Source: Sinomonas notoginsengisoli (GTDB lineage: Bacteria > Actinomycetota > Actinomycetes > Actinomycetales > Micrococcaceae). Taken from it: a DNA stretch of 64,000 nucleotides. Location: positions 1-64,000 of the forward strand of contig NZ_JAIZDP010000009.1 in the NCBI RefSeq assembly GCF_021554725.1. Direction: 5' to 3'. Positions within the stretch are counted from its first letter, which is position 1. Every line of letters begins with the position of its first letter. Of the stretch, positions 1 to 64,000 are shown piece by piece. The position numbers and the translations under genes were made by a program. The notes under the pieces were generated by a model that was given only the letters and a program-made list of their open reading frames with translations, was not told the origin of the DNA and ran no database searches.

Positions 1-31
1 ACTTGGACCTTTGACGGGACGGACGGCAAGG

Positions 32-613
32 ATGACACGGCTTGGATACGCGCGGGTGAGCTCGGCGGAACAGGACGCCGCCCTACAGATCCGAGACCTC
101 GAGGCAGCGGGATGTGAGCGCATCTATCGCGATCACGGCGTCAGCGGGACCCGGGCCAGCCGACCGGAACTCGACAGGATGCTCGACCGCCTCAGCCGGG
201 GCGACGAGGTCGTCGTGTGGAAGCTGGACCGACTCGGGCGCAACACCCGCAACCTGCTCGAGCTGCTTGACACTTTCAAAGCCAAAGGCATCAAATTCCG
301 CTCGCTACGCGACGGGATCACCACCGACCCCGACACCGACCTCGGCAGCGCCATGGCGCAGGCCATGATCACCATCATCTCCGCCTTCGCGCAGCTCGAA
401 CGCGACCAGCTCTCCGAACGGACAAGGGCCGGCATGGCCGTCGCCGCGGCCAACGGTCGCCGGGCGGGGCGCCGCGAAGTCACCGCCAATGATCTCAAGG
501 TCAGACGGGCCCACGAGCTTAAAGCACAAGGGCTCAAGCCGGCAGACATAGGAAGAGTCATCGGCGCCGGGCGGGCCACCGTCTACCGCTACCTCAAGTT
601 GGAACCCGGCTGA
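32..613 (+). CDS. Serine recombinase of the resolvase/invertase family
   Basis: Predicted site-specific DNA recombinase of about 193 residues. The N-terminal catalytic domain opens with YARVSS, which places the nucleophilic serine at residue 10, and the conserved arginine stretch VVWKLDRLGRN follows near residue 60. A long connecting helix leads to a C-terminal helix-turn-helix ending GRATVYRYLK. This is the size and order of Tn3-type resolvases and DNA invertases. The ATG at 32 is preferred because it brings Ser10 to the canonical position; an in-frame TTG lies upstream at 11. No res site, invertible segment or transposase is visible beside it, and the DNA just downstream looks degenerate, so it may be a leftover of a mobile element or plasmid. 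Family assignment is secure; the target is unknown. Confidence 0.93.
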   Translation: MTRLGYARVSSAEQDAALQIRDLEAAGCERIYRDHGVSGTRASRPELDRMLDRLSRGDEVVVWKLDRLGRNTRNLLELLDTFKAKGIKFRSLRDGITTDPDTDLGSAMAQAMITIISAFAQLERDQLSERTRAGMAVAAANGRRAGRREVTANDLKVRRAHELKAQGLKPADIGRVIGAGRATVYRYLKLEPG

Positions 614-1192
614 CGGGGCCAGCAAATGGGCCACGGTCCGGGCCGCGCGCGCCTGCGCGGTCCGCTCCGTCCATGAGGCGCCACACGATGCCTCTCCGGA
701 CTCTGGTGCCCCTCGCGCAGGAACGTGTGCGTCAAAGAGGCAGGCAGCCTCGGACCCTGGTTCTCCGTACCTGACCACCGGAACCTGCACCCTCGTGGCA
801 CCTACCCTTCCCCTGTTAGTACTGAAGAAGGTGGGCTCGGCCACCGACGGACAGGACCATTGCGGCTCTGGAGGTTGGCCATGGCGTTGAAAGCGTCCTC
901 GAGCCGATGCTGTGGCTGCGCAGGCGCCTGAACTCTAGCGGGTGCGGGCCCAGGCACTTACCGATCTCTTACCCACCCCCGTCCCCGGCGACCGCGCCCG
1001 GCTGGTGGGATGCGCGGCATGAGGCCGTCCTAGAAGACGAGGACCTGCTGCCGATTCCCTCGACTTCGCCCGTACGCGCCGCCCACCCAGTGCCCGGTCC
1101 TAAGCCAAAGGACGGTGACGACCGCGCCGCGCTGGGCCGAGTAGCTCAAGCCCCGCGACCTCGCCCGTAAGGCCGAGTCAGGGCACACAGGG
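614..1192. other. Degenerate gene-free stretch after the recombinase
   Basis: I find no intact gene here. One forward frame around 850-920 reads TIAALEVGHGVESVLEPMLW and then breaks, and a second frame reads RVRAQALTDLLPT near 940-970 before a stop. This looks like eroded protein-coding DNA, possibly a transposase remnant, but the similarity is too short to name. No tRNA or terminator is evident. Together with the recombinase it suggests the edge of an old insertion. Confidence 0.35.
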
Positions 1193-1681
1193 TCAGCCTG
1201 GACCGTCGCCGGCGGTCATTTGCTGTGCCAGGTACTGCGGGAGGCCGACCCGCTCGATGGCATCGAGTTGGCTCTCGAACCAGTCGGCGTGCTTCTCCTC
1301 GTCGAGCACCATCGCCTCGAACACCGCGGCGGTGCCGTGGTCGCCGAGCTGATGGCACTCTTCGGCGGCCGCGTTGAACTGGGCGACCGCGGCCCTCTCG
1401 GAGTCACGGCCCAGCGCGAGCATCTCCTCGGCGCTCTGCCCGCTCTGGATCGCATTGAGCCGCTGGAGGTTGGGGTGTCCATCGAAAAGCAGGATGCGGC
1501 TGATGAGCGCGTCGGCATCCTTCATCTCGTCGATGGACAGGTCGTAGAACACCTTGCCCAGCTTGGGGAGCCCCCAGTTGTCGAGCATCCTGGCATGCAG
1601 GAAGTAGGTGTTGGTGACAGTGAGCTCGAGGGTGAGCGCATCGTTGAGCATCTCTTCGATCCGGGGACTAACAGGCTGCAC
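1193..1681 (-). CDS. bfr: Bacterioferritin
   Basis: Iron-storage ferritin of 162 residues, the normal length for bacterioferritin. The four-helix diiron pattern is visible: Glu19 in LTLELTVTNTYFLHARM, IDEMKDAD with Glu52 and the presumed haem-ligand Met53, and DEEKHADWFE in the last helix. Compared with the classical E. coli site (Glu51-Met52-Lys53-His54), the His position is Asp55 here, which would alter one iron ligand of the ferroxidase centre. The start is GTG at 1681, preceded by a strong GGAGG, and it lies inside the end of bfd, so the two genes overlap by 14 bases and are probably translationally coupled. Likely iron-regulated through the box upstream of bfd. Confidence 0.95.
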   Translation of the reverse strand: MQPVSPRIEEMLNDALTLELTVTNTYFLHARMLDNWGLPKLGKVFYDLSIDEMKDADALISRILLFDGHPNLQRLNAIQSGQSAEEMLALGRDSERAAVAQFNAAAEECHQLGDHGTAAVFEAMVLDEEKHADWFESQLDAIERVGLPQYLAQQMTAGDGPG

Positions 1682-1871
1682 CTTCCACCTCCATGAGCGA
1701 GTCGACCGACTCCTTATGCTGGCACAGCAGCCGTTTCACGGTAAAGACGCAGGAGCCGCAGTCTTGCCCGGCTCCGGTGGCGCGGCACACCTGCCCGAGC
1801 GTGCGCGCGCCGTCGGCACAGACACGGCGTACGTCGTCGTCGCTGACGACTCCGCAGTGGCAGACGATCAC
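1668..1871 (-). CDS. bfd: Bacterioferritin-associated ferredoxin
   Basis: Small (2Fe-2S) protein of 67 residues. It begins MIVCHCG and has the four cluster cysteines of the BFD-like domain at positions 4, 6, 38 and 41. Bfd proteins dock on bacterioferritin and pass electrons to its haem, reducing the core so that iron can be released. The gene is first in a two-gene unit and overlaps bfr. In many bacteria bfd is induced by iron starvation, which agrees with the IdeR-like site about 125 bases upstream. Downstream of the domain the protein has a short tail ending in cysteine. Confidence 0.93.
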   Translation of the reverse strand: MIVCHCGVVSDDDVRRVCADGARTLGQVCRATGAGQDCGSCVFTVKRLLCQHKESVDSLMEVEGAAC

Positions 1872-1995
1872 CCGAATACCTCCTCACGGGCCGCGCCGTG
1901 CTGACGCAACCCGGGGAGGCGCGCGGCGGGGGCGGCGGGCACAGGCATGGGCAACCTCGGGCTGTGCAGAGGGCAGGGGCCCGAAGGGCTTCGGG

Positions 1996-2014
1996 CAAGG
2001 TGAGCCTAACCTAA
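1996..2014 (-). promoter_or_regulatory. IdeR/DtxR-type iron box upstream of bfd-bfr
   Basis: On the minus strand these 19 bases read TTAGGTTAGGCTCACCTTG, matching 16 of 19 positions of the IdeR/DtxR consensus TTAGGTTAGGCTAACCTAA. It lies upstream of bfd in the right orientation for control of bfd-bfr by the iron-dependent repressor, either as a repressor site or, as known for mycobacterial bfrA, an activator site. Confidence 0.75.
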
Positions 2015-2118
2015 GAGGAAATAGGATGCAAAAATCTTTCGCAATCGGCCCTAAGCGAGACGGTTCACGATCCGGTCCTGCTGAAGGGCTCTGGGTCAAT
2101 GTGTCAAGGCCAACCACT

Positions 2119-2141
2119 TGAGTGACAGAAACTGTCACTCA
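2119..2141. promoter_or_regulatory. Perfect 10-bp inverted repeat, candidate operator
   Basis: The sequence TGAGTGACAG, AAA, CTGTCACTCA is a perfect 10-bp inverted repeat with a 3-base spacer, the geometry of TetR-family operators. It lies between the bfd promoter region and the membrane protein gene at 2390. No regulator gene is next to it, so the protein that binds it is unknown. The stem could also act in RNA, but there is no U-tract. Confidence 0.5.
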
Positions 2142-2389
2142 GATGGCGAGCGGAGGCTGAGCCGCCGGACACCCCATGGATCGGCCGGTTATTCGTTCTC
2201 AACTTGCGCGTAATTCCGGGGTTGTTGGCTGTCTGGTCGGGAGCGCGGATCGTGCGCGGGTGTGATTGGTGCGCTGGTGGCTCCTCTGGCCGGCCTCGGC
2301 GAGGAGCACACAGATGACAGGTTGGCCTTCTCGGCCACTTCGCGGACTAGCCGGGGCTGGCGTACACGTGCGGATGCTAGCCTCCGCGC

Positions 2390-3034
2390 GTGTACATCGG
2401 ACACTACGCTGCAGCTGCGGCCTTGCTCGCACTAGCCCCCGAGACCCCCGTCCTCCCCGTCGCCGTCGCGGTGGCCTGGCCTGACATCGTCTGGTCGGCC
2501 CTTGTGGCCGCCGGGGTCGAGGAGGTCCGCGTCGATCCGAAGAACCCGCTCCAGAGTACTATTCGGTTCACGTCGTACCCCTTCTCGCACTCCCTGCTGC
2601 TCTCAGGTGCACTCACACTCCTTCCGGCGCTTGGCTTCGGGCTCGCTTACGGGAACCCGTGGGTCGGGGTCGCGTTCTGGCTGGGCGCTGTCTCGCACTG
2701 GCTCCTCGACGTCCCGGTCCACCTCAAGGATCTGCCGGTGCTCGGACGTCTGCGCGGCGGCAAGGACCGGTTCGTGGGCTGGGGACTCTGGTCGCGACCC
2801 CGCCTCGCCTTCGTCGTCGAGTACGCGCTCTTCGCCCTCGTGGCGCTCGCGACGGCGCCCCGCTCGGCCCTCATTGGGCTGCTCGCCGGCGCCCTGTTGC
2901 TCCACGCGCTCAACGCCAATTCCTTCTTCGGCTTCACCAAGGCCAATCCGACCGGCACCCCACGCCGCTATGCCGCGCTCGCCTTCGGCGGCTTCGTCGC
3001 GGCCATCGCCTGGTTCACCCTCGCCTGGCAGTAG
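2390..3034 (+). CDS. Membrane-bound metal-dependent hydrolase-like protein
   Basis: Integral membrane protein of 214 residues with about six hydrophobic segments. Histidines and aspartates are placed as in the YdjM/DUF457 group of inner-membrane metal-dependent hydrolase-like proteins: His5 in the opening MYIGHYA, FSHSLLL near residue 66, and SHWLLDVPVH near residue 102. Substrate is unknown for the family. The start is GTG at 2390, chosen because the family begins with this short HY motif; there is no strong ribosome binding site, so translation may be leaderless. It stands alone, convergent with the MFS gene downstream. Confidence 0.7.
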   Translation: MYIGHYAAAAALLALAPETPVLPVAVAVAWPDIVWSALVAAGVEEVRVDPKNPLQSTIRFTSYPFSHSLLLSGALTLLPALGFGLAYGNPWVGVAFWLGAVSHWLLDVPVHLKDLPVLGRLRGGKDRFVGWGLWSRPRLAFVVEYALFALVALATAPRSALIGLLAGALLLHALNANSFFGFTKANPTGTPRRYAALAFGGFVAAIAWFTLAWQ

Positions 3035-3095
3035 TGCGCAGGACGCCCCGCGGCCGGCCCATGCGCGAGGTGCGCGACCGGCGTCGTGCGCACCG

Positions 3096-4367
3096 CTACG
3101 GCTTGGGGTGCTCGGCGTCGTAACGGGCGAATCCCGGCTGGGCCGCGTGCAGCACCCAGACGAGGGCGATGCATGCCAGCGCACCGACAACGATCGCCGT
3201 GCCCTCCCCCAGCCAGGACGCCATGCCGCCGGAGAACACGTCTCCGAGGCGAGGGCCGCCGCCCACCACCACCGTGAAGACGCCCTGGAGTCGGCCGCGC
3301 ATGGAATCCGGGGTGGCGGCCTGGAGGATCGTGGATCGCAAGGCCGCACTCACCGAGTCCGCCGCACCGGCGGACACCATGCAGAGGATGGCGGGAAGGA
3401 TCCACCACGTGCCGCCCTCGGGCGAGGTCCGGCCAGCGGCAAGCACCACGAGACCGAACGCGAGGATACTCGCACCCCACGCCACCACAGACCACTGCAC
3501 GCCCCGCCCCTGCCACCTCAGACGCGCCACGGGTCCGGAGAACAGGCCTCCGAGGAAGGTTCCCGCCGCGATTCCCGCCAGCAGGGCGCCCGCCGTCGCG
3601 GCCCCGCCGCCGAGCGCGAGCACCGCCACCGCAGGCAGGACGGCCCGGGGCATCGCGAACACCATGGCGCACATGTCGATGAGGAACGTCATGCGGATGT
3701 TCGGCCTGGTCCCGAGGAACCCGAAGCCTTCCGCAACCGAGCGGATCCCAGCCTTGCGCACCTCCCCCTCCGGCGGCAGTGACGGGAGGCGGAACAGCGC
3801 CCACATCGCCACCGTGAAGCTCACCACGTCCAAGGTGTAGGTCCAGCCATAGCCGACCGTCGCGACGAGCGCGCCGGCCAGCAGCGGCCCGGCGGCGCCT
3901 CCGAGGCCGAACGTGATCATATTCAGCGCGTTCGCCGCTGCGAGCTTCTCGGAGCGGATGAGCCTGGGGATGATGGCGCTGCGCGCCGGCATGTTGATGC
4001 CCGTACCGAGCGCCTGAATCCCGACCAGGACGTAGATGAGCGCCACGTTGTCAAGGCGCAGCCAGGCCTGGAGGGCAATGAGGGCGCTCGTGCCCCAGAG
4101 GAGCCACGAGGAGGCGATGGCGACGGTGCGCCGATCGTGCGCATCGACGATCGCGCCGCCGTACAGGCCGGCGACCACGAACGGGACGAGCGCCACGAGC
4201 CCAAGCAGGCCCACCTGGAAGCTCGAGCGCGTGAGGTCGTAGATCTGCAGGCTGACCGCGGTGACCGTCAGCTGGGATCCGAGGATGTTCAGCAGCTGGC
4301 CGACCCATATCCGCCGGAACTCGGGGCTCTCGGTCAACGGCGTCGTATCGGCCAGATAGTTGCGCAC
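3096..4367 (-). CDS. MFS transporter, EntS-like exporter family
   Basis: Twelve-helix major facilitator of 423 residues. The N-terminus (FRRIWVGQLLNILGSQLTV) and the loop after helix 2 (GGAIVDAHDRR) are typical of the group that contains the enterobactin exporter EntS and many macrolide-type exporters. It is transcribed away from efeO, sharing a 150-base region that holds an iron-box-like site and a perfect 19-base palindrome. The iron context makes a siderophore or metal-complex exporter plausible, but no siderophore synthesis genes are visible, so the substrate is unassigned. Confidence 0.8.
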   Translation of the reverse strand: MRNYLADTTPLTESPEFRRIWVGQLLNILGSQLTVTAVSLQIYDLTRSSFQVGLLGLVALVPFVVAGLYGGAIVDAHDRRTVAIASSWLLWGTSALIALQAWLRLDNVALIYVLVGIQALGTGINMPARSAIIPRLIRSEKLAAANALNMITFGLGGAAGPLLAGALVATVGYGWTYTLDVVSFTVAMWALFRLPSLPPEGEVRKAGIRSVAEGFGFLGTRPNIRMTFLIDMCAMVFAMPRAVLPAVAVLALGGGAATAGALLAGIAAGTFLGGLFSGPVARLRWQGRGVQWSVVAWGASILAFGLVVLAAGRTSPEGGTWWILPAILCMVSAGAADSVSAALRSTILQAATPDSMRGRLQGVFTVVVGGGPRLGDVFSGGMASWLGEGTAIVVGALACIALVWVLHAAQPGFARYDAEHPKP

Positions 4368-4412
4368 CGCAACAGCCTAGTGCGGCGCGCTCCGAGCCTC
4401 GGAGGGAATTCG

Positions 4413-4431
4413 TTACGCAACGTTTGCGTAA
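4413..4431. promoter_or_regulatory. Perfect palindrome in the MFS-efeO divergent promoter region
   Basis: TTACGCAA, CGT, TTGCGTAA is a perfect 8-bp inverted repeat with a 3-base spacer. It starts 46 bases upstream of the MFS start codon and about 87 bases upstream of efeO. Its sequence is not an iron box. The position suggests an operator of a TetR- or MarR-type repressor controlling the MFS gene, with the regulator encoded elsewhere. Confidence 0.55.
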
Positions 4432-4458
4432 TCCACGGCTTGCCCAGTACGTTCTGAC

Positions 4459-4477
4459 TTAGGCAAGCCTCACCAAA
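4459..4477 (+). promoter_or_regulatory. IdeR/DtxR-type iron box upstream of efeO
   Basis: TTAGGCAAGCCTCACCAAA matches 14 of 19 positions of the IdeR/DtxR consensus and keeps the TTAGG and CC cores. It lies about 40 bases upstream of efeO, where binding of iron-loaded repressor would block transcription. Iron repression of efeO-efeB is expected from the role of the system. Confidence 0.65.
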
Positions 4478-4517
4478 CCTTTCCTCGGCACTCTGCGCCC
4501 CGACCCTTAGGACCACC

Positions 4518-5441
4518 ATGCCCTCCAACGCCCAGCCCACCGCGCGCCGTCGTCAGCTCCGTCCCACGCGACGCGTCCTGCAGGCGGCCGCCCTCGCGGC
4601 CGCCCTCACCGCTCCGCTCGCCCTCTCGGCGTGCGGCGCGCCCTCACCCGCAGCGCCGGCCGCCGCCCCGACGAAGTCGATCGACGCCGAGACCGCCGCG
4701 CTGCTCGAGAAGGGCGAGGGCACCTTCACGGCCTTCATCAAGAGCGAGTCGGACAAACTGCTGGAGGGCACCAAGGCCTTTGCAGCCGAGTTCGAAGAGG
4801 GCGACGTCGAGAAGGCGCGCACGCTCTACGCGAGCACGCGCATGCACTGGGAGCGGATCGAGCCCGCGGCCGAGAAGTTCAAGGAGTTCGACGCCAAGCT
4901 CGACACCCGGGAGGCGGACCTCGAGAAGGGCGAGGAGTGGACCGGCTGGCACCGTGCCGAAAAGGACCTCTTCCCGCCAGCCGGCTACACGGCCATGACC
5001 AAGGACGAGCGCGAGAAGATTGCCGACGCGCTCGTCGAGGACACCGAGGGGCTCCACAAGAACATCGAGACCGTGAAGTTCGAGTTCGAAGAGCTCGGTG
5101 CCGGCGCCAAGGAACTCCTCGACGAGGTGGCACGCGGCAAGGTCACGGGCGAGGAGGAGGCCTTCTCGCACACGGACCTGTGGGACTTCAAGGCCAACGT
5201 GGATGGCGCGAAGGCGGCCTACGAGGCGCTCAAGCCAGGCGTGGCGCGCACGGACGCGGCCCTCGTGACGGACCTTGACGCCAAGTTCGCCGCCGTCGAA
5301 GCCGGCCTCGCGCTGCACGCGAGTGGCGACGGCTACGTCGCGTACACCGACCTCACCCCGGAGCAGGTCAAGACGCTTGCCGCCCTCGTGGACGCGCTCG
5401 GAGAGCCGCTCTCGAAGCTCACGGCCGCAACCTCCGCATGA
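4518..5441 (+). CDS. efeO: Iron uptake lipoprotein EfeO
   Basis: Predicted secreted lipoprotein of 307 residues. The signal peptide ends in the lipobox LSAC with Cys39, so the mature protein would be anchored outside the membrane. The rest is the imelysin-like (M75-type) EfeO domain: it contains HWERIEP near residue 110, the metal-binding signature region of EfeO/EfeM, and EEWTGWHRAEKDLF shortly after. EfeO binds iron and hands it to the EfeU permease. The gene has an AGGA ribosome binding site and overlaps efeB by 4 bases (ATGA). The permease gene efeU, normally first in an efeUOB operon, is not next to it. Confidence 0.93.
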   Translation: MPSNAQPTARRRQLRPTRRVLQAAALAAALTAPLALSACGAPSPAAPAAAPTKSIDAETAALLEKGEGTFTAFIKSESDKLLEGTKAFAAEFEEGDVEKARTLYASTRMHWERIEPAAEKFKEFDAKLDTREADLEKGEEWTGWHRAEKDLFPPAGYTAMTKDEREKIADALVEDTEGLHKNIETVKFEFEELGAGAKELLDEVARGKVTGEEEAFSHTDLWDFKANVDGAKAAYEALKPGVARTDAALVTDLDAKFAAVEAGLALHASGDGYVAYTDLTPEQVKTLAALVDALGEPLSKLTAATSA

Positions 5442-6727
5442 GCGGGACACTCACCGAGCCGCGCACGACGCCGCCCCTCACCCGCCGCGGACTCCTCACC
5501 GCGGGGGGTGCCGCGGGCGCGGCAGGCGTCGCGCTCGGCTGGGTCGGGCACGGTGCGGCCCAGGCCGCGCCGGCACCGTTGGCGGAGGACACCGTCCCGT
5601 TCCACGGGGAGCACCAGGCCGGAATCGTCACCCCCGCGCAGGACCGGCTGCATTTCGCGGCGTTCGACGTGGTGACCGATGACCGCGCGGCCCTCATACG
5701 GCTCCTGGCGGACTGGACCGCGGCCGCCGAGGCCCTGACCTCGGGGAGGGAGGCCGGGAGCACCGGTGCCCTGGGCGGACATCCCGCGGCGGCGCCTGAG
5801 GACACAGGTGAGGCACTCGGCCTGTCCGCCGCCCGGCTCACCCTGACCTTCGGCTTCGGCCCCAGCCTGTTCAGCAAGGACGGCGCGCCACGCTTCGGCC
5901 TCGACGGGCGCCGCCCAGCGGCCCTCATCGACCTGCCGCGCTTTCCCGGCGACGCCCTCGAACCGGCCCGCACCGGCGGCGACATCATGGTCCAGGCCTG
6001 CGCGGACGATCCCCAAGTGGCTGTGCACGCGATCCGCAACCTCGCACGCATCGGATTCGGCACGGTTCGGGTCCGCTGGTCCCAGCTCGGCTTCGGCCGC
6101 ACGTCCTCGACGTCGCGCGCGCAGGAGACGCCGCGCAACCTCTTCGGCTTCAAGGACGGCACCGCGAACCTCATGGCCGAGGACACCGGCCTCCTCGCCG
6201 ATCATGTGTGGACGGGCCGCGGCACCGCGCCCGGCGAGGCCTGGATGGAGGGCGGCACATATCTCGTGGCCCGCCGCATCCGCATGCACGTCGAGATCTG
6301 GGACCGCACGAGCCTGGGCGAGCAGGAGGCCGTCATCGGCCGGACCAAGGGCGAGGGCGGTCCGCTCTCGGGCGGCGGCGAGTTCGCTGCTCCCGACTTC
6401 GGAGCAAAGGGGACCAACGGGCGTCCCGCGATCGCCGCAGGCTCGCACGTGCGGCTCGCGCACGCGGACCAGAACAAGGGAGTGCGGATGCTCCGCCGGG
6501 GCTACAACTACACGGATGGGAGCGACGGGCTCGGGCACCTCGACGCGGGGCTGTTCTTCCTCGCGTTCGTCAAGGACCCCCGCACCCACTACGTCCCAAT
6601 GCAGAGGGCCATGGCCAAATCGGACCAGCTCGCGGTCGAGTACCTCAAGCACACCGGCTCAGGCCTCTTCGCCGTGCCGCCCGGCATCAGGGCCGGGGGC
6701 TTCGTCGGCGAGGGACTATTCGCCTGA
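5438..6727 (+). CDS. efeB: Dye-decolorizing-type haem peroxidase EfeB
   Basis: Haem peroxidase of 429 residues with a twin-arginine signal at the N-terminus (LTRRGLLTAGG, residues 14-24), so it would be exported folded. The DyP hallmark GFKDG occurs near residue 237 and RGYNYTDG, which carries conserved family residues, near 350. EfeB works with EfeO in ferrous/ferric iron acquisition, oxidising iron outside the membrane and possibly recovering iron from haem. Its ATG overlaps the efeO stop codon, so the two are co-translated. It ends before a hairpin and a tandem repeat. Confidence 0.95.
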   Translation: MSGTLTEPRTTPPLTRRGLLTAGGAAGAAGVALGWVGHGAAQAAPAPLAEDTVPFHGEHQAGIVTPAQDRLHFAAFDVVTDDRAALIRLLADWTAAAEALTSGREAGSTGALGGHPAAAPEDTGEALGLSAARLTLTFGFGPSLFSKDGAPRFGLDGRRPAALIDLPRFPGDALEPARTGGDIMVQACADDPQVAVHAIRNLARIGFGTVRVRWSQLGFGRTSSTSRAQETPRNLFGFKDGTANLMAEDTGLLADHVWTGRGTAPGEAWMEGGTYLVARRIRMHVEIWDRTSLGEQEAVIGRTKGEGGPLSGGGEFAAPDFGAKGTNGRPAIAAGSHVRLAHADQNKGVRMLRRGYNYTDGSDGLGHLDAGLFFLAFVKDPRTHYVPMQRAMAKSDQLAVEYLKHTGSGLFAVPPGIRAGGFVGEGLFA

Positions 6728-6747
6728 CCCAAGCGGCGCGGTGGCGA

Positions 6748-6780
6748 CGCACGACGACGGTCTGACGGCGCCGTCGTGCG
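6748..6780 (+). terminator. Hairpin after efeB
   Basis: CGCACGACG (6748-6756) pairs with CGTCGTGCG (6772-6780), a 9-bp perfect stem with a 15-base loop, 20 bases after the efeB stop codon. There is no clear T-tract, which is common for terminators in high-GC actinomycetes. Confidence 0.5.
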
Positions 6781-6804
6781 CCTCACCTGACCTCTCGGCC
6801 ACCA

Positions 6805-6873
6805 GAGGTGGGCGCCACCGGAGGTGGGCGCCACCGGAGGTGGGCGCCACAGAGGTGGGCGCCCAGAGGTGGG
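6805..6873. repeat. Short tandem repeat, five copies of GAGGTGGGCGCCAC
   Basis: The unit GAGGTGGGCGCCAC starts at 6805, 6821, 6837, 6852 and, shortened, at 6866, giving periods of 16, 16, 15 and 14 bases. It lies in the gap between the convergent efeB and panE genes and ends at the panE stop codon. The unit includes the near-palindrome GGTGGGCGCCACC. It may serve as a structural or terminator element; no coding function. Confidence 0.8.
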
Positions 6874-7866
6874 TCAGCCCATGCGTGCCGCCACCTGGCC
6901 CGGAGCGTAGTAGCGGTGACTGTGCTCAACCTCATGGACGAGCTTGACCAAGCCTTCGTTGACCGGCGCTTCGAGCCCGACCTCGCGGGCACGTGCCACG
7001 AGGGCGCCGTTGAGGTAGTCGATCTCGGTGGGCAGCCCGCGCTGGACGCTCTGGAGGGTCGATCCGAGCACCGCCTCGCGTCCGAGCCGACGCCCCATGA
7101 TCCGAAGCAGCACCGAGCCGACCGGGCGGGGAGCAGAGCCGAGGACGCCGAGGAGGGACGGCGGCATGCCATCGAGCGCCCCGAACTCCACACCTTGCGC
7201 CCGGCCGACGGCAATCGCCTCGCGGATACTCTCGAGCACGATGCGTCGCAGTGCCGGATCGGCCAGCGTCGTCTGGACGCTCAGGCCAGTAATCGCCGGC
7301 ATCGCATTGATCTGGTTGACCACGAGCTTGGTCCACTGGTGCCCTGCGAAGTTCCTGACCGCCTGGGCGGGGATGCCCTGATTGAGGAGGCTCGCGGCGT
7401 CGACCGCCTCCTGGCGGGGTGCGCCCTGCCCCTCCCCGAAGTACAGCGGCCCAGGCACCAGGACGCGCACCGCCCCGGGTGTGGGACAGTCGGCGCTGAA
7501 GAAGGCGATCGCGCCGATGGTCGGTGCACCGGGGTGGAGGCGGGAGGCCCGCTCGGCACCATCGAGGCCGTTCTGGACGACCACGAGCGGCACCCCTTGG
7601 AGGGAGCTGGCATTCACGTGGAGCGCCTCCTCCTCGTCCTGGGCCTTGACACACAGGAGGGCGAGGTCGGGTGGGCCCATGAGGCGCTCGCCGACGGGCA
7701 CTTGCGCGAGGTGGCTGCCCCACGCCCCGGTGAGTCGGAGCCCACCGTTCTGGATCGCGGCGAGCCGGTCGCCACGGGCCGTGGCCTCGACGGCGTGGCC
7801 GGCCCGTTCCATGAGCGCCGCAATGGTCCCGCCGATCGCGCCGGCCCCGATGATCCCGATCCTCAT
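6874..7866 (-). CDS. panE: 2-dehydropantoate 2-reductase family protein
   Basis: NADP-dependent reductase of 330 residues. It opens with the Rossmann motif GIIGAGAIGG and has the ketopantoate reductase signature VVNQINAMPAITGL preceded by GHQWTKL, where the lysine corresponds to the catalytic Lys of PanE. PanE makes pantoate for pantothenate and coenzyme A. The family also includes paralogues acting on other keto acids, and no other pantothenate gene is nearby, so the precise substrate is not certain. The gene starts 3 bases after the htpX stop codon on the same strand, indicating an operon. Confidence 0.8.
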   Translation of the reverse strand: MRIGIIGAGAIGGTIAALMERAGHAVEATARGDRLAAIQNGGLRLTGAWGSHLAQVPVGERLMGPPDLALLCVKAQDEEEALHVNASSLQGVPLVVVQNGLDGAERASRLHPGAPTIGAIAFFSADCPTPGAVRVLVPGPLYFGEGQGAPRQEAVDAASLLNQGIPAQAVRNFAGHQWTKLVVNQINAMPAITGLSVQTTLADPALRRIVLESIREAIAVGRAQGVEFGALDGMPPSLLGVLGSAPRPVGSVLLRIMGRRLGREAVLGSTLQSVQRGLPTEIDYLNGALVARAREVGLEAPVNEGLVKLVHEVEHSHRYYAPGQVAARMG

Positions 7867-7869
7867 GCG

Positions 7870-8754
7870 TCAGCGGCCCAGCTCACGGCCCGCCATTGCT
7901 TCGAGACGCGCGATTCGGTCGGGCATCGGCGGATGGGTGGCGAACAGCCGAGTCAGGCCCGCACCGCCCCTGAACGGATTGGCGATCATGAGGTGTGAGG
8001 TGTTGACGAGCTTCTGGTTGTCCGCCGGAAGCGGTGCCCGGCGCACACCCCCGTCGATCTTGTCCAGGGCGGAGGCGAGCGCAAGCGGATCTCCCGTGAG
8101 CTGGGATCCGTCCTCGTCGGCGTCATACTCGCGTGTGCGGGAGATCGCGAGCTGGATGAGTGATGCCGCGAACGGCGCCAGCAGGCTCAGCGCCAGCAGC
8201 GCGAACGGGTTGGCGTTGCGGTCACGGTCGTCGCCGCCGCCGAAGAACATCGTGAACTGGGCCACCGAGGTGATGACGCCTGCCACCGCCGCGGCGATCG
8301 ATGAGGTCAGGATGTCACGGTTGTAGACGTGCATGAGCTCGTGGCCGAGGACGCCGCGCAGCTCCCGCGCATCGAGCAGGCCGAGGATTCCCTCGGTGCA
8401 GCACACCGCCGCGTTCTGGGGATTGCGTCCCGTGGCGAACGCATTCGGGGACTCTGTCGGCGAGATGTAGATGCGTGGCATCGGCTGACCCGCGCGCTGG
8501 GAGAGCTCCCGCACAATCTGGTACAGCCCGGGGGCCTCGGCCTCGCTCACCGGGTACGCCTGCATGGAGCGCAGGGCGATCTTGTCGCTGTTCCAGTAAC
8601 TGTAGAACGTCATGGCGAGACCGAGCGCGGCGAAAATCCAGATCGGTGTCCCGCTGTGCGACCAGAGGCCCACCAGGCCGCCAAGACCCAGCAGGACCGC
8701 CCAGAGCACGCCGAAGAGGACCGCCGTCTTGAGCCCGTTGTAGTGGTTGTGCAC
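7870..8754 (-). CDS. htpX: Zinc metalloprotease HtpX
   Basis: Membrane-bound M48 protease of 294 residues for quality control of membrane proteins. Two hydrophobic segments precede the catalytic domain, HELMH gives the zinc ligands His138 and His142 with Glu139 as catalytic base, and SRTREYDADE supplies the third ligand Glu209. A further hydrophobic pair lies between 150 and 205. The order and length match HtpX. It is the first gene of a pair with panE; the functional link between them is not obvious. Confidence 0.95.
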   Translation of the reverse strand: MHNHYNGLKTAVLFGVLWAVLLGLGGLVGLWSHSGTPIWIFAALGLAMTFYSYWNSDKIALRSMQAYPVSEAEAPGLYQIVRELSQRAGQPMPRIYISPTESPNAFATGRNPQNAAVCCTEGILGLLDARELRGVLGHELMHVYNRDILTSSIAAAVAGVITSVAQFTMFFGGGDDRDRNANPFALLALSLLAPFAASLIQLAISRTREYDADEDGSQLTGDPLALASALDKIDGGVRRAPLPADNQKLVNTSHLMIANPFRGGAGLTRLFATHPPMPDRIARLEAMAGRELGR

Positions 8755-8790
8755 TGTGAACCTCCTGCAGTCTCAACGATCCAGCATCGG

Positions 8791-9561
8791 TCAACGTTTC
8801 CACCCATCGAGAACCGCGGCGAGGAGGTCCAGGAAGGCGGGGTGGCCGAGCAGGCGGAAGTGCCCCACGACCGGCACCGAGACGTTCCGCGCGCCCTCGA
8901 GCTCGGTGCCCCGCGTCACGATCGGATCGAACTCCGCCGACACGGACACGATCCGGGCATTGACCGACCGCTCTGCCGCGAGCGCAGCGAGTGCCGGGAG
9001 CGCGGGGTTGAAGGCCCTCAAGGCGGGAGTCAGGGCGAAGCGCGAGTAGGGGTGGCCGGCGAACGGGGTCGAGGCGGTGACCATCCCGGCAGCGAGGTCC
9101 GGGAAGGAGACCATGAGCTCCTTGCCAATGAGGCCGCCCTTCGAGTGGGCGACGACCAGGGCGTCTGATACCCCCAGCTCCCGAAGCCGCGCCGCGACAA
9201 GCTCCACCGACTCGTGCAGGGGCCGCAGGTTCCAGCCAAGCTCCTCCACCACGGCGACCTGGTGCCCGCGCCCCTCGAGCCACCGTCGCAGGGGGTCCAG
9301 GAACGCTGCCGGCTCGTAGATCCCCGGGATGAGCACGACGGCGGGCGCCTGGCCCCCGCGGGGAGGCTCCGACGTCGTGCGCACCGTGGGCGTGCCCGCC
9401 GGCCCCTCGGCAATGCGCCTGCCACGCCGCGCCCTGAGGGCCGCCACCTGCCGCGCGGCGGCGTAGGCGGCGTCGAGCGCAACGCCCCAAGCGATCCAGC
9501 CGGCCCTTCGCACCCTGTGCAGCGGCGGCTTCCGGGCCGACGAGCCGTCCCCCGCGCTCAC
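8791..9561 (-). CDS. Alpha/beta hydrolase, lipase-like
   Basis: Predicted hydrolase of about 256 residues. The strand-loop VVLIPGIYEPAAF supplies an oxyanion-hole region, AHSKGG holds the nucleophilic serine, EFDPIV the probable acid and VVGHFRLLGHP the histidine. A short N-terminal region is positively charged. The start is GTG at 9561, chosen because it overlaps the stop of the upstream hydrolase by 4 bases (GTGA). Substrate is unknown; triacylglycerol lipase-like and PGAP1-like esterases share this pattern. Confidence 0.8.
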   Translation of the reverse strand: MSAGDGSSARKPPLHRVRRAGWIAWGVALDAAYAAARQVAALRARRGRRIAEGPAGTPTVRTTSEPPRGGQAPAVVLIPGIYEPAAFLDPLRRWLEGRGHQVAVVEELGWNLRPLHESVELVAARLRELGVSDALVVAHSKGGLIGKELMVSFPDLAAGMVTASTPFAGHPYSRFALTPALRAFNPALPALAALAAERSVNARIVSVSAEFDPIVTRGTELEGARNVSVPVVGHFRLLGHPAFLDLLAAVLDGWKR

Positions 9562-10307
9562 CGTAGGGCCACCCGTTCTGCCTCGGCCCGCAGGCAGGCC
9601 GCCACGGCGGCCGCCCCCCTGTACATAAGCACGTGCGCTTGGGAGGGGACGGAACAGGAGCGGGCAGCAGGAGCGGCCCGGACGAGCCGCTCGATCCACC
9701 GCTGCGGACTGATGCGGTCCCGGGCACCCCTCATGAGGAGCACTGGCGCGGTGACGAGCGGGAGTCTCTCTTCGATGCGGTGGGCCATCATGGCGGGCAC
9801 CGTGGTGAGGTACCAGCGCTGGCCGCACCGGGCGTAGTCGCGCAGGATGGTCGCTGCCACCACGGGAGGCTCGGTCGCGGTGTCCCAGGCCAGCCGGAGC
9901 CCCTGGCGCACGGCGCTGTGGGCGGTCTCGTCCACCGTGGGGCCGAGGAGGGCAAGCAGCGGGATGCCGGGTCTCTGGAGGGCCATCTCGACGACCACCT
10001 GTGCCCCCATCGAGTGCCCAACGAGGATCGGGGACACCACGCCGAGTTGGTCGAGGGCGGCCCAGACGCAGGACGCGAAGTCCTCGATGGAGAGCGCACG
10101 CGTCGGCTTGGGGCTGCGTCCGAAGCCGGGCAGCTCGACAGCGTGCACCCGGTCGCGAAGCGCCAGCTCCTCCGCGAGGGGGCGGAAGTAGGCCGGCGAT
10201 ACGCCGATGCCGTGGACGAGGACATAGTCCCGCGGCCCGTCGCCTCCCGACCAGACCCGCACCCTGTGGCCATCGGCAATCAGGGCGCGCTCCTCGAACC
10301 CCCTCAT
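9558..10307 (-). CDS. Alpha/beta hydrolase
   Basis: Hydrolase of 249 residues with a full catalytic pattern: LVHGIGVS (oxyanion region), VGHSMG with Ser99 as nucleophile, RGARDRIS with the acid and QAHVLMY with the histidine. It belongs to the broad group of esterases, haloperoxidase-like and meta-cleavage hydrolases. It overlaps the following hydrolase gene, so the two are probably made together and may act on related substrates. Its promoter region is shared with the divergent Fur-family gene. Confidence 0.85.
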   Translation of the reverse strand: MRGFEERALIADGHRVRVWSGGDGPRDYVLVHGIGVSPAYFRPLAEELALRDRVHAVELPGFGRSPKPTRALSIEDFASCVWAALDQLGVVSPILVGHSMGAQVVVEMALQRPGIPLLALLGPTVDETAHSAVRQGLRLAWDTATEPPVVAATILRDYARCGQRWYLTTVPAMMAHRIEERLPLVTAPVLLMRGARDRISPQRWIERLVRAAPAARSCSVPSQAHVLMYRGAAAVAACLRAEAERVALR

Positions 10308-10344
10308 GAGCTTCCCCTTCCGATCGAGCCCAGCTTACGAGGTC

Positions 10345-10384
10345 CAAGCTTAGGCTCGCCTTATTGTGACTCCCTAAAAATAAG
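10345..10384. promoter_or_regulatory. Candidate iron/peroxide regulator sites in the divergent region
   Basis: Positions 10345-10363 include CTTAGGCTCGCC, which matches 13 of 19 bases of the IdeR/DtxR consensus. Next to it, CTTATT (10360-10365) and AATAAG (10379-10384) form a 6-bp inverted repeat with 13 bases between, 15 bases before the fur-like start codon. An AT-rich dyad so close to the gene would suit autoregulation by the Fur/PerR-type protein. Both sites are predictions. Confidence 0.4.
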
Positions 10385-10399
10385 TGCTGTAATGGGGCC

Positions 10400-10852
10400 A
10401 TGGAAGCGAGCATCGAGCACAGCGGCTGGGCCTCGGCCCTGCGCGCCCACGGCCGCCGGGTGACCAAGCAGCGCCTCGCTGTACTGGCCGCTGTCGAGGC
10501 TCACCCGCATTCCTCCGCGGACGCCATCCTGTCCGCCGCGCGGGAGGAGCTCCCGGACATCACCCCGCAGTCCGTGTACGTGGTCCTCGGGGACCTCACC
10601 GACCTCGGGATGCTGCGCCGGTTCGAACCGCCGCACTCCCCCGCCCTCTACGAGACGCGGGTCGGGGACAACCATCACCATGCGGTTTGCTCGGTCTGCG
10701 GGCGCGTCGAGGACGTCGACTGCGCCGTAGGCCACGCCCCCTGCCTGACGCCGAGCGCGACGCACGGCATGACGATCATGATCGCCGACGTCACGTACGT
10801 GGGCGTCTGCGCGGAGTGCGCCGCGCAGGGCGCGCCCACGCCGGCCGCCTGA
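10400..10852 (+). CDS. Fur-family transcriptional regulator, probable PerR/FurA-type catalase repressor
   Basis: Metal-dependent DNA-binding regulator of 150 residues. The N-terminal winged helix includes [19 protein letters not shown]; the dimerisation domain has [11 protein letters not shown] (His92-94, Cys97, Cys100) and a second CAEC pair (Cys137, Cys140) for the structural zinc. It sits 67 bases upstream of katA on the same strand, the arrangement of furA-katG and of PerR-controlled catalases, so it most likely represses katA until peroxide oxidises it. Which metal it senses cannot be told from the sequence. Confidence 0.87.
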
Positions 10853-10919
10853 GGCCGCCCCACACCTTCCCTCCCACGAAACCAGTACGGCGCAGTACGC
10901 GCGGAACAGAAGGAGAGAC

Positions 10920-12368
10920 ATGACGGTCAACTACTCGACCACCCAGTCCGGCGCCCCGGTCGCCTCGGATGCGCACGCCCAGTCAGTGGGCGCCGACGGC
11001 GCGATCATCCTCACGGACCACTACCTGGTCGAGAAGCTCGCGCAGTTCAACCGCGAGCGCGTCCCCGAGCGTGTGGTGCACGCCAAGGGCGGCGGCGCGT
11101 TCGGCGTCTTCAAGACCACCGAGGACGTCTCGAAGTACACCAAGGCCGCGCTCTTCCAGCCGGACGTCGAGACCGAGATGCTCATCCGCTTCTCGTCGGT
11201 TGCCGGTGAGAACGGCTCGCCCGACACGTGGCGTGACCCGCGCGGCTTCGCCATGAAGTTCTACACCACCGAGGGCAATTACGACCTCGTGGGCAACAAC
11301 ACCCCGGTGTTCTTCATCCGCGACGGCATTAAGTTCCCCGACTTCATCCACTCCCAGAAGCGCCTCCCGGGCAGCCACCTCCGTGACGCCGACATGCAGT
11401 GGGACTTCTGGACCCTCTCCCCCGAGTCCGCCCACCAGGTCACGTGGCTCATGGGCCCCCGCGGCCTCCCGAAGACGTGGCGCAACATGCAGGGCTACGG
11501 CTCCCACACCTACCAGTGGATCAACGCAGAGGGCGAGCGCTTCTGGGTCAAGTACCACTTCCACACCAACCAGGGCGTAGAGAGCCTCACCGATGAGGAA
11601 GCCGAGCAGCTCGCGGGGGAGAACGCGGACTACTACATCCAGGACCTCTACGAGAACATCGCCGAGGGCAACTTCCCAAGCTGGGACCTCTTCGTCCAGG
11701 TGATGCCGTACGAGGAGGCCAAGACCTACCGCTACAACCCCTTCGACCTGACGAAGACGTGGTCCAAGAAGGACTACCCCCTCATCAAGGTCGGCACGAT
11801 GGAGCTCAACCGCAACCCGGAGAACTACTTCGCCCAGATCGAGCAAGCCGCGTTCGCGCCGTCGAACTTCATCCCGGGCATTGCCGGCTCGCCGGACAAG
11901 ATGCTCCAGGCGCGCATCTTCTCCTACGCGGACGCGCACCGCTACCGCGTGGGCACCAACCACGCGCAGCTGCCGGTGAACGCACCGAAGAACAAGGTCC
12001 GCAACTACAGCCAGGACGGTTCGGGCCGCATCTCCTTCAACTCGGCCTCCACCCCGGTGTACGCGCCGAACTCATTCGGCGGCCCCGCCGCGGTCGAGCC
12101 CGCGGCAGGGGTGAGTGGCGGCTGGGAGAACGACGGCGAGCTCACCCTCGCCGCTCACTCCCTCCACGCGGAGGACGGCGACTTCGTCCAGCCGGGCATC
12201 CTCTACCGCGAGGTGTTCGACGACGCCGACCGGGCCCGCATCCTGGCAACCCTCGCGGGTGCCGTCGGTGCCGTGAAGCGGGAGGATATCAAGGAGCGCG
12301 CTATCCAGTACTGGACGAACGTCGACGCCGACCTCGGCGCGAAGCTGCGCGCAGAGCTCGGCAAGTAA
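10920..12368 (+). CDS. katA: Monofunctional haem catalase
   Basis: Catalase of 482 residues, the length of small-subunit (clade 3) enzymes. [12 protein letters not shown] carries the essential His54, [11 protein letters not shown] the distal asparagine, and [14 protein letters not shown] the proximal haem-ligand tyrosine. It dismutates hydrogen peroxide in the cytoplasm. An AAGGAGAG ribosome binding site precedes the ATG. It follows the Fur-family regulator and ends at a strong bidirectional terminator. The window also encodes KatG, so the cell has two catalase types. Confidence 0.97.
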
Positions 12369-12412
12369 GGGCATATGGCGCAGTAGCTCCTGCGGAGTGG
12401 TCATTCGACCCA

Positions 12413-12454
12413 GAGGGCGAAGGCCCGGTGCACACGCACCGGGCCTTCGCCCTC
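12413..12454. terminator. Strong bidirectional terminator
   Basis: A perfect 19-bp stem (12413-12431 with 12436-12454) and a 4-base ACAC loop lie between the convergent katA and TetR genes, 44 bases after the katA stop. It can stop transcription from both sides. Confidence 0.9.
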
Positions 12455-12483
12455 GGTTGCCTCCAGGTGCACGGGGACCAGCG

Positions 12484-13077
12484 CTATCCTGCGAGGTGGG
12501 CGCCCTCGAGCTGGCCCGCGAAGGCCGCCGCGAGAAGGTCGAACGAGCCCATTACGGCCGGCCTGTCGCCGGTGATGACGAAGTCGTAGAGCAGGCCCAT
12601 GATCGCCGCCACGTACAGTCGTGCGAGGGAGGCGGATCGCTTCGGTGGGACACCCCGTCCGCGCAGCCACCTCGCCAGGAAGCCACGCCAGTGCTCGAAG
12701 CTCTCGACGCCCGCTCCCCGTGGACGCTCCGCGACCACGTCCTGGACGGAGGCCTCGAACTCGAGGCGCTGGAGGTGTCGCCCCCTGTTGTCGAGGCACA
12801 GCTCGAAGGCCCTGCGGGCCCACACGAGGAAGTCCTCCGGCGCTGCGGACGCCGGACTGCCGGACTCGAGCGGCTCGTAGCGGCGCATGATACCCCGGAT
12901 GATCTCGGTGACTAGCTGCTCGCGATTGCCGAAGTGGTAGACGAGAACGTAGCTGCTGATGCCGAGGCCATCCGCGAGGCTGCGGAAGGTCAGCTCCGCC
13001 AGCGTCGAGTCAAGGAGAAAGTCGAGGATCTGCTCAAGCAGCTCATGCTTTCTTTCGGGCCTCGGTGGTCTCGCCAT
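12484..13077 (-). CDS. TetR-family transcriptional regulator
   Basis: Regulator of 197 residues. The N-terminal helix-turn-helix covers FRSLADGLGISSYVLVYHFG (about residues 31-50), the normal TetR position, and the remainder is a helical ligand-binding domain without a recognisable subfamily. It lies 72 bases downstream of the amino-acid permease gene on the same strand and may have its own promoter. Target and ligand are unknown. Confidence 0.88.
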   Translation of the reverse strand: MARPPRPERKHELLEQILDFLLDSTLAELTFRSLADGLGISSYVLVYHFGNREQLVTEIIRGIMRRYEPLESGSPASAAPEDFLVWARRAFELCLDNRGRHLQRLEFEASVQDVVAERPRGAGVESFEHWRGFLARWLRGRGVPPKRSASLARLYVAAIMGLLYDFVITGDRPAVMGSFDLLAAAFAGQLEGAHLAG

Positions 13078-13149
13078 AGCCCTATCTTAGACTCGGTCCA
13101 TCATCTTTTTGACAAGACTTGCAATATCCTAGAGCAATTGGGCAAACAC

Positions 13150-14685
13150 TCAGGTTCGGCCAAGGTCACTCACAGTCAGCTCTTCGTCCCGGCGAGGGCT
13201 TCGGCGGTGAGTGGCAAAGCGCTCGTTGAGGCGCGAGTGGCGCTGCCCGTAGGCGAAGTAGATGATGAGGCCCACCACGAGCCAGCCGGCGAAGTAGATC
13301 CAGGTCCCCACGGCGAGGTTGGTCATGAGGTAGAGGCAGAGGACAGCCGAGACGATCGGGGTCACCTTGCCGAATGGCACCCGGAACGCCGGCTTGAGGT
13401 CCGGCCGCTTCCTGCGCAGGGCGATGATCCCGAGGCTCACGACGACGAACGCCGAAAGCGTGCCGATGTTGATCATCTCCTCGAGGACGTCCACCTTGGT
13501 GAGGCCGGCGACCAGCGCGACGAGGATGCCGCAGAGGATCTGGAGACGCGCCGGAGTGGACCGCTTCTCGCTCGTGACCGAGAGAGCGCGCGGGAGCAGG
13601 CCGTCGCGGCTCATGGCGAGGACCACGCGCGCGAAGCCCATGAGGAGCACCATGATCACGGTGGTGAGCCCCACGAGGGACCCGAAGGCAATGACCTTGG
13701 CGGCGTCCGTGTTGCCCACCGCCTCGAACGCGGTGGTGAGTGTGGGCTGCTCCGCGGCGGCCAGGGTCGTGTACGGGACCATGCCCGTCAGCGCGAGGGA
13801 GACAAGGATGTAGAGGAGCGTCACCACGGCGAGTCCGGCGAAGATGCCGCGCGGGAGAGTCTTCTGAGGGTTCTTGACCTCCTCGGCGCTCGTGGCCACG
13901 ACATCGAAGCCGATGAATGCGAAGAACACGAGGGCCGCGCCGGCGAACACGCCGTACAGGCCGTACTGCGCAGGTGCCGCCCCGGTCGCGAACGCGAAGA
14001 GTGACTGCTTGAGGACGGCGGACGAGTCAGCGGCGGGCGCGGGGACGGCGTTCGGGACGAACGGAGCGAAGTTCTCCGCCTTGATGTAGAACAAGCCGAC
14101 CACGATCACGAAGAGGACCACGGCGATCTTGATCACCGTGAAGACGTTGCCCACGCGGGCCGAGAGCTTGGTCCCGAGCACGAGGAGCACCGTGAAGATC
14201 GAGACGATGAGGAAGGGGCCCCACACGAGCTCGACCGGGCCCAGCTGGATGCTCGGCGGGATGTCCACGCCCACGAGGGAGAATACCTTGCTCAGGTACA
14301 GGCCCCAGTACTTCGCGACGACCGCGCCGGCGGTGAACAGCTCGAGGATGAGGTTCCACCCGATGATCCAGGCGAGCAGCTCGCCCATGGTGGCGTAGGT
14401 GAACACGTAGGCGGAGCCTGCCACGGGGATGGCAGTGGCGAATTCGGCGTAGCACATGATCGCGAGGGCGCAGGCCACGGCGGCGATCGCGAAGGAGACC
14501 GTCACCGCCGGTCCGGCGAAGCTCGCGGCAGCCTTGGCGCCGACCGAGAAGATCCCCGCGCCGACCGCAACCGCGACCCCCATGATCATCAGGTCCCAGG
14601 TGCTCAAGGAACGCTTGAGGCGCCGGCCGGGTTCATGGGTTTCGGCGATCGTCGCTTCGATCGGTTTCGTGCGGAGGATCTTCAT
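13150..14685 (-). CDS. Amino acid permease, APC superfamily (cationic amino acid transporter type)
   Basis: Integral membrane transporter of about 511 residues with 12 to 13 hydrophobic segments. The first helix has the APC motif GVAVAVGAGIFSVG, and a later segment (AFIGFDVVATSAEEVKNPQK) is typical of the CAT/YfnA branch, which moves cationic or branched amino acids. The start at 14685 (MKILRTKPIE) is chosen for its GGAG ribosome binding site and because upstream residues are unlike the family. The TetR gene downstream may control it. Confidence 0.88.
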   Translation of the reverse strand: MKILRTKPIEATIAETHEPGRRLKRSLSTWDLMIMGVAVAVGAGIFSVGAKAAASFAGPAVTVSFAIAAVACALAIMCYAEFATAIPVAGSAYVFTYATMGELLAWIIGWNLILELFTAGAVVAKYWGLYLSKVFSLVGVDIPPSIQLGPVELVWGPFLIVSIFTVLLVLGTKLSARVGNVFTVIKIAVVLFVIVVGLFYIKAENFAPFVPNAVPAPAADSSAVLKQSLFAFATGAAPAQYGLYGVFAGAALVFFAFIGFDVVATSAEEVKNPQKTLPRGIFAGLAVVTLLYILVSLALTGMVPYTTLAAAEQPTLTTAFEAVGNTDAAKVIAFGSLVGLTTVIMVLLMGFARVVLAMSRDGLLPRALSVTSEKRSTPARLQILCGILVALVAGLTKVDVLEEMINIGTLSAFVVVSLGIIALRRKRPDLKPAFRVPFGKVTPIVSAVLCLYLMTNLAVGTWIYFAGWLVVGLIIYFAYGQRHSRLNERFATHRRSPRRDEELTVSDLGRT

Positions 14686-14862
14686 CCGGCACTCCTTGGC
14701 ATTCTGGGGATCAACAAACTTTTCCACTGTACGGGTCCAACCTGTGAGACCTTCAGAAGATCTCGCGATGTGAGACAGCTCCAGCTCGCGGCATGCCTCG
14801 GCGGCATCACCCAACGTCCAGGGGCGGCTTGGCCCCGACCCCGCCCCGAACGCTCGGCTGCG

Positions 14863-16389
14863 TCAGCCGGCGTCTGGGGACTGGGCCTTGCGCGAGATCC
14901 GGACCATGTCCTCGCGCGGCACGACCTTGACGCGTTCGCGTTTGACCCGCTCGTCGTCGCGTAGCTCGCCCTCGCCCCGCTCGCCGTCGTCGACGTCCGG
15001 ACCGCCGGTCGCGTCCGCGCCGTCCCCGCTCCATGCCTCGCCCAGCGCCCGCTCATGGGCGTCGAGCTCCTGCCAGCCCTCCCAGGTGGTGTACTCGACA
15101 CCACGTTGGGCCAGGAGGTCGATGACGGCACTCTCGCTCGGGTTCTCGGCCGGGGTCAGCGAGTCACGGTCCTCGAGGAGGCAGCCGATCGTCTCGAGCG
15201 CATCACCCTTCGTGTGGCCGATGAGACCCACAGGGCCACGCTTGATCCAACCTGTCGTGTAGAGGCCGGGCATCGGGGTGCCGTCCTCGTCGAGCACCCT
15301 GCCACCCTCGTTGGGGATGACACCGCGGCGCGCATCGTACTGGATCTCCGCGAGCTCCGAGCCGCGGTAGCCGATGGCCCGATAGACCGCCTGGACGGGA
15401 TAGTCCTCGAACTGGCCCGTCCCAAGGACGTTGCCCGTGCCGTCGAGCTCCATGCGCTCGAACCGGATGCCGGCCACCTTGCCCGGCGTCTCCGGCGAGT
15501 CGTAGATCTCCACCGGGCTCTGGAGGAAGTGCAGGTGGAGCCGGCGCGACGCCCCGGTGTCCTGGTCCTCCGCTATCCAGTTCGCGAGCGTGTTGACCAT
15601 GGTCTTGACCTGGTTGTTGGTCTTGATTGCCTCGTCGGAGGCGTCGTCGAACTCGAAGTCCTCCGGGTACAGGACGATGTCCACGTCCCGGGCGTGCGAG
15701 AGCTCACGCAGTTCCAGCGGGGTGAACTTCACCTGCGCCGGGCCGCGGCGGCCGAACACATGCACGTCCGTGACAGGGCTCGCCTTGAGCGTCCTGTACA
15801 CGTTGTCCGGGATTTCAGTGACCAGGAGGTCATCGGCGTGCTTCGACAACATCCGCGCCACGTCGAGGGCCACATTGCCGTTGCCGATCACCGCTACCTC
15901 CTTCGCCTCCAGCGGCCAGTCCCGGGGCACATCCGGGTGCCCGTCGTACCACGAGACGAAGTCGGCGCCGCCGAACGAGCCGTCGAGGCCCACTCCGGGG
16001 ATGTCCAGGGGCGCGTCCTTGAGGGCACCCGTGGCGAAGATCACGGCGTCGTAGAAGCCGCGGATATCCGCCAGGGTGAGATCCCGGCCATAGACCACGT
16101 TCCCGATGAAGCGGATGTCGCCGCGGTCCAGGACGCGGTGCAGGGCGTTCACGATGCCCTTGATCCGGGGGTGGTCCGGCGCCACGCCATAGCGGATGAG
16201 CCCGTAGGGTGCCGGGTACTGATCGAAGAGGTCGATGCTCACCTCGACGTCCCCGCCCTTGACCTCGTTGGACTTGGTCAGGATGTCCGCGGCGTAGATC
16301 CCCGCTGGACCGGCACCGATGATCGCAATGCGCAGCGCACGCTTCTGGGGAGCGCGTTGCGCAGACGAGGCGGCGGTGGCTTCGGACAC
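14863..16389 (-). CDS. fprA: Ferredoxin-NADP reductase, FprA type (copy 1)
   Basis: FAD- and NADPH-binding reductase of about 508 residues of the adrenodoxin reductase/FprA group. IAIIGAGPAGIYAADIL near residue 24 is the FAD site, VAVIGNGNVALDVARML the NADP site, and GWIKRGPVGLIGHTKGDA the conserved C-terminal signature. It passes electrons between NADPH and ferredoxin. The start is GTG at 16389 with GGAAGGA upstream. The C-terminus has an acidic Gly/Asp-rich insertion (about residues 455-485) not present in copy 2 at 24772-26217, to which the rest is very similar. It is divergent from the fetB-like gene. Confidence 0.92.
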   Translation of the reverse strand: MSEATAASSAQRAPQKRALRIAIIGAGPAGIYAADILTKSNEVKGGDVEVSIDLFDQYPAPYGLIRYGVAPDHPRIKGIVNALHRVLDRGDIRFIGNVVYGRDLTLADIRGFYDAVIFATGALKDAPLDIPGVGLDGSFGGADFVSWYDGHPDVPRDWPLEAKEVAVIGNGNVALDVARMLSKHADDLLVTEIPDNVYRTLKASPVTDVHVFGRRGPAQVKFTPLELRELSHARDVDIVLYPEDFEFDDASDEAIKTNNQVKTMVNTLANWIAEDQDTGASRRLHLHFLQSPVEIYDSPETPGKVAGIRFERMELDGTGNVLGTGQFEDYPVQAVYRAIGYRGSELAEIQYDARRGVIPNEGGRVLDEDGTPMPGLYTTGWIKRGPVGLIGHTKGDALETIGCLLEDRDSLTPAENPSESAVIDLLAQRGVEYTTWEGWQELDAHERALGEAWSGDGADATGGPDVDDGERGEGELRDDERVKRERVKVVPREDMVRISRKAQSPDAG

Positions 16390-16453
16390 TTCGGATTCCT
16401 TCCGGTGGTCGGCGCGCGGTTGGGGGCGCGCACAGCCTCCTATTGTAGTTCTC

Positions 16454-17242
16454 GTGCAGACCTCGACGCTTCTGGGACTCGGACCCGGCGTCGCCGTTGC
16501 CGTTGTCATCTTTGCCGTGCTCGCCGCCGCAGTCCACCGCTGGGCCCTCGACGGCGGGTGGCTCCCCCCGCTCACGGCAAGCCTCCGAGCCGTGGGACAG
16601 CTCGGCGTCGTCGCCCTTCTCGTGTCCCAGCTCGGCCGGGACCCCTGGCTCGCGCTGGCGTTCGTGGCCCTTATGTTCGCGATCGCCACTGCCACGACAG
16701 GGCGGCGGGTGGATCCACAACGGTGGTGGTGGGCGGCGTTGCCGATTGCCGTCGGAGTCCTTCCGGCCTCAGCGGTGCTCCTGGCCACCGGTGTGCTCCC
16801 GTTCTCCGGCCTCGCGCTGATTTCCCTCGTGGGCCAGCAAGTGGGCGGGGCCATGACGACGGCGAGCCTCGCCGGCCGCCGAGTCGCCGCCGAGATCGCT
16901 GGCCGGCGCGGGGAGGTTGAGGCCGCGGTGGCCCTCGGGTTCGAATGGCCCGGCGCACGGCTGCTCGTGGCCCGGCACACCGCTCGCGAGTCCCTGGTGC
17001 CGCCTTTGGACCAGACCCGGACGGTGGGGATGGTGACGCTGCCCGGGGCGTTCGTGGGGATGGTCCTGGGCGGCGCAGGCCCCGTTGACGCGGCAATCGT
17101 GCAGCTCGTAGTGCTCGCCTCCCTCCTGGCCGTTGACGCCCTCGCTGCTGCGGCGGCGCTGTGGCTGTGCACCTTCCGAGGGTGGGGACGTCCCGTGCCA
17201 GCGGAATACATGCGACGGCCGCGCAGGTTGCTAGGTTCGTGA
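16454..17242 (+). CDS. fetB: FetB-type (UPF0014) ABC transporter permease
   Basis: Membrane protein of about 262 residues with six to seven hydrophobic segments. SLVGQQVGGAMTTASLAGRR and EAAVALGFEWPGARLLVARH, followed by TLPGAFVGMVLGGAGPVDA, are hallmarks of the YbbM/FetB family, whose E. coli member with the ATPase FetA exports iron and protects against peroxide stress. No fetA-like ATPase gene is adjacent, so a partner must be encoded elsewhere. The start is GTG at 16454; TATTGT at 16441-16446 sits where a -10 element would give a leaderless mRNA. It overlaps rarD by 4 bases (GTGA). Confidence 0.8.
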   Translation: MQTSTLLGLGPGVAVAVVIFAVLAAAVHRWALDGGWLPPLTASLRAVGQLGVVALLVSQLGRDPWLALAFVALMFAIATATTGRRVDPQRWWWAALPIAVGVLPASAVLLATGVLPFSGLALISLVGQQVGGAMTTASLAGRRVAAEIAGRRGEVEAAVALGFEWPGARLLVARHTARESLVPPLDQTRTVGMVTLPGAFVGMVLGGAGPVDAAIVQLVVLASLLAVDALAAAAALWLCTFRGWGRPVPAEYMRRPRRLLGS

Positions 17243-18231
17243 CCGTGAAAGCCGATGCCTCCGCCGTGACCCGTGCCGCTCCCCCGGCCACAGCCGGCCT
17301 CCTCTACGGGATCGGCGCCTACGGCCTCTGGGGCCTCCTCCCCCTCTACTTCCTCACGCTCGCGCCTGCTGGGCCAGTCGAGATCGTCGCGGACCGCGTG
17401 GTCTTCTCCCTCGTGGTGTGCGTGGTGCTCATCGCCGCAACCCGAGCATGGCACGCCCTTCGCGACGTGCTCCGCGACCGGCGTGCCTTCAGTGCACTCG
17501 CCCTCGCGGGCGCGCTCATCGCAGTCAACTGGCTGACGTACACCTTCGCCGTGCTGTCCGGGCACACGATCGAGGCCGCGCTCGGATACTTCATCAACCC
17601 GCTCGTATCCGTGCTCCTCGGGGTGCTCGTGCTCAAGGAGCGGCTCCGTCCGCTCCAGTGGGCAGCGGTCGGGACCGGGGCGATCGCCGTCGTCGTGCTC
17701 ACCGTCGCGTACGGGCAGGTGCCGTGGATCGCCCTGGCCCTCGCGTTCAGCTTCGGCTTCTACGGGCTCGTCAAGAACCGGATGGGGGCGAAGGTCGACG
17801 CCGTCACGAGCCTCACCGTGGAGACCATCGTGCTCACGCCCGTCGCGCTCGGCGTCATGGTGTGGCTCGGTGTGGCCAGCACCTTGACCCTGACCGGGCA
17901 CGGCGCTGGGCATTTCTGGCTCCTTGCCGCAAGCGGCATCATCACGGCCGTACCCCTGCTGTTCTTCGGGGCCGCTGCACGGCGCCTGCCGATGACCACG
18001 ATCGGGCTCCTGCAGTACATGGCACCGCTGCTGCAGTTCGTCTTCGCCGTCACGGTCCTCGGAGAGCAGATGGCGCCCGAGCGGTGGGCGGGCTTCGGCA
18101 TGGTGTGGCTTGCCCTGGCCGTCCTGACGGCGGACATGCTGCTCGTTGCGCGTCGCCGCCGTTCTCGGCTTCGCGCCGCGGGCCTCGAGGCGGGGACGGC
18201 CGAGGCCGCGGAGCCCCACAGCCGGCGCTGA
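17239..18231 (+). CDS. rarD: EamA-family transporter RarD
   Basis: Ten-helix drug/metabolite transporter of about 330 residues. The opening GIGAYGLWGLLPLYFLTL and the segment NWLTYTFAVLSGHTIEAAL are characteristic of RarD proteins, named for chloramphenicol sensitivity in E. coli but of unproven substrate. The GTG at 17239 overlaps the fetB stop, so the two genes are translationally coupled; a second GTG at 17245 is possible. It ends 24 bases before the repeat array flanking the nuclease-like gene. Confidence 0.88.
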   Translation: MTVKADASAVTRAAPPATAGLLYGIGAYGLWGLLPLYFLTLAPAGPVEIVADRVVFSLVVCVVLIAATRAWHALRDVLRDRRAFSALALAGALIAVNWLTYTFAVLSGHTIEAALGYFINPLVSVLLGVLVLKERLRPLQWAAVGTGAIAVVVLTVAYGQVPWIALALAFSFGFYGLVKNRMGAKVDAVTSLTVETIVLTPVALGVMVWLGVASTLTLTGHGAGHFWLLAASGIITAVPLLFFGAAARRLPMTTIGLLQYMAPLLQFVFAVTVLGEQMAPERWAGFGMVWLALAVLTADMLLVARRRRSRLRAAGLEAGTAEAAEPHSRR

Positions 18232-18255
18232 GACCGCCGGAGCCGGCGTTCGGCG

Positions 18256-18344
18256 GCATGGCAGGCCTCCGGCTGCACAGCAGGCGCTCGGCAGCATAGC
18301 AGGCGCTGGTGCGGGCCTGTTATGCCGTTTGGGGCCTGTTGTGC
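18256..18344. repeat. Periodic repeat array A, 3' side of the nuclease-like gene
   Basis: Units of the motif GCAYRGCAGGC start at 18256, 18275 and 18294, exactly 19 bases apart, and are followed by two inverted units GCCTGTTRTGC at 18315 and 18334, also 19 apart. Direct and inverted units are mutually complementary: 18275 pairs with 18334 (GCAC with GTGC) and 18294 with 18315 (GCAT with ATGC), so the C/T difference between units is matched by a compensating change in its partner. The array ends 31 bases from the stop codon of the gene at 18376-19338. Confidence 0.88.
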
Positions 18345-18375
18345 TCCGCAGATTAGCGGGACTTGACCGAGCGCA

Positions 18376-19338
18376 CTATGCAGAAAGCTTCCGTGCCCGG
18401 GCGAATGCGGTTTCGAGTTTCGCAACGATGACGCCCGGGGTCATCAGCTCCGGCCAGCGCGTACGCACCATCGTCCAGCCATCGTCCATCAGCGCCACCT
18501 CGCGCTGCCGTTCGAGGAGCAGAGCCTCTGACGTTGGACGGTAGTCGAAGTACTTGGCAACTCCGTCGAACTCCAGAATGACCAAGAGCTCCGGCCAGGC
18601 GAAGTCCGCCCGGAACAGTCCATGCCGCGTGGGGATCTCGTACTGGAGGACCGGAGAAGGAATGCCGGACGCTGCGAGTGCCAAGCGCGTCCGCGTCTCC
18701 CCGGGAGACTCGGACTTCCCGTCCAGGACCGGGAGGAGGTCCTCCACTCTGCGGTATCCGCGCATCGCCCCTGTGCGCTCGGCGGCGGCGCGGACCCCCG
18801 CGAGAGTCGCTCCACGCCGGAGGGCGCTGTCTCCAACGATGGCAGCCCCTTCAAGGCTCAGCGTGCGTGCGCAGTCGGCGACTGTGCGTTCGATCCCCAC
18901 CACGTTCGCGATCCGGCCGGGCGAGAGTCTCATGTGGACGAGATCGCAGCCCGGGACGATGAACGAATGCGCCCGCACGTCACTTCCATGGCTCGACTTC
19001 GATCCTGAGTAGGGGACCGTGACATGGACCTGCGGCCCGGCATTCCACGTCGTCAGGCGATGGATCCGGGCCGCTGAGGCGTGGCTGTAGACCGCTGTGC
19101 CGTTGGTCGAGAGCCAGTGGGCCTCGATCCTCAGCCGATCCTGCTCCCACGGCTTGAACCCGAACCAGACCGAGCTGCGGACGTACACGCCGCGCCGCAG
19201 CCGGACGAGCTCGCGGCGCTGCACGGCCTCGGTGAGGACTCGGTGGTCGATGCCGCGCGCCGCGAGTTCCCGAGTCGATGCGACAGTCGCGTCGGGCCAT
19301 CGCGCCTCGAAGAAAGTGGTCAGCCGGGGTGCGTTCAT
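18376..19338 (-). CDS. DUF559-type nuclease-like protein with AbiEi-like N-terminus, bracketed by repeats
   Basis: Protein of 320 residues in two parts. Residues about 5-55 look like the winged-helix of AbiEi-type proteins (STRELAARGIDHRVL, then LVRLRRGVYV). The C-terminal part (about 205-310) has a Vsr/DUF559-like restriction-endonuclease pattern: Glu214 in SPGETRTR, Asp245 in FRADFAWPE, and LEFDG with Glu256 and Asp258, then a helix and a final WTMVRTRW strand. Between them, SHASAARIH and IERTVADCARTL are typical of this family in actinomycetes. The gene stands alone, bracketed on both sides by 19-bp-spaced repeats of one sequence. A second gene of the same plan lies at 42924-43847. Nuclease activity is inferred. 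Confidence 0.75.
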   Translation of the reverse strand: MNAPRLTTFFEARWPDATVASTRELAARGIDHRVLTEAVQRRELVRLRRGVYVRSSVWFGFKPWEQDRLRIEAHWLSTNGTAVYSHASAARIHRLTTWNAGPQVHVTVPYSGSKSSHGSDVRAHSFIVPGCDLVHMRLSPGRIANVVGIERTVADCARTLSLEGAAIVGDSALRRGATLAGVRAAAERTGAMRGYRRVEDLLPVLDGKSESPGETRTRLALAASGIPSPVLQYEIPTRHGLFRADFAWPELLVILEFDGVAKYFDYRPTSEALLLERQREVALMDDGWTMVRTRWPELMTPGVIVAKLETAFARARKLSA

Positions 19339-19418
19339 GGTTGGAGTCTTGCGCCTCGAAGGGTGCCCGTCGCTGCGCTGTCACGCCATGTGGATACCCG
19401 GCAGCGAGCCGTCACTCC

Positions 19419-19488
19419 TCCTGGCAGGCCCGTACCGGCATGACAGGCGTTGGTGCGGGCCTGTTGTGCCGTTGCGGGCCTGTTGTGC
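19419..19488. repeat. Periodic repeat array A, 5' side of the nuclease-like gene
   Basis: A degenerate unit (TCCTGGCAGGCC, 19419) and GCATGACAGGCG (19438) are 19 bases apart, followed by inverted units GCCTGTTGTGC at 19459 and 19478, again 19 apart. The spacing between last direct and first inverted unit (21 bases) is identical to the array on the other side of the gene, and both arrays share the central TGGTGCGGGCCTGTT. It begins 81 bases upstream of the start codon at 19338. Confidence 0.87.
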
Positions 19489-19516
19489 GCGCGGCTCCGC
19501 ATGCGCGGGCCGGAGC

Positions 19517-20254
19517 CTAGCCTCCCGCGCCGTCCTCCGGAGCCACGGGCCCCTCGGGAGGCCGGGGTGCCCCGAGCCGGCCGAACAGCACCGCTGCCGC
19601 CATGGTATTCCCCACCAAGTAAGCCGCGCAGGCGGCCAGGCCCACGAGGGCGATGAGCAGCACGGAGCCGCCCGAGACGTACGTGATAAGCGCCGCCAGC
19701 GCGCCCGCCACCATCGCGTTGAAGCACGTGAGGAAGAACGCGGTGCTGGAGATCGCGTGCAGAGGGATCGGCCGGCTCCGTCCCAGGAAGTAGGTGGCGA
19801 ACACACCCTGGCGGTCGTCTGAGGAAGAGGTCACGAACGCGTCCTCGATCCCGGGCGCGAGCTCCCGGTAGGCGCCGCGCAGCCGGTTCATCCCCGCGAT
19901 GAGCAGGTGGTCCTCCTCGCTGCCGATCGACACGCGCAGCAGCGTCAGTGACCCGAGCACCAGCAGCATCGACGTGAGCCCGATCGCCATCACCCAGAAC
20001 CCCGTCCCGAACCCCGTGGCCTGCGCCACGAGGGCCAGCCCCACGAGAGACGCCGAGGAGACGGTGAGGTGGATGCTGATCCGGCTCATGAGCTCGTTCC
20101 ACAGCATGCCGCGCGTGCCGAGGAGGCTCCAGTGCTCAGTGGCCAGGATCGTCGCGACCACCGCGGGCGGCACCGCCTCAGGCAGCGGCTCGTGCGGCGG
20201 CGGTGGAGCCGAGGAGACGGGAAGCGGAGGCGCGAGGTGCGGTTCGGCGCTCAT
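19517..20254 (-). CDS. Conserved membrane protein of unknown function
   Basis: Protein of about 245 residues. A Pro/Ala-rich cytoplasmic head (about 40 residues) is followed by two adjacent hydrophobic segments near 75-120, a soluble middle with LLIAGMNRLRGAYRELAPGIEDAFV, and two more hydrophobic segments near 170-225. It resembles proteins annotated only as hypothetical membrane proteins in related actinomycetes; I cannot name a function. The start at 20254 (MSAEPHLAPP) is a choice among two close in-frame candidates. Confidence 0.65.
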   Translation of the reverse strand: MSAEPHLAPPLPVSSAPPPPHEPLPEAVPPAVVATILATEHWSLLGTRGMLWNELMSRISIHLTVSSASLVGLALVAQATGFGTGFWVMAIGLTSMLLVLGSLTLLRVSIGSEEDHLLIAGMNRLRGAYRELAPGIEDAFVTSSSDDRQGVFATYFLGRSRPIPLHAISSTAFFLTCFNAMVAGALAALITYVSGGSVLLIALVGLAACAAYLVGNTMAAAVLFGRLGAPRPPEGPVAPEDGAGG

Positions 20255-20350
20255 GATCCATGGTGGTCCCCGGCTGCGGCGGACGTAAAGCCCACCACCA
20301 CGCCGCATTCCTCAACAGGAGCGCACGACGCCGCGGGCGCTCCCCGAGCG

Positions 20351-20786
20351 TCAGGAGGCGGCTGGCGTCGTACGCACCATCACGGAACCAAGCCGCACCT
20401 CGGCGGAGGCGCGGACGATCCGCACGATCACGGCCTTCTCCACGACGCCGCGGACGAGTTCCTCGAGCTCGCCCGGCGGAGCGCCACCATTGATGTCGAC
20501 GTCCAGCGTCACCCCGGTCGACCGGGTGAGCGCGCCGCCCAAGTCCCCGTCGGCGCGGACGCAGACGCGGGAGACGGCGTTTCAGAGCGCGGCGGCGCCG
20601 TGGAGGTCGTTGAACACGCACGTGGCACGGCTAGGTGCAGGATGTGGCCGCCGGACGGGAGGGCAACCGACACCTCGGCCGCCTCCGCCTTGTGGTGCCG
20701 GATGAAGAGCCCCTCGGTGGGAACCGCGTCGGCTTGGCGACCCGGCGCCGTCGTGATGCCCGCCGCGAAGTCCGTGGCCGCCGTCT
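20351..20786 (-). pseudogene. Decayed OsmC/Ohr-family gene
   Basis: Read on the minus strand the region encodes pieces of an OsmC-like protein in changing frames. The first piece, from about 20785 to 20630, reads TEGLFIRHHKAEAAEVSVAL and then LPSGGHILHLAV; a frameshift near 20625 leads to ATCVFNDLHGAAAL, which stops at an in-frame TGA, and the same frame continues NAVSRVCVRADGDLGGALTR and TLDVDINGGAPPGELEELV to a stop at 20351. A cysteine before FND and the later strand-helix order fit OsmC-type peroxide reductases. Two lesions and no clear start indicate a pseudogene rather than one sequencing error. The universal stress gene upstream on the same strand may once have been its operon partner. 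Confidence 0.6.
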
Positions 20787-20788
20787 CC

Positions 20789-21664
20789 CTAGCCGAGCGG
20801 GTGGGACTCGACGCGCTCGTAGTCGCGGGGGACCACCACCATGGGTACTGGCAGCGAGCGGAGCACCTTGTTCGCTGTCGAGCCGAGGAACAGCTGGTTC
20901 TTCCGCGCGAGCCGGCTCGAGCCGATCAGGGCAAGCTCCCCGTCGAGCCAGTCGATGCTGTCCACGGCCTCCTCGAACGTGCGGCCGTGGGCCACTTCGA
21001 CGGCCGCCTCGTGGCCCTCGGGCAGCCGTCTGGCGGCAGCTGCGAGAACGGTGTTGGCATGGCGGTGCGCGGCGTTGATGTTCTCGCCGAACGCATCAGC
21101 CCGCTCGTCGAGCTCCACGAGCGAGACGAAGCGCAGCGGGACGTCGCGCCGCCCGGCGGCGACCAGCGCGACGTCGACCGCCGCCTCCGAGCCCTGCCGC
21201 TCGCCGATGAAGGCGGTGATCCGCTCGATTGGGTCCGTGCGCTGGTAGCCGCGCGGCGCGAGCGCCACCGGGATGGGCGAGGCGTGCAGGAGGGCGTTCG
21301 CCACGGAACCGACCGTGGAGCGCTTGAACAGGCCGTTGCTCGCCGCGCCGACCACGATCAGCGCGGCCTCGAACTCCACAGCCGCCTCTATGAGCGTGGC
21401 GGCGAAGGAGCGGCCGTGGCGGACGTGGAATGTGGCCTGAACGTCCTCGGGCACCAGGGAGAGGGCCTCGCGCTGGGCCGTCAGCGTCCGCTGCTCCTCC
21501 GGATGCACCCTGGGGCCATCTGGATTCGCGGCGACGTACGGCGCGTCCTGCGAGAGCACCAGCATGAGGTCCAGCGAGGCGTCCTGAGCGCGCGCTATCG
21601 CGACCCCCAGCGCCACCGCATCCGCACCCCGCTGGTCCGGCTGGTATCCGACGACGTAACGCAT
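20789..21664 (-). CDS. Universal stress protein, tandem UspA domains
   Basis: Cytoplasmic protein of 291 residues with two UspA domains (about 1-145 and 150-285). The first domain ends with an ATP-binding type loop (VVGAASNGLFKRSTVGS), the second has LIGSSRLARKNQLFLGSTAN followed by VPMVVVPRDYE. Such proteins accumulate under starvation, oxygen or nutrient stress; their biochemical role is often unclear. The ATG at 21664 has GGAAGG at proper spacing. Its stop codon abuts the decayed OsmC gene. Confidence 0.9.
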   Translation of the reverse strand: MRYVVGYQPDQRGADAVALGVAIARAQDASLDLMLVLSQDAPYVAANPDGPRVHPEEQRTLTAQREALSLVPEDVQATFHVRHGRSFAATLIEAAVEFEAALIVVGAASNGLFKRSTVGSVANALLHASPIPVALAPRGYQRTDPIERITAFIGERQGSEAAVDVALVAAGRRDVPLRFVSLVELDERADAFGENINAAHRHANTVLAAAARRLPEGHEAAVEVAHGRTFEEAVDSIDWLDGELALIGSSRLARKNQLFLGSTANKVLRSLPVPMVVVPRDYERVESHPLG

Positions 21665-21792
21665 GGCCTTGCCTTCCATAGATCGAGTCGCGGCAGACAA
21701 CGAAGGCGCCTGGGAATTTCCGCGCGCCCTCGTCCGGTCTGCGCTGATACCGCAGACTCTACCGGCGTTGCAGGCCAGACGGGCCGTGTCGC

Positions 21793-23154
21793 TCAGGCGA
21801 CGGAGCGGATCGCCGCCTCGAGCACATCGAGGCCGTCGCCGAGCAGCTCGTCGTCGATGACGAGCGGCGGCAGGAGGCGGATCACGTTGCCGTACGTGCC
21901 GCACGTGAGGATGATGACACCCTCCTTCAGGCAGTAGTCGGCGATCCTCTTGGTCGCGTCGGCATTGGGCCGCTTGGCTGTTGATGCGCTTCCGCGCTCT
22001 ACGAACTCGAGCGCCAGCATGGCCCCCCGGCCGCGGATGTCGCCGAGAATGCTGTCCTCCCCGAGCTCGGCCTGGAGCTTGGCGAAGCGCTCCTTGACGA
22101 TGCCCTCGATCTCGCGGGCGCGGCCGCGCAGGTCCTGGGAGGCCATGGTCTCGATCGCTGCGAGGGCTGCGGCGCACGCGACGGGGTTGCCGCCGTAGGT
22201 GCCGCCCAGGCCGCCGCGGTGGACGGCGTCGAGCAGCTCGGCGCGGCCCGTGACCGCGGAGAGCGGCATGCCGCCCGCGATGCCCTTCGCCGTGGTGATG
22301 AGGTCCGGGACCACGCCCTCGTGCTGGACCGCGAACCACTCGCCCGTGCGGGCGAAGCCGGACTGCACCTCGTCCGCAATGAAGACGATCCCGTTCTCCT
22401 TGGCGAACTCGGCGATGCGCGGCAGGAAGCCGTCCGCCGGGACGATGAAGCCACCCTCGCCCTGGATGGGCTCGATCAGGATGGCCGCGATCTCGTCGGC
22501 GCCGATCTGCTTGCTCATCATGAGGATGGCGCGCTCAGCGGCCTCCTTGCCCGTGATCTGGGGGTTCTCCTCGCGGAACGGGTAGCTCATCGGTGCACGG
22601 TAGATCTCGCCTGCGAAGGGACCGAAGCCGTGCTTGTACGGCATGGCCTTGGCGGTGAGCCCCATCGTGAGGTTGGTGCGGCCGTGGTAGGCATGGTCGA
22701 AGGCCACCACGGCGCTGCGGCCGGTGGCGATCCGAGCGATCTTGATGGCGTTCTCGACGGCCTCCGCGCCGGAGTTGAACAGCACGGTGCGCTTGGCATG
22801 CTCGCCGGGGGTCAGCTCGTTGAGCTTCTCGGCGACGGCGACGTAGCCCTCGTACGGGGACACCATGAAGCACGTGTGCGTGAAGTGCTCGACCTGCTCC
22901 TTGACAGCACCCACGACGGCGGGGTCCGAGACGCCGACAGTGGTCACCGCAATGCCCGAGCCGAGGTCGATGAAGGAGTTGCCATCAACGTCGTGGATGA
23001 TGCCGCCATCGGCGTCCGCGACGTACACCGGCACCGAGGAGGCGACGCCAGCGGCGACCGCCTGGGCGCGGCGCGCGGCGAGCTCGAGGGACTTGGGCCC
23101 GGGGAAGTCCTTGAGGACCTTGCGCTTCTGCTCGAGCCGGTACTGGATGTCCAT
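21793..23154 (-). CDS. gabT: 4-aminobutyrate aminotransferase
   Basis: Class III PLP-dependent aminotransferase of 453 residues. The N-terminal VADADGGIIHDVDGNSFIDL, the middle VFNSGAEAVENAIKIAR and the active-site segment TTAKGIAGGMPLSAV with the PLP lysine near residue 290 identify GabT. It moves the amino group of GABA to 2-oxoglutarate, giving succinate semialdehyde. The ATG at 23154 has AAAGGAAC upstream. The divergent PucR gene and the dyad between them suggest dedicated regulation. No succinate semialdehyde dehydrogenase or GABA permease gene is next to it. Confidence 0.93.
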   Translation of the reverse strand: MDIQYRLEQKRKVLKDFPGPKSLELAARRAQAVAAGVASSVPVYVADADGGIIHDVDGNSFIDLGSGIAVTTVGVSDPAVVGAVKEQVEHFTHTCFMVSPYEGYVAVAEKLNELTPGEHAKRTVLFNSGAEAVENAIKIARIATGRSAVVAFDHAYHGRTNLTMGLTAKAMPYKHGFGPFAGEIYRAPMSYPFREENPQITGKEAAERAILMMSKQIGADEIAAILIEPIQGEGGFIVPADGFLPRIAEFAKENGIVFIADEVQSGFARTGEWFAVQHEGVVPDLITTAKGIAGGMPLSAVTGRAELLDAVHRGGLGGTYGGNPVACAAALAAIETMASQDLRGRAREIEGIVKERFAKLQAELGEDSILGDIRGRGAMLALEFVERGSASTAKRPNADATKRIADYCLKEGVIILTCGTYGNVIRLLPPLVIDDELLGDGLDVLEAAIRSVA

Positions 23155-23208
23155 GCCTGTTCCTTTCGTCCGTCCCACGATAATGCGGGCTGATCCGCCT
23201 CTTGAATA

Positions 23209-23250
23209 GCCGATCGCACGAGACGGAAGGAGAAGCATAGTGCGATCGGC
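23209..23250. promoter_or_regulatory. 11-bp inverted repeat operator between gabT and pucR
   Basis: GCCGATCGCAC (23209-23219) and GTGCGATCGGC (23240-23250) are perfect inverted repeats with a 20-base spacer, so their centres are 31 bases apart, about three helical turns. The right half overlaps the expected -35 region of pucR: TATAGT at 23264-23269 sits as a -10 element only 7 bases before the ATG, implying a leaderless pucR mRNA. It is the likely binding site of the PucR protein for controlling gabT and itself. Confidence 0.72.
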
Positions 23251-23276
23251 CAGCAACCGCCTCTATAGTTGACCGC

Positions 23277-24710
23277 ATGGCCCTGACACTGTCCGAGCTC
23301 CTCACCCACGCCGATCTGGGCCTCCGACTTGCCGGATCCGCTCCGGCTGGCCAGGACGACGAGATCCGCTGGGTGGCGGTCACCGAACTGGAGAATCCGG
23401 CACCTTTCCTCACTGGCGGTGAGCTCGTCCTCACCACGGGCGTTCGCCAGCGCACCGCGATCGAGCAGCGTCGCTTTGTGCGTGTGCTCAGGCGTGCCGG
23501 CGCCCTCGGCATCGGCTTCGGAATCGGGCTGGGCCACGACGGGATTCCCCCTGCCCTCATCGCGGAGGCCAACCGCTGGGGCCTCCCCGTTCTCGAGGTC
23601 CCCTACCGGACGCCGTTCATGGCCATCGGCAAGCTCGTGGCCGACTCCCACTCCGCGGACCACTACGCGAGCCTCGAACGGCTCATCGCCGCGCACCAGG
23701 TGCTTGCGCGCTCGCTCCTGACGGGCGGGGGGCTCCAGGACCTCCTCAAGCACCTCGGGACGATGCTCGGCACCGATCTGATCCTCACCCAGTTCACCGC
23801 CCAGCTGTACGCGTCCAGCCCTGACATCGGCCTGCCGACCATGGACCGGTGGATCCCCTACCCGGTGCCCACGGGCCGCCGGGACGCGTGCACCCTCTGG
23901 GCCAAGAAGCCCTTCGAGGACACAGGGATCATCTCGTACGCACAGAACCTCATCAGCATCGAGCTGAACAACCTCATGAAGCAGCGCCAGGCCCAGCGGG
24001 CCCTCGCCGGGCAGGTGATGACCGACGTCGTGCGCGGAACCCTCGAGGCAGACGAGGCCTCCCGTCGCCTCGCCGGCATTGGAGTGAACTCAACGAAGCG
24101 CAACGTGGTGCTGATCGCCGAATCCGCCGCCCACCACAAGAACCTGCGGGGCACTACGCTGCCGGCAGCGCTCGACGGCGCGGTGTCGGCAACCCTGGAC
24201 AGCGACCTCGTGGTGATGATCGAGGACGACGGCGCCCATGCCCCGAAGCTGGGGCGTGTCCTCGCCGACCACCTCACCGAGGCGGGAATCCACGCGACAA
24301 TCGGGATCGGCGGCTCCTACACCAAGCCCAATGGGCTCCGCTGGAGCTACTTCGAGGCCAAGGAGGCTGCTGGGCGGGGGCTCGACGTCAACGAGCCGGA
24401 GCGGCTCAGCCTCACCTCGCTGCTGCTCGCCAGCGAGGACGTTCCGCTGGGGGACATGGCGGGCGAGGCCATAGGCCCGCTCACCCGGTTTGACCGCCAG
24501 CACGGGTCGGAGCTGGTGCATACCCTCGAGACGTACCTGAACCTGAACGGATCCGTGGCGCAGGTGGCCGAACAGCTCAACCTGCACCGCAACACCGTCC
24601 GGTACCGGCTCGGGCAGATCGCGGAGCTCACCGGGTACGACCCGGCGGTCACGGCAGACCGCGTGCAGCTCTACCTGGCCCTCGCGGTCAAGAAGGTCGC
24701 GAAGGCCTAG
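23277..24710 (+). CDS. PucR-family transcriptional regulator of gabT
   Basis: Regulator of 477 residues. The N-terminal PucR purine-catabolism-like domain (about 1-120) begins MALTLSELLTHADLGLRLAG; the centre resembles a GGDEF-like CdaR fold, and the C-terminus carries the helix-turn-helix VAEQLNLHRNTVRYRLGQI that defines PucR/CdaR proteins. Regulators of this type next to gabT activate GABA use in other actinomycetes (for example GabR of Corynebacterium). Divergent orientation and the shared dyad support control of gabT. Ends at a strong terminator. Confidence 0.88.
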   Translation: MALTLSELLTHADLGLRLAGSAPAGQDDEIRWVAVTELENPAPFLTGGELVLTTGVRQRTAIEQRRFVRVLRRAGALGIGFGIGLGHDGIPPALIAEANRWGLPVLEVPYRTPFMAIGKLVADSHSADHYASLERLIAAHQVLARSLLTGGGLQDLLKHLGTMLGTDLILTQFTAQLYASSPDIGLPTMDRWIPYPVPTGRRDACTLWAKKPFEDTGIISYAQNLISIELNNLMKQRQAQRALAGQVMTDVVRGTLEADEASRRLAGIGVNSTKRNVVLIAESAAHHKNLRGTTLPAALDGAVSATLDSDLVVMIEDDGAHAPKLGRVLADHLTEAGIHATIGIGGSYTKPNGLRWSYFEAKEAAGRGLDVNEPERLSLTSLLLASEDVPLGDMAGEAIGPLTRFDRQHGSELVHTLETYLNLNGSVAQVAEQLNLHRNTVRYRLGQIAELTGYDPAVTADRVQLYLALAVKKVAKA

Positions 24711-24716
24711 CCCTCA

Positions 24717-24762
24717 CCGTTTCGGGCACGGATCCCGATGCGGAGATCCGTGCCCGAAACGG
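24717..24762. terminator. Bidirectional terminator between pucR and fprA copy 2
   Basis: A perfect 18-bp stem, 24717-24734 with 24745-24762, and a 10-base loop lie in the 61-base gap between these convergent genes. Confidence 0.9.
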
Positions 24763-24771
24763 GTCCAGGGG

Positions 24772-26217
24772 TCAGCCTCCTACCGAGGCTCCGTTCGAGA
24801 TTCCGACCATGTCCTCGCGGGAGACGACCTTGACGCGCTCACGGGTGACCTCGCCCTTGTGCGTCACGGCCGGCTCGGCCGCCGCGCCCAGGGCCTTCTC
24901 ATGCGCGTCGAGGGCGAGCCAGCCCTCCCACGTCGTGTATTCGACCCCGCGCCCGGCCAGCAGCTCGACGACGGCGTCCTCGGCCGGCTCCGCTGCGGCC
25001 GGGAGCTCCGCGCGCGCGTCGAGGAGGTGCCCGATCGTCTCGAGCGCATCGCCCTTCGTGTGTCCGATCAGGCCCACGGGCCCGCGCTTGATCCAGCCGG
25101 TCGTGTAGACGCCGGGAACGAAGTGGCCCTCGGCATCCAGGACGCGGCCGCCGTCGTTCGGAACGACACCTCGGCGGTGATCGAACTCGAGGTCCGGCAG
25201 CGGCGAGCCGAAGTAGCCGATAGCCCGGTACACGGCCTGGACAGGGTAGTCGACGAACTCACCCGTGCCGCGCACGCCACCGGTGCCGTCGAGCTCCTGC
25301 CGCTCGAACCGGATCCCGGCCACTCGCCCGGGAGTATCGGCCGAGTCAACGATCTCCACCGGGCTCTGCAGGAAGTGCAGGTGCAGCCTGCGGGACGCGG
25401 TCAGCTCCGCGGCATCCTCAGGCTGCTCGGCGATCCAGTTGGTCAGGGTGCCAACCATGGTCTTGACCTGGTTGTTCTTCTGGATCTCCCGGTCGGAGGC
25501 CTCGTCGAACTCGAAGTCCTCGGGATACAGGACGATGTCCACGTCATGCGAGTGGGACAGCTCACGGAGCTCGAGCGGGGTGAACTTGACCTGTGCGGGC
25601 CCTCGGCGGCCGAACACGTGCACGTCGGTGACCGGGGACTCCTTGAGGATCCGGTACACGTTCTCCGGGATCTCGGTCACGAGGAGCTCGTCGGCGTGCT
25701 TGGACAGGACGCGGGCCACGTCAAGGGCCACGTTCCCGTTGCCGATCACCGCCACCTCCTTCGCGTCCAGCGGCCACTCGCGGGGAACGTCCGGGTGGCC
25801 GTCGTACCAGGACACGAAGTCGGCAGCGCCGAAGGAGCCCTCCAGCTCCACGCCGGGGATGTTCAGGTCCGCGTCCTTGATCGCGCCGGTGGCGAAGACC
25901 ACGGCGTCATAGTGCCGCTGGAGGTCCGTCAACGAGAGGTCTGTGCCGTAGTCCACGTTGCCGAAGAAGCGGATGTCCCCGCGGTCGAGGACCTTGTGCA
26001 GCGCGTTGACAATCCCCTTGATGCGCGGGTGGTCCGGAGCCACGCCGTAGCGGATGAGGCCGTAGGGAGTCGGGTAGCGGTCGAACAGGTCGATGCTGAG
26101 CGTGAGCTCGCCGATGGCCACGGGAGCGCTCTTGGTGAGCAGGTCCGCAGCGTAGACGCCGGCGGGGCCGGAGCCGATGATGGCGATTCGCAACGGCCGT
26201 TGCTGGGAGTTCGTCAC
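24772..26217 (-). CDS. fprA: Ferredoxin-NADP reductase, FprA type (copy 2)
   Basis: FAD/NADPH reductase of 481 residues, closely similar along its length to copy 1 at 14863-16389 (same IAIIGSGPAGVYAADLL opening, VAVIGNGNVALDVARVL and GWIKRGPVGLIGHTKGDA). It ends the gene row of the sulfonate-type ABC transporter and cysG, only 33 bases after cysG. In this setting it most likely supplies reduced ferredoxin for the sulfite reductase encoded at 38.3-40.0 kb, an inference from context. It lacks the acidic insertion of copy 1. Confidence 0.93.
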   Translation of the reverse strand: MTNSQQRPLRIAIIGSGPAGVYAADLLTKSAPVAIGELTLSIDLFDRYPTPYGLIRYGVAPDHPRIKGIVNALHKVLDRGDIRFFGNVDYGTDLSLTDLQRHYDAVVFATGAIKDADLNIPGVELEGSFGAADFVSWYDGHPDVPREWPLDAKEVAVIGNGNVALDVARVLSKHADELLVTEIPENVYRILKESPVTDVHVFGRRGPAQVKFTPLELRELSHSHDVDIVLYPEDFEFDEASDREIQKNNQVKTMVGTLTNWIAEQPEDAAELTASRRLHLHFLQSPVEIVDSADTPGRVAGIRFERQELDGTGGVRGTGEFVDYPVQAVYRAIGYFGSPLPDLEFDHRRGVVPNDGGRVLDAEGHFVPGVYTTGWIKRGPVGLIGHTKGDALETIGHLLDARAELPAAAEPAEDAVVELLAGRGVEYTTWEGWLALDAHEKALGAAAEPAVTHKGEVTRERVKVVSREDMVGISNGASVGG

Positions 26218-26250
26218 GAGGGGTTCCTTCTGGCTTCGTCTTCGGTTGGT

Positions 26251-27546
26251 CTAGCGGGTCAGGGAAAGGGAGGGGGCGTCCGACGGCGCGTACGGGCTCA
26301 CGCGCACGACGTCGCCGATCACGATCACGGCGGGATTCGCGACGCCGACGGCATGGGCACGGTTGACAATCCTATCGAGCGTCGAGATGGTGACCCGCTG
26401 CTCGGGGGTCCAGCCGCGCTCCACGATGGCCACAGGCGTGTGGCCCGCGAGCCCCCGCGAGCGCAGCACCGCAACGGACTCCGCCAGCCGGCGCACACCC
26501 ATGAGGAGCACGATCGTGTGGTCGGGGCGGGCGGGCAGTTCAGCGAGTTCGTCATGCCCGGTCGCCACCGAGAACCCGGTCGCGAGGCCGCGGTGTGTGA
26601 CCGGGATCCCGGCGGCCGCGGGCACCGACACGGCGCTCGTGACACCGGGGACCACCTCCACGTCGACTCCGTGCTCGCGGCAGAACGCGGCCTCCTCGCC
26701 TCCGCGGCCCAAGACATACGGGTCGCCGCCCTTGAGCCGCACCACGACGTTCCCCGCGAAGGCCTCGCGCACGAGGACCGCGTTGATCTCGTCCTGCGTG
26801 GCGGTATGGGCGCCGGGGGCCTTGCCGACCTCGATCACCCGAGGGCCGCCCGCGGCTGGGTCGCCGAGCTCGTCGAGGAGGCCGCGGGGCCCGAGCCGAT
26901 CGGCCACGACCACGTCCGCCTCAGCGAGGAGCTGCCGCCCCCGGAGCGTCATGAGGCCAGGGTCGCCGGGACCGCCTCCGACGAGCGCGACTCGCCCCGC
27001 GCGAGGCGAGGCGCTCGCGGAACCCGGCCGGGCGGCGTCGTGCGCTGCGCCCTCCGGCACGGCACGGCGGTGCCGCCGCAGCGGCAGCTTCCCCGTGCGC
27101 AGCGCGAGAAGGATGGCGTCCTTGAGGGCCTTGGCCCTCCGAGGGTCTCCCCCGGCGTTGACGGCAACCGTGACGTCATCGACGCGGGCCACCGCAGGGG
27201 TCCACGCGGCAGAGGACTCATGGTCGGCGGCGTTGACGCACCAGATCCGGCGCCCCTCGGCGTCCGCGGCCACACGGGCGTCCACCTCGGGCCGGCCAGT
27301 GGCCGTCTGAACGAACCAGACGCCCTCCAGGTCCCCGGTCTCGTACTCGCGCCGAACCCAGGTGAGCAGGCCGGCCTCGGCGAGGCGCACGACGTCGTGC
27401 CCCGCCTCGGGTGCCACCAGGGTCACCTTCGCGCCGGCGTCGAGCAGGCCCTGGGCGCGGCGGGCGGCGACGGCACCGCCGCCGACCACGAGGGTGCCGC
27501 GTCCGAGCAGGCGCAGGGACGTGGGGTACAGGTCAATGCCGCTCAT
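26251..27546 (-). CDS. cysG: Siroheme synthase: precorrin-2 dehydrogenase/uroporphyrinogen-III methyltransferase fusion
   Basis: Fusion protein of 431 residues. The N-terminal part (about 1-150) is the precorrin-2 dehydrogenase domain with LVVGGGAVAARRAQGLLDAG; the C-terminal part (about 175-415) is the SAM-dependent uroporphyrinogen-III C-methyltransferase, with VALVGGGPGDPGLMTLRG and VVRLKGGDPYVLGRGGEEA. Together they make sirohydrochlorin, the precursor of the sulfite reductase cofactor. The last step, iron insertion, could be done by the separate chelatase at 41381-42139. cysG overlaps the ABC permease gene upstream by 4 bases (ATGA). Confidence 0.93.
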   Translation of the reverse strand: MSGIDLYPTSLRLLGRGTLVVGGGAVAARRAQGLLDAGAKVTLVAPEAGHDVVRLAEAGLLTWVRREYETGDLEGVWFVQTATGRPEVDARVAADAEGRRIWCVNAADHESSAAWTPAVARVDDVTVAVNAGGDPRRAKALKDAILLALRTGKLPLRRHRRAVPEGAAHDAARPGSASASPRAGRVALVGGGPGDPGLMTLRGRQLLAEADVVVADRLGPRGLLDELGDPAAGGPRVIEVGKAPGAHTATQDEINAVLVREAFAGNVVVRLKGGDPYVLGRGGEEAAFCREHGVDVEVVPGVTSAVSVPAAAGIPVTHRGLATGFSVATGHDELAELPARPDHTIVLLMGVRRLAESVAVLRSRGLAGHTPVAIVERGWTPEQRVTISTLDRIVNRAHAVGVANPAVIVIGDVVRVSPYAPSDAPSLSLTR

Positions 27547-28523
27547 CGGGTGCCTCCTGCGAGAAGTCCACGGCGGGCGAGCAGCCGCCGTTCGAGGGGT
27601 GAGAAGACGGCCAGCTCGATCGCGATGCCGACGGCCAGGATGGTCAGGATGGCACTCATGACCACTCCCATGTCACTCAGCGTGCGGCCCTGGTCGAGGA
27701 GGGAGCCGAGCCCGAAGCCGAGCGTGCCGCCGACCGCGATGATCTCGGCGGCCATGAGCGAACGCCACGAGAACGCCCAGCCCTGCTTGAGGCCCGCGAG
27801 GTACCCGGGCAGTGCTGCGGGCAGGATCACCTGGAGCGCGAGCTCGGTCCGGGACGCGCCGAGCACCTTCGCGACCGCGCGGTACTGGGGTTGGACGTGG
27901 TCGATCCCGGCGATGAGCCCGTTGACGATCGACGGGATCGCCCCCATGAGCACCACGAAGTACACGGTCGCCTCCGTGAGGCCGAACCAGATGATGGCCG
28001 CGGGCACCCAGGCGACCGACGGCAGGACCTGCAGGCCGGAGATGAGCGGCCCGAACGCGCGGCGCAAGGGCGCGACCTGGCCGAGGATCAGCCCGAGCGG
28101 CGTCGCGACGACCACGCTGATGGCGAAGCCGAGCAGGCCGCGCTGCAGGGAGGTCCACACGGCCTCCTGGGCCTTGCCCTCGGCCCACAGGGAGCCGAGG
28201 GACCTGAGGACGTCGAGCGGGCCGGGCACGAGGTCACGGCGCTTGAGGCCGAGTGTGACGTACAACTGCCACGCGAGGACTAGGACCACGACGGCCGCGA
28301 CCGGCAGGAGCACGCGCGAGAGGCCGCGGCGGCGCGTGGCCGTGCCGGACTGGAGCCTGTCGAGGCCCGCCTCGATTGCGGCCAGGTCGGCCTGCGTCTC
28401 AGGCCGGCGCACGACGGCGCCGGCCGCCTCGGGCGCGGAACTGGCCCCTCGCCCGGGACTCGCCCCGGCTACAGCGTGGGCCCCCGGCAGACGGTCCTCC
28501 TCGAGGGTCGGGTTATCTGGCAT
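27543..28523 (-). CDS. ABC transporter permease, sulfonate/nitrate/taurine type
   Basis: Inner-membrane subunit of about 326 residues. A Pro/Ala-rich cytoplasmic N-terminus of about 80 residues precedes six hydrophobic segments; GASRTELALQVILPAALPGYLAGLKQG includes the EAA loop that contacts the ATPase. This is the SsuC/TauC family. It lies between the ATPase gene, which it overlaps by 11 bases, and cysG, so sulfur sources such as alkanesulfonates are the likely cargo. No monooxygenase (ssuD/tauD) is adjacent. Confidence 0.85.
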   Translation of the reverse strand: MPDNPTLEEDRLPGAHAVAGASPGRGASSAPEAAGAVVRRPETQADLAAIEAGLDRLQSGTATRRRGLSRVLLPVAAVVVLVLAWQLYVTLGLKRRDLVPGPLDVLRSLGSLWAEGKAQEAVWTSLQRGLLGFAISVVVATPLGLILGQVAPLRRAFGPLISGLQVLPSVAWVPAAIIWFGLTEATVYFVVLMGAIPSIVNGLIAGIDHVQPQYRAVAKVLGASRTELALQVILPAALPGYLAGLKQGWAFSWRSLMAAEIIAVGGTLGFGLGSLLDQGRTLSDMGVVMSAILTILAVGIAIELAVFSPLERRLLARRGLLAGGTR

Positions 28524-29238
28524 GACGTGCGATCTCCTCACGGAGGCGGGAGGTGAGCTCCGAGGCCAGGGCGGCGGCAGCAGCGGCGTCGTGCTTCGTC
28601 TCGTGGGGAACCGCCCACTCGGCGACGACTCGGCCCGGCCGCGATGACAGCAGCAGGACGCGCTGGCCGAGGCGCACGGCCTCGCGGACATTGTGGGTGA
28701 CGAAGATGATGGTCCGTCCGGTCTCCCGCCAGATCCGGGTGAGTTCCTCGTGCAGGAGGTCCCGGGTGATGGCGTCGAGGGCGGCGAACGGCTCGTCCAT
28801 GAGGAGGACCTGACGGTCCTGCGACAGGGCCCGTGCGAGGGCGACGCGCTGGCGCATCCCGCCCGAGAGCTCGTGCGGGCGTCGGTCCGCGGCCTCGCCG
28901 AGGTGGACGAGGTCGAGGAGCTCGGTGGCGCGGGCGCGGCGCTCGGGCTTCGGGACCCCGCGGAGCTTGAGTGCGAGTTCGACGTTCCCGCGGGCCGTGA
29001 GCCACGGGTACAGGGCGGCGTCCTGGAACATGAATGCGGCGCCGTCTGCCGGGACCTCGAGGGCGCCCGCGGTGGGGCGCTCGAGGCCGGCGATGATGTT
29101 CAGGAGCGTGGACTTGCCGCACCCGGAGGCACCGAGGAGCGCCACGAACTCGCCCTGGGCGATGGACGCGTTCACACCATCGAGGACGGGTTCCTCCGCG
29201 CCGAACCGCTTGCCGAGGTTCTCGAGGATCACGGTCAT
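28513..29238 (-). CDS. ABC transporter ATP-binding protein, sulfonate/nitrate/taurine type
   Basis: ATPase of 241 residues with Walker A GASGCGKST (residues 36-44), signature LSGGMRQR, Walker B VLLMDEPF and the switch histidine in FVTHNVREA, matching SsuB/TauB. It powers the import system with the permease and binding protein on either side. Its ATG overlaps the binding-protein gene stop by 4 bases, so the three genes are tightly coupled. Confidence 0.92.
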   Translation of the reverse strand: MTVILENLGKRFGAEEPVLDGVNASIAQGEFVALLGASGCGKSTLLNIIAGLERPTAGALEVPADGAAFMFQDAALYPWLTARGNVELALKLRGVPKPERRARATELLDLVHLGEAADRRPHELSGGMRQRVALARALSQDRQVLLMDEPFAALDAITRDLLHEELTRIWRETGRTIIFVTHNVREAVRLGQRVLLLSSRPGRVVAEWAVPHETKHDAAAAAALASELTSRLREEIARHAR

Positions 29239-30452
29239 GGCTGCTCCTCCCCCAGCCCGGCGCTGCGTGCTCCGGGCTCGCCCGCGGCCGTGAGGACCTT
29301 GTTGAGCGCCCGGAGGTCGAAGAGTCCGTGGAGGTCCGCGGTCTTCGTGACGCCGGCCGCCACGCCGTCCGCGAGGAGCTTGGGGAAGGCGCCCGCGAGG
29401 GGGTCCGCGGTGAACGTGACGCTCTGCAGCGACCGCTCGAGGACGTCCGCGGGGAGTTCGCCGCCGGACGCGGCCTTGAGCCCTGCGTTGACGGCGGCGG
29501 CCTTCTCGGCGGGAGTCGCGTGGTTGAGCCAGTCGATGGCGGCCACGTGGCCCCTGAGCAGGGCTTCGACGGTCTGGGGGTGCTCGGCGGCGAACGTCTT
29601 GTTCACGAGCAGGACCGTGGTGGGGAAGAGCCCCGGCTTGCCGGTGCCCGAGCCGTCCCACAGGTCCTTCTCGTCCGCGAGCACGTGCGCGCCTGCCTGG
29701 AGCACGAGGCGGGACGCCCACGGCTCAGGCAGCCACGCGCCGTCCAGCCTGCCGTCGGTGAAGAGCTTGAGGGTCTGGGCATTGTCCGTCGGGTTGATGG
29801 TCGCGTCGCCGCCGCCGTTCGGGCGCGTCGTGATGCCGTGCCCGGCGAGGTAGGCGCGCAGGGCCACATCCTGGGTGCCGCCCAGCTGGGGCGTCGCGAG
29901 GACGGCCCCCTTGAGCTGCTCGGGGCGTGTGATCCCGGCCTTGACGACGAGCTGCGCGCCTCCCGCCGCTGCTCCCGCGATCACCGAGACGGACTCCCCG
30001 TGGCTCTGCACGAACGAGTTGACCGCCGGGTTGGGGCCGACGTAGGCGGCATCGATCGCGCCTGCATTGAGCGCCTCGATCGCGGCCGGGCCGGCATTGA
30101 ACACCTGCGTGGCGAGCGACCCTGTGCCGGCGTCCTTGAGCGTGTTCGCGATGAGATCCTTCTGCACGCCCACGAGCGCCGGGGCGTGGGTGACGTTGCC
30201 GAAGTAGCCGAGCCGCAGCTGTGCCGCGGGGGTCCCGGCGGCGAGGGCCGTCGTCGTGCGCTGCTCGCCGCCGGCGAGGGCGATGGCGAACGCCGTGCCC
30301 GCGCCGAGGAGGAGCACGACGGCGGCCGCGACTCCGAGCGTGATGGCTCGGCCACGATGCGGGGGCCTCGAGTCGGCGGTGATGCGGATGGAGGCGGGGA
30401 CGGTGCTCTTGGTGGTCTGGGTCTGGGTCTGGCTCTCAGGGCCTTGGCTCAT
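29235..30452 (-). CDS. ABC transporter substrate-binding protein, SsuA/NrtA-like
   Basis: Binding protein of 405 residues. A charged N-terminus and one hydrophobic segment (about residues 36-62) are followed by the periplasmic-binding fold with LRLGYFGNVTHAPALVG and an AYVGPNPA motif typical of the aliphatic sulfonate/nitrate group. There is no lipobox cysteine after the hydrophobic segment, so it is either membrane-anchored by that helix or cleaved; most Gram-positive homologues are lipoproteins. First gene of the transporter-cysG-fprA unit. Confidence 0.87.
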   Translation of the reverse strand: MSQGPESQTQTQTTKSTVPASIRITADSRPPHRGRAITLGVAAAVVLLLGAGTAFAIALAGGEQRTTTALAAGTPAAQLRLGYFGNVTHAPALVGVQKDLIANTLKDAGTGSLATQVFNAGPAAIEALNAGAIDAAYVGPNPAVNSFVQSHGESVSVIAGAAAGGAQLVVKAGITRPEQLKGAVLATPQLGGTQDVALRAYLAGHGITTRPNGGGDATINPTDNAQTLKLFTDGRLDGAWLPEPWASRLVLQAGAHVLADEKDLWDGSGTGKPGLFPTTVLLVNKTFAAEHPQTVEALLRGHVAAIDWLNHATPAEKAAAVNAGLKAASGGELPADVLERSLQSVTFTADPLAGAFPKLLADGVAAGVTKTADLHGLFDLRALNKVLTAAGEPGARSAGLGEEQP

Positions 30453-30498
30453 GGTCAGATCCTTGGTCTCGCAGAGGTCGTCAGGTCTCGGATGGGGC

Positions 30499-30561
30499 CT
30501 ATCGACGGGCCCGACATCGGGGCATTCGCCCGGACGTGAGGGTGGTGGCCTGCGTGATCAT
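30499..30561 (-). CDS. Possible leader peptide upstream of the sulfur transporter
   Basis: A 20-codon frame, MITQATTLTSGRMPRCRARR, lies 46 bases upstream of the binding-protein gene on the same strand and contains a cysteine near its end. Cysteine-containing leader ORFs that control sulfur genes by attenuation are known in actinobacteria. There is no good ribosome binding site, so the assignment is weak. Confidence 0.25.
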   Translation of the reverse strand: MITQATTLTSGRMPRCRARR

Positions 30562-30615
30562 GGGTTCAAGCATGGGCGGGGGCCCGGTACTGGGCCAAGG
30601 GCCCGGTCATGGGCG

Positions 30616-30640
30616 GTCACGCGACGTCACAGGGGGTCAC
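30616..30640. promoter_or_regulatory. Three GTCAC repeats at 10-base spacing
   Basis: GTCAC occurs at 30616, 30626 and 30636, exactly one helical turn apart, about 165 bases upstream of the sulfonate-type transporter operon. Phased repeats of this kind often bind a regulator on one face of DNA. Regulator unknown. Confidence 0.4.
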
Positions 30641-30677
30641 GAACCGGTGGGGCGCGGCGGCCGCGGCCCCCGCAAGC

Positions 30678-30768
30678 CATTCCGACCAGCTTTCGAACTC
30701 CGGGGGGCGGGAACATCGGCGTGTCGCGGCCGGCCCGCCGTCCCGCCCCTCTGAAGACGGTCGGAATG
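30678..30768. repeat. Nested inverted repeat between mmuM and the transporter operon
   Basis: CATTCCGACC (30678-30687) and GGTCGGAATG (30759-30768) are perfect inverted repeats enclosing a second pair, GGGCGGGA (30705-30712) and TCCCGCCC (30741-30748). The structure starts 21 bases after the mmuM stop codon on the minus strand. It could end mmuM transcription or fold as an RNA leader for the operon below. Confidence 0.6.
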
Positions 30769-30789
30769 AGCAGGCAGCCAGCCTCGGAC

Positions 30790-31728
30790 CTACCGGTCGA
30801 TCGTCGTGGCGAGTGCTGCGATATCGGCAGGGGTGGTGCGGCAGCATCCGCCGATGAGGCGAGCCCCGAGGCTGCGCCACTGCTGGGCGTACGAGGAGAG
30901 CATCCTGGCATCGTGGGGCGAGGGAGCCCACGCCCTCGCGCCCGGATCCCAGCGCTCGCCCGCGTTCGGGTAGACCACGAGCGGCAGGTCGGTGTGCGCC
31001 GCGAACTCGGCGATCCCGCTCGTCGCCAGCTGCGGCGGCACGCAGTTGACGCCGACGGCGAGGATACCCGTGCGGCCGGTGAGTTCGGACACGAGCTCGC
31101 GAATCGTTGTGCCGTCGCTCAGGTGCGTGGCATCCCGCAGTGTGACGCTGATCCAGGCCGGAGCGCCGAGGTCCTCGACAAGGTCAGCGAGCGCCAGAGC
31201 TTCCTCGGCGGACGGGATGGTCTCGCACGCCAGCACGTCCACACCGGTGTCGACGAGGGCGGCGGCGCGCGGCCTGTGGAAGGCGAGGAACTCGTCCCGT
31301 GTGAGCCGATAGTCGCCTCTGTACTCCGAACCGTCGGCCAGATACGCACCATACGGGCCCACCGACCCCGCGATGATCAGCTCCGGCGAGCCGGGGAACT
31401 CCGCGAGGCGGCGGCGTCGTGCGCCCTCGGCAAGCCGCACACTCCTGCGGACGACGGCGCGGGCCTCCTCTTCGCTCAATCCTCGCCGGGCCAGCCCGGC
31501 AGGGGCGGCTTGGTAGCTCCCGGTCGTCGCGACGCGTGCGCCGGCGCGGAAGTACTGGCCGTGGACGGCCTCGATGGCCTCGGGGGCCTCCAGCAGGACC
31601 TTGGCGGACCAGAGCGGGTCCGCGAGGTCGTGGCCGTGGCGTTCGAGCTCGGTGGCCAGCCCGCCGTCCAGCACGATCGTTTCCCCCGCCGCGAGGGCGG
31701 CAGCGAGCACATTCGGGGTGGGAGGCAT
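30790..31728 (-). CDS. mmuM: Homocysteine S-methyltransferase
   Basis: Zinc-dependent methyltransferase of 312 residues. ETIVLDGGLATELERHG opens the barrel, VGVNCVPPQ supplies the first zinc cysteine and LIGGCCRTTP the other two. It transfers a methyl group from S-methylmethionine or SAM to homocysteine, giving methionine. The place upstream of a sulfur-source transporter fits a sulfur economy role. No S-methylmethionine permease is adjacent. Confidence 0.92.
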   Translation of the reverse strand: MPPTPNVLAAALAAGETIVLDGGLATELERHGHDLADPLWSAKVLLEAPEAIEAVHGQYFRAGARVATTGSYQAAPAGLARRGLSEEEARAVVRRSVRLAEGARRRRLAEFPGSPELIIAGSVGPYGAYLADGSEYRGDYRLTRDEFLAFHRPRAAALVDTGVDVLACETIPSAEEALALADLVEDLGAPAWISVTLRDATHLSDGTTIRELVSELTGRTGILAVGVNCVPPQLATSGIAEFAAHTDLPLVVYPNAGERWDPGARAWAPSPHDARMLSSYAQQWRSLGARLIGGCCRTTPADIAALATTIDR

Positions 31729-31746
31729 GATGGCTGAGGCCGTTCG

Positions 31747-31857
31747 TCAGCGGCAGCGGACGTCGGCGAGGAGGACCAGCACCGATCCGATCACGACGGC
31801 GATCCACGGCGCCGCCGATGAACGGCGCTGCGGGTGGAAAGTCGGAGCCGTGCTCAT
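31747..31857 (-). CDS. Small membrane protein of 36 residues
   Basis: A short frame reads MSTAPTFHPQRRSSAAP and then WIAVVIGSVLVLLADV before a Cys-containing end. The basic head and single hydrophobic segment look like a small membrane protein. It lies 18 bases upstream of mmuM on the same strand and may be co-transcribed. GGCGGA directly before the ATG is poorly spaced as a ribosome binding site. No known family. Confidence 0.4.
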   Translation of the reverse strand: MSTAPTFHPQRRSSAAPWIAVVIGSVLVLLADVRCR

Positions 31858-31960
31858 TCCGCCAACGGTATGCCTGCGCCCCGCCAGAGGACTACGATCT
31901 CAGGTCCCGATGGGTGCCGTCGGCGGGCGCACGCATGTGCGCCTGGCCTCCTCCCGGGCT

Positions 31961-31994
31961 CCTGGTCCGGCCGCGATGCCGCGGCCGGACCAGG
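31961..31994 (-). terminator. Terminator of katG
   Basis: A perfect 15-bp stem, CCTGGTCCGGCCGCG (31961-31975) with its complement (31980-31994), and a 4-base loop lie 21 bases after the katG stop codon. Confidence 0.85.
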
Positions 31995-32015
31995 GTGTTC
32001 TTCCCGGAGGCGCCG

Positions 32016-34235
<2,220 letters not shown>

Positions 34236-34253
34236 CTACTGGATGTCGCTCAT
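34236..34253 (-). other. katG leader: five codons then in-frame amber
   Basis: ATG AGC GAC ATC CAG TAG reads MSDIQ-stop, in the same frame as katG, preceded by a purine-rich GGAGGAAGG Shine-Dalgarno. After the TAG the frame continues GGCPV into the katG start at 34223. It is either a nonsense mutation of CAG type near the 5' end of katG or a minimal upstream frame with re-initiation. Confidence 0.7.
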
Positions 34254-34313
34254 CTGCTTCCTTCCTCCCCGAGGCGTGCCCCGGAAGCGCCGAATCTGTC
34301 ACCTTCTGATCCT

Positions 34314-34340
34314 GCGGCATGCACGGGTGCCGCATGCCGC
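34314..34340. other. Hairpin upstream of katG
   Basis: GCGGCATGC (34314-34322) pairs with GCATGCCGC (34332-34340), a perfect 9-bp stem with 9-base loop, 61 bases upstream of the leader ATG. It may be an operator or part of the katG 5' leader. Function not known. Confidence 0.45.
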
Positions 34341-34428
34341 GCTCGGAAGCGGCGGCGTCGGTGCCGTACTGCTCATGACAAGACGCTAGCAGTGCGCGGC
34401 CTTCGCCGACAGCTGGCCCGATCCTGCC

Positions 34429-35055
34429 TCAGGCGGCCCCGGCATCGCCGGCACGCCGGTAGATGTTGATCAAGACCCCCGAGGGCAGCGCGCGCGATGA
34501 GGCCAGCGCGAGCCGGGAGACCGGGAACCCGCTGCCGAAGAGCCTCTTTCCCAGGCCTAGCACGATCGGGTAGACCATGAGCCGGTACTCGTCGACGAGG
34601 TCATGCTCGGCGAGCGCGCGCACGAGCTGGGTGCTCCCCCACACGCGGATCTCGCCGCCCGTGTCAGCACGAAGCTGGGCAACCGCAGCGGAGACGTCCG
34701 GGCCGAGGAGGTGAGAGTTCTTCCAGCGAAGTCCAGTGAGGGTGCGGGACGCGACATACTTGGGGACGCGGTTGTAGCGCCGGGTGAGCTCGCCCTGGAA
34801 GCCCGGCGCCCCCTCGTCCCAGACGCCCCACGAGCCTGCGAAGAGCTCGTAGGTCACACGGCCCAGCAGGAGCGCCTCGGTCCGCTCCTCCCATGCCGCG
34901 ACGGGGTTCTCGGACGTGCCGCTCGTGTCCGCCCGGTCGAAGTCCATCTGCCATCCCCCATACGGGAAGCCGCCCTCGAGATCCTCGTCCGAGCCGCCCG
35001 GCGCTTGTGCGACGCCGTCCAGCGTGACGAACTCCTGCACCACAATCGAGCCCAT
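34429..35055 (-). CDS. Dihydrofolate reductase/RibD C-terminal domain protein
   Basis: Protein of 208 residues with the RibD C-terminal fold: GSIVVQEFVTLDGVAQAPGG opens it, EALLLGRVTYELFAGSW is the nucleotide-binding loop and GEIRVWGSTQLVRALAEHDL the second conserved helix. Stand-alone members of this group are NADPH-dependent reductases of unknown substrate, common in actinomycetes. It is not a true dihydrofolate reductase. Lies downstream of cysN after a palindromic repeat, so it may be transcribed separately. Confidence 0.85.
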   Translation of the reverse strand: MGSIVVQEFVTLDGVAQAPGGSDEDLEGGFPYGGWQMDFDRADTSGTSENPVAAWEERTEALLLGRVTYELFAGSWGVWDEGAPGFQGELTRRYNRVPKYVASRTLTGLRWKNSHLLGPDVSAAVAQLRADTGGEIRVWGSTQLVRALAEHDLVDEYRLMVYPIVLGLGKRLFGSGFPVSRLALASSRALPSGVLINIYRRAGDAGAA

Positions 35056-35136
35056 CAGCTCAGTCTAGGGACGCACGACGACGCGCGTCACCACTTGAGG
35101 CGAAGGCGCCGTCGAGCACGCCACATCCCACCCGGA

Positions 35137-35181
35137 GGTTCTCCCTCGCTCAACCACCGATGGTTGAGCGAAGTCGAAACC
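35137..35181. repeat. REP-like palindrome after cysN
   Basis: TCGCTCAACCA (35146-35156) and TGGTTGAGCGA (35161-35171) form an 11-bp perfect stem with a CCGA loop; GGTT and AACC at the outer ends extend the symmetry. It touches the cysN stop codon and can serve as terminator. The half-sequence GGTTGAGCGNAGT also occurs at the beginning of cysH (38211-38240), suggesting a dispersed repetitive palindrome. Confidence 0.75.
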
Positions 35182-36564
35182 TCAGATCCAGTAGCGCTCG
35201 TCCTCGGTGTCGCCAGGGTGCTGGCGGACCATGCCAGCTGCGAGCGTGTTGCCGTCCTGCGGGTCGATGATGAGGAACGCCCCGGTGCGTCGGTGCGCGG
35301 CGTACGGCTCGAGCGGCAGCGGCGCGGCCAGGCGGATCTGGACCTCGCCGATGTCGTTGAGCTCAAGGCCGGATGCAGGTGCCACCTCGAAGGAATCGAG
35401 GTCCAGCTTCCCGGTCACCGCCCGCACGTGCCCGCGAACCGTGGAGGTCCCGTGCTTGACGAGCACCTTCGCGCCCTCGCGCAGCGGCTTCGACGACAGC
35501 CAGGCCAGCGACCCGTACAGGTCTGCCGTGCTCTCCGGCAGCGTGCTGGCGGCGGCAATCGTGTCGCCGCGGGCCACGTCGAACTCGTCCGCGAGGCGCA
35601 GCGCCACGGACAGCGGTGCGGCGGCCTCCTCAAGCGTCCGGCCCGCGACGTCGATCCCCACCACGGTCGTCTCGCGCGCGGGCTGGCCCGGGGTCACAAC
35701 GGCGACCCGGTCGCCCACGCGCACCACGCCCTCGGTCACCTGGCCGGCGTAGGCGCGGTAGTCGCGGAACTCGGCCTCGTCCAGCCCCGGCGCGAGGGCG
35801 CCCTGCGGCCGGATCACGGTCTGCACGGGGAACCGGAATGCCTCGGCCTGTGCCCCGGCTTCGCCCGACAGCTCGTCCATGCTCGGCAGCGACTCGAGCA
35901 GCTCGATCAGCGTGGGCCCCGCGTACCAAGGCGTGCGATCGGACGGGTCCACGACGTTGTCCCCGTCGAGCGCGGACACCGGGACGGCCACCGCCTCCCG
36001 CAGGCCGAGCTCGGAAGCCAGCCGCGCGACGTCGTGCGCAATAGCTGTGAATACAGGCTCCGAGAAGTCCACGAGGTCGATCTTGTTCACCGCCACCACC
36101 ACGTGCGGCACGCGGAGGAGCGCGGCGACGGAGAGGTGCCGCCGCGTCTGCTCGAGCACGCCCTTGCGCGCGTCGATGAGCAGCACCACAGCGTCCGCGG
36201 TCGAGGCGCCCGTGACCGTGTTCTTCGTGTACTGCACGTGGCCAGGGCAGTCGGCGAGGATGAACGTGCGGCGATCGGTCGCGAAGTAGCGGTACGCAAC
36301 GTCGATCGTGATGCCCTGCTCGCGCTCGGCCCGCAGGCCGTCGGTGAGGAGCGCAAGGTCCAGGCCGCCGCGCTCGCCGCCGAAGCCGCGGTCGGCGGAC
36401 GTGCGGGCCACCGCATCGAGCTGGTCAGCGAGGATCACCTTCGAGTCGTGCAGGAGGCGTCCCACGAGGGTGGACTTGCCGTCGTCAACCGAGCCCGCGG
36501 TCGCGAGTCGGAACAACGTTCCGGAAGGCACAGTCCCCTCAGCCAGCGTGGTCTCAGCAGTCAT
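35182..36564 (-). CDS. cysN: Sulfate adenylyltransferase subunit 1 (GTPase)
   Basis: GTPase subunit of ATP sulfurylase, 460 residues. GSVDDGKST (residues 24-32) is the P-loop, DCPGHVQYTKN the G3 and VAVNKIDLVDF the G4 motif; beta-barrel domains follow as in elongation factors. With CysD it activates sulfate to adenosine phosphosulfate. There is no fused APS kinase (CysC) domain, in keeping with direct APS reduction by CysH here. Its ATG overlaps the cysD stop by one base (TGATG). Confidence 0.95.
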   Translation of the reverse strand: MTAETTLAEGTVPSGTLFRLATAGSVDDGKSTLVGRLLHDSKVILADQLDAVARTSADRGFGGERGGLDLALLTDGLRAEREQGITIDVAYRYFATDRRTFILADCPGHVQYTKNTVTGASTADAVVLLIDARKGVLEQTRRHLSVAALLRVPHVVVAVNKIDLVDFSEPVFTAIAHDVARLASELGLREAVAVPVSALDGDNVVDPSDRTPWYAGPTLIELLESLPSMDELSGEAGAQAEAFRFPVQTVIRPQGALAPGLDEAEFRDYRAYAGQVTEGVVRVGDRVAVVTPGQPARETTVVGIDVAGRTLEEAAAPLSVALRLADEFDVARGDTIAAASTLPESTADLYGSLAWLSSKPLREGAKVLVKHGTSTVRGHVRAVTGKLDLDSFEVAPASGLELNDIGEVQIRLAAPLPLEPYAAHRRTGAFLIIDPQDGNTLAAGMVRQHPGDTEDERYWI

Positions 36565-37508
36565 CAGAAGTACCCGTCCTTCTTGCGGTCTTCCATGGCC
36601 GCCTCGGAAATGCGGTCGTCCGCGCGGGTCGCCCCGCGCTCGGTCAGCGTCGACGCCGCCACCTCGCGCACCACGTCCGCCACGGTGAACGCATCGGAGA
36701 GCACGGCGCCGGTGCAGGACATGTCCCCCACCGTCCGGTAGCGCACCGTACGCACGACGACGTCCTCCCCCTCGCGCGGCCGGCTCACCTCACCGACGGC
36801 TCGCCACATGCCGTCGCGGACGAACACGTCGCGGTCATGGGCGTAGTAGATGGAGGGCAGCTCGATTCCCTCGCGCTCGATGTACCGCCAGATGTCCAGC
36901 TCGGTCCAGTTCGAGATGGGAAACGCACGCACGTGCTGGCCCACGGTGTGGCGCCCGTTGTAGAGGTTCCACAGCTCGGGGCGCTGGTTGCGTGGGTCCC
37001 ACTGGCCGAACTCGTCGCGCAGGGACAGGATGCGCTCCTTGGCGCGGGCCTTGTCCTCGTCGCGGCGGCCGCCGCCGAACACGGCGTCGAACCTGTTCCG
37101 CTCGATCGCGTCCAGCAGCGGGACGGTCTGGAGCGGGTTGCGTGTGCCGTCGGCCCGCTCGGCGAGCTCACCGCGGTCGATGAACTCCTGCACCGAGCCG
37201 ACCACGAGCCTGAGCCCGAGCCGCGCCACGGTGCGGTCGCGGAAGTCGAGCACCTCAGGGAAGTTGTGGCCCGTGTCCACGTGCAGGACGGGGAACGGGA
37301 TGCGGCCGGGCCAGAAGGCCTTGGCCGCGAGGTGCAGCATGACCACGGAGTCCTTGCCGCCGGAGAACAGCATGGCGGGGCGCTCGAACTCCGCGACGAC
37401 CTCGCGGATGATGTGGATCGACTCGGCCTCGAGGGCGTCGAGGAGGGGCAGGGCCGGAGCCGGCACGGCCGTGCTCGCTCCGGCTGTCTCTTCTACTTGG
37501 ATGCTCAT
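36564..37508 (-). CDS. cysD: Sulfate adenylyltransferase subunit 2
   Basis: Adenylyl-transferring subunit of ATP sulfurylase, 314 residues. FSGGKDSVVM (around residue 50) is the PP-loop that binds ATP; the C-terminal GAAMEDRKKDGYF-like end (actual ISEAAMEDRKKDGYF) is conserved in CysD. The ATG at 37508 overlaps the cysH stop codon by 4 bases. Part of the sir-cysH-cysD-cysN operon. Confidence 0.96.
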   Translation of the reverse strand: MSIQVEETAGASTAVPAPALPLLDALEAESIHIIREVVAEFERPAMLFSGGKDSVVMLHLAAKAFWPGRIPFPVLHVDTGHNFPEVLDFRDRTVARLGLRLVVGSVQEFIDRGELAERADGTRNPLQTVPLLDAIERNRFDAVFGGGRRDEDKARAKERILSLRDEFGQWDPRNQRPELWNLYNGRHTVGQHVRAFPISNWTELDIWRYIEREGIELPSIYYAHDRDVFVRDGMWRAVGEVSRPREGEDVVVRTVRYRTVGDMSCTGAVLSDAFTVADVVREVAASTLTERGATRADDRISEAAMEDRKKDGYF

Positions 37509-38254
37509 ACGTGGAGTCCGCATTCTGTCTTGTCAGTGCCGGACCAGCGGCCGGCACGGGGATCTTCTCCTGGGGCAACGGGGCGCGTACAGGGCGCACA
37601 GCCGATCGAAGGGAACCCTTGGGCAAGGAGTGGATTGACGGGCAGGATGTTGTCCTCGGAGTACTGCATGAGTTGGTCGAAGGACCAGGCGGCGACGGGG
37701 TTCACCTTGACGAGGCCGTTCTTCTCGTCCCAGACCACGAGCGGCGTGTTGGTGCGGGTCGGTGCCTCGTCACGGCGCACGCCGGTGAACCAGAGCTCGT
37801 AGCCGGCAAGGGACCGGTGCAGCGGCTCGACCTTGCGCAGGGCGCAGCAGCGGCCCGGGTCGCGGGAGAAGAGGTCCTTACCCTCGGCCGCATCCTGCTC
37901 CGCGACGGTCTGCTGCGGGGTCACGTCGACGATCGTCACGCGCAGGTTCTCGGCTATTTCGTTCCGGGTCTGGTACGTCTCGGGGAAGTGGTAGCCCGTG
38001 TCGAGGAAGAGGACGTCCACGCCCGGCAGCTGGTCGGCAACCAAGGCGGGCAGGACGGCGTCGGCCATCGAACAGGCGACGGCCGCGGCCTCCACCGAGA
38101 AGTTCCTGGCCACCCAGCCGATCACCTCGCCGGCCGAAGCGTTCCAGCCGAGCTCCGCGGCGCCGGACTCGGCCAATGCCCTGAGCTCCTCGGCGGAGCG
38201 CTTCGCGGGCTTCGACTCAGCTCCACTCCGCTCAACCACTCTGGCATCCGTCAC
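37505..38254 (-). CDS. cysH: Adenylylsulfate (APS) reductase
   Basis: Thiol-dependent reductase of about 249 residues that converts APS to sulfite. GRCCALRK and GCAPCTRP supply the CC/CXXC cysteines of a (4Fe-4S) cluster, marking an APS- rather than PAPS-reductase, and KTECGLH holds the catalytic cysteine at the C-terminus. The start is GTG at 38254, overlapping the sir stop by 4 bases. The first 20 codons contain a sequence resembling the REP-like palindrome found after cysN. Confidence 0.94.
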   Translation of the reverse strand: MTDARVVERSGAESKPAKRSAEELRALAESGAAELGWNASAGEVIGWVARNFSVEAAAVACSMADAVLPALVADQLPGVDVLFLDTGYHFPETYQTRNEIAENLRVTIVDVTPQQTVAEQDAAEGKDLFSRDPGRCCALRKVEPLHRSLAGYELWFTGVRRDEAPTRTNTPLVVWDEKNGLVKVNPVAAWSFDQLMQYSEDNILPVNPLLAQGFPSIGCAPCTRPVAPGEDPRAGRWSGTDKTECGLHV

Positions 38255-39999
38255 GTCAAGTCCTCCTCGTCCGCGGCATGCGCCCACTCGGCGAAGGTCT
38301 GCTCCTCGCCCACACGGTCGGCGAGGTACCGGCGGGTGACGCGCTCGACGTAGTCGGGCAGGTCCTCGACCGTGACCTTGAGGCCGCGCACGGTGCGGCC
38401 GGTGCCGGCCTCCTCGCGGGAGTCGGAGGCGAGACCGCCGCCCAAGTGGACCTGGAAGCCGGGGGTCTGGCCGCCGTCGCCGTCAGGCAGGAGCTGGCCC
38501 TTCAGCCCGATATCCGCCGTCTGGATGCGCGCGCACGAGTTGGGGCAGCCGTTGATGTGCAGGGTGAGGGGCCGCAGGAGGCGATTCGCGCCGTCGTCCG
38601 CGGTGCTCTCCGGGGTCTCCGGCCCAAACCGCTTCTCGAGCTCGTCGATCGCTGCCGAGGCGGTGTCCTTCGTGTCCACGATCGCGAGCTTGCAGAACTC
38701 GATGCCGGTGCAGGCGATGGTCGAGCGGCGCCACGGGCTCGGGTTGGCGTAGAGGCCCAGCTCCTCGAGGCCGGCCACGAGCGAGTCCACGCGGTCCGGC
38801 TCGACGTCCAGCACCACGATCTTCTGGTGTGGCGTGGTGCGCAGGCGCGCAGAGCCGTGGGCCTCGATGAGGTCTGCGAGCTTCAGCAGGGTCTCACCGG
38901 AGACGCGGCCCACGGTCGGTGTGGCGCCGACGTAGAAGCGGCCGTCCTTCTGGCGGTGCACGCCCACGTGGTCGCCCGGCGTCGTGGGCTTCTCGGCGGC
39001 CGGCCCGTCCGGGAGCGGGCTGTCGAGATACTCGGTCTCGAGGATGTGCCGGAACTTCTCGGCACCCCAGTCGGCCACGAGGTACTTGAGGCGGGCGCGG
39101 TTGCGCAAGCGCCGGTAGCCGTAGTCGCGGAAGATGCTGGTCACGCCGACCCATGCCTCCGCGGCCCGGGAGGGCTCCACGAAAGCGCCGAGCCGGACGG
39201 CGATGTGCGCCGAGGTCGAGAGGCCCCCGCCCACCCACAGGTCGTAGCCCGGGCCCAGCTCGGGGTGCACCACTGCGACGAGCGCGAAGTCGTTGATTTC
39301 GTGGACCACGTCCTGGGACGGGTGGCCCGTGATGGCCGTCTTGTACTTGCGCGGGAGGTTCGCGAAGCTGTCGTCGCCGATGTAGCGGTCCGCGATCTCG
39401 CGGATGGCCGGGGAGGGGTCGAGGATCTCGTCAGCGGCGATGCCGGCCACCGGGGAGCCGAGGATCACGCGCGGGACGTCGCCGCACGCCTCGGTGGTGC
39501 GCAGCCCCACGGATTCGAGCCGGCGCCAGATCTCGGGCACGTTCTCGATCTCCACCCAGTGCAGCTGGATGTTCTGGCGGTCCGTGATGTCCGCGGTACC
39601 GCGGGCGAAGTCGCGGGAGATGGCGCCGATCACGCGCAGCTGCTCGGTGGTGAGCGCGCCGCCATCGATCCGCACGCGCATCATGAAGTAGCGGTCCTCG
39701 AGCTCGTGCGGCTCGAGGGTCGCCGTCTTGCCCCCGTCGATCCCCGGCTTGCGCTGGGTGTAGAGGCCCCACCAGCGGAAGCGGCCGTGCAGGTCGGTCG
39801 GGTCGATCGAGTCAAAGCCGCCGGCCGCGTAGATCGTCTCGATCCGCTCGCGGACACTGAGGCCGCCGTCCTCCTGTTTCCAGACCTCATTGGAGTTGAG
39901 CGGCTCGGTGCCGTCCACCTTCCACTGCCCGTTGGGCTTGGAGGCGCGCGGCTTGGGGCTCTTGGCCTCCGTGCGGGGGCGGGTGGCAGTCTCCGTCAT
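38251..39999 (-). CDS. sir: Ferredoxin-dependent sulfite/nitrite reductase
   Basis: Siroheme and (4Fe-4S) reductase of 582 residues. IACTGIEFCKLAI and HINGCPNSCARIQ provide the four cluster cysteines, the last bridging to siroheme; TDITDRQNIQLHWVE is the siroheme-binding loop. The family includes nitrite reductases (NirA), but the position at the head of cysH-cysD-cysN points to sulfite reduction. Electrons would come from ferredoxin, for which FprA copies are encoded in the window. The ATG at 39999 is chosen over an upstream in-frame start for family fit. Confidence 0.93.
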   Translation of the reverse strand: MTETATRPRTEAKSPKPRASKPNGQWKVDGTEPLNSNEVWKQEDGGLSVRERIETIYAAGGFDSIDPTDLHGRFRWWGLYTQRKPGIDGGKTATLEPHELEDRYFMMRVRIDGGALTTEQLRVIGAISRDFARGTADITDRQNIQLHWVEIENVPEIWRRLESVGLRTTEACGDVPRVILGSPVAGIAADEILDPSPAIREIADRYIGDDSFANLPRKYKTAITGHPSQDVVHEINDFALVAVVHPELGPGYDLWVGGGLSTSAHIAVRLGAFVEPSRAAEAWVGVTSIFRDYGYRRLRNRARLKYLVADWGAEKFRHILETEYLDSPLPDGPAAEKPTTPGDHVGVHRQKDGRFYVGATPTVGRVSGETLLKLADLIEAHGSARLRTTPHQKIVVLDVEPDRVDSLVAGLEELGLYANPSPWRRSTIACTGIEFCKLAIVDTKDTASAAIDELEKRFGPETPESTADDGANRLLRPLTLHINGCPNSCARIQTADIGLKGQLLPDGDGGQTPGFQVHLGGGLASDSREEAGTGRTVRGLKVTVEDLPDYVERVTRRYLADRVGEEQTFAEWAHAADEEDLT

Positions 40000-40070
40000 G
40001 CGTCCGAGGGTACGGACAGGGCCCAGCCCGCCTCTACGGCGCCGAAACGAGGGGTCACCGAGCGACGCAT
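39996..40070 (-). CDS. Possible coupled upstream frame of sir
   Basis: A 24-codon frame starting MRRSVTPRFGAVEAGW ends in an ATGA overlap with the sir start codon. The overlap would couple its translation to sir, as for leader frames. It has no clear ribosome binding site and no cysteine, so it may be chance. Confidence 0.22.
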   Translation of the reverse strand: MRRSVTPRFGAVEAGWALSVPSDA

Positions 40071-40158
40071 TTCGTCGCACTCGCCACCATCTGTGGCGGG
40101 TCCCTTGACTCCCACGCCCGCACCCACTTCGGCTAGGCCAAACGGAGGGTGGGGCGCG

Positions 40159-41373
40159 TCAGTGGCCGAAGGAGGTCCAGGGGTGGGTCGCGCCGTAGCG
40201 CCGGAGCCACAGCGCCAGCCCCACGCACACCAGATAGCCCGCGCCGACGGCCAGCCACCCGGCGCTGTACGCCCCGGTCGCGTCGGCCAGGACGCCCATG
40301 AGGAGCGGGCCGAGTGAGAACCCGGTGTACATTCCCGCGGCGAGGACACCCGAGGCAACGCCGATCCGGTCCGAGGGGACCACCACGAGGGTGGCCGCGT
40401 TCATGATCACGTTGGCGCCCAGCACGGTTGCCCCGTGCAGGGCCACGCCGATCCAGATGAGCCACGGCTGATGCAGGGTGCCCGCGCCGAGCAGGCACAG
40501 CACCCCCACCACGGCGCCGAGCGAGAGCGTGAACAGGAGCCCGGACGGCCGCGCCCCGCGGGCCATGCGCCGGCCCCACAGGATGCGCGAGGACACCCCG
40601 ACGATGCCTGACACGCCAGCCGCCGCGCCTGCCAGCACGAGCGGGAAGTCCAGCTCGCGCACGGCGAACAGCGGCAGGTACACGTTGGTGGCCTGCATCC
40701 CGAGGCCCGAGAAGAACGCGAATCCGGCGAACAGCCACACCGAGAACGGAAGGGGACCGCCGGAGCCGTGGGCCGTGGCGGTGCGCCGGTTGGCGGGCTC
40801 GGCGGGGACCTGAGTGAACCCGTACGCGAGCAGGCCCAGCGCGATGACCGCAGCGAGCCCGAACGCGCCCTGCCAGCCCAGCCACAGCGCCACGGCCGGG
40901 AAGAACAGGCCCGAGAAGAGCTGGCTGGCCTGCACGCCGGACTGCTTGACGCCGATCCACCCGGGTCGCTTGTGCGTGGGCACACGGGTGACGATCACGC
41001 GGTTCGTGGTCGGATTCGAGATCGACTGGGCAGGCCCGGCGAGGATGACGGCGATCAGCAGCACCCAGAACGCGTTCGCGAGGGCGGCGACGACGAGCGC
41101 CACCACAGTGCCTCCGAAGATGAGCACGAGCTGGGTCCGCATCGTCGCTCGGTCGCTGAGCCGGCCGAGGGAGAAGCTGCTCACCGCCGCGGAGGCGAAC
41201 ACGGCACCGGCCAGAAGGCCGAACTGGGACTGGCTCATGTCCAGGCTCGCAATGATCAGCGGGCTCACAGCACTCAGCCCGTAATTGAGCAGCGGGCCTA
41301 CGCCCATCGCCGCGGCAAGGACCACAAGGAGGCCGACGGGCGCCTTCTGCGGCACGGAGGCTTGACGGCTCAC
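40159..41373 (-). CDS. MFS transporter in the sulfur assimilation region
   Basis: Twelve-helix transporter of about 404 residues, starting from GTG at 41373, 7 bases after the chelatase gene. MGVGPLLNYGLSAVSPLIIASL opens helix 1, and the loop LGRLSDRATMRTQLVL after helix 2 is an MFS motif A. It belongs to the CynX/NimT-like or related MFS groups. Its place between siroheme synthesis and sulfite reductase genes suggests a role in sulfur or nitrogen compound transport; the substrate cannot be assigned. An ATG at 41451 is an alternative start overlapping the chelatase gene. Confidence 0.8.
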   Translation of the reverse strand: MSRQASVPQKAPVGLLVVLAAAMGVGPLLNYGLSAVSPLIIASLDMSQSQFGLLAGAVFASAAVSSFSLGRLSDRATMRTQLVLIFGGTVVALVVAALANAFWVLLIAVILAGPAQSISNPTTNRVIVTRVPTHKRPGWIGVKQSGVQASQLFSGLFFPAVALWLGWQGAFGLAAVIALGLLAYGFTQVPAEPANRRTATAHGSGGPLPFSVWLFAGFAFFSGLGMQATNVYLPLFAVRELDFPLVLAGAAAGVSGIVGVSSRILWGRRMARGARPSGLLFTLSLGAVVGVLCLLGAGTLHQPWLIWIGVALHGATVLGANVIMNAATLVVVPSDRIGVASGVLAAGMYTGFSLGPLLMGVLADATGAYSAGWLAVGAGYLVCVGLALWLRRYGATHPWTSFGH

Positions 41374-41380
41374 GCGCCGC

Positions 41381-42139
41381 TCACTTTTCCGGACCGGCGG
41401 TGCCGCCGGTGCCGGCCGACGCGATGGCCTCGTCAAACCGGTCCAGGACAATCTGGGCCATCACGGGCGCTGGCAGCAGCGGAGGCGTCACCGAATCGGC
41501 CCCGGCCTTCGCGAGCTGGTCGTGGAAGTAGCCCGGCGCGAGGAGGTAGGAGGCGATGACGACCCGCATGCCGTCGTCCGTCCGGGCCTGCCGCGGCTCC
41601 CCCGGCGCCCGGGCCTCCTCTGCGCGAAGATCCGCCACGGCCTCCGGCACGCTCGGCGATGTGCTCGCCCCATAGCCCGGCAGGACGCGATTCGGGATCC
41701 GGTGCCGGAGCATGTCGGCGAGGGCCTCGACGTCCCGGGCCGCCTGTGGGTTCGAGGAACCGGCGGCGGCGAGCACGACGGCGTCGTCCGCACCCAGCCC
41801 AGCCTCGCCAAGGCGCACCTCGAGGAGGTCGGCAAGCCGCTCGTCAGGCCCGAGAGGCCCCGCCGCAAGCGTCCCGGGCCGCGATGCGACTGCCCTTGCG
41901 ATGTCCACCTTGACGTGGTAGCCCACGCTCAGCAGGAGGGGCACGACGACGGCGCGCGCCTGTGCGGGCAGGCCCGCCACCACGTCCGGAAGCTCGGGGC
42001 CATGCACGTCCACATACGCGTCGCGGACCTCCAGGTCCGGGCGGGCCCCGCGGACCTGGTCGATGAGGGTCAGAATCGCGGCCCGGCCCTCGCGATTGCC
42101 GGTCCCGTGGGCGCACGCAACGAGGATGTCTCGGGTCAT
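41381..42139 (-). CDS. Sirohydrochlorin ferrochelatase-like protein (CbiX/SirB family)
   Basis: Protein of 252 residues made of two CbiX-like halves. The first half has the metal-binding histidines of the family, His11 in CAHGTGN and His75 in GYHVKVDI; the second half keeps YLLAPGYFHDQLA. Such proteins insert iron into sirohydrochlorin to complete siroheme, the step not covered by the CysG fusion at 26251-27546, which lacks a separate chelatase. First gene of the sulfur row; transcribed away from the SUKH-like gene. Confidence 0.86.
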   Translation of the reverse strand: MTRDILVACAHGTGNREGRAAILTLIDQVRGARPDLEVRDAYVDVHGPELPDVVAGLPAQARAVVVPLLLSVGYHVKVDIARAVASRPGTLAAGPLGPDERLADLLEVRLGEAGLGADDAVVLAAAGSSNPQAARDVEALADMLRHRIPNRVLPGYGASTSPSVPEAVADLRAEEARAPGEPRQARTDDGMRVVIASYLLAPGYFHDQLAKAGADSVTPPLLPAPVMAQIVLDRFDEAIASAGTGGTAGPEK

Positions 42140-42209
42140 GAGGCGAGCGTACCCGCCCGCCGTTCACGTCCCGGAAACCAGCACTCAGCCCGCGGTTAGG
42201 ATGAATCCC

Positions 42210-42647
42210 ATGAACGAGATGTTCCTGGAGAGGTTCCGCGCGCTTGTCCCCAAGTACCTCGAGGATCCGTGGCAGCCCGCGGACGGCATCTCGGGGGACG
42301 AGCTCGATGAGGCGCTCGAGGAGCATGCGTTCGCGATTCCCCAGGCGCTTCGAGAGTTCTACCTCGCCCTCGGCGGCTCCGAGCTCATGGAGGCCTACCA
42401 CTACTTCTGGGACCCCGAGGAGCTCGAGGTCGACGAGGAGGGCTTCCTCATGTTCCTCGAGGACGAGGAGGAGCAGTTCACCTGGGGCATCCGCGCTGGC
42501 GACCTCCGCGTCCCCGACCCGATCGTGTACCGCAAGAACAACGCCCGCGGCGAGTGGGTGTCCGAGGACGGCACCTTCTCCGAGTTCACGTTCGACATGT
42601 TCGATTGGGTCTTCAGCGAGGACGACGCGGAAGACGAAGAGGGCTGA
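42210..42647 (+). CDS. SMI1/KNR4 (SUKH)-like protein
   Basis: Acidic protein of 145 residues. FAIPQALREFYLALGGSELM is the typical SUKH core, followed by EELEVDEEGFLMFLEDEEEQ and WGIRAGDLRVPDP. Proteins of this fold are often immunity proteins of polymorphic toxins, but many stand alone, and no toxin gene is visible here. The ATG at 42210 has a better-spaced AGGA than the alternative ATG at 42201. Ends before a strong hairpin. Confidence 0.72.
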   Translation: MNEMFLERFRALVPKYLEDPWQPADGISGDELDEALEEHAFAIPQALREFYLALGGSELMEAYHYFWDPEELEVDEEGFLMFLEDEEEQFTWGIRAGDLRVPDPIVYRKNNARGEWVSEDGTFSEFTFDMFDWVFSEDDAEDEEG

Positions 42648-42752
42648 ACCTTCCCTTGTGAAGTGATTTACCACTATCACTGGACTTTTGACACATCTGT
42701 CATATGCTGGTTTGTGGGTTCACTTTTCTAGCCTCCAGTGAATCCGGGTGCG

Positions 42753-42805
42753 AACGGAAAAGGGCCCTGGGAGTCAGCATTGGCCGACTCCCGGGGCCAT
42801 CCGTT
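42753..42805 (+). terminator. Long hairpin after the SUKH-like gene
   Basis: GGCCCTGGGAGTC (42763-42775) pairs with GACTCCCGGGGCC (42786-42798), with one G-T pair, and AACGGA/TCCGTT flank it (42753-42758, 42800-42805), followed by TTACCC. It ends the upstream transcript and separates it from the repeat array B. Confidence 0.75.
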
Positions 42806-42817
42806 TACCCCCAAACG

Positions 42818-42856
42818 TTGAGGGGTCATGTCCCTACGTTGAGGGGTCATGTCCCT
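42818..42856. repeat. Periodic repeat array B, 5' side of the nuclease-like gene
   Basis: Two identical units TTGAGGGGTCATGTCCCT at 42818-42835 and 42839-42856, exactly 21 bases apart with ACG between. Each unit is itself a hyphenated palindrome (AGGG, CATG core, CCCT). The array ends 67 bases before the start codon at 42924. Confidence 0.92.
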
Positions 42857-42875
42857 GAGCGAACGGCGAGCGGCC

Positions 42876-42895
42876 TGTGGATAACTCAATCCACA
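42876..42895. promoter_or_regulatory. Dyad upstream of the second nuclease-like gene
   Basis: TGTGGATAACTCAATCCACA has 6-bp inverted arms and an 8-base spacer, 28 bases before the ATG. Its left part TGTGGATAA equals a DnaA-box consensus in reverse, but a lone box is not an origin. It may be the operator of this gene. Confidence 0.4.
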
Positions 42896-42923
42896 ATCCC
42901 GCCAACGGTGCCACGATACGGGC

Positions 42924-43847
42924 ATGACTACGCCCACTGCGCTCGAGATCATGCTCTCCTCACCATTCACCTCCGTCGAGGCCCGGCGGCATGGCCTGGA
43001 CTACTTCGACCTCCTCCGACAGAACGTCAGGCACGCGAGCCGCGAACTCTATCTGCCCGGCGACGGCGAGCCAGCTCTCACAGATCGTGTCCGGGCGCAT
43101 CTGGCACTGACCCCGGGCGCGTGGGCGTCACACAGAACCTCGACGGCCCTCCATGGGCTATGGCTCCCAGACTCGTCAAGTGACCAGTCAACGCTCCACC
43201 TCAGCAAGCCCGCCCATCTCCCGCGTGTCAGGCGGGATGGGGTGGTGGGGCACCGGGTCCGCGTCTTGCCCGGCGAGGTCGTGGAGCTTGGGTCCGGCAT
43301 CCTCGCCAGTTCTCCGGCACGGAGCTGGCTCGAGATGGGCAACGAGCTGGGGCCCGTTGCCCTCGTTGCTCTCGGCGATCAGCTCATCCGCAGACCGCGG
43401 CCCAACTTCGAGGGGCGCAGCGAGCCCTACGCCACGAAGGAGTCGCTCGCGAAGATGCTCCGCGACCACTACAAGATGAAGGGGGTAGCGAAATGCCGCG
43501 CGGCTCTGGCCGACATGCGGGTCGGCGCCGATTCCATCCCCGAAACCCTGCTACGCCTGTGCCTGCTGGCCTATGGCTTCCCCGAGCCCGAACTGCAGAT
43601 CGTCCTGAGGCCCAACGACGCGTTCTCCTTCAGCACAGACATGGGCTATCGGAACCTCAAGATCGCCATCCAGTACGACGGCGAGCATCACCTCACCGAC
43701 GACCAGCGCCGACGCGATGCTCGGCGCGATGCGGCATTCCGTGCCGCGGGGTGGGTGGTGATCATCGTGACAGCGGACGACCGCAACGACGACTTCGCCC
43801 GTGTCCGCTCCCAGTTGCGCGCGCTCTTCACCGCCCGCGCAGCGTAG
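42924..43847 (+). CDS. Second DUF559/Vsr-type nuclease-like protein, bracketed by repeats
   Basis: Protein of 307 residues with the same plan as the gene at 18376-19338 but distant in sequence. The N-terminal about 60 residues form the AbiEi-like part; SHRTSTALHGLWLP and the ILASSPARSWLEMG segment are the middle part; the C-terminal nuclease-like fold has Glu207 in IPETLLRL, Asp239 in FSTDMGY and IQYDGEHH with Asp252 and Glu254, followed by RDAAFRAAGWVVIIVTADD, as in Vsr-like endonucleases. The first acidic residue of the ExD pair is Gln250. Stands alone and is enclosed by 21-bp-spaced repeats in opposite orientation on the two sides. Activity and role are not known. Confidence 0.75.
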   Translation: MTTPTALEIMLSSPFTSVEARRHGLDYFDLLRQNVRHASRELYLPGDGEPALTDRVRAHLALTPGAWASHRTSTALHGLWLPDSSSDQSTLHLSKPAHLPRVRRDGVVGHRVRVLPGEVVELGSGILASSPARSWLEMGNELGPVALVALGDQLIRRPRPNFEGRSEPYATKESLAKMLRDHYKMKGVAKCRAALADMRVGADSIPETLLRLCLLAYGFPEPELQIVLRPNDAFSFSTDMGYRNLKIAIQYDGEHHLTDDQRRRDARRDAAFRAAGWVVIIVTADDRNDDFARVRSQLRALFTARAA

Positions 43848-43862
43848 ACGACCAGGTGGCGC

Positions 43863-43922
43863 AGGATTATGACCCCTCAACTTAGGGACATGACCCCTCA
43901 GCCTAGGGACATGACCCCTCAA
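43863..43922. repeat. Periodic repeat array B, 3' side of the nuclease-like gene
   Basis: Three units of AGGGACATGACCCCTCAA, the reverse complement of the array on the 5' side, start at 43863 (three mismatches), 43884 and 43905, exactly 21 bases apart. The array begins 15 bases after the stop codon. With the 5' array it forms inverted repeats enclosing the gene. Confidence 0.92.
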
Positions 43923-43976
43923 CGGGAGAAGGGCAGGAGAAGGTCGGAAGGTCGGAAGGGCGGAAGGGCGGGGGTG

Positions 43977-45080
43977 CTAGGCCTGGCGTTCCACCACTGC
44001 GTCCGCGAAGGCGGAGAGCGAGTCCTTGACCACGCCCTCGGGCAGAGGGCGAAGGGCGGACTTGGCGGCGTCGGCCCACTCCCGCGCCACAGCCCATGAC
44101 TGCTCCGTCACGGGGTGCGCGGCGATGGCCTCGACGGCGGCCGCCAGCGCGTCGTCGCCCGCGAGGTCCGCGTCCACGAGGGCGAGGGCGCGCTGGGCGG
44201 AGGCGTCGCCCTCGGCCGCGGCCCGCCGCAGCAGCAGGACGGGCAGGGTCGGGACGCCCTCGCGAAGGTCGGTCCCGGCGATCTTGCCGGAGGTGACCTT
44301 GCCGCCTGTGACGTCGATGACGTCGTCGGCGAGCTGGAAGGCAACGCCGACCTTCTCGCCGTAGTCCACGAGGACCTCCTCGTACTCGGTGGGAGCTCCG
44401 GAGAAGATCACGCCGAACTGGCCGGACGCGGCGATGAGCGAGCCGGTCTTGTCGGACAGCACGGAGATGTAGTGCTCGAGCGGGTCCTCGCCCTCCCGGG
44501 GGCCCACGGTCTCGTGCAGCTGGCCGAGGCACAGTCGCTCGAACGTGCGCGCCTGGATGGACAGGGCACGGCCGCCGAGGTCGGAGACGAGGATCGAGGC
44601 ACGGGCAAAGATGAGGTCCCCGGCAAGGATCGCCACGGTGTTGCCCCACACCTCGTGCGCTGTCGGGGCGCCGCGTCGGTACGGCGCGGAGTCCATGACG
44701 TCGTCGTGGTACAGCGTCGCGAGGTGCGTGAGCTCGACGACGGCGGCAGCCTGGAGCACCTCGGCACGCTCGGAGTCGCCCAGGTGCGCAGCGAGGATGG
44801 TCAGCAGCGGGCGGATGCGCTTGCCGCCGGCCTCCATGAGGTGCCGACTCGTGGCGTCCGCGAGCGGGTCAGAGTTGGAGATGGCCTCGCGCAGTACCTT
44901 TTCGACACGTGCCATGCTCGTGGTGATCGCAGGCCCCAGCTCGGCGTCCCCCGCGATCGCCGCGAATCCCGCCGGCAGCTGCATGCCGACGGCGATCGCG
45001 GTAGTAGTGGGAGGCGGCTCGGCGGACTCGGGGCGACCGTGCCCCGCGTGCGTCCAGCGGCTGTCTGCAGATTCAGTCAC
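43977..45080 (-). CDS. Polyprenyl diphosphate synthase (menaquinone side chain)
   Basis: Long-chain prenyl transferase of about 367 residues. YHDDVMD (Asp126, Asp127, Asp130) and QLADDVIDV are the two aspartate-rich motifs that bind the substrates through magnesium, and GGKRIRP is the diphosphate-binding site. It probably makes the isoprenoid tail of menaquinone (heptaprenyl type or longer), as it lies next to menJ, menG and menF. Start GTG at 45080. The product chain length cannot be read from the sequence. Confidence 0.9.
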   Translation of the reverse strand: MTESADSRWTHAGHGRPESAEPPPTTTAIAVGMQLPAGFAAIAGDAELGPAITTSMARVEKVLREAISNSDPLADATSRHLMEAGGKRIRPLLTILAAHLGDSERAEVLQAAAVVELTHLATLYHDDVMDSAPYRRGAPTAHEVWGNTVAILAGDLIFARASILVSDLGGRALSIQARTFERLCLGQLHETVGPREGEDPLEHYISVLSDKTGSLIAASGQFGVIFSGAPTEYEEVLVDYGEKVGVAFQLADDVIDVTGGKVTSGKIAGTDLREGVPTLPVLLLRRAAAEGDASAQRALALVDADLAGDDALAAAVEAIAAHPVTEQSWAVAREWADAAKSALRPLPEGVVKDSLSAFADAVVERQA

Positions 45081-45090
45081 GGGGTCAAGC

Positions 45091-46422
45091 CTAGCTTTCG
45101 TGGGACGCTGCCCGCGCAGTGCGGGGTGGGACGGTGTTGGAAGTCGCCGGCACGAATGCCTCGAGGACTCGGATCGCCGCATCGGGGAGGGTGGTGCCGG
45201 GCCGGTCGGTGAGGTTCGCGAGGAGCCGGACCACGAAGCGCATGAGCGGCGGGACCGGCATGCCGGTGGCGAGCGCGGCCCGCATCACGGCCGGGTGACC
45301 GATCAGCGAGGCGAACGCGCGCCCGAGCGTGAAGTGGCTGCCCCACTCGCGCCGTACCCGGTCCGCGTACTGGCGGAGGCGACGGTCGACGTCGGCCTCC
45401 TCCGGCCGCGCCCGGCCCGCCGCGCGTTGGGCTGCTGATGCGTCCACGAGGGATTGGGCCGCGAACCGGGCGGACTCCATCGCGTAGGAGATGCCCTCAC
45501 CGTTGAACGGGCTGACCATGCCGCCGGCATCGCCGAGGAGGGCCATCCCGGGCACCACGTGCGGGGTGCGGTTGAAGCCCATCGGCAGGGCCGCGCCCCG
45601 GATGGGCCCGACCTGGTTGGCCTGGGTGAAGCCCCAGTCCCCCGGCATGGCGGCGGTCCATTCGCGCAGCACCTGGCGGTAGTCGAGCTTGCCGAATTCC
45701 CTGGAGGAGTTCAGGATGCCCAGGCCCACGTTGCAGGTGCCGTCCCCGACCCCGAAGACCCAGCCGTAGCCGGGGAGCGGCCGGCCGTCGGCACCGGGGA
45801 GCTCGAGCCAGCCCTCCATCCAGTCGTCCTCGTGGCGAGGACTCTCGAAGTACGTGCGGTAGGCCACACCGAGCGGGCGGTCGTCGCGTTTCGCCAGGCC
45901 GTGGGACACCGCCGCCCGGGTCGAGTTGCCGTCGGCGGCCAGAACCACGTCGGCGCGGAACTCGCGCGTCTCGCCGGTCCTCTTCCCCTCCCCGTCGAGG
46001 AGGTGCGCGCGGGCACCCACCACGCGGCCGGCGTCGTCCGTCAGGACGTCGCTGACCGAGTGCCCCTCGAGGATCTGGGCCCCGGCGGCACGGGCGTGCT
46101 CTGCCAGTGCCTCGTCGAAGCCGAGGCGTGTGCGCACCAGACCGTAGTCCGGGAAGCCCTCGAGGTCCGGCCAGGGCAGCTCGAGCCGATGGCCGCCGGC
46201 GATAAGGCGCAGGCCGCGGTTGCGCCGCCAGCCGTCCTCGACGGCGTGCGGGAGGCCGAGGAGCTGGATCTCGCGGACCGCGCGGGGTGTGAGCCCGTCG
46301 CCGCACACCTTCTCGCGCGGGAAGCGCGTCTTCTCGAGCACGGTGACAGGCACGCCGGCGCGGGCCAGGTAGTGCGCTGCAGTCGAGCCGGCGGGACCGG
46401 CCCCGATGACGAGGACTTCCAT
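45091..46422 (-). CDS. Geranylgeranyl reductase family protein, menaquinone reductase MenJ-like
   Basis: FAD-dependent reductase of about 443 residues. VLVIGAGPAGSTAAHYLARAG is the FAD-binding motif, FPREKVCGDGLTPRA the family signature and MALLGDAGGMVSPFNGEGIS the second FAD site. Members of this group saturate one isoprene unit of menaquinone (MenJ of mycobacteria) or of geranylgeranyl chains. Its place between the prenyl synthase and menG supports menaquinone. 8 bases separate it from menG. Confidence 0.87.
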   Translation of the reverse strand: MEVLVIGAGPAGSTAAHYLARAGVPVTVLEKTRFPREKVCGDGLTPRAVREIQLLGLPHAVEDGWRRNRGLRLIAGGHRLELPWPDLEGFPDYGLVRTRLGFDEALAEHARAAGAQILEGHSVSDVLTDDAGRVVGARAHLLDGEGKRTGETREFRADVVLAADGNSTRAAVSHGLAKRDDRPLGVAYRTYFESPRHEDDWMEGWLELPGADGRPLPGYGWVFGVGDGTCNVGLGILNSSREFGKLDYRQVLREWTAAMPGDWGFTQANQVGPIRGAALPMGFNRTPHVVPGMALLGDAGGMVSPFNGEGISYAMESARFAAQSLVDASAAQRAAGRARPEEADVDRRLRQYADRVRREWGSHFTLGRAFASLIGHPAVMRAALATGMPVPPLMRFVVRLLANLTDRPGTTLPDAAIRVLEAFVPATSNTVPPRTARAASHES

Positions 46423-46430
46423 GGGTGCCG

Positions 46431-47213
46431 TCAGTGCGCGGCGGAGCGGCGGGCGCGGCGGACCTTCGTGAGCGGCACGGCCGCTGGCGCCGTGGCCGCC
46501 GCGGGCTTGTGGGCCCGATGCACGGCGACGATGCCGCCGGAGAGGTTCCGGTAGGTCACGTCCGTCCAGCCGGCTTGGGTGAGCCACGCGGCGAGGTTGT
46601 CCTGGTCCGGCCACGCCCGGATCGACTCGGCGAGGTACACGTAGGCATCCGGGTTCGAGGACGCCCGGCGGGCCACCTCCGGGAGGGCACGCATGAGGTA
46701 CTCGATGTACATGGTGCGCCAGAGCGGGTTGGTGGGCGTGGAGAACTCGGCGATCACGAGCCGGCCGCCCGGCTTGGTCACGCGCAGCATCTCCGCCAGG
46801 GCCTTGCGGGGCTCGTTGACGTTGCGCAGGCCGAAGCTGATCGTGACGGCATCGAAGGAGTTCTCCGCAAACGGCAGGCTGGTCGCGTCCCCGGCGATGA
46901 AGTCGATGTCCGGGCGCCGGCGCTTGCCCACGCGGAGCATGCCGAGCGAGAAGTCGCAGGCCACGACGTCCACTCCGGCATCCGCATACGGCTCGGAGGA
47001 GGTGCCCGTCCCCGCGGCGAGGTCGAGGACGCGCTGGCCCGGGTCCGCGTCGACCGCCTCGAGGACCACCTTCCGCCACCGGCGGGTCTGGCCGAGCGAG
47101 AGGAGGTCGTTCATCACGTCGTACCGAGGGGCCACCTCGTCGAACATGGTGGCGACCTCGTCGGGCCGCTTCTCGAGGGATGCCCTGCTGCCTGCGTTGT
47201 TCACCCGCACCAT
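46431..47213 (-). CDS. menG: Demethylmenaquinone methyltransferase
   Basis: SAM-dependent methyltransferase of 260 residues, UbiE/MenG family. [16 protein letters not shown] is the SAM site, [18 protein letters not shown] the N-terminal signature and [13 protein letters not shown] the second conserved block. It carries out the last step of menaquinone synthesis. The C-terminus has a basic Ala/Pro tail of about 25 residues beyond the usual end. Divergent from menF. Confidence 0.95.
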
Positions 47214-47263
47214 TCTGCCAAACTTCTCGGCGGCGCCCCGTCCTTGAGTACTCTTGATCCATC

Positions 47264-48583
47264 ATGAAGCACCCCTTGCGCGCCCTCACGGTCGATCTGG
47301 GCACCACCGACCTCCCAGCGCTCCTGAGCGATCCCGACGCGCAATGCTGGATCCGCCGCGGTGAGGGCCAGGTCGGCTTCGGCGAGGCGGCGCGGTTCTC
47401 CGTCACCGGTCCGGAACGGTTCATCGAGGCCGAGGCGTGGTGGAAGCAGACCGTCCTCGAGGCCCAGATCCGTGACGACGTTCAGCATGCCGGGACCGGG
47501 CTTCTCGCCTTCGGCAGCTTCGCGTTCTCCAAGACCTCCCCATGCCCCTCGCGGCTCGTCGTGCCCGAACTGACCGTCGGCCTCCGGGACGGGCGCGCCT
47601 GGGCCACGCTGGTGACCGGCAGCGAGCCGTCCAAGGCCGAGGTGAGGGGCGCCGTCGTGCGCGCCCTCGCAGGAGAGCGGAAGCGCACGACGGCGGCGGT
47701 CGGCTCGGCGGGCAGCCTCGCCTCGGGCGGCGCGGGCCTCGCCGGGCCCGTGACCCTCGGACCGGGTGCGCTGGGGGAACAGACCTGGATGGACGCGGTG
47801 TCCGCGGGGGTGGCGCACATCGCTGCCGGGGAGCTCGAAAAGCTCGTGCTCGCGCGGGACATCGTGGTCGAGAAGGGCGCGGGGATCGCGCGCAACGAGG
47901 TGCTGCGGTGGCTCGCGGCCGCCTACCGGGACACGTGGGTCTACGGCGTGGACGGGCTGGTGGGCGCCACCCCTGAGATGCTCATCCAGGTCGCGGGGCG
48001 CACGGCCCAGGCGAGGGTGCTCGCGGGGACGCTGGACCGGCGCGAGGCGAACGGCAAGGGCCTCGACTACGCCGAGCGGGTGCTCGCCGGGTCGCCGAAG
48101 CAGCGGCACGAGCACGAGATCGCGATCCAGTCGCTCACCACAGCCCTCGAGCCGTTCTCGGAGGCCATGAACTCCCATGCCGAGCCGTTCATCCTCGAGC
48201 TGCCCAACGTCTTCCACCTGGCCTCGGATGTGAAGGCGGAGCTCGCCGACGTCGAGGGGCACGTGCCGACCTCGCTGGCGCTCATCAACGCCCTGCACCC
48301 GACGGCGGCTGTGTGCGGCACCCCGACCGAGGTGGCGGGCGCCCTGATCCGTGAGCTCGAGGCCATGGACCGCGGACCGTACGCGGGGCCGGTGGGGTGG
48401 CTCGACGCTGCGGGGAACGGCGAGTGGGGCATCGCGCTGCGCGGCGGGGTGATCGAGTCGCCTACTGCCATGCGGCTCTACGCGGGGTGCGGGATCGTCG
48501 AGGCGTCGGACCCTGCGGCGGAGCTGGCCGAGACGTGGGCCAAGTTCCGCCCGATGCTCGAGGCGCTCGGCGTCGAGCGCTAG
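47264..48583 (+). CDS. menF: Isochorismate synthase
   Basis: Chorismate-binding enzyme of 439 residues. The C-terminal catalytic part has LEKLVLARDIVVE, FLAGTLD-like VLAGTLDRREANG, HPTAAVCGTPTEVA and YAGPVGWLDAAGNGEW, the block that marks isochorismate synthases (MenF/EntC/DhbC). With menD and menC downstream in the window, it serves menaquinone synthesis rather than a siderophore. It is transcribed divergently from menG and stops before a hairpin. Confidence 0.93.
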   Translation: MKHPLRALTVDLGTTDLPALLSDPDAQCWIRRGEGQVGFGEAARFSVTGPERFIEAEAWWKQTVLEAQIRDDVQHAGTGLLAFGSFAFSKTSPCPSRLVVPELTVGLRDGRAWATLVTGSEPSKAEVRGAVVRALAGERKRTTAAVGSAGSLASGGAGLAGPVTLGPGALGEQTWMDAVSAGVAHIAAGELEKLVLARDIVVEKGAGIARNEVLRWLAAAYRDTWVYGVDGLVGATPEMLIQVAGRTAQARVLAGTLDRREANGKGLDYAERVLAGSPKQRHEHEIAIQSLTTALEPFSEAMNSHAEPFILELPNVFHLASDVKAELADVEGHVPTSLALINALHPTAAVCGTPTEVAGALIRELEAMDRGPYAGPVGWLDAAGNGEWGIALRGGVIESPTAMRLYAGCGIVEASDPAAELAETWAKFRPMLEALGVER

Positions 48584-48612
48584 GGCGAGCCGGCGGGCCG
48601 CATTCGCCACGC

Positions 48613-48651
48613 CAGGGACCCCGCAACGGCTTCCTTCCGTCGGGGTCCCTG
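48613..48651. terminator. Terminator between menF and the amino-acid ABC genes
   Basis: CAGGGACCCCG (48613-48623) pairs with CGGGGTCCCTG (48641-48651), a perfect 11-bp stem with an inner ACGG/CCGT stem. Lies between convergent transcription units. Confidence 0.85.
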
Positions 48652-48692
48652 ACGGCCTTCGCGGGGTTGCAGTGCCGCGGGCGGCGCTCTCC

Positions 48693-49499
48693 CTAGAGGA
48701 CCTTGCCGAGGAAGGCCTTGGTGCGTTCGTGCTGCGGGTTGGCGATGATCTCGCGGGGATTACCCGACTCGACCACCACACCGCCGTCCATGAAGGTCAG
48801 GGTGTCCCCGACTTCGCGGGCGAACCCGATCTCATGGGTCACCACGATCATCGTCATGCCGGACTTCGCAAGGTCCTTCATGACGTTGAGCACATCCCCC
48901 ACTAGCTCGGGGTCGAGGGCCGAGGTCGGCTCGTCGAAGAGCATGAGCTCGGGCTCCATGGCCAGCGCGCGCGCAATGGCGACGCGCTGCTGCTGGCCGC
49001 CGGAGAGCTGCGCCGGGTAGTGGTTGGCCCGGTCGGAGAGCCCCACCTGGTCGAGCAGCTCGAGGCCACGCTTCCGGGCCGAGGCCTTGTCTCGGCCCTT
49101 GACCTGGACGGGGGCTTCCATGACGTTCTCGAGGGCCGTCTTGTGGCCGAAGAGGTTGAATCGCTGGAACACCATGCCGATGTTGCGGCGCTGGCGTGCG
49201 ATGTCTTTGACGGTCAGCTCATGGAGCTTGCCGCCGTGCTCGCGGTAGCCGATGAGCTCGTCGTTGACCCAGATCCGGCCTGCGCTGATCGACTCGAGGT
49301 GGTTGATGCAGCGCAGCAGGGTGGACTTGCCCGACCCCGAAGGGCCGACCAGGACCGCGACCTCACCCTGCTGGACAGTCATGTCGATCCCGCGCAGCAC
49401 GTGGTGCTGGCCGAAGTACTTGTGCACGTCCTGGATCCGGACGAGCTCCTTCGCCCCGGGGGCGGCGTGGTGGATGCTCTCGGGCGCCGGTGCGCTCAT
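48693..49499 (-). CDS. Polar amino acid ABC transporter ATP-binding protein
   Basis: ATPase of 268 residues. GPSGSGKST is Walker [16 protein letters not shown] the signature and [14 protein letters not shown] Walker B, with [17 protein letters not shown] in the Q-loop, typical of GlnQ/HisP proteins. Works with the permease and binding protein upstream on the same strand; the ATG overlaps the permease stop by 4 bases. The specific amino acid is not evident. Confidence 0.93.
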
Positions 49500-50494
49500 C
49501 GTCCGCTCTCCTCGATGTCCTTGCCGGTCACGGTCGGGCCGCCGGGCATGGTGCCCCCGGGGCCAAGGCCAGCGGCAGCGGCCTTGGCCGCCGCACCGTT
49601 CACTGGGGCCTGGACCAGGTTGTCGACGCCCCTGCCGTAGTACTTCTCGATGTAGTGCTGGCCGACCATGAGGATGCTGGTGACCACGAGGTACCACGCG
49701 GCCGCCACGATCAGCAGTGGGATCGGCAGGTATGTCCGGTTCGCGAGAGTATTGGTCACGAACGTCAGGTCCAGGGTGAACGGCACAGCGAGGACAAGCG
49801 AGGTGGTCTTGAGCATGCCGATCGTCTCATTGCCCGTCGGGGGGACGATCACGCGCATGGCCTGCGGCAGCACAATTCGCCACATGATCTTGGTCCCCCG
49901 CATGCCGAGCGCCTCCGCAGCCTCGACCTGGCCCTTGTCCACGGACTTCAAGCCCGCACGGAAGATCTCGGCGAGGTATGCGGACTCGTTCAGGCCCAGG
50001 CCCAGCACTGCGGCCCAGAAGGCGTTGAGCAGGTCCTGGGTGGTGAAGCTGAGCAGCTCCGGGCCGAAGGGGACACCGACGCTCAGCTTCGGGTACAGCA
50101 CCGAGACGAGTCCCCAGAAGATGAGCTGGGTGTAGACAGGGGTTCCGCGGAAGAACCACACCCAGAACCACGACGACCAGCGCAGGATCGGGTTGTCCGA
50201 CTGCCGCATGAATGCGAGGACGACCGCGAGGACGATCGCGAGGACCATCGACAGGACGGTGAGGAGGAGCGTCCACCCCACGCCCCGCACCACGTTCACA
50301 TCGAGGATGTAGAGCGCAAAGGTGTCCCAGTGGAAGTTGGGATTAGTGGCCAGGCTCTGGATCGCCAAGGCCGCGACGATGAGGATGACGGCCGCCCCGA
50401 CCCACCGGCCGGGGTGACGCACCGGCACGGCCTTGATCAGCTGCGGCGAGCCGCCCTTCACGGCCTCTGGGGTTTCGGCCCTATGAACAGTCAT
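49496..50494 (-). CDS. Polar amino acid ABC transporter permease
   Basis: Permease of about 332 residues, one long subunit for a homodimer. Five to six hydrophobic segments; [16 protein letters not shown] is the conserved loop of the HisM/GlnP family and [21 protein letters not shown] the EAA loop. A Gly/Ala/Pro-rich tail of about 40 residues extends beyond the last helix. Separated from the binding-protein gene by 5 bases. Confidence 0.92.
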
Positions 50495-50499
50495 GGCAC

Positions 50500-51441
50500 T
50501 CACGACGAGACAGACGGGTTGACTTCGGACTTGGAGACAGCGCCCTCGGAGTTGTTCCACGTCGCGAGGATCTTCTTGTAGGAGCCGTCGCCCATGAGCT
50601 TGGTCAGGGCCTTCTGGACGAGGTCAGTGAGCGCCGTGTCGCTCTTTGCCACGGCGATGCCCTGCGGGGCGGCGTCGTACGTGTCGCCGATCTTCTCCAC
50701 CCCGCCGTTGGTCTGCTGGATGGCATAGCCGGTGATCGGCGAGTCCGCGGCCATCGCGTCGAGGCTACCGCTCACGAGGCGGGTATTGAGATCGGTCTGC
50801 GCCTTGAGCGAGACGATGTTGATGGCCTGCTTCCCGGACGCCGTGCACTTGGCGTTGCGGTCCTTGAGGTCTGGATCCTCCTGGACGGTGCCCGTCTGGA
50901 CGCCGATCGTCTTCCCGCACACGTCGTCCAGCGAGAACTTCTTCGGATTGCCCTTCTGCACGGCCCACGCGGTGCCGGCATTGAAGTAGCTCACGAAGTT
51001 GACGGCCTGGAGGCGCTCCTTGTTGATGGTGAAGGAGCTGATGCCGAGATCGTACTTGGGGCCGAGAGCGGGCAGGATGCCGGTGAAGTCTGCTGTCTGG
51101 ACCTCGACCTTGAGGCCCAGAACGGCGCCGATCGCCTTCGCGAGGTCTACGTCGTAGCCCATCGGCGTGTGGTTGTCCGCGCCCCCGAGGAACTCTGCCG
51201 GGGCGTAGGTCGTGTCGGAGCCGACCACGAGGGTGCCTTTGGACTTGATGGGAGCCGGCACCTGCGATGCGAGCGAATCATCCTTCGCGACGGACGTGGG
51301 GTCGAATGACGCTGACGACGCCGACGACGCCGGCTTGCTCCCGCCACCGGTTTCGGAGGCGTTGGTGCAGGCCGTAAGGGCCAGCGCGCCGACGGCGAGG
51401 ACGGCCGCGCCCTTGACCGCGAGCTTCGCGGAGAAAGTCAT
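50500..51441 (-). CDS. Amino acid ABC transporter substrate-binding lipoprotein
   Basis: Lipoprotein of 313 residues. The signal ends at LTAC with Cys25, followed by a Ser/Gly-rich linker. GTLVVGSDTTYAPAEFLG and MGYDVDLAKAIGAVLGLKVE are typical of the family 3 solute-binding proteins. First gene of the transporter operon; likely binds a polar or cationic amino acid. Confidence 0.92.
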   Translation of the reverse strand: MTFSAKLAVKGAAVLAVGALALTACTNASETGGGSKPASSASSASFDPTSVAKDDSLASQVPAPIKSKGTLVVGSDTTYAPAEFLGGADNHTPMGYDVDLAKAIGAVLGLKVEVQTADFTGILPALGPKYDLGISSFTINKERLQAVNFVSYFNAGTAWAVQKGNPKKFSLDDVCGKTIGVQTGTVQEDPDLKDRNAKCTASGKQAINIVSLKAQTDLNTRLVSGSLDAMAADSPITGYAIQQTNGGVEKIGDTYDAAPQGIAVAKSDTALTDLVQKALTKLMGDGSYKKILATWNNSEGAVSKSEVNPSVSS

Positions 51442-51626
51442 ATGTCTGCCTTCACTTGGAGGTGCGTGTCGGAAGTGCTAGTGCGACGACCCATCCTACC
51501 GTGTCACCAGCAGGATGAGATGTGCATCACAGACAACTAATGTTTCACCATTGGACAATATCGGAGAGCCCGAATCAAGCCCGGGGCGAGGAGATGGTTC
51601 TGGAATTCCAGACTGGGCCGGTCCGG

Positions 51627-53321
51627 CTAGGACCGGACGCCGACCGCGTCGACCACCGCAGCGCGGATCCGGCCATGCAGCGCCCTGAGCCCGCTCCGGT
51701 CAACGCGCGCCTCGATGATCTCACGCCCAGCCCGCCGGGGAGCCGAGAGCGCGTCGGCGGCCTCCGCCGTCGTCCGCACGAGTGTGTGCCGTACCCCGTA
51801 CGCGGCGGCGAGCGCACGCAGGTCGGCGCGGTGCGGTGTCCCGAAGAGACGTTCGACCGCGACTCCCGCCCCCGGGTGGCCCGGCTCGCGGCCCACCCTG
51901 CCGTGCTCGAGGAGGCCGAAGATCGCGCCCCCGGAGTCGTTCAGCACGACGGCGCGAACATCGGGTTCCGCCTCCCCCTCCCCGATGAGCAGGCCGCCCG
52001 CGTCGTGCAGGAGCGTCAGGTCCCCGAGGAAGACGGTGGTCTCGATGCGACGGCCGAGCCAGAGCCCACTGGCCGTCGAGACGGTGCCGTCGATGCCCGC
52101 CAGGCCCCTGTTGGCGAAGACGCGCGCGGCTGGCTGGGGGGCAGGGGCGGCCGCGAGGTCCACGTCCCGGATGCCGTTCGACGAGCCGAGCATGAGCTGG
52201 CCTCGGGCGTTCTCCCACACGAGCTGCGCGAGGCGCGGCCCCGTGAGCGGCGCGCCCGGGCCGGTGATGATCCGGTCCACCGCCTCCTGCGCGGCGGCGC
52301 CGGCGAGGAGCCACGCATCGAGCCAGCCCTCGGCGCCGCGCCCGGCAAAGCCGGAGAGGACGTCGAGGTCGTCGATGAGCCGCTCGCGGCGGCGCCCCTC
52401 GCGGAACCAGGCGGCGGGGCGTGCGTGGTACAGCGCAGTCTGGACGCCTTCCCGTGCGAGGAGCTTGGTGACAGGCCGAGAGAGGGTGGGGCGCCCGAAC
52501 AGGACGACCCGCTCGATGGCGTCCCCAGGCGGCCCGTCGAGCAGGAGCCGGTACGGACCCACAGCGTGACCGCCGAACCGCGCGTTCGAGGTCGGCTCCG
52601 CGAGGAGCGGCAGCCCGTGCGCGGCTGCGAATGCCTCCGCGAGCGGCCCCGCACCATGGCCCGCGAGGACCGCCGTGCGCCGGGGCGGTAGACCGCCGAG
52701 GGCCGCGACCGGAGGGCGGCGGTACGCATACGGCTGCACCGGCGGCGCGTCCCATCCGCCCAGCGAGGGCTCCCAGCCCTCCTGGGGAACGAGCGGCTCG
52801 CGGAAGCACAGGTTGAGCTGGGCTGGGCCCGCCGGAACGCCGTCGAGTGCGCCGGTCGCCGCGGAGAGCGCCGTCCGCACGGAGGACGACGGCGACGCGC
52901 CCGCCTCGACCGTCGCCGCGAAGCGCACGTGCTCGCCGAAGAGGTCGAACTGCTCGGTGGTCTGGTTGGCCCCGGTGCCGTGCAGATCCTCGGGCCGGTC
53001 TGCGGAGAGCACCACGAGCGGGACCTCCGCGTGGTTCGCCTCCATCACGGCGGGCACAAGATTCCCCACGGCCGAGCCGCTCGTGGTGACGACCGCCGTC
53101 GGCCGTCCCGAGGAGAGCGCGGCGCCGAGCGCCGTGAAGCCGCCCACCCGCTCGTCGATCCGGACCACGAGCTCGAGGTGGCCGCGCCCCTCCGCCTCGG
53201 CGAGCGCGTACGCGAGCGGCGCGCTGCGGGACCCGGGGCAGACGACGACACAGCGGACGCCGCCCGCGAGCAGCTCGTTGACTGCTTCGCGGGCGGCGTC
53301 GATGGAACTGAGGGGACTCAC
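51627..53321 (-). CDS. menD: SEPHCHC synthase MenD
   Basis: Thiamine-diphosphate enzyme of 564 residues that joins 2-oxoglutarate to isochorismate. VVVCPGSRSAPLAYAL, RIDERVGGFTALGAAL (with the TPP-activating glutamate) and TSGSAVGNLVPAVMEA are hallmarks of MenD; the C-terminal FLGDLTLLHDAGGLLIG and VVLNDSGGAIFGLLE hold the TPP-magnesium site. Separated from menF by the ABC operon and from menC by phoX-like gene, so the menaquinone genes are interrupted. Confidence 0.95.
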   Translation of the reverse strand: MSPLSSIDAAREAVNELLAGGVRCVVVCPGSRSAPLAYALAEAEGRGHLELVVRIDERVGGFTALGAALSSGRPTAVVTTSGSAVGNLVPAVMEANHAEVPLVVLSADRPEDLHGTGANQTTEQFDLFGEHVRFAATVEAGASPSSSVRTALSAATGALDGVPAGPAQLNLCFREPLVPQEGWEPSLGGWDAPPVQPYAYRRPPVAALGGLPPRRTAVLAGHGAGPLAEAFAAAHGLPLLAEPTSNARFGGHAVGPYRLLLDGPPGDAIERVVLFGRPTLSRPVTKLLAREGVQTALYHARPAAWFREGRRRERLIDDLDVLSGFAGRGAEGWLDAWLLAGAAAQEAVDRIITGPGAPLTGPRLAQLVWENARGQLMLGSSNGIRDVDLAAAPAPQPAARVFANRGLAGIDGTVSTASGLWLGRRIETTVFLGDLTLLHDAGGLLIGEGEAEPDVRAVVLNDSGGAIFGLLEHGRVGREPGHPGAGVAVERLFGTPHRADLRALAAAYGVRHTLVRTTAEAADALSAPRRAGREIIEARVDRSGLRALHGRIRAAVVDAVGVRS

Positions 53322-53359
53322 CTTCCCATCGTAGGGTTTCGGCTGGGTTCAGCGACCGA

Positions 53360-55441
53360 TCACTTGGCGTGGACGGACGGAAGCACCTGAATGATGCTCG
53401 GGCGCGGGGCGCGCACCTGGCCTGCGGCGGGGGCAGTGCCCTGGGCAACGTAGTCCGGGAAGAGCGAGTTCGGTGCCTCGAACGAGCCCTCCTCCCCGGG
53501 GTGCTGGACCGCGACGTAGACGTGGCGCTCCTCGTCGTGGACGATCGGGCCGCAGGTCTCCGCATCGCGCGGGACGGCGAGGAACTGCTCCACCCTTCCA
53601 CGCTCGGGGCCCTCGAGCGTGACCTTGAAGAGGCCGTCGTTGTAGCCGATCGCACTCGGGGCGCCGTCCGTGGCGAGCCACATGTAGCCGGAGGAGTCGA
53701 ACGCGACGTTGTCCGGGCAGGAAATCGGGGAAACCTGGTCTGTGGGGTAGCCCGCGAAGTACGTGGACTGGTTCTTCGCCGGATCGCCGCAGACGAGGAG
53801 CAGGTTCCAGCCGAACGTCGTGGCGGTCTGGTCGCCGCCGTCCTCGGTGATCTCGACGATGTGCCCGTCCCGGTTCTGGCGGCGCGGGTTGGCCTCGTCC
53901 GCTGGGGCGTTGGAGCCCTCGCCGCGTTTGGAGTTGTTCGTGCAGACCACGTACACCTTGCCGGTGGTCGGGTGCGGCTCGACATCCTCGCAGCGGTCCA
54001 TCTTCGTCGCGCCGGCCTTGTCTGCCGCCAGACGCGTGTAGACGAGGACCTCCTCGACGCTCATGCCCGCGATCGCGGACGTGCCGTCGACGACGAGCGG
54101 GAGCCACTCGCCAGCACCGTCGAACGCGCCGTCGGACGGGAGCTTTCCCGTGCCGTCGATCTCGGCGGCCGGGGAGTGGCCCGTGAACTTGGCGACGTAG
54201 AGGTTGCCCTCGGAGAGGAGGGTCATATTGTGTGCACGGTCCGCGGGTGTGCCTCCGTCGCGATAGGTGTTCTTGGAGACGAACTTGTAGAGGTAGTCGA
54301 AGCGCTCGTCGTCGCCCGAGTACGCGACGACCTTGCCGTTCGCGGCGATCCGGACGTTCGCGCCCTCGTGCTTGAAGCGGCCCAGAGAAGTGTGCTTCTT
54401 CGGGGTCGACGTCGGATCCATCGGGTCCACCTCGATGACCCAGCCGAAGCGGTTCTCCTCGTTCTCGTAGCCGGCGTTGCGGGTATCGAAGCGCGGGTCG
54501 TCAAGCTCCCAGCCGCGACCCGTGGCCCTGTCCTGGAGGCCATAGCGCTTCTGCGCGGCAGACCTCCCGGCGGAGCGGAAGTAGCCGTTGAAGTTCTCCT
54601 CGCCGGAGAGGATCGTGCCCCACGGCGTGGTGCCGCCGGCGCAGTTGCCCAGCGTGCCCCGAACCTTGCGCCCGGTGGGATCCGCCACGGTCTTCACCAG
54701 AGCCGAGCCCGCTGCGGGGCCGGTGAGCTCATACTCCGTGTTGAGGAGGAAGCGGCGGTTGCGCGGCGCCCCCTTGACATAACTCCATGCGCTGTTCTTG
54801 TCGCGGCGCGTGAGCTCGACCACGGAGAGGCCGTGGGCTGCACGGGCGACGGCGCGGACGCGGGCCTTCTCGCCGGCGAGCTGTGCCGCCGGGAACATGA
54901 TGTCCTCGTTGGTGTACTCGTGATTCGTGAACAGGACTGCGCGGTGGCCGTTGTCGCCGTCGATACGGAGGATGTCCGTGTAGTCGTTGTTGTAGCCGAA
55001 CTGCCTGGCCTGGGCCTCGGCGGTCTGGTCCATGACGTCGAACTCGGGCGAGTCGCTGAAGAGCGGGTCGCCCCAGCGGATGATCGGCTGCCACGAGTAG
55101 CCGGACGGCACGGTGAACTCGTCCACGAGCTTGTTCACAGGCTTGATCGGGGTGAAGTCGAGCTGGCTGTTGACGGCCTTGGCTCCCGGGGCGAGGCGCT
55201 GGCCCGCGGCCTCGGCCTTGCCGCCGGTGAACGCGAGGGTGAGGGCGCCGGCGAGCCCGAGGCCGAGCGCGGAGCGGCGGGAGATGGCCCCGGCTGCGAT
55301 GTCGCGGAAGTAGCTGTTGGCCGAGGTGTTGCAGACCTCGCCGAGGCACGCGTTGTCGCACTTGAGCGCGCACGTGACGGCGCTTCGCTTGCCGCGGACA
55401 TGGTCCAGCATGGGCAGGAGGGGACGGCGGGATTCAGACAA
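53360..55441 (-). CDS. PhoX-type alkaline phosphatase (DUF839), Tat-exported
   Basis: Secreted phosphatase-like protein of about 693 residues. The N-terminal cysteine-rich segment (TCALKCDNACLGEVCNTSAN) followed by a twin-arginine signal ISRRSALGLGLAGAL is typical of this family. The body has NHEYTNEDIMFP, GNCAGGTTPWGTILSGEENF and GWVIEVDPMDPTSTPKKHTS, the calcium/iron-binding blocks of PhoX. The start is TTG at 55441, chosen for its AAGGA ribosome binding site at 8 bases, 30 bases before an ATG at 55411. A PHO box is upstream, so phosphate starvation control is likely. Confidence 0.88.
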   Translation of the reverse strand: MSESRRPLLPMLDHVRGKRSAVTCALKCDNACLGEVCNTSANSYFRDIAAGAISRRSALGLGLAGALTLAFTGGKAEAAGQRLAPGAKAVNSQLDFTPIKPVNKLVDEFTVPSGYSWQPIIRWGDPLFSDSPEFDVMDQTAEAQARQFGYNNDYTDILRIDGDNGHRAVLFTNHEYTNEDIMFPAAQLAGEKARVRAVARAAHGLSVVELTRRDKNSAWSYVKGAPRNRRFLLNTEYELTGPAAGSALVKTVADPTGRKVRGTLGNCAGGTTPWGTILSGEENFNGYFRSAGRSAAQKRYGLQDRATGRGWELDDPRFDTRNAGYENEENRFGWVIEVDPMDPTSTPKKHTSLGRFKHEGANVRIAANGKVVAYSGDDERFDYLYKFVSKNTYRDGGTPADRAHNMTLLSEGNLYVAKFTGHSPAAEIDGTGKLPSDGAFDGAGEWLPLVVDGTSAIAGMSVEEVLVYTRLAADKAGATKMDRCEDVEPHPTTGKVYVVCTNNSKRGEGSNAPADEANPRRQNRDGHIVEITEDGGDQTATTFGWNLLLVCGDPAKNQSTYFAGYPTDQVSPISCPDNVAFDSSGYMWLATDGAPSAIGYNDGLFKVTLEGPERGRVEQFLAVPRDAETCGPIVHDEERHVYVAVQHPGEEGSFEAPNSLFPDYVAQGTAPAAGQVRAPRPSIIQVLPSVHAK

Positions 55442-55520
55442 GGGGAACGTCCTTACTGGTGCGAGCAGATTGACTGTCCGACCAGACGACCATTCCCAGC
55501 AAAAATTCAGCCGATGCATA

Positions 55521-55537
55521 GGTTAACTCAAGGTGAA
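55521..55537 (-). promoter_or_regulatory. PHO box upstream of the PhoX-like gene
   Basis: On the minus strand TTCACC and TTAACC occur as direct repeats with an 11-base period, the arrangement of PhoP-binding direct repeat units in actinomycetes. It lies about 80 bases upstream of the TTG start. Predicted. Confidence 0.55.
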
Positions 55538-55576
55538 TGGGCTAGCGAGGTTCGTCACAGTGAACGGGGCAGGGCC

Positions 55577-56608
55577 TCAATGGCCCACTTGCCCCCTCGC
55601 GAGCACCGCGTGGCAGCGGCGCAGCCGCTCGAGCCACCACTCGCGGCGGTCGATGGGCGCGGCGAACCGCTCGAGCAGCTCCGGGTCCGGTGTGGCCCGC
55701 TCCGCGAGGGAGTCCGCCGACACGAAGCCGGCCTCGGGCACGAGGGGCGAGGCGACGACGTCGTGCGCCAGCAGCGCTCCGGTGCCCAGCCCGCACGCGT
55801 GGGGCAGCGACGGCAGGGCGGCCGCGAGGGCGACGCCGGCAGCGAGCCCCACCGAGGTGTCGATCGCCGAGCTCACCACGGCCGGCAGCCCCGCCTCGCG
55901 GACGATCTCCAGCGCCCGCCGCACCCCGCCCAGCGGGGCTGCCTTGACGATGATGAGGTCCGCGGCGTGCGCTCGGGCCACGCGCAGGGGGTCCTCCGCC
56001 TTCCGGACGGCCTCGTCCGCGGCAATCCGCACGGGAGTCCCCCGCGCTTCGAGCAGCGCGCGGACCTCTGCCAGCCCATTGATGCCCGGCACCGGCTGTT
56101 CGGCGTACTCGAGGCTGAACTCGTTGAGCCTCGACAGCGCCTCCACCGCCTCCGGAACGGTCCAACCCGCATTGGCATCCACGCGCAGGTCCGCCTCGGG
56201 GAGGGCATCGCGGATGGCGGCGACCCGGGCAACATCATCTGCGAGGGCCTGCCCCCGCTCGGCGACCTTGACCTTGACCGCGCTTACGGGCCCGAACGCC
56301 GCGAGCACCTCGCGCACCTGGCCGGCCGGAACCGCCGGGACAGTGGCGTTGACCGGCACGCGAGCGCGTACCGGCTCGGGGAACCCCTCCCAGGCCGCTT
56401 CGATCCCGGACGCGAGCCAGCGCGCGGCCTCGGCGTCACCGTACTCGAGGAATGGCGCGAACTCACCCCACCCCGCGGGGCCGCGCAGCAGCAGCGCCTC
56501 GCGCTCGGTCACGCCGCGGAACCTCACGCGCATCGGCAGGCGCACGACGGCGGCGCTCGCCTCGAGCTCGGAGAGGTCCGGTAGCCCAGCGGCCGGGGCA
56601 GTGCTCAT
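55577..56608 (-). CDS. menC: o-Succinylbenzoate synthase
   Basis: Enolase-superfamily enzyme of 343 residues. SAVKVKVAERG supplies the catalytic lysine pair, RVDANAGWTVPEA the first metal ligand Asp, EYAEQPV the glutamate, IAADEAV the third and IIVKAAPLGG the second lysine. It dehydrates SHCHC in menaquinone synthesis. ATG at 56608 overlaps the M50-like gene by 4 bases, an unexpected partner. Confidence 0.92.
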   Translation of the reverse strand: MSTAPAAGLPDLSELEASAAVVRLPMRVRFRGVTEREALLLRGPAGWGEFAPFLEYGDAEAARWLASGIEAAWEGFPEPVRARVPVNATVPAVPAGQVREVLAAFGPVSAVKVKVAERGQALADDVARVAAIRDALPEADLRVDANAGWTVPEAVEALSRLNEFSLEYAEQPVPGINGLAEVRALLEARGTPVRIAADEAVRKAEDPLRVARAHAADLIIVKAAPLGGVRRALEIVREAGLPAVVSSAIDTSVGLAAGVALAAALPSLPHACGLGTGALLAHDVVASPLVPEAGFVSADSLAERATPDPELLERFAAPIDRREWWLERLRRCHAVLARGQVGH

Positions 56609-57348
56609 GAACCCACTGTAACGACAGCACCGGCGAGCACCGCCCACGAGGCAACGCCCGCCAGGGCGATCACCGCCGCGAACGTGAACAGCCACACGGC
56701 GGAGGGCACCCCGGTCCTGCGGGCGAGGTTGTACGCGTCCGAGCTACCCAGCTCGCGGCGGCGCGCGGTGTGGACCATGACGACGTTCCACCAGTCACGG
56801 GCAGCACCGAGGACCAGCGCGAGGCCCACGGCGAGGGTGAGGTGGCCCTGGATGTCCGGCGGGACCGCCACGACGATCACGGCAACAGCGAGGATGGCCC
56901 CGCTCAGGATCAGGACGCCGGCGAGGTTGCGGATGAACAGGAAGACGAGCACGAGCAGGACCAAGGACACCGACAGCGCGGCCCTCCCCCAGCCCGCCGC
57001 GGAGGCCCATGCGAGGGCAGCCCCCACGACGGCCGGGGACGGGTAGCCCCAGAACCCGAACCACACCGCCCTTCCCCTGCCGACGCCGCGGGTCGTGCCG
57101 CCCTGGTCCAATCGCAGCGTGATGCCGGTGACGCGCATGCCCGTGGCCAAGCCTGCGAAGGCGTGGCCGAGCTCGTGGACGATCGTGACGAACCGGCCGA
57201 AGAACCGCCACAGGAACGGGACAACGCACAGGGCTGCTGCGATGCCGAGGAGCCAGGCAAGCTCCGACGGCGGCACCGCCAGCGGGTGCGAGCGGGCGAA
57301 CCCCTGCACAAAACCGTCGATGAACGCCTGCCACCACACTTGGACCAC
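56605..57348 (-). CDS. M50-family peptidase-like membrane protein
   Basis: Membrane protein of about 247 residues. HELGHAFAG (His58, Glu59, His62 counting from the start chosen) is the zinc motif of M50 site-2-type peptidases; seven or so hydrophobic segments follow. It resembles the M50B-like group, in which the second conserved region is weaker. Start uncertain: GTG at 57348 or 57339 fits the family length; in-frame codons extend to 57528. Overlaps menC by 4 bases. Confidence 0.78.
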   Translation of the reverse strand: MVQVWWQAFIDGFVQGFARSHPLAVPPSELAWLLGIAAALCVVPFLWRFFGRFVTIVHELGHAFAGLATGMRVTGITLRLDQGGTTRGVGRGRAVWFGFWGYPSPAVVGAALAWASAAGWGRAALSVSLVLLVLVFLFIRNLAGVLILSGAILAVAVIVVAVPPDIQGHLTLAVGLALVLGAARDWWNVVMVHTARRRELGSSDAYNLARRTGVPSAVWLFTFAAVIALAGVASWAVLAGAVVTVGS

Positions 57349-57526
57349 GCTTCCCGAGCGTAGCCGAGGCAACTGGGTCGTCGGTGGCTGCCGAAGTGTG
57401 CGCTCGTGCTCAGACGGGCTGGCCGCACCGGCATGTCGCATCGCGACACGCCGCTGCGCACGCGCATGTCCACCCCCAGTCTGAGCAGGATGGGACGCCG
57501 TCGCCCGCCCATGGCAGGCTTGGGAC

Positions 57527-58384
57527 ATGCCCGCCCACCGCGCCCCTGCCCCAGGGCCTTTCCTGTTGGCCGGGCTCCTCGCAGCCGCGGCCTGCGCGGG
57601 AACCTACTGGGCCTTCGTGCGCACGCGAGCCGGCCAGGAGCTCGACCAGTCCGCACTGCTCGAGGCCGCCGCCATGTTCGGCAGCTGGAGCCGGGACAAC
57701 CTCACGGCGCTCAATAGCCTGCCCGCCGCCGCCGCTGCCATCGCGGCCGCCGCGCTCGCCCACGCGCTCCTCGTACGACGCCGCCGTGCCGCCCCGGCGA
57801 TTGCCCTCACCGCCGCGCTGGGGGCCAACGCCGCCAGCTATGTGCTCAAGCACTGGGCGCTGGCCAGGCCGGATTTCGGATTCAGCGCACTCGGTGAGAA
57901 CACGCTGCCCTCCGGCCATGCGACGCTCACGGCCTCAGCCGCCGCCGCGGTCTTCCTGGTGGCCCCGCCGCGCTGGCGCCCTGCCGCCGCGTTCGCCGGT
58001 GCCACCTATGCCGCCGCAACCGGGCTCGTCATGCTCGTCAACCACTGGCACCTGCCCGCGGACGTCGTGGCCGCGTTCTGTCTCGTCGCGGCGGTGATGG
58101 CTCCGGCCCTGTGGATCGTCCTCCATCGGGAGGGCCGGAAGGTGACCCGCGCTGGTACCGAGGATGCCGAGCGCCGCTGGCTCCGCCGTTCGGTGCGCGC
58201 CTCCCTTGCCGCAGCCTCGGTGACCGCCGTGTCGCTCCTGCTCATCCTCGCGGTCCCGCACGCCGAGCGCAGGGCCGGCACGGTCCCTCAGGTCTTCGCG
58301 GCCGCTGCCGGCGGGATCGTCGCGGTCGGATACGCCGGTTCGGCCGCGGCGATCCGGCTCGCCGCCGGGCGCCGCACCGCCTGA
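57527..58384 (+). CDS. PAP2-family membrane phosphatase (first of tandem pair)
   Basis: Six-helix membrane phosphatase of 285 residues. The conserved blocks are KHWALARPD (Lys108, Arg114-Pro115), PSGH (128-131) and VNHWHLPADV with His175 and Asp179. The arginine normally six residues before that histidine is not there. Such proteins dephosphorylate lipid phosphates, for example undecaprenyl diphosphate or phosphatidate. The paralogue at 58437-59378 follows after 52 bases. Confidence 0.87.
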   Translation: MPAHRAPAPGPFLLAGLLAAAACAGTYWAFVRTRAGQELDQSALLEAAAMFGSWSRDNLTALNSLPAAAAAIAAAALAHALLVRRRRAAPAIALTAALGANAASYVLKHWALARPDFGFSALGENTLPSGHATLTASAAAAVFLVAPPRWRPAAAFAGATYAAATGLVMLVNHWHLPADVVAAFCLVAAVMAPALWIVLHREGRKVTRAGTEDAERRWLRRSVRASLAAASVTAVSLLLILAVPHAERRAGTVPQVFAAAAGGIVAVGYAGSAAAIRLAAGRRTA

Positions 58385-58436
58385 CCCCAGGCAGCCTCTT
58401 GGGTCCGCCACAGGTCTTTGTGGGACGCTGGACACC

Positions 58437-59378
58437 ATGCCCGTCAAGAGCCGCGCACGCGAAGTGACCCAGCCCGCTGGCCACCAAGCCCCGGACGAGG
58501 GTGAGGGTCCAGCCACGCCCCGAGCGACCCCGCGCGTAGAGCCCTTCCTGCTCGCCTCGCTCGCCGCAGTCGCCGGGCTGCTGGCAACCTACCTGTTCTT
58601 CGTGCGCACTACCACGGGCCAGTACATCGACGAGTCCGCCCTCGTCGAGGCCACCCAGCTGTATGGCGCCGCGACCAGGGCCTCGCTGCGCTTCCTGGAC
58701 TACCTGCCGGCGCTCTCGGTCGTGCTCGGCGCGCTCGCGCTGGGCTACGCCGTCCTCGTACGACGCCGCTGGGTCGCCTCGCTCATTGCCCTCGCCGGAG
58801 CGGGCACGGCCAACATTGCCACCCAGATGCTGAAGAACGACGTCTTCACCCGTCCCTTCCGTGGAATCGAGACCTTCGCCGAGAACTCGCTGCCCTCGGG
58901 CCACACGACGCTTGCCGCCTCAGCCGCGGCGGCGGCCTTCCTCGTCGCCTCGCCCCGCTGGCGCCCCCTCGTCGCCTGTGCGGGCGGCACCTACGCGGTC
59001 GGGACCGGCGTCGCGACCCTCGTGAACCAGTGGCACCGGCCCGCAGACGTGGTCGCGGCGTACCTCGTCGTCGCGGTGTTCATGGCCCCGGCGGCATGGC
59101 TCGTGCTGCGGACCGGCACGAGGTGGAACGCGTGGGGCGGGTTCGGGAGCCATCCGGGCTCATCACGGCTCTGGATCTTCCTTCCGACGCTCGTGGGGCT
59201 GGGCGCTGCCGCTCTGGCCGTGGTCGAGCTGATGCGCATTGCGCCGATGGCCGGCCAGGAGGAGAGCACCACTAACTACTTCTGGGCCGGCTCGGCCCTG
59301 ATCGTGATCATCGGCTATCTGATCGTCACGTCGGCGTCATGGCTCGTGGGCTACGAGTCGCGCCGCATTCCGCACTGA
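58437..59378 (+). CDS. PAP2-family membrane phosphatase (second of tandem pair)
   Basis: Membrane phosphatase of 313 residues similar to its neighbour. KNDVFTRP, then PSGHTTLAAS, and VNQWHRPADV are the three PAP2 blocks; like the first copy it lacks the arginine of the third block. The N-terminus carries a 35-residue hydrophilic extension. The pair probably arose by tandem duplication and may be co-transcribed. Substrate unknown. Confidence 0.87.
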   Translation: MPVKSRAREVTQPAGHQAPDEGEGPATPRATPRVEPFLLASLAAVAGLLATYLFFVRTTTGQYIDESALVEATQLYGAATRASLRFLDYLPALSVVLGALALGYAVLVRRRWVASLIALAGAGTANIATQMLKNDVFTRPFRGIETFAENSLPSGHTTLAASAAAAAFLVASPRWRPLVACAGGTYAVGTGVATLVNQWHRPADVVAAYLVVAVFMAPAAWLVLRTGTRWNAWGGFGSHPGSSRLWIFLPTLVGLGAAALAVVELMRIAPMAGQEESTTNYFWAGSALIVIIGYLIVTSASWLVGYESRRIPH

Positions 59379-59427
59379 TTCGCCCGGCCCTGGGCCTCGC
59401 GCCCTGCCGATGCCCACGCTTACGGGC

Positions 59428-60615
59428 TCACGGCCTCGCGGCCCGCGGCACGCTCCATGCGAGCACGGCGGCTGCGGCGAGCCCCAGCAGCCCGGCGGAG
59501 GCCACCCCCACGCCGAGGGCCGCCACCGCGGTCACCGCGGAGAGCAGCACTGGTCCAAGGGTGCTGCCGGAATCGGCCATGAGGCGCCACAGCCCAAGGA
59601 ACTGGGCCCGCCCGTGGGCCGGTGAGAAGTCCGCGCCGAGGGTCATGATCATGCCGGATCCGATCCCATTGCCGAGGCCCAACAGGCACGAGACGGCGAG
59701 GAAGGGCCAGAACGCGGAGGTGAAGGGCATCGCGATGAGGGCCAGGCCCATGATCGTCATCGACGGGACGGCGACCGCGAGCCGGCCGCGCAGGTCCATG
59801 ACCCGGCCGCCGGGGTAGAAGAGCAGCAGGTCCACCCCGCCGGCGATCCCGTACACGAGCGACGCCGTGGGGGCATCGAGGCCTAGGTGCTCGGCCCACA
59901 GCGGAATGACCACCTGGCGGGACTGCCGGACGGCTGAGACGAACAGGACCCCGAGCCCCACGGTGGCGAGGACCTTCCAGTGTGCCGCGGCCACGCGCCC
60001 AAGGCGGGCCTGCCCAGGGGAACCGGGTCCTGCGGCGTCGTCCTCGAGATCCGGCATGAACAGCGCCACGGCGGCCGCACCCGCGAACACCACGACTCCG
60101 ACCCAGTAGGCCCCGCGCAGGCCCCACACCTGCATTGCCGCGGCGCCGAGGAATGGGCCGAGGAAAAGCCCAATCCGCAGCGTCCCGCCCAGGGTCGAAA
60201 GGGCGCGGGCACGGAACCCGAGCGGCACGGCCTCGGTGAGATACGTCTGCCGTGCGAGGTTGGTGACGCTCCCGGCCATTCCAAGCACGACGAGGGCGGG
60301 CATGAACTGCCACAGCTCGGTGGCGAGCGCGGCGATGCTCAGTGCGACGGCGCCCGCGGCCTGGGCGCCGACAATCGCCCACCGCTCTCCGAATCTGACC
60401 GTGAGAAGCGAGGCGGGGAGGTTGAAGACGAGGGAGCCGAGGCCGATGAGGGTCACGGTGAGAGCGGCAACGGCCACCGAGCCGCCGAGGTCCCGCGCCG
60501 AGAGCGCCACGACCGGGAGCACCGCGCCCTCTCCGAGGGAGAAGAGCACTGAGGGCCCGAAGGCGGGGACGGCGATCGAGAGCAGGGAGAACTCCTCGTT
60601 GCCTGATCGAACCAC
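59428..60615 (-). CDS. MFS transporter
   Basis: Twelve-helix transporter of 395 residues. FNLPASLLTVRFGERWAIVG carries a degenerate motif A and LARQTYLTEAVPLGFRARAL the motif-C region of drug-efflux-type MFS. Similar proteins are annotated as multidrug or sugar efflux; the substrate is not evident. Faces away from its upstream neighbour and has no clear partner. Confidence 0.83.
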   Translation of the reverse strand: MVRSGNEEFSLLSIAVPAFGPSVLFSLGEGAVLPVVALSARDLGGSVAVAALTVTLIGLGSLVFNLPASLLTVRFGERWAIVGAQAAGAVALSIAALATELWQFMPALVVLGMAGSVTNLARQTYLTEAVPLGFRARALSTLGGTLRIGLFLGPFLGAAAMQVWGLRGAYWVGVVVFAGAAAVALFMPDLEDDAAGPGSPGQARLGRVAAAHWKVLATVGLGVLFVSAVRQSRQVVIPLWAEHLGLDAPTASLVYGIAGGVDLLLFYPGGRVMDLRGRLAVAVPSMTIMGLALIAMPFTSAFWPFLAVSCLLGLGNGIGSGMIMTLGADFSPAHGRAQFLGLWRLMADSGSTLGPVLLSAVTAVAALGVGVASAGLLGLAAAAVLAWSVPRAARP

Positions 60616-60724
60616 TCCCCCACTCTAAAGCCCGAGACTAAATGCTCTTGCAGGCGCCGGGTGGGAGCGAGTATCTTATTTCCAGTCTCTGGACAAACTA
60701 TGGAGACTATGAGGGACACCGTGC

Positions 60725-60767
60725 GAGGGCTGCACGGCCGCTATTGGGGGGCGACCGTGCGGCCCTC
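60725..60767 (-). terminator. Hairpin after the MinD-like gene
   Basis: GAGGGC-T-GCACGG (60725-60737) pairs with CCGTGC-G-GCCCTC (60755-60767), 12 paired bases and one mismatch, 7 bases after the stop codon of the MinD-like gene. Confidence 0.7.
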
Positions 60768-60773
60768 CAGGTA

Positions 60774-62453
60774 CTACCGCTGGTAGCCGGAGATGATCGC
60801 CGCCGCGATCTCCCGGTAGGCCTGCCTGGTGGCCGGGCGAAGGCGGTCCAGGGCAACCAGGTCACCGTCGGCCATCGAGCGGTCGTGGGGGACGGTGATG
60901 AGCGCACGGCACATTCCGGACAGGGTCGCCTCGATCGCGCCCTTGTCCACGCGCGCCGAGACGTCGTCCTTGTCCGTCACCACGACGATCGCGCTCTGCG
61001 CGAGCCGGTCATAGCCGTGCGCTGACAGCCAGCGCAGGGTGTCCCGCGCCCTCTTGGCGCCGCTGACCGCGTACCCTGCCACGACCACGATGTTGTCCGC
61101 GTCCTCGAGGATCCCTCGCATGGCCGGCCTGCTCACGCCCGTCCCGCAGTCCGTGAGGGTCACGGCGAAGTGCCGCGCCACAAGGGCGTGCACACGCCGG
61201 TAGTCCTCGGCGGTGAGCGAGTCGGAGAGCTCGGGGTCCTGCTCCCCGGCGAGCAGGTGCAGGCTGCCGGCCTGGTGGAGGTACTTCAGGAGGTCCGCCC
61301 GGGAGGTGACAGAGTCGAAGTCCCGCAGGAGTCCCGTGATCGAGTGCCTCCGCTCGGACTCGTAGGAGCCCTCTCCGAGGGCCCGCTCGACGAGGTCACC
61401 GGCATCTGGGTTCGCGTCGATCGCACAGGGCGGCTCGGGCCGCAGCTCCGCGAGCGTCAGGCCCACGCCGACCGTGGTGGAAGTCTTGCCGATGCCGCCC
61501 TTGAGCGAGAGGAAGGCCGTATTCCAATTCCCCTCAAGACGGCGGGCAATCCGCTTCTCGAGCAGCTCCTCCTGCCGCTGGTGCTCCGAGGCGCCGAGGT
61601 TCAGCGTGCCGCCCGTGATCCGGTAGAGGAACCCCCGGAAGCCGCCAGGCGGGGGCGGGAGCGTTGAGCGGATGAACCCTGCCGGCGCAGCGGAGGATGT
61701 CTCCTGGGCGGGAGCGGCCGGCTGCGCGGGCGGGCCCGAGGTCCCTCCGCCCACGACGGTGGCCGCCTCCTGCGGCCCCACGTGCCGGCTCGTGTGCGGC
61801 GTGGCAGTGGGAGCGGCGCTGCGGCGGGCGCTCTCGCGCGCCGGTGGAGGGGGGCTGGCGGGAGAATCGGGAGGCGCGGTGTCCGCCGACGGCGCGGCGG
61901 CGGCGTCGTGCGCGGTTGCGGCAGGGCGCCGAACGGGCTGCGGCGGAGCGACGGGTGGCGGGGCGGCAGGCCACGCAGCCGGGGCAGCGCCGGCCGTCCG
62001 CTTGTCGGGGGCGGGCGGCGGCGACGCAGGCGGGGTAGCATCGGCCACCGGCTTCTCACGGGCTGGCGCGGGGCCTGGCGCAGGGCCTGGCGCGGAAGGC
62101 GGGGCGCCCACCTGTTCGGGGGCCAGTTCCGGAGCGGGCTCAAGGGCGGGCCCGGCGTCCGGCTCGGCGATGGGCTCACCTGAAGGCGCGAGGGCCACCG
62201 CGGCGGCAGGGTCTGCGGCGGGCTCAACCTCGGCGGGAGCCGTCGCGGGAGCCGTCGCGCGGTGCGGCGCGGACTCTGCCGTGCCCGCGCCGCCCGGCCG
62301 AGCAGGCGCGTCAGTGGATTCCTCCGTGGCGGGCACGGCATCGGCGGGTCCGGTGGAGCGGCGCGCGGCTTCCTCCGCCTCGCGGAGGCGCCGAGCCTCG
62401 CGGCGTGTCATGGGAACGGGTGGCGGGGCCTGCTCCCCAGCTGGCGTCTCCAT
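60774..62453 (-). CDS. MinD/ParA-like ATPase with long Ala/Pro-rich N-terminus (EspI-like)
   Basis: Protein of 559 residues. Residues 1 to about 265 are low complexity, rich in Ala and Pro, apart from a basic MTRREARRLREAEEAARR near the start. The C-terminal domain is a MinD/ParA-type P-loop ATPase with deviant Walker A LKGGIGKTST (Lys318), CAIDANPDAGDLVERAL and IVVVTDKDDVSAR. This plan matches EspI of mycobacterial type VII secretion and similar proteins in Micrococcaceae. No WXG100 or Ecc gene is in the window, so a secretion role is inference. ATG at 62453 has an AAGGGGC site. Confidence 0.8.
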   Translation of the reverse strand: METPAGEQAPPPVPMTRREARRLREAEEAARRSTGPADAVPATEESTDAPARPGGAGTAESAPHRATAPATAPAEVEPAADPAAAVALAPSGEPIAEPDAGPALEPAPELAPEQVGAPPSAPGPAPGPAPAREKPVADATPPASPPPAPDKRTAGAAPAAWPAAPPPVAPPQPVRRPAATAHDAAAAPSADTAPPDSPASPPPPARESARRSAAPTATPHTSRHVGPQEAATVVGGGTSGPPAQPAAPAQETSSAAPAGFIRSTLPPPPGGFRGFLYRITGGTLNLGASEHQRQEELLEKRIARRLEGNWNTAFLSLKGGIGKTSTTVGVGLTLAELRPEPPCAIDANPDAGDLVERALGEGSYESERRHSITGLLRDFDSVTSRADLLKYLHQAGSLHLLAGEQDPELSDSLTAEDYRRVHALVARHFAVTLTDCGTGVSRPAMRGILEDADNIVVVAGYAVSGAKRARDTLRWLSAHGYDRLAQSAIVVVTDKDDVSARVDKGAIEATLSGMCRALITVPHDRSMADGDLVALDRLRPATRQAYREIAAAIISGYQR

Positions 62454-62497
62454 CGTGCTGCCCCTTCGCTCTTGCCTGCCGTGGTCCAGCGGCGGAG

Positions 62498-63310
62498 TCA
62501 GCTCAGGCTGCTGGCCTTGAGCCGCTGGATGAACAGCCGGGACTGCTCCGGGCCGTACGGGAGGATCGGGACGGCCTTGGTAGCGTCGTCGGGCGTCTCC
62601 CGCGTGGCCTGCCTGGCCGAACGAACCGCCGTCGCCATCGTATCCGCCATGGTGCGTACAAACGCATCGCTGCACAGGCCGCCATGGCCGGGCACCAGAT
62701 GCTCGTAGCGGTTGCGGAGGGCTGAGATGTGCCGCAGCGTGTCCGCCCATTCTTCAGGGAACGAGTCTCCGAACTCGGGATAGGCGCCCTCCTCGACGAG
62801 GTCGCCAGAGAACAGGGTGGACGCGGTCCCGACGAGGACGTCGCCGTCCGTGTGTCCGCGCCCGAGGTAGAAGAGGGTCACGGACGCGCCGCCGAGGTCC
62901 ACGAGCACGGGCTGGTCCCGCACCACCGCCGTCGGCACCACGATGCGCGCCCCCTCGCCCTCACCCGAGACCATCTCGGGCTCGGCCTCGGCCACCGCCA
63001 TGCGATGCGCCTCGCCGTTCTCGGCGATTTCAGCGACGGCGTTCTCGTGTGCGTAGAACTCGGTCACGCCTGCCGCAGCGAACGCACCGTTGCCGAAGTA
63101 GTGGTCGTAGTGCGCATGGGTGTTTACGACGACGAGCGGCAGCTCGGTCTTCTCCCGCACCGCAGCGAGGATCTCGGCACCCTGGCGAGGGCCCTGTCCC
63201 GTGTCCACCACGAGCGCGCGCTCGTCGCCGACGACCAGCCCGATGTTGAGCCTCAGCGGCTCTGTTGCCAGGACGTAGGTGTTCGCTCCGAGATCCTGCC
63301 ATTCAGCCAC
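62498..63310 (-). CDS. MBL-fold metallo-hydrolase
   Basis: Metallo-beta-lactamase-fold hydrolase of 270 residues. THAHYDH (His65, His67, Asp69, His70) is the zinc motif; GRGHTDGDVLV, FSGDLVEEG and VPGHGGLCS give the remaining ligands. Proteins of this subgroup include lactonases and glyoxalase II-like thioesterases. Substrate unknown. Lies upstream of the MinD-like gene on the same strand with 44 bases between. Confidence 0.88.
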   Translation of the reverse strand: MAEWQDLGANTYVLATEPLRLNIGLVVGDERALVVDTGQGPRQGAEILAAVREKTELPLVVVNTHAHYDHYFGNGAFAAAGVTEFYAHENAVAEIAENGEAHRMAVAEAEPEMVSGEGEGARIVVPTAVVRDQPVLVDLGGASVTLFYLGRGHTDGDVLVGTASTLFSGDLVEEGAYPEFGDSFPEEWADTLRHISALRNRYEHLVPGHGGLCSDAFVRTMADTMATAVRSARQATRETPDDATKAVPILPYGPEQSRLFIQRLKASSLS

Positions 63311-63365
63311 TGGTGTGCCGTCCTTCCGTGGGCGCTACGGGTTTCCCCCGATTCTGCCACGGCCC

Positions 63366-64000
63366 CTACAGGTCCGCGAGGACGCTGCCTGGCCGCTCGA
63401 CAGCGTCTGCCACGAAGCGCAGGAACCCGCCGGCCGTGCCGCCGTCGCACACGCGGTGGTCGAACGTGAGGGTGAGCTGGACCACCTTGCGGACCGCCAG
63501 CTCGCCGTCCACGGCCCACGGCCTCTCGATGATCCGGCCGACGCCGAGGATGGCGGCTTCCGGGTGGTTGATGATCGCCGCGCTGCCGTCCACACCGAAC
63601 ACGCCGTAATTGTTGAGCGTGAACGTGCCGCCGAGGAGGTCCGCGGGGGAGGCCTTGCCGTCCCGCGCAAGGGCGGTGAGGCGGCGCAGCTCGGAATCGA
63701 GCTCGCGGGCGCTCATCATGTGCGCGCCGCGAATGGCGGGAACCACGAGGCCCCGGTCCGTCTGCGCCGCGAAGCCGAGATTGACGCCGTCGAACTGGAC
63801 GATCTCCTGGCCGTCCCCCGGAGAGCCCTCGATGCGCGTGTTGAGCTCCGGATACTTGACCAGACCCGCGAGTACGAACCGGGCGATGAACGCGAGCAGG
63901 CTCGGACTGTTCTCCGGGTCGCGGTGCTTGAGGTCCTGGCGCAGGTCGACGAGCGCGGTCGCGTCGGCGTCGACCCAGACCGTCGCCTCGGGGATCTCCG
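63366..64000 (-). CDS. 2-oxoacid dehydrogenase E2 catalytic domain (partial, cut by window edge)
   Basis: C-terminal 211 residues of a dihydrolipoamide acyltransferase. From the window edge it reads EIPEATVWVDADATALVDLR and continues through FTLNNYGVFGVDGSAAIINH to the active-site DHRVCDG and a TAG stop at 63366. The histidine and aspartate of DHRxxDG are the catalytic residues. The fragment resembles E2 of branched-chain or pyruvate dehydrogenase complexes; lipoyl and E3-binding domains lie beyond the window. Confidence 0.9.
   Translation of the reverse strand, partial: EIPEATVWVDADATALVDLRQDLKHRDPENSPSLLAFIARFVLAGLVKYPELNTRIEGSPGDGQEIVQFDGVNLGFAAQTDRGLVVPAIRGAHMMSARELDSELRRLTALARDGKASPADLLGGTFTLNNYGVFGVDGSAAIINHPEAAILGVGRIIERPWAVDGELAVRKVVQLTLTFDHRVCDGGTAGGFLRFVADAVERPGSVLADL

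Follow-up and report, generated by a model that had tools for sequence, protein, structure and literature searches.

Two genes in the analyzed stretch of Sinomonas DNA (the window, 64,000 nucleotides) belong to a family of predicted nucleases of soil actinobacteria whose genes are often bracketed by short repeats. In the cases tested, the bracketing repeat is usually scattered through the genome too, which suggests a second, unrelated route by which repeats are acquired and kept. We think it probable that the gene and its flanking arrays form a unit like a REPtron but with a different enzyme at its core, in which the protein would bind and nick or cut its own repeat and so spread or homogenize the arrays.

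Two genes between phased repeats

The first gene (positions 18376–19338, − strand) encodes a clade-B protein of 320 residues with an AbiEi-like N-terminal half and a C-terminal domain predicted to be of the Vsr/EDxHD type, in which E210, E214, D245, the segment E256xDG259, and K262 are the presumed catalytic residues. Downstream of the gene lies an array of 19-bp units with the core GGGCCTGTTGTGC (18261–18344, both strands), with units at 18275 and 18294 on the − strand and then at 18313 and 18332 on the + strand. The upstream array (19424–19488, both strands) has the same 19-bp pitch and consists of degenerate, inverted copies on the − strand followed by two + units at 19457 and 19476; taken as a single strand, it folds into one long hairpin (z of −4.26 against shuffles). 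A window count of the locus-1 unit by itself, with 3 mismatches allowed, shows no excess (28 matches against a chance mean of 31.4), and the array is accepted as real because of its regular pitch and the 82% match between the two flanks over 65 bp, not because of the window count.

The second gene (42924–43847, + strand) encodes a clade-A protein of 307 residues, composed of an N-terminal part with weak similarity to AbiEi and a predicted C-terminal nuclease domain of the Vsr/EDxHD type; its presumed catalytic residues are E207, D239, Q250xDG253, and H256. To the left, two identical 21-bp units with the core TGAGGGGTCATGTCCC (42815–42856, + strand) are directed towards the gene, as are three inverted 21-bp units to the right (43864–43923, − strand), the gene-proximal one of which is degenerate. 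Because the left units are on the + strand and the right units on the − strand, the arrays face inward. The core has seven matches at up to 3 mismatches in the window, five of them inside the two arrays; shuffled windows contain a mean of 0.81, and none of 100 shuffles reaches seven. The shared design claimed in the original prediction, an AbiEi-like and nuclease-type gene bracketed at each locus by repeats with a 19- or 21-bp pitch, is thus real. The description of the arrays as palindromic holds for locus 1, where each flank is palindromic, but not for locus 2, with its inward-facing tandem units.

Pfam matches of the window proteins all fall under the curated cut-offs, with E-values of 3e-4 for AbiEi_4 and of 4e-4 to 3e-3 for DUF2726, MTES_1575, and DUF559. 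AbiEi_4 is matched by 18 of 22 clade-B members and DUF559 by 18 of 27 clade-A members, and the PADLOC AbiEi models match the locus-1 protein at E 1e-15 and the locus-2 protein at only 8e-5. A Foldseek search with AlphaFold models from both clades returned the catalytic domain of I-Bth0305I (TM 0.75–0.78 by target, probability 1.00), at E-values of only 8e-3 and 6e-2 for the nuclease domain, and the sequence-profile match to 3r3p is weak (E 0.54). The N-terminal half of clade B matches the AbiEi antitoxin structure 6y8q (E 5e-7) and Rv2827c (1zel, E 4e-4); for clade A, no AbiEi structure is found among the 50 matches listed. The weak domain reading from Pfam is supported by the matches among clade members, the PADLOC AbiEi models, and the AlphaFold and Foldseek results. 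What had been read as a winged-helix-like N-terminus and a PD-(D/E)XK-like C-terminus can now be described as an AbiEi-like part and a predicted Vsr/EDxHD (PD-(D/E)XK-like) nuclease. Assignment to a known defense system was rejected: PADLOC gives no family besides AbiEi, and there is no NCBIfam match.

E207, D239, G253, and H256 are invariant in all 27 aligned clade-A proteins, and E210, E214, D245, D258, G259, and K262 in all 22 aligned clade-B proteins. Alignment A1 was made without three of the 29 search loci L063–L091 (L078 and L081, with internal stops, and the partial L085), and alignment A2 without L122 (internal stop) and loci L144–L150.

Repeats around the genes and across genomes

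The survey for periodic repeats near such genes that accompanied the original prediction as a check was run, and enrichment was found. A 10-mer shared by both 300-bp flanks and present in three or more copies occurs at 50 of 78 Micrococcaceae homologs versus 6 of 486 control ORFs from the same contigs (Fisher p 2e-44; L227 and L270 were left out for a short flank); at four or more copies, 43 of the 78 homologs and 0 of the 486 controls are bracketed (Fisher p 3e-43). The remaining 28 homologs have no both-sided repeat at the three-copy threshold. In a phylum-wide sample, from which the short L314 and L330 were left out along with the own locus L301, both-sided repeats are present in only 8 of 27 loci versus 0 of 27 shifted controls, and the difference at two copies is small (17 versus 13). 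Of 19 additional Sinomonas paralogs inspected by eye, 17 are bracketed, whereas L283 and L292 are one-sided.

The second check, for covariation of repeat type with protein clade, also came out positive. Repeat similarity tracks protein identity with a Mantel r of 0.42 across 91 loci, a set that contains some loci twice, and with r values of 0.39 (84 loci) and 0.36 (76 loci) once near-duplicates are removed at 97% and 90%, respectively; in each case, 0 of 2000 permutations reached the observed value. The 91 loci are those of 109 that remained after 18 with too few repeated 8-mers were set aside, and L201–L204, L227, L270, and several paralogs (L283, L292, and L294) were left out.

Each of five repeat motifs is most numerous in genomes whose family members are flanked by it. 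The locus-2 unit TGAGGGGTCANNTCCC is present in 68 exact copies in the host Sinomonas genome, against 0 for the reversed control. Nine genomes, including this one, contain 68, 75, 80, 45, 61, 21, 13, 16, and 7 exact copies, and these are the genomes whose best locus-2 homolog is 68–100% identical; the other 139 of 148 genomes contain 0–1 copies, as does the reversed control. The flank motif of the G010 homolog (1 mismatch) occurs 66 times in G010, 15 times in G006, and at most 4 times in the other 18 of 20 genomes, with control counts of 0 in G010, 2 in G006, and up to 4 elsewhere. That of the G008 homolog (2 mismatches) occurs 216 times in G008, 28 times in G006, whose own homolog is likewise flanked by it, and 0–18 times in the other 18 (control 0–2). 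A hairpin motif (2 mismatches) is found 20, 31, 27, 5, and 2 times in G004, G008, G011, G022, and G032, and 0 times in the other 53 of 58 genomes (control 0); in G004, G008, and G011, a paralog sits between two of its copies. The clade-B motif GCATAACCGTCC has 23 exact copies in G008, 7, 6, 5, and 4 in G010, G006, G007, and G011, and 0–2 in the other 15 of 20 genomes (control 0–1).

The tested repeats are thus abundant with the gene and rare elsewhere, except for that of locus 1 in its own genome, where its status as a dispersed family is not supported (28 hits, compared with 33 for the reversed motif). None of the 15 copies of the G010 motif in G006 lies within the three G006 homolog loci examined, so a bracketed gene may not always be needed for repeats to persist. 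The analogy to REP elements and RAYT proteins drawn in the original prediction is strengthened by this genome-wide scatter of cognate repeats, which the window alone could not have revealed.

Transposon ends with several transposase sites are comparable in being inward-facing and multi-site with a pitch of about 20 bp, and the arrays at the loci resemble them. The repeats could accordingly mark where a different transposable element ends (for example, a RAYT, or a DDE transposon that has several 19–22-bp end sites), with the nuclease genes as passengers between two ends. We consider this highly improbable, given that the five motifs each peak where this one protein family is flanked by them, that bracketing at four or more copies was confined to homologs in the comparison with control ORFs, and that orthologous genes keep the same neighbors in the species compared. 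Phages and plasmids were rejected as typical carriers: at the E-values applied, 1 of 50,697 phage and 3 of 72,556 plasmid records encode a relative of the locus-2 protein, and the identities are 31–36% throughout. As to homing of the gene, orthologs keep their neighbors and each genome lists at most one copy more than 64% identical to the locus-2 protein; the multiplying part is the repeat. Across five species, the protein is 74–84% identical, compared with 85–96% for three neighboring ORFs, 74–90% for two, and 64–74% for one, so that it is not clearly faster-evolving than all of its neighbors.

Array turnover and a proposed model for repeat maintenance

Array sites are gained, lost, and changed in copy number between related species. 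One site carries an array in G009 and G005 and none in G000, another carries one in G009 alone, and two more differ by 3 versus 4 units; some array sites are inside conserved coding-like sequence. Neighboring units within tandem arrays carry the same variants (27 of 44 identical versus 0.23 expected). Hairpin arms share variants in part, with variants in one arm only (11, 15, and 12) outnumbering those in both arms (5, 4, and 5). The pitch of 19 or 21 bp that describes the window loci fails as a rule for the family, in which 22 bp (the unit of the 54–64% homologs) and 32 bp also occur; in one subtype, the gene has a long hairpin on either side in place of a tandem array. The hairpin was rejected as the common form on the basis of the tandem arrays of locus 2, which fold no better than shuffles (z of −1.43 and −0.12); therefore, a hairpin intermediate does not fit every subtype.

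AbiEi antitoxins are autoregulatory DNA binders, and a constant pitch close to two or three turns of the helix points to cooperative binding. According to a crude gene caller, 16 of 36 array clusters sit in the gap between convergent genes. These features would suit a chromosome-wide DNA-binding factor, such as a regulator, a terminator-binding protein, or a nucleoid protein, for which the arrays are host-selected sites, with autoregulation through the flanking ones and a nuclease fold that is a relic or has another use. We regard this as unlikely. A protein that only binds DNA would not be expected to keep the presumed catalytic residues invariant in both clades; array sites come and go between related species, some of them within conserved coding-like sequence; and the two-sided bracketing goes beyond the needs of an operator. 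In addition, 16 of the 36 clusters contain units in both orientations and therefore have no fixed polarity.

A self-marking or addiction system, in which DNA is the target of the nuclease and the repeats, retained where it is present, act as protective or sink sites (a guard- or restriction-like selfish system), would account for the gene and the repeats occurring together. Nuclease domains of the DUF2726 and MTES_1575 types have been reported from conflict-system proteins (PMC3710099), and the PADLOC AbiEi models match both window proteins. We give this explanation little credence. A scan of the eight neighboring ORFs yielded no methylase, AbiEii, or nucleotidyltransferase match (the hits were EamA, polyprenyl synthetase, a weak SMI1-like match, and oxidoreductases for two ORFs, with three without hits), and the number of units per site differs between species.

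In the model of a repeat-cutting enzyme that we prefer, a DNA-binding AbiEi-like part is fused to a Vsr/EDxHD-type (PD-(D/E)XK-like) nuclease, and the cognate short repeat is present both around the gene and as scattered, gene-less arrays. We infer binding of the protein to the repeat unit, which in many clades is laid out in phased arrays with a spacing of about two or three helical turns (19–22 or 32 bp) and elsewhere takes the form of a hairpin some 58 bp long; the pitch would reflect side-by-side binding of the protein. The bound protein would nick or cut at or beside the repeat, and subsequent repair or strand transfer would duplicate units and homogenize arrays. New sites would be seeded occasionally, often in intergenic gaps. 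The observed bracketing, dispersal, covariation, and turnover, the invariant residues, and the predicted fold speak for this model. Against it, neither excision nor target-site duplication was seen, many homologs have no both-sided repeat, the locus-1 repeat is not amplified in its own genome, and the G010 motif is present in G006 away from the homolog loci examined.

Relation to known systems

REP-like repeats occur in many bacteria and, in the cited literature, are tied only to HUH-type tyrosine transposases (RAYT and relatives); CGTC REPs are a published class stated to be without a dedicated transposase (PMC3733652). The family described here shares with REP/REPIN and RAYT ‘REPtrons’ a gene with inverted copies of a short repeat on either side, dispersal of the repeat in the same genome, a correlation of gene presence with cognate repeat number, coevolution of gene and repeat with orthologs that stay in place, and BIME-like or doublet-hairpin layouts (PMC2817692; PMC3116915). 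It is distinct in that the enzyme is not of the HUH/tyrosine type: the conserved residues are acidic, with a His or Lys, a Vsr/EDxHD fold is predicted, and Transposase_17 (PF01797) has no match among the Pfam hits of the window proteins or clade members. The units read here lack a GTAG head, and phased tandem arrays of 19, 21, 22, or 32 bp are common. The hosts, moreover, are actinobacteria, whereas the 2010 RAYT study reported homologs meeting its own criteria in gammaproteobacteria only (PMC2817692), with RAYT-type cases described elsewhere in later work, for example in Nostoc (PMC3116915).

Similarity to the EDxHD homing endonuclease I-Bth0305I and the Vsr fold extends to the predicted catalytic-domain fold, the acidic residues, and the ExDG or QxDG segment. 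I-Bth0305I acts as a dimer on its target, which spans nearly 60 bp (PMC3943268), and a cyanobacterial DUF559 gene has been assigned to the EDxHD family (PMC9403480). Unlike homing endonuclease genes, those described here were not seen in an intron or intein, have their own multi-copy repeat, and encode an AbiEi-like N-terminal half. That half in clade B resembles the antitoxin of AbiE type IV toxin–antitoxin systems, and the PADLOC AbiEi models match, but the family differs from AbiE in its nuclease domain, its dispersed repeats, and the lack of an AbiEii nucleotidyltransferase among the scanned neighbors. Titles and abstract openings among the literature matches listed do not connect dispersed repeats with DUF559, AbiEi, or Vsr-like proteins, which is weak evidence of absence as most subscription papers and bioRxiv preprints lie outside this set.

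On balance, we lean towards the view that AbiEi–Vsr/EDxHD nucleases are a second, non-homologous class of repeat-making enzymes. Many actinobacteria would carry several diverged members in one genome, each creating and maintaining its own REP-like family; tandem arrays and hairpins would be two states of one system, and specificity and repeat would coevolve rapidly. If so, the same pairing of gene and repeat on an unrelated nuclease fold would represent a convergent solution, and dozens of protein–repeat pairs would be available for learning DNA specificity. Such a class could also explain many unannotated palindromes in Arthrobacter-like genomes, as well as ‘DUF559’ and ‘AbiEi’ genes that are now called toxin–antitoxin or hypothetical.

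Architecture of the two loci and their proteins

Re-reading of the gene positions and arrays upheld the original prediction's description of both loci, in which a nuclease-like gene is bracketed by periodic palindromic arrays. At locus 2, the gene (307 aa; positions 42924-43847, plus strand) stands between a left array of two identical 21-bp units (42815-42856, plus strand) and a right array of three 21-bp units (43864-43923, minus strand), so that both arrays point toward the gene. The locus-1 gene (320 aa; 18376-19338, minus strand) is flanked on each side by 19-bp units that run inverted and then direct. The layouts thus differ in a way that the prediction did not state: the arrays of locus 2 face inward, whereas each flank of locus 1 carries a self-contained palindrome. 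Further tandem repeats in the window are an 8-bp repeat (GAAGGGCG, four copies) just past the right array of locus 2 (43939-43971), an array of ∼4.9 copies of a partly palindromic 16-bp unit (CCACC..GGTGG; 6798-6873) and 2.2 copies of a repeat with a 21-bp period in an ORF-covered stretch (47117-47163).

Both proteins belong to a family predicted to join an AbiEi-like part to a Vsr/EDxHD-type nuclease domain, protein 1 in clade B and protein 2 in clade A. Only matches below the Pfam cut-offs were obtained for the N-terminus of protein 1 (AbiEi_4) and the C-terminus of protein 2 (DUF2726, MTES_1575 and DUF559), and an NCBIfam scan of the proteins gave no match. Scanned singly against Pfam, 18 of the 27 clade-A relatives showed DUF559 and 16 MTES_1575; of the 22 clade-B relatives, 18 showed AbiEi_4, 6 MTES_1575, and 4 DUF559. 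Protein 1 gave a good match to the AbiEi models of PADLOC (E 1e-15), and protein 2 a weak one (E 8e-5). AlphaFold models were confident (mean pLDDT 90.6 and 90.1). For the clade-A model, the top PDB match is to I-Bth0305I, an EDxHD homing endonuclease, in its catalytic domain (3r3p; TM by target 0.75-0.77, E 8e-3), and the 50 PDB matches listed include no AbiEi structure. The clade-B model matches the AbiEi antitoxin 6y8q (E 5e-7) and Rv2827c (1zel, E 4e-4). It also matches I-Bth0305I (TM by target 0.78, E 0.06), whereas its match to Vsr is weaker (1vsr, E 0.42). Clade B can thus be labelled AbiEi with some firmness, and clade A tentatively.

The residues presumed to be catalytic, judged from the alignment and from what is generally known of the Vsr/EDxHD fold, are well conserved. 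In clade A, Glu207, Asp239, Gly253, and His256 are invariant in 27 of 27 aligned proteins, with Gln250 present in 25 (Glu in 2) and Asp252 in 19 (Glu in 8). In clade B, Glu210, Glu214, Asp245, Asp258, Gly259, and Lys262 are invariant in 22 of 22 proteins, and Glu256 is present in 21.

Bracketing and covariation across the family

Scanning a genome collection with one conserved clade-A profile peptide returned 261 relatives, the best 80 of which were used; all carry labels of Micrococcaceae genera save one Sporosarcina record. That record (Sporosarcina beigongshangi) contains a clade-A homologue resembling those of Arthrobacter and may be mislabelled or contaminated. Bracketing was scored as a 10-mer common to both 300-bp flanks, for 78 homologues with enough flank and 486 other long ORFs on the same contigs. 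At least three copies were found at 50 of 78 homologues versus 6 of 486 control ORFs (p 2e-44), at least four at 43 versus 0 (p 3e-43), and at least two at 61 versus 181, bearing out the predicted enrichment of repeats near these genes. About a third of these close homologues (28 of 78) had no both-sided repeat at the threshold used. Of 19 further Sinomonas paralogues, 17 were judged by eye to be bracketed on both flanks, and repeat pitches in the family are 19, 21, 22, and 32 bp.

The original prediction had also expected repeat type to vary with the protein, and it does. Repeats were clear at 91 of 109 loci, for which pairwise sharing of repeated 8-mers was compared with protein identity. 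The proportion of pairs with any common 8-mer rises from 1-7% at <50% identity to 82% at >80%, and the Mantel r between repeat and protein is 0.42 (0.22 among pairs <70% identical). Removal of near-duplicates left 79% sharing and r 0.39 (84 loci) or 75% and r 0.36 (76 loci), with 0 of 2000 permutations reaching each value.

In a wider phylum sample, a clade-B relative is present in 54 of 198 genomes. Both-sided repeats of at least three copies occur at 8 of 27 tested loci and at none of the 27 shifted controls (p 0.004), and repeats of at least two copies at 17 versus 13; the other 19 distant homologues had no both-sided repeat at the threshold used. The eight bracketed loci belong to five bacterial families (f1, f17, f22, f33, and f40), and no locus from any other tested family reached three copies. 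Three genomes (G184, G219, and G240), from a different family within the class, encode 10-11 clade-B relatives apiece, and three loci of that family (L311, L312, and L315) have hairpin-like repeats on both sides.

Genomic distribution and turnover of the repeats

The 16-bp locus-2 core has 85 matches with up to 2 mismatches in its own 3.59-Mb genome (reversed-motif control, 0); the locus-1 repeat showed no amplification in this genome. The surroundings examined comprise 36 clusters of up to 7 units in 35 loci (34 array regions and locus 2). Same-strand neighbors lie exactly 21 bp apart in 40 of 44 cases, and both orientations occur in 16 of the 36 clusters (patterns include ++--, -++, ---, and +++----). 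A crude gene caller placed 16 clusters between convergent, 8 between codirectional, and 1 between divergent genes; of the rest, 10 fall within a called ORF and 1 at an edge. Two bases of the unit differ among arrays; tandem neighbors agree at these in 27 of 44 cases (0.23 expected, p 6e-8) and inverted neighbors in 7 of 16 (p 0.05), a pattern that local duplication or conversion would be expected to leave.

Across 148 genomes, including its own, exact copies of the locus-2 core, leaving two positions free, were counted, and the protein was searched for. The nine genomes with an orthologue 68-100% identical hold 68, 75, 80, 45, 61, 21, 13, 16, and 7 copies, versus 0, 0, 0, 0, 0, and 1 in the six others of the genus, for which no listed homologue exceeds 64% identity (no identity is listed for G007). 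Within the genus, at least two copies thus occur in 9 of 9 genomes with the orthologue and 0 of 6 without (p 2e-4, ignoring kinship, which makes such genome counts non-independent). All remaining genomes have 0 or 1 copies.

Other family members carry different repeats. The homologue in genome G010 is bracketed by GACGAGTGGNCACTTC units with a 22-bp pitch; allowing 1 mismatch, this motif has 66 copies in G010, 15 in G006 and at most 4 in the other 18 of 20 genomes (reversed controls: 0, 2, and up to 4, respectively). None of the G006 copies lies inside the three G006 homologue loci examined; they are possibly repeats that have outlived their gene, or belong to a homologue beyond those loci. 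The G008 homologue is bracketed by a repeat of 32-bp pitch, the flank type also found at a G006 homologue. The core of this repeat (2 mismatches) has 216 matches in G008, 28 in G006, and 0-18 in 18 other genomes, where some of the matches are cross-matches to TTGAGGGGTCA units. A hairpin repeat formed by inverted pairs of TCGACTGCTCCGTAASTGTCG has 20 copies in G004, 31 in G008, 27 in G011, 5 in G022, and 2 in G032, and is absent from the other 53 of 58 genomes (control, 0). In G004, G008, and G011, a clade-A paralogue sits between two such hairpins (in G011 one arm of one exceeds the mismatch limit); the G004 copies read AAGTG and nearly all G008 and G011 copies AACTG. The clade-B flank motif of G008 has 23 copies there, 4-7 in four genomes of the genus, and 0-2 in 15 others. 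Another 32-bp-pitch repeat, around TTTCGGGTACGC, has dozens of matches in G005 and G009 and brackets a G009 family paralogue (contig C2, 307748-308644; region 307641-308873); it also occurs in the left flank of another G009 locus, L152 (contig C1, 243100-245600). Outside Sinomonas, sampled stretches of 400 kb held 3 copies at 2 sites in G075, from another genus of the same family (control, 0), and one additional hairpin in G105, from another family.

Array sites differ between species. Among the sites examined, 9 of 10 pairs orthologous by their flanks differ in unit number, orientation, or two-base variant; the sole pair of unchanged layout (L027/L164) has point differences. Seven sites were looked up by flanks in three genomes, and five of these were aligned. 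An array is present in G009 and G005 and missing from G000 at L155, and is confined to G009 at L157. Sites L162 and L160 each have 3 versus 4 units, with none and at most one partial unit in G000, respectively, and at L161 G005 differs from G009 and G000 has remnant-like stretches. The flanks of L160 (G009) and L162 (G005) align as conserved, as if coding, with no obvious gene boundary; because 21 bp is a multiple of three, these arrays could, judging from sequence, sit in frame within genes. Hairpin arms are more alike than re-paired arms (0, 100, and 158 of 5000 shuffles were as low as the observed value for G008, G004, and G011), and one-arm variants outnumber those common to both arms.

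Relation to known systems and a proposed mechanism

Among the matches listed from 5.39 million open-access papers, no title or abstract start describes such a gene-repeat system. AbiE systems require AbiEii, whereas no AbiEii was found among the neighbor genes scanned. With homing endonucleases the family has a predicted catalytic fold in common; the element that multiplies in the present genomes is the repeat. For RAYTs, the REP-associated tyrosine transposases, the published features are flanking repeats in inverted orientation, coevolution, abundance of the cognate repeat, and orthologues at a constant genomic place (PMC2817692), and these four features are present here in the cases tested. 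The REP/RAYT analogy of the original prediction holds for these features, the HUH enzyme excepted; because its enzyme is no HUH transposase, the family is not a RAYT. By analogy, gene and repeats would work like a REPtron, a RAYT gene with its flanking REP repeats.

Most likely, the family protein binds and cuts its repeat and thereby spreads it. Recognition of the repeat unit would fall to the AbiEi-like region. Proteins would sit next to one another on units about two or three helical turns apart, and as a pair on the single palindrome of a hairpin type. Nicking or cutting at the repeat would be done by the EDxHD/Vsr domain, and repair or strand transfer would alter copy number and spread the current variant through the genome, occasionally starting a new array in a permissive place. 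Such a scheme would explain why the repeat lies at the gene's own flanks, why most genomes that lack the orthologue also lack the repeat, and why gene and repeat change jointly. The system would be a repeat-plus-dedicated-enzyme unit of a known kind, but one whose enzyme is unrelated to RAYT.
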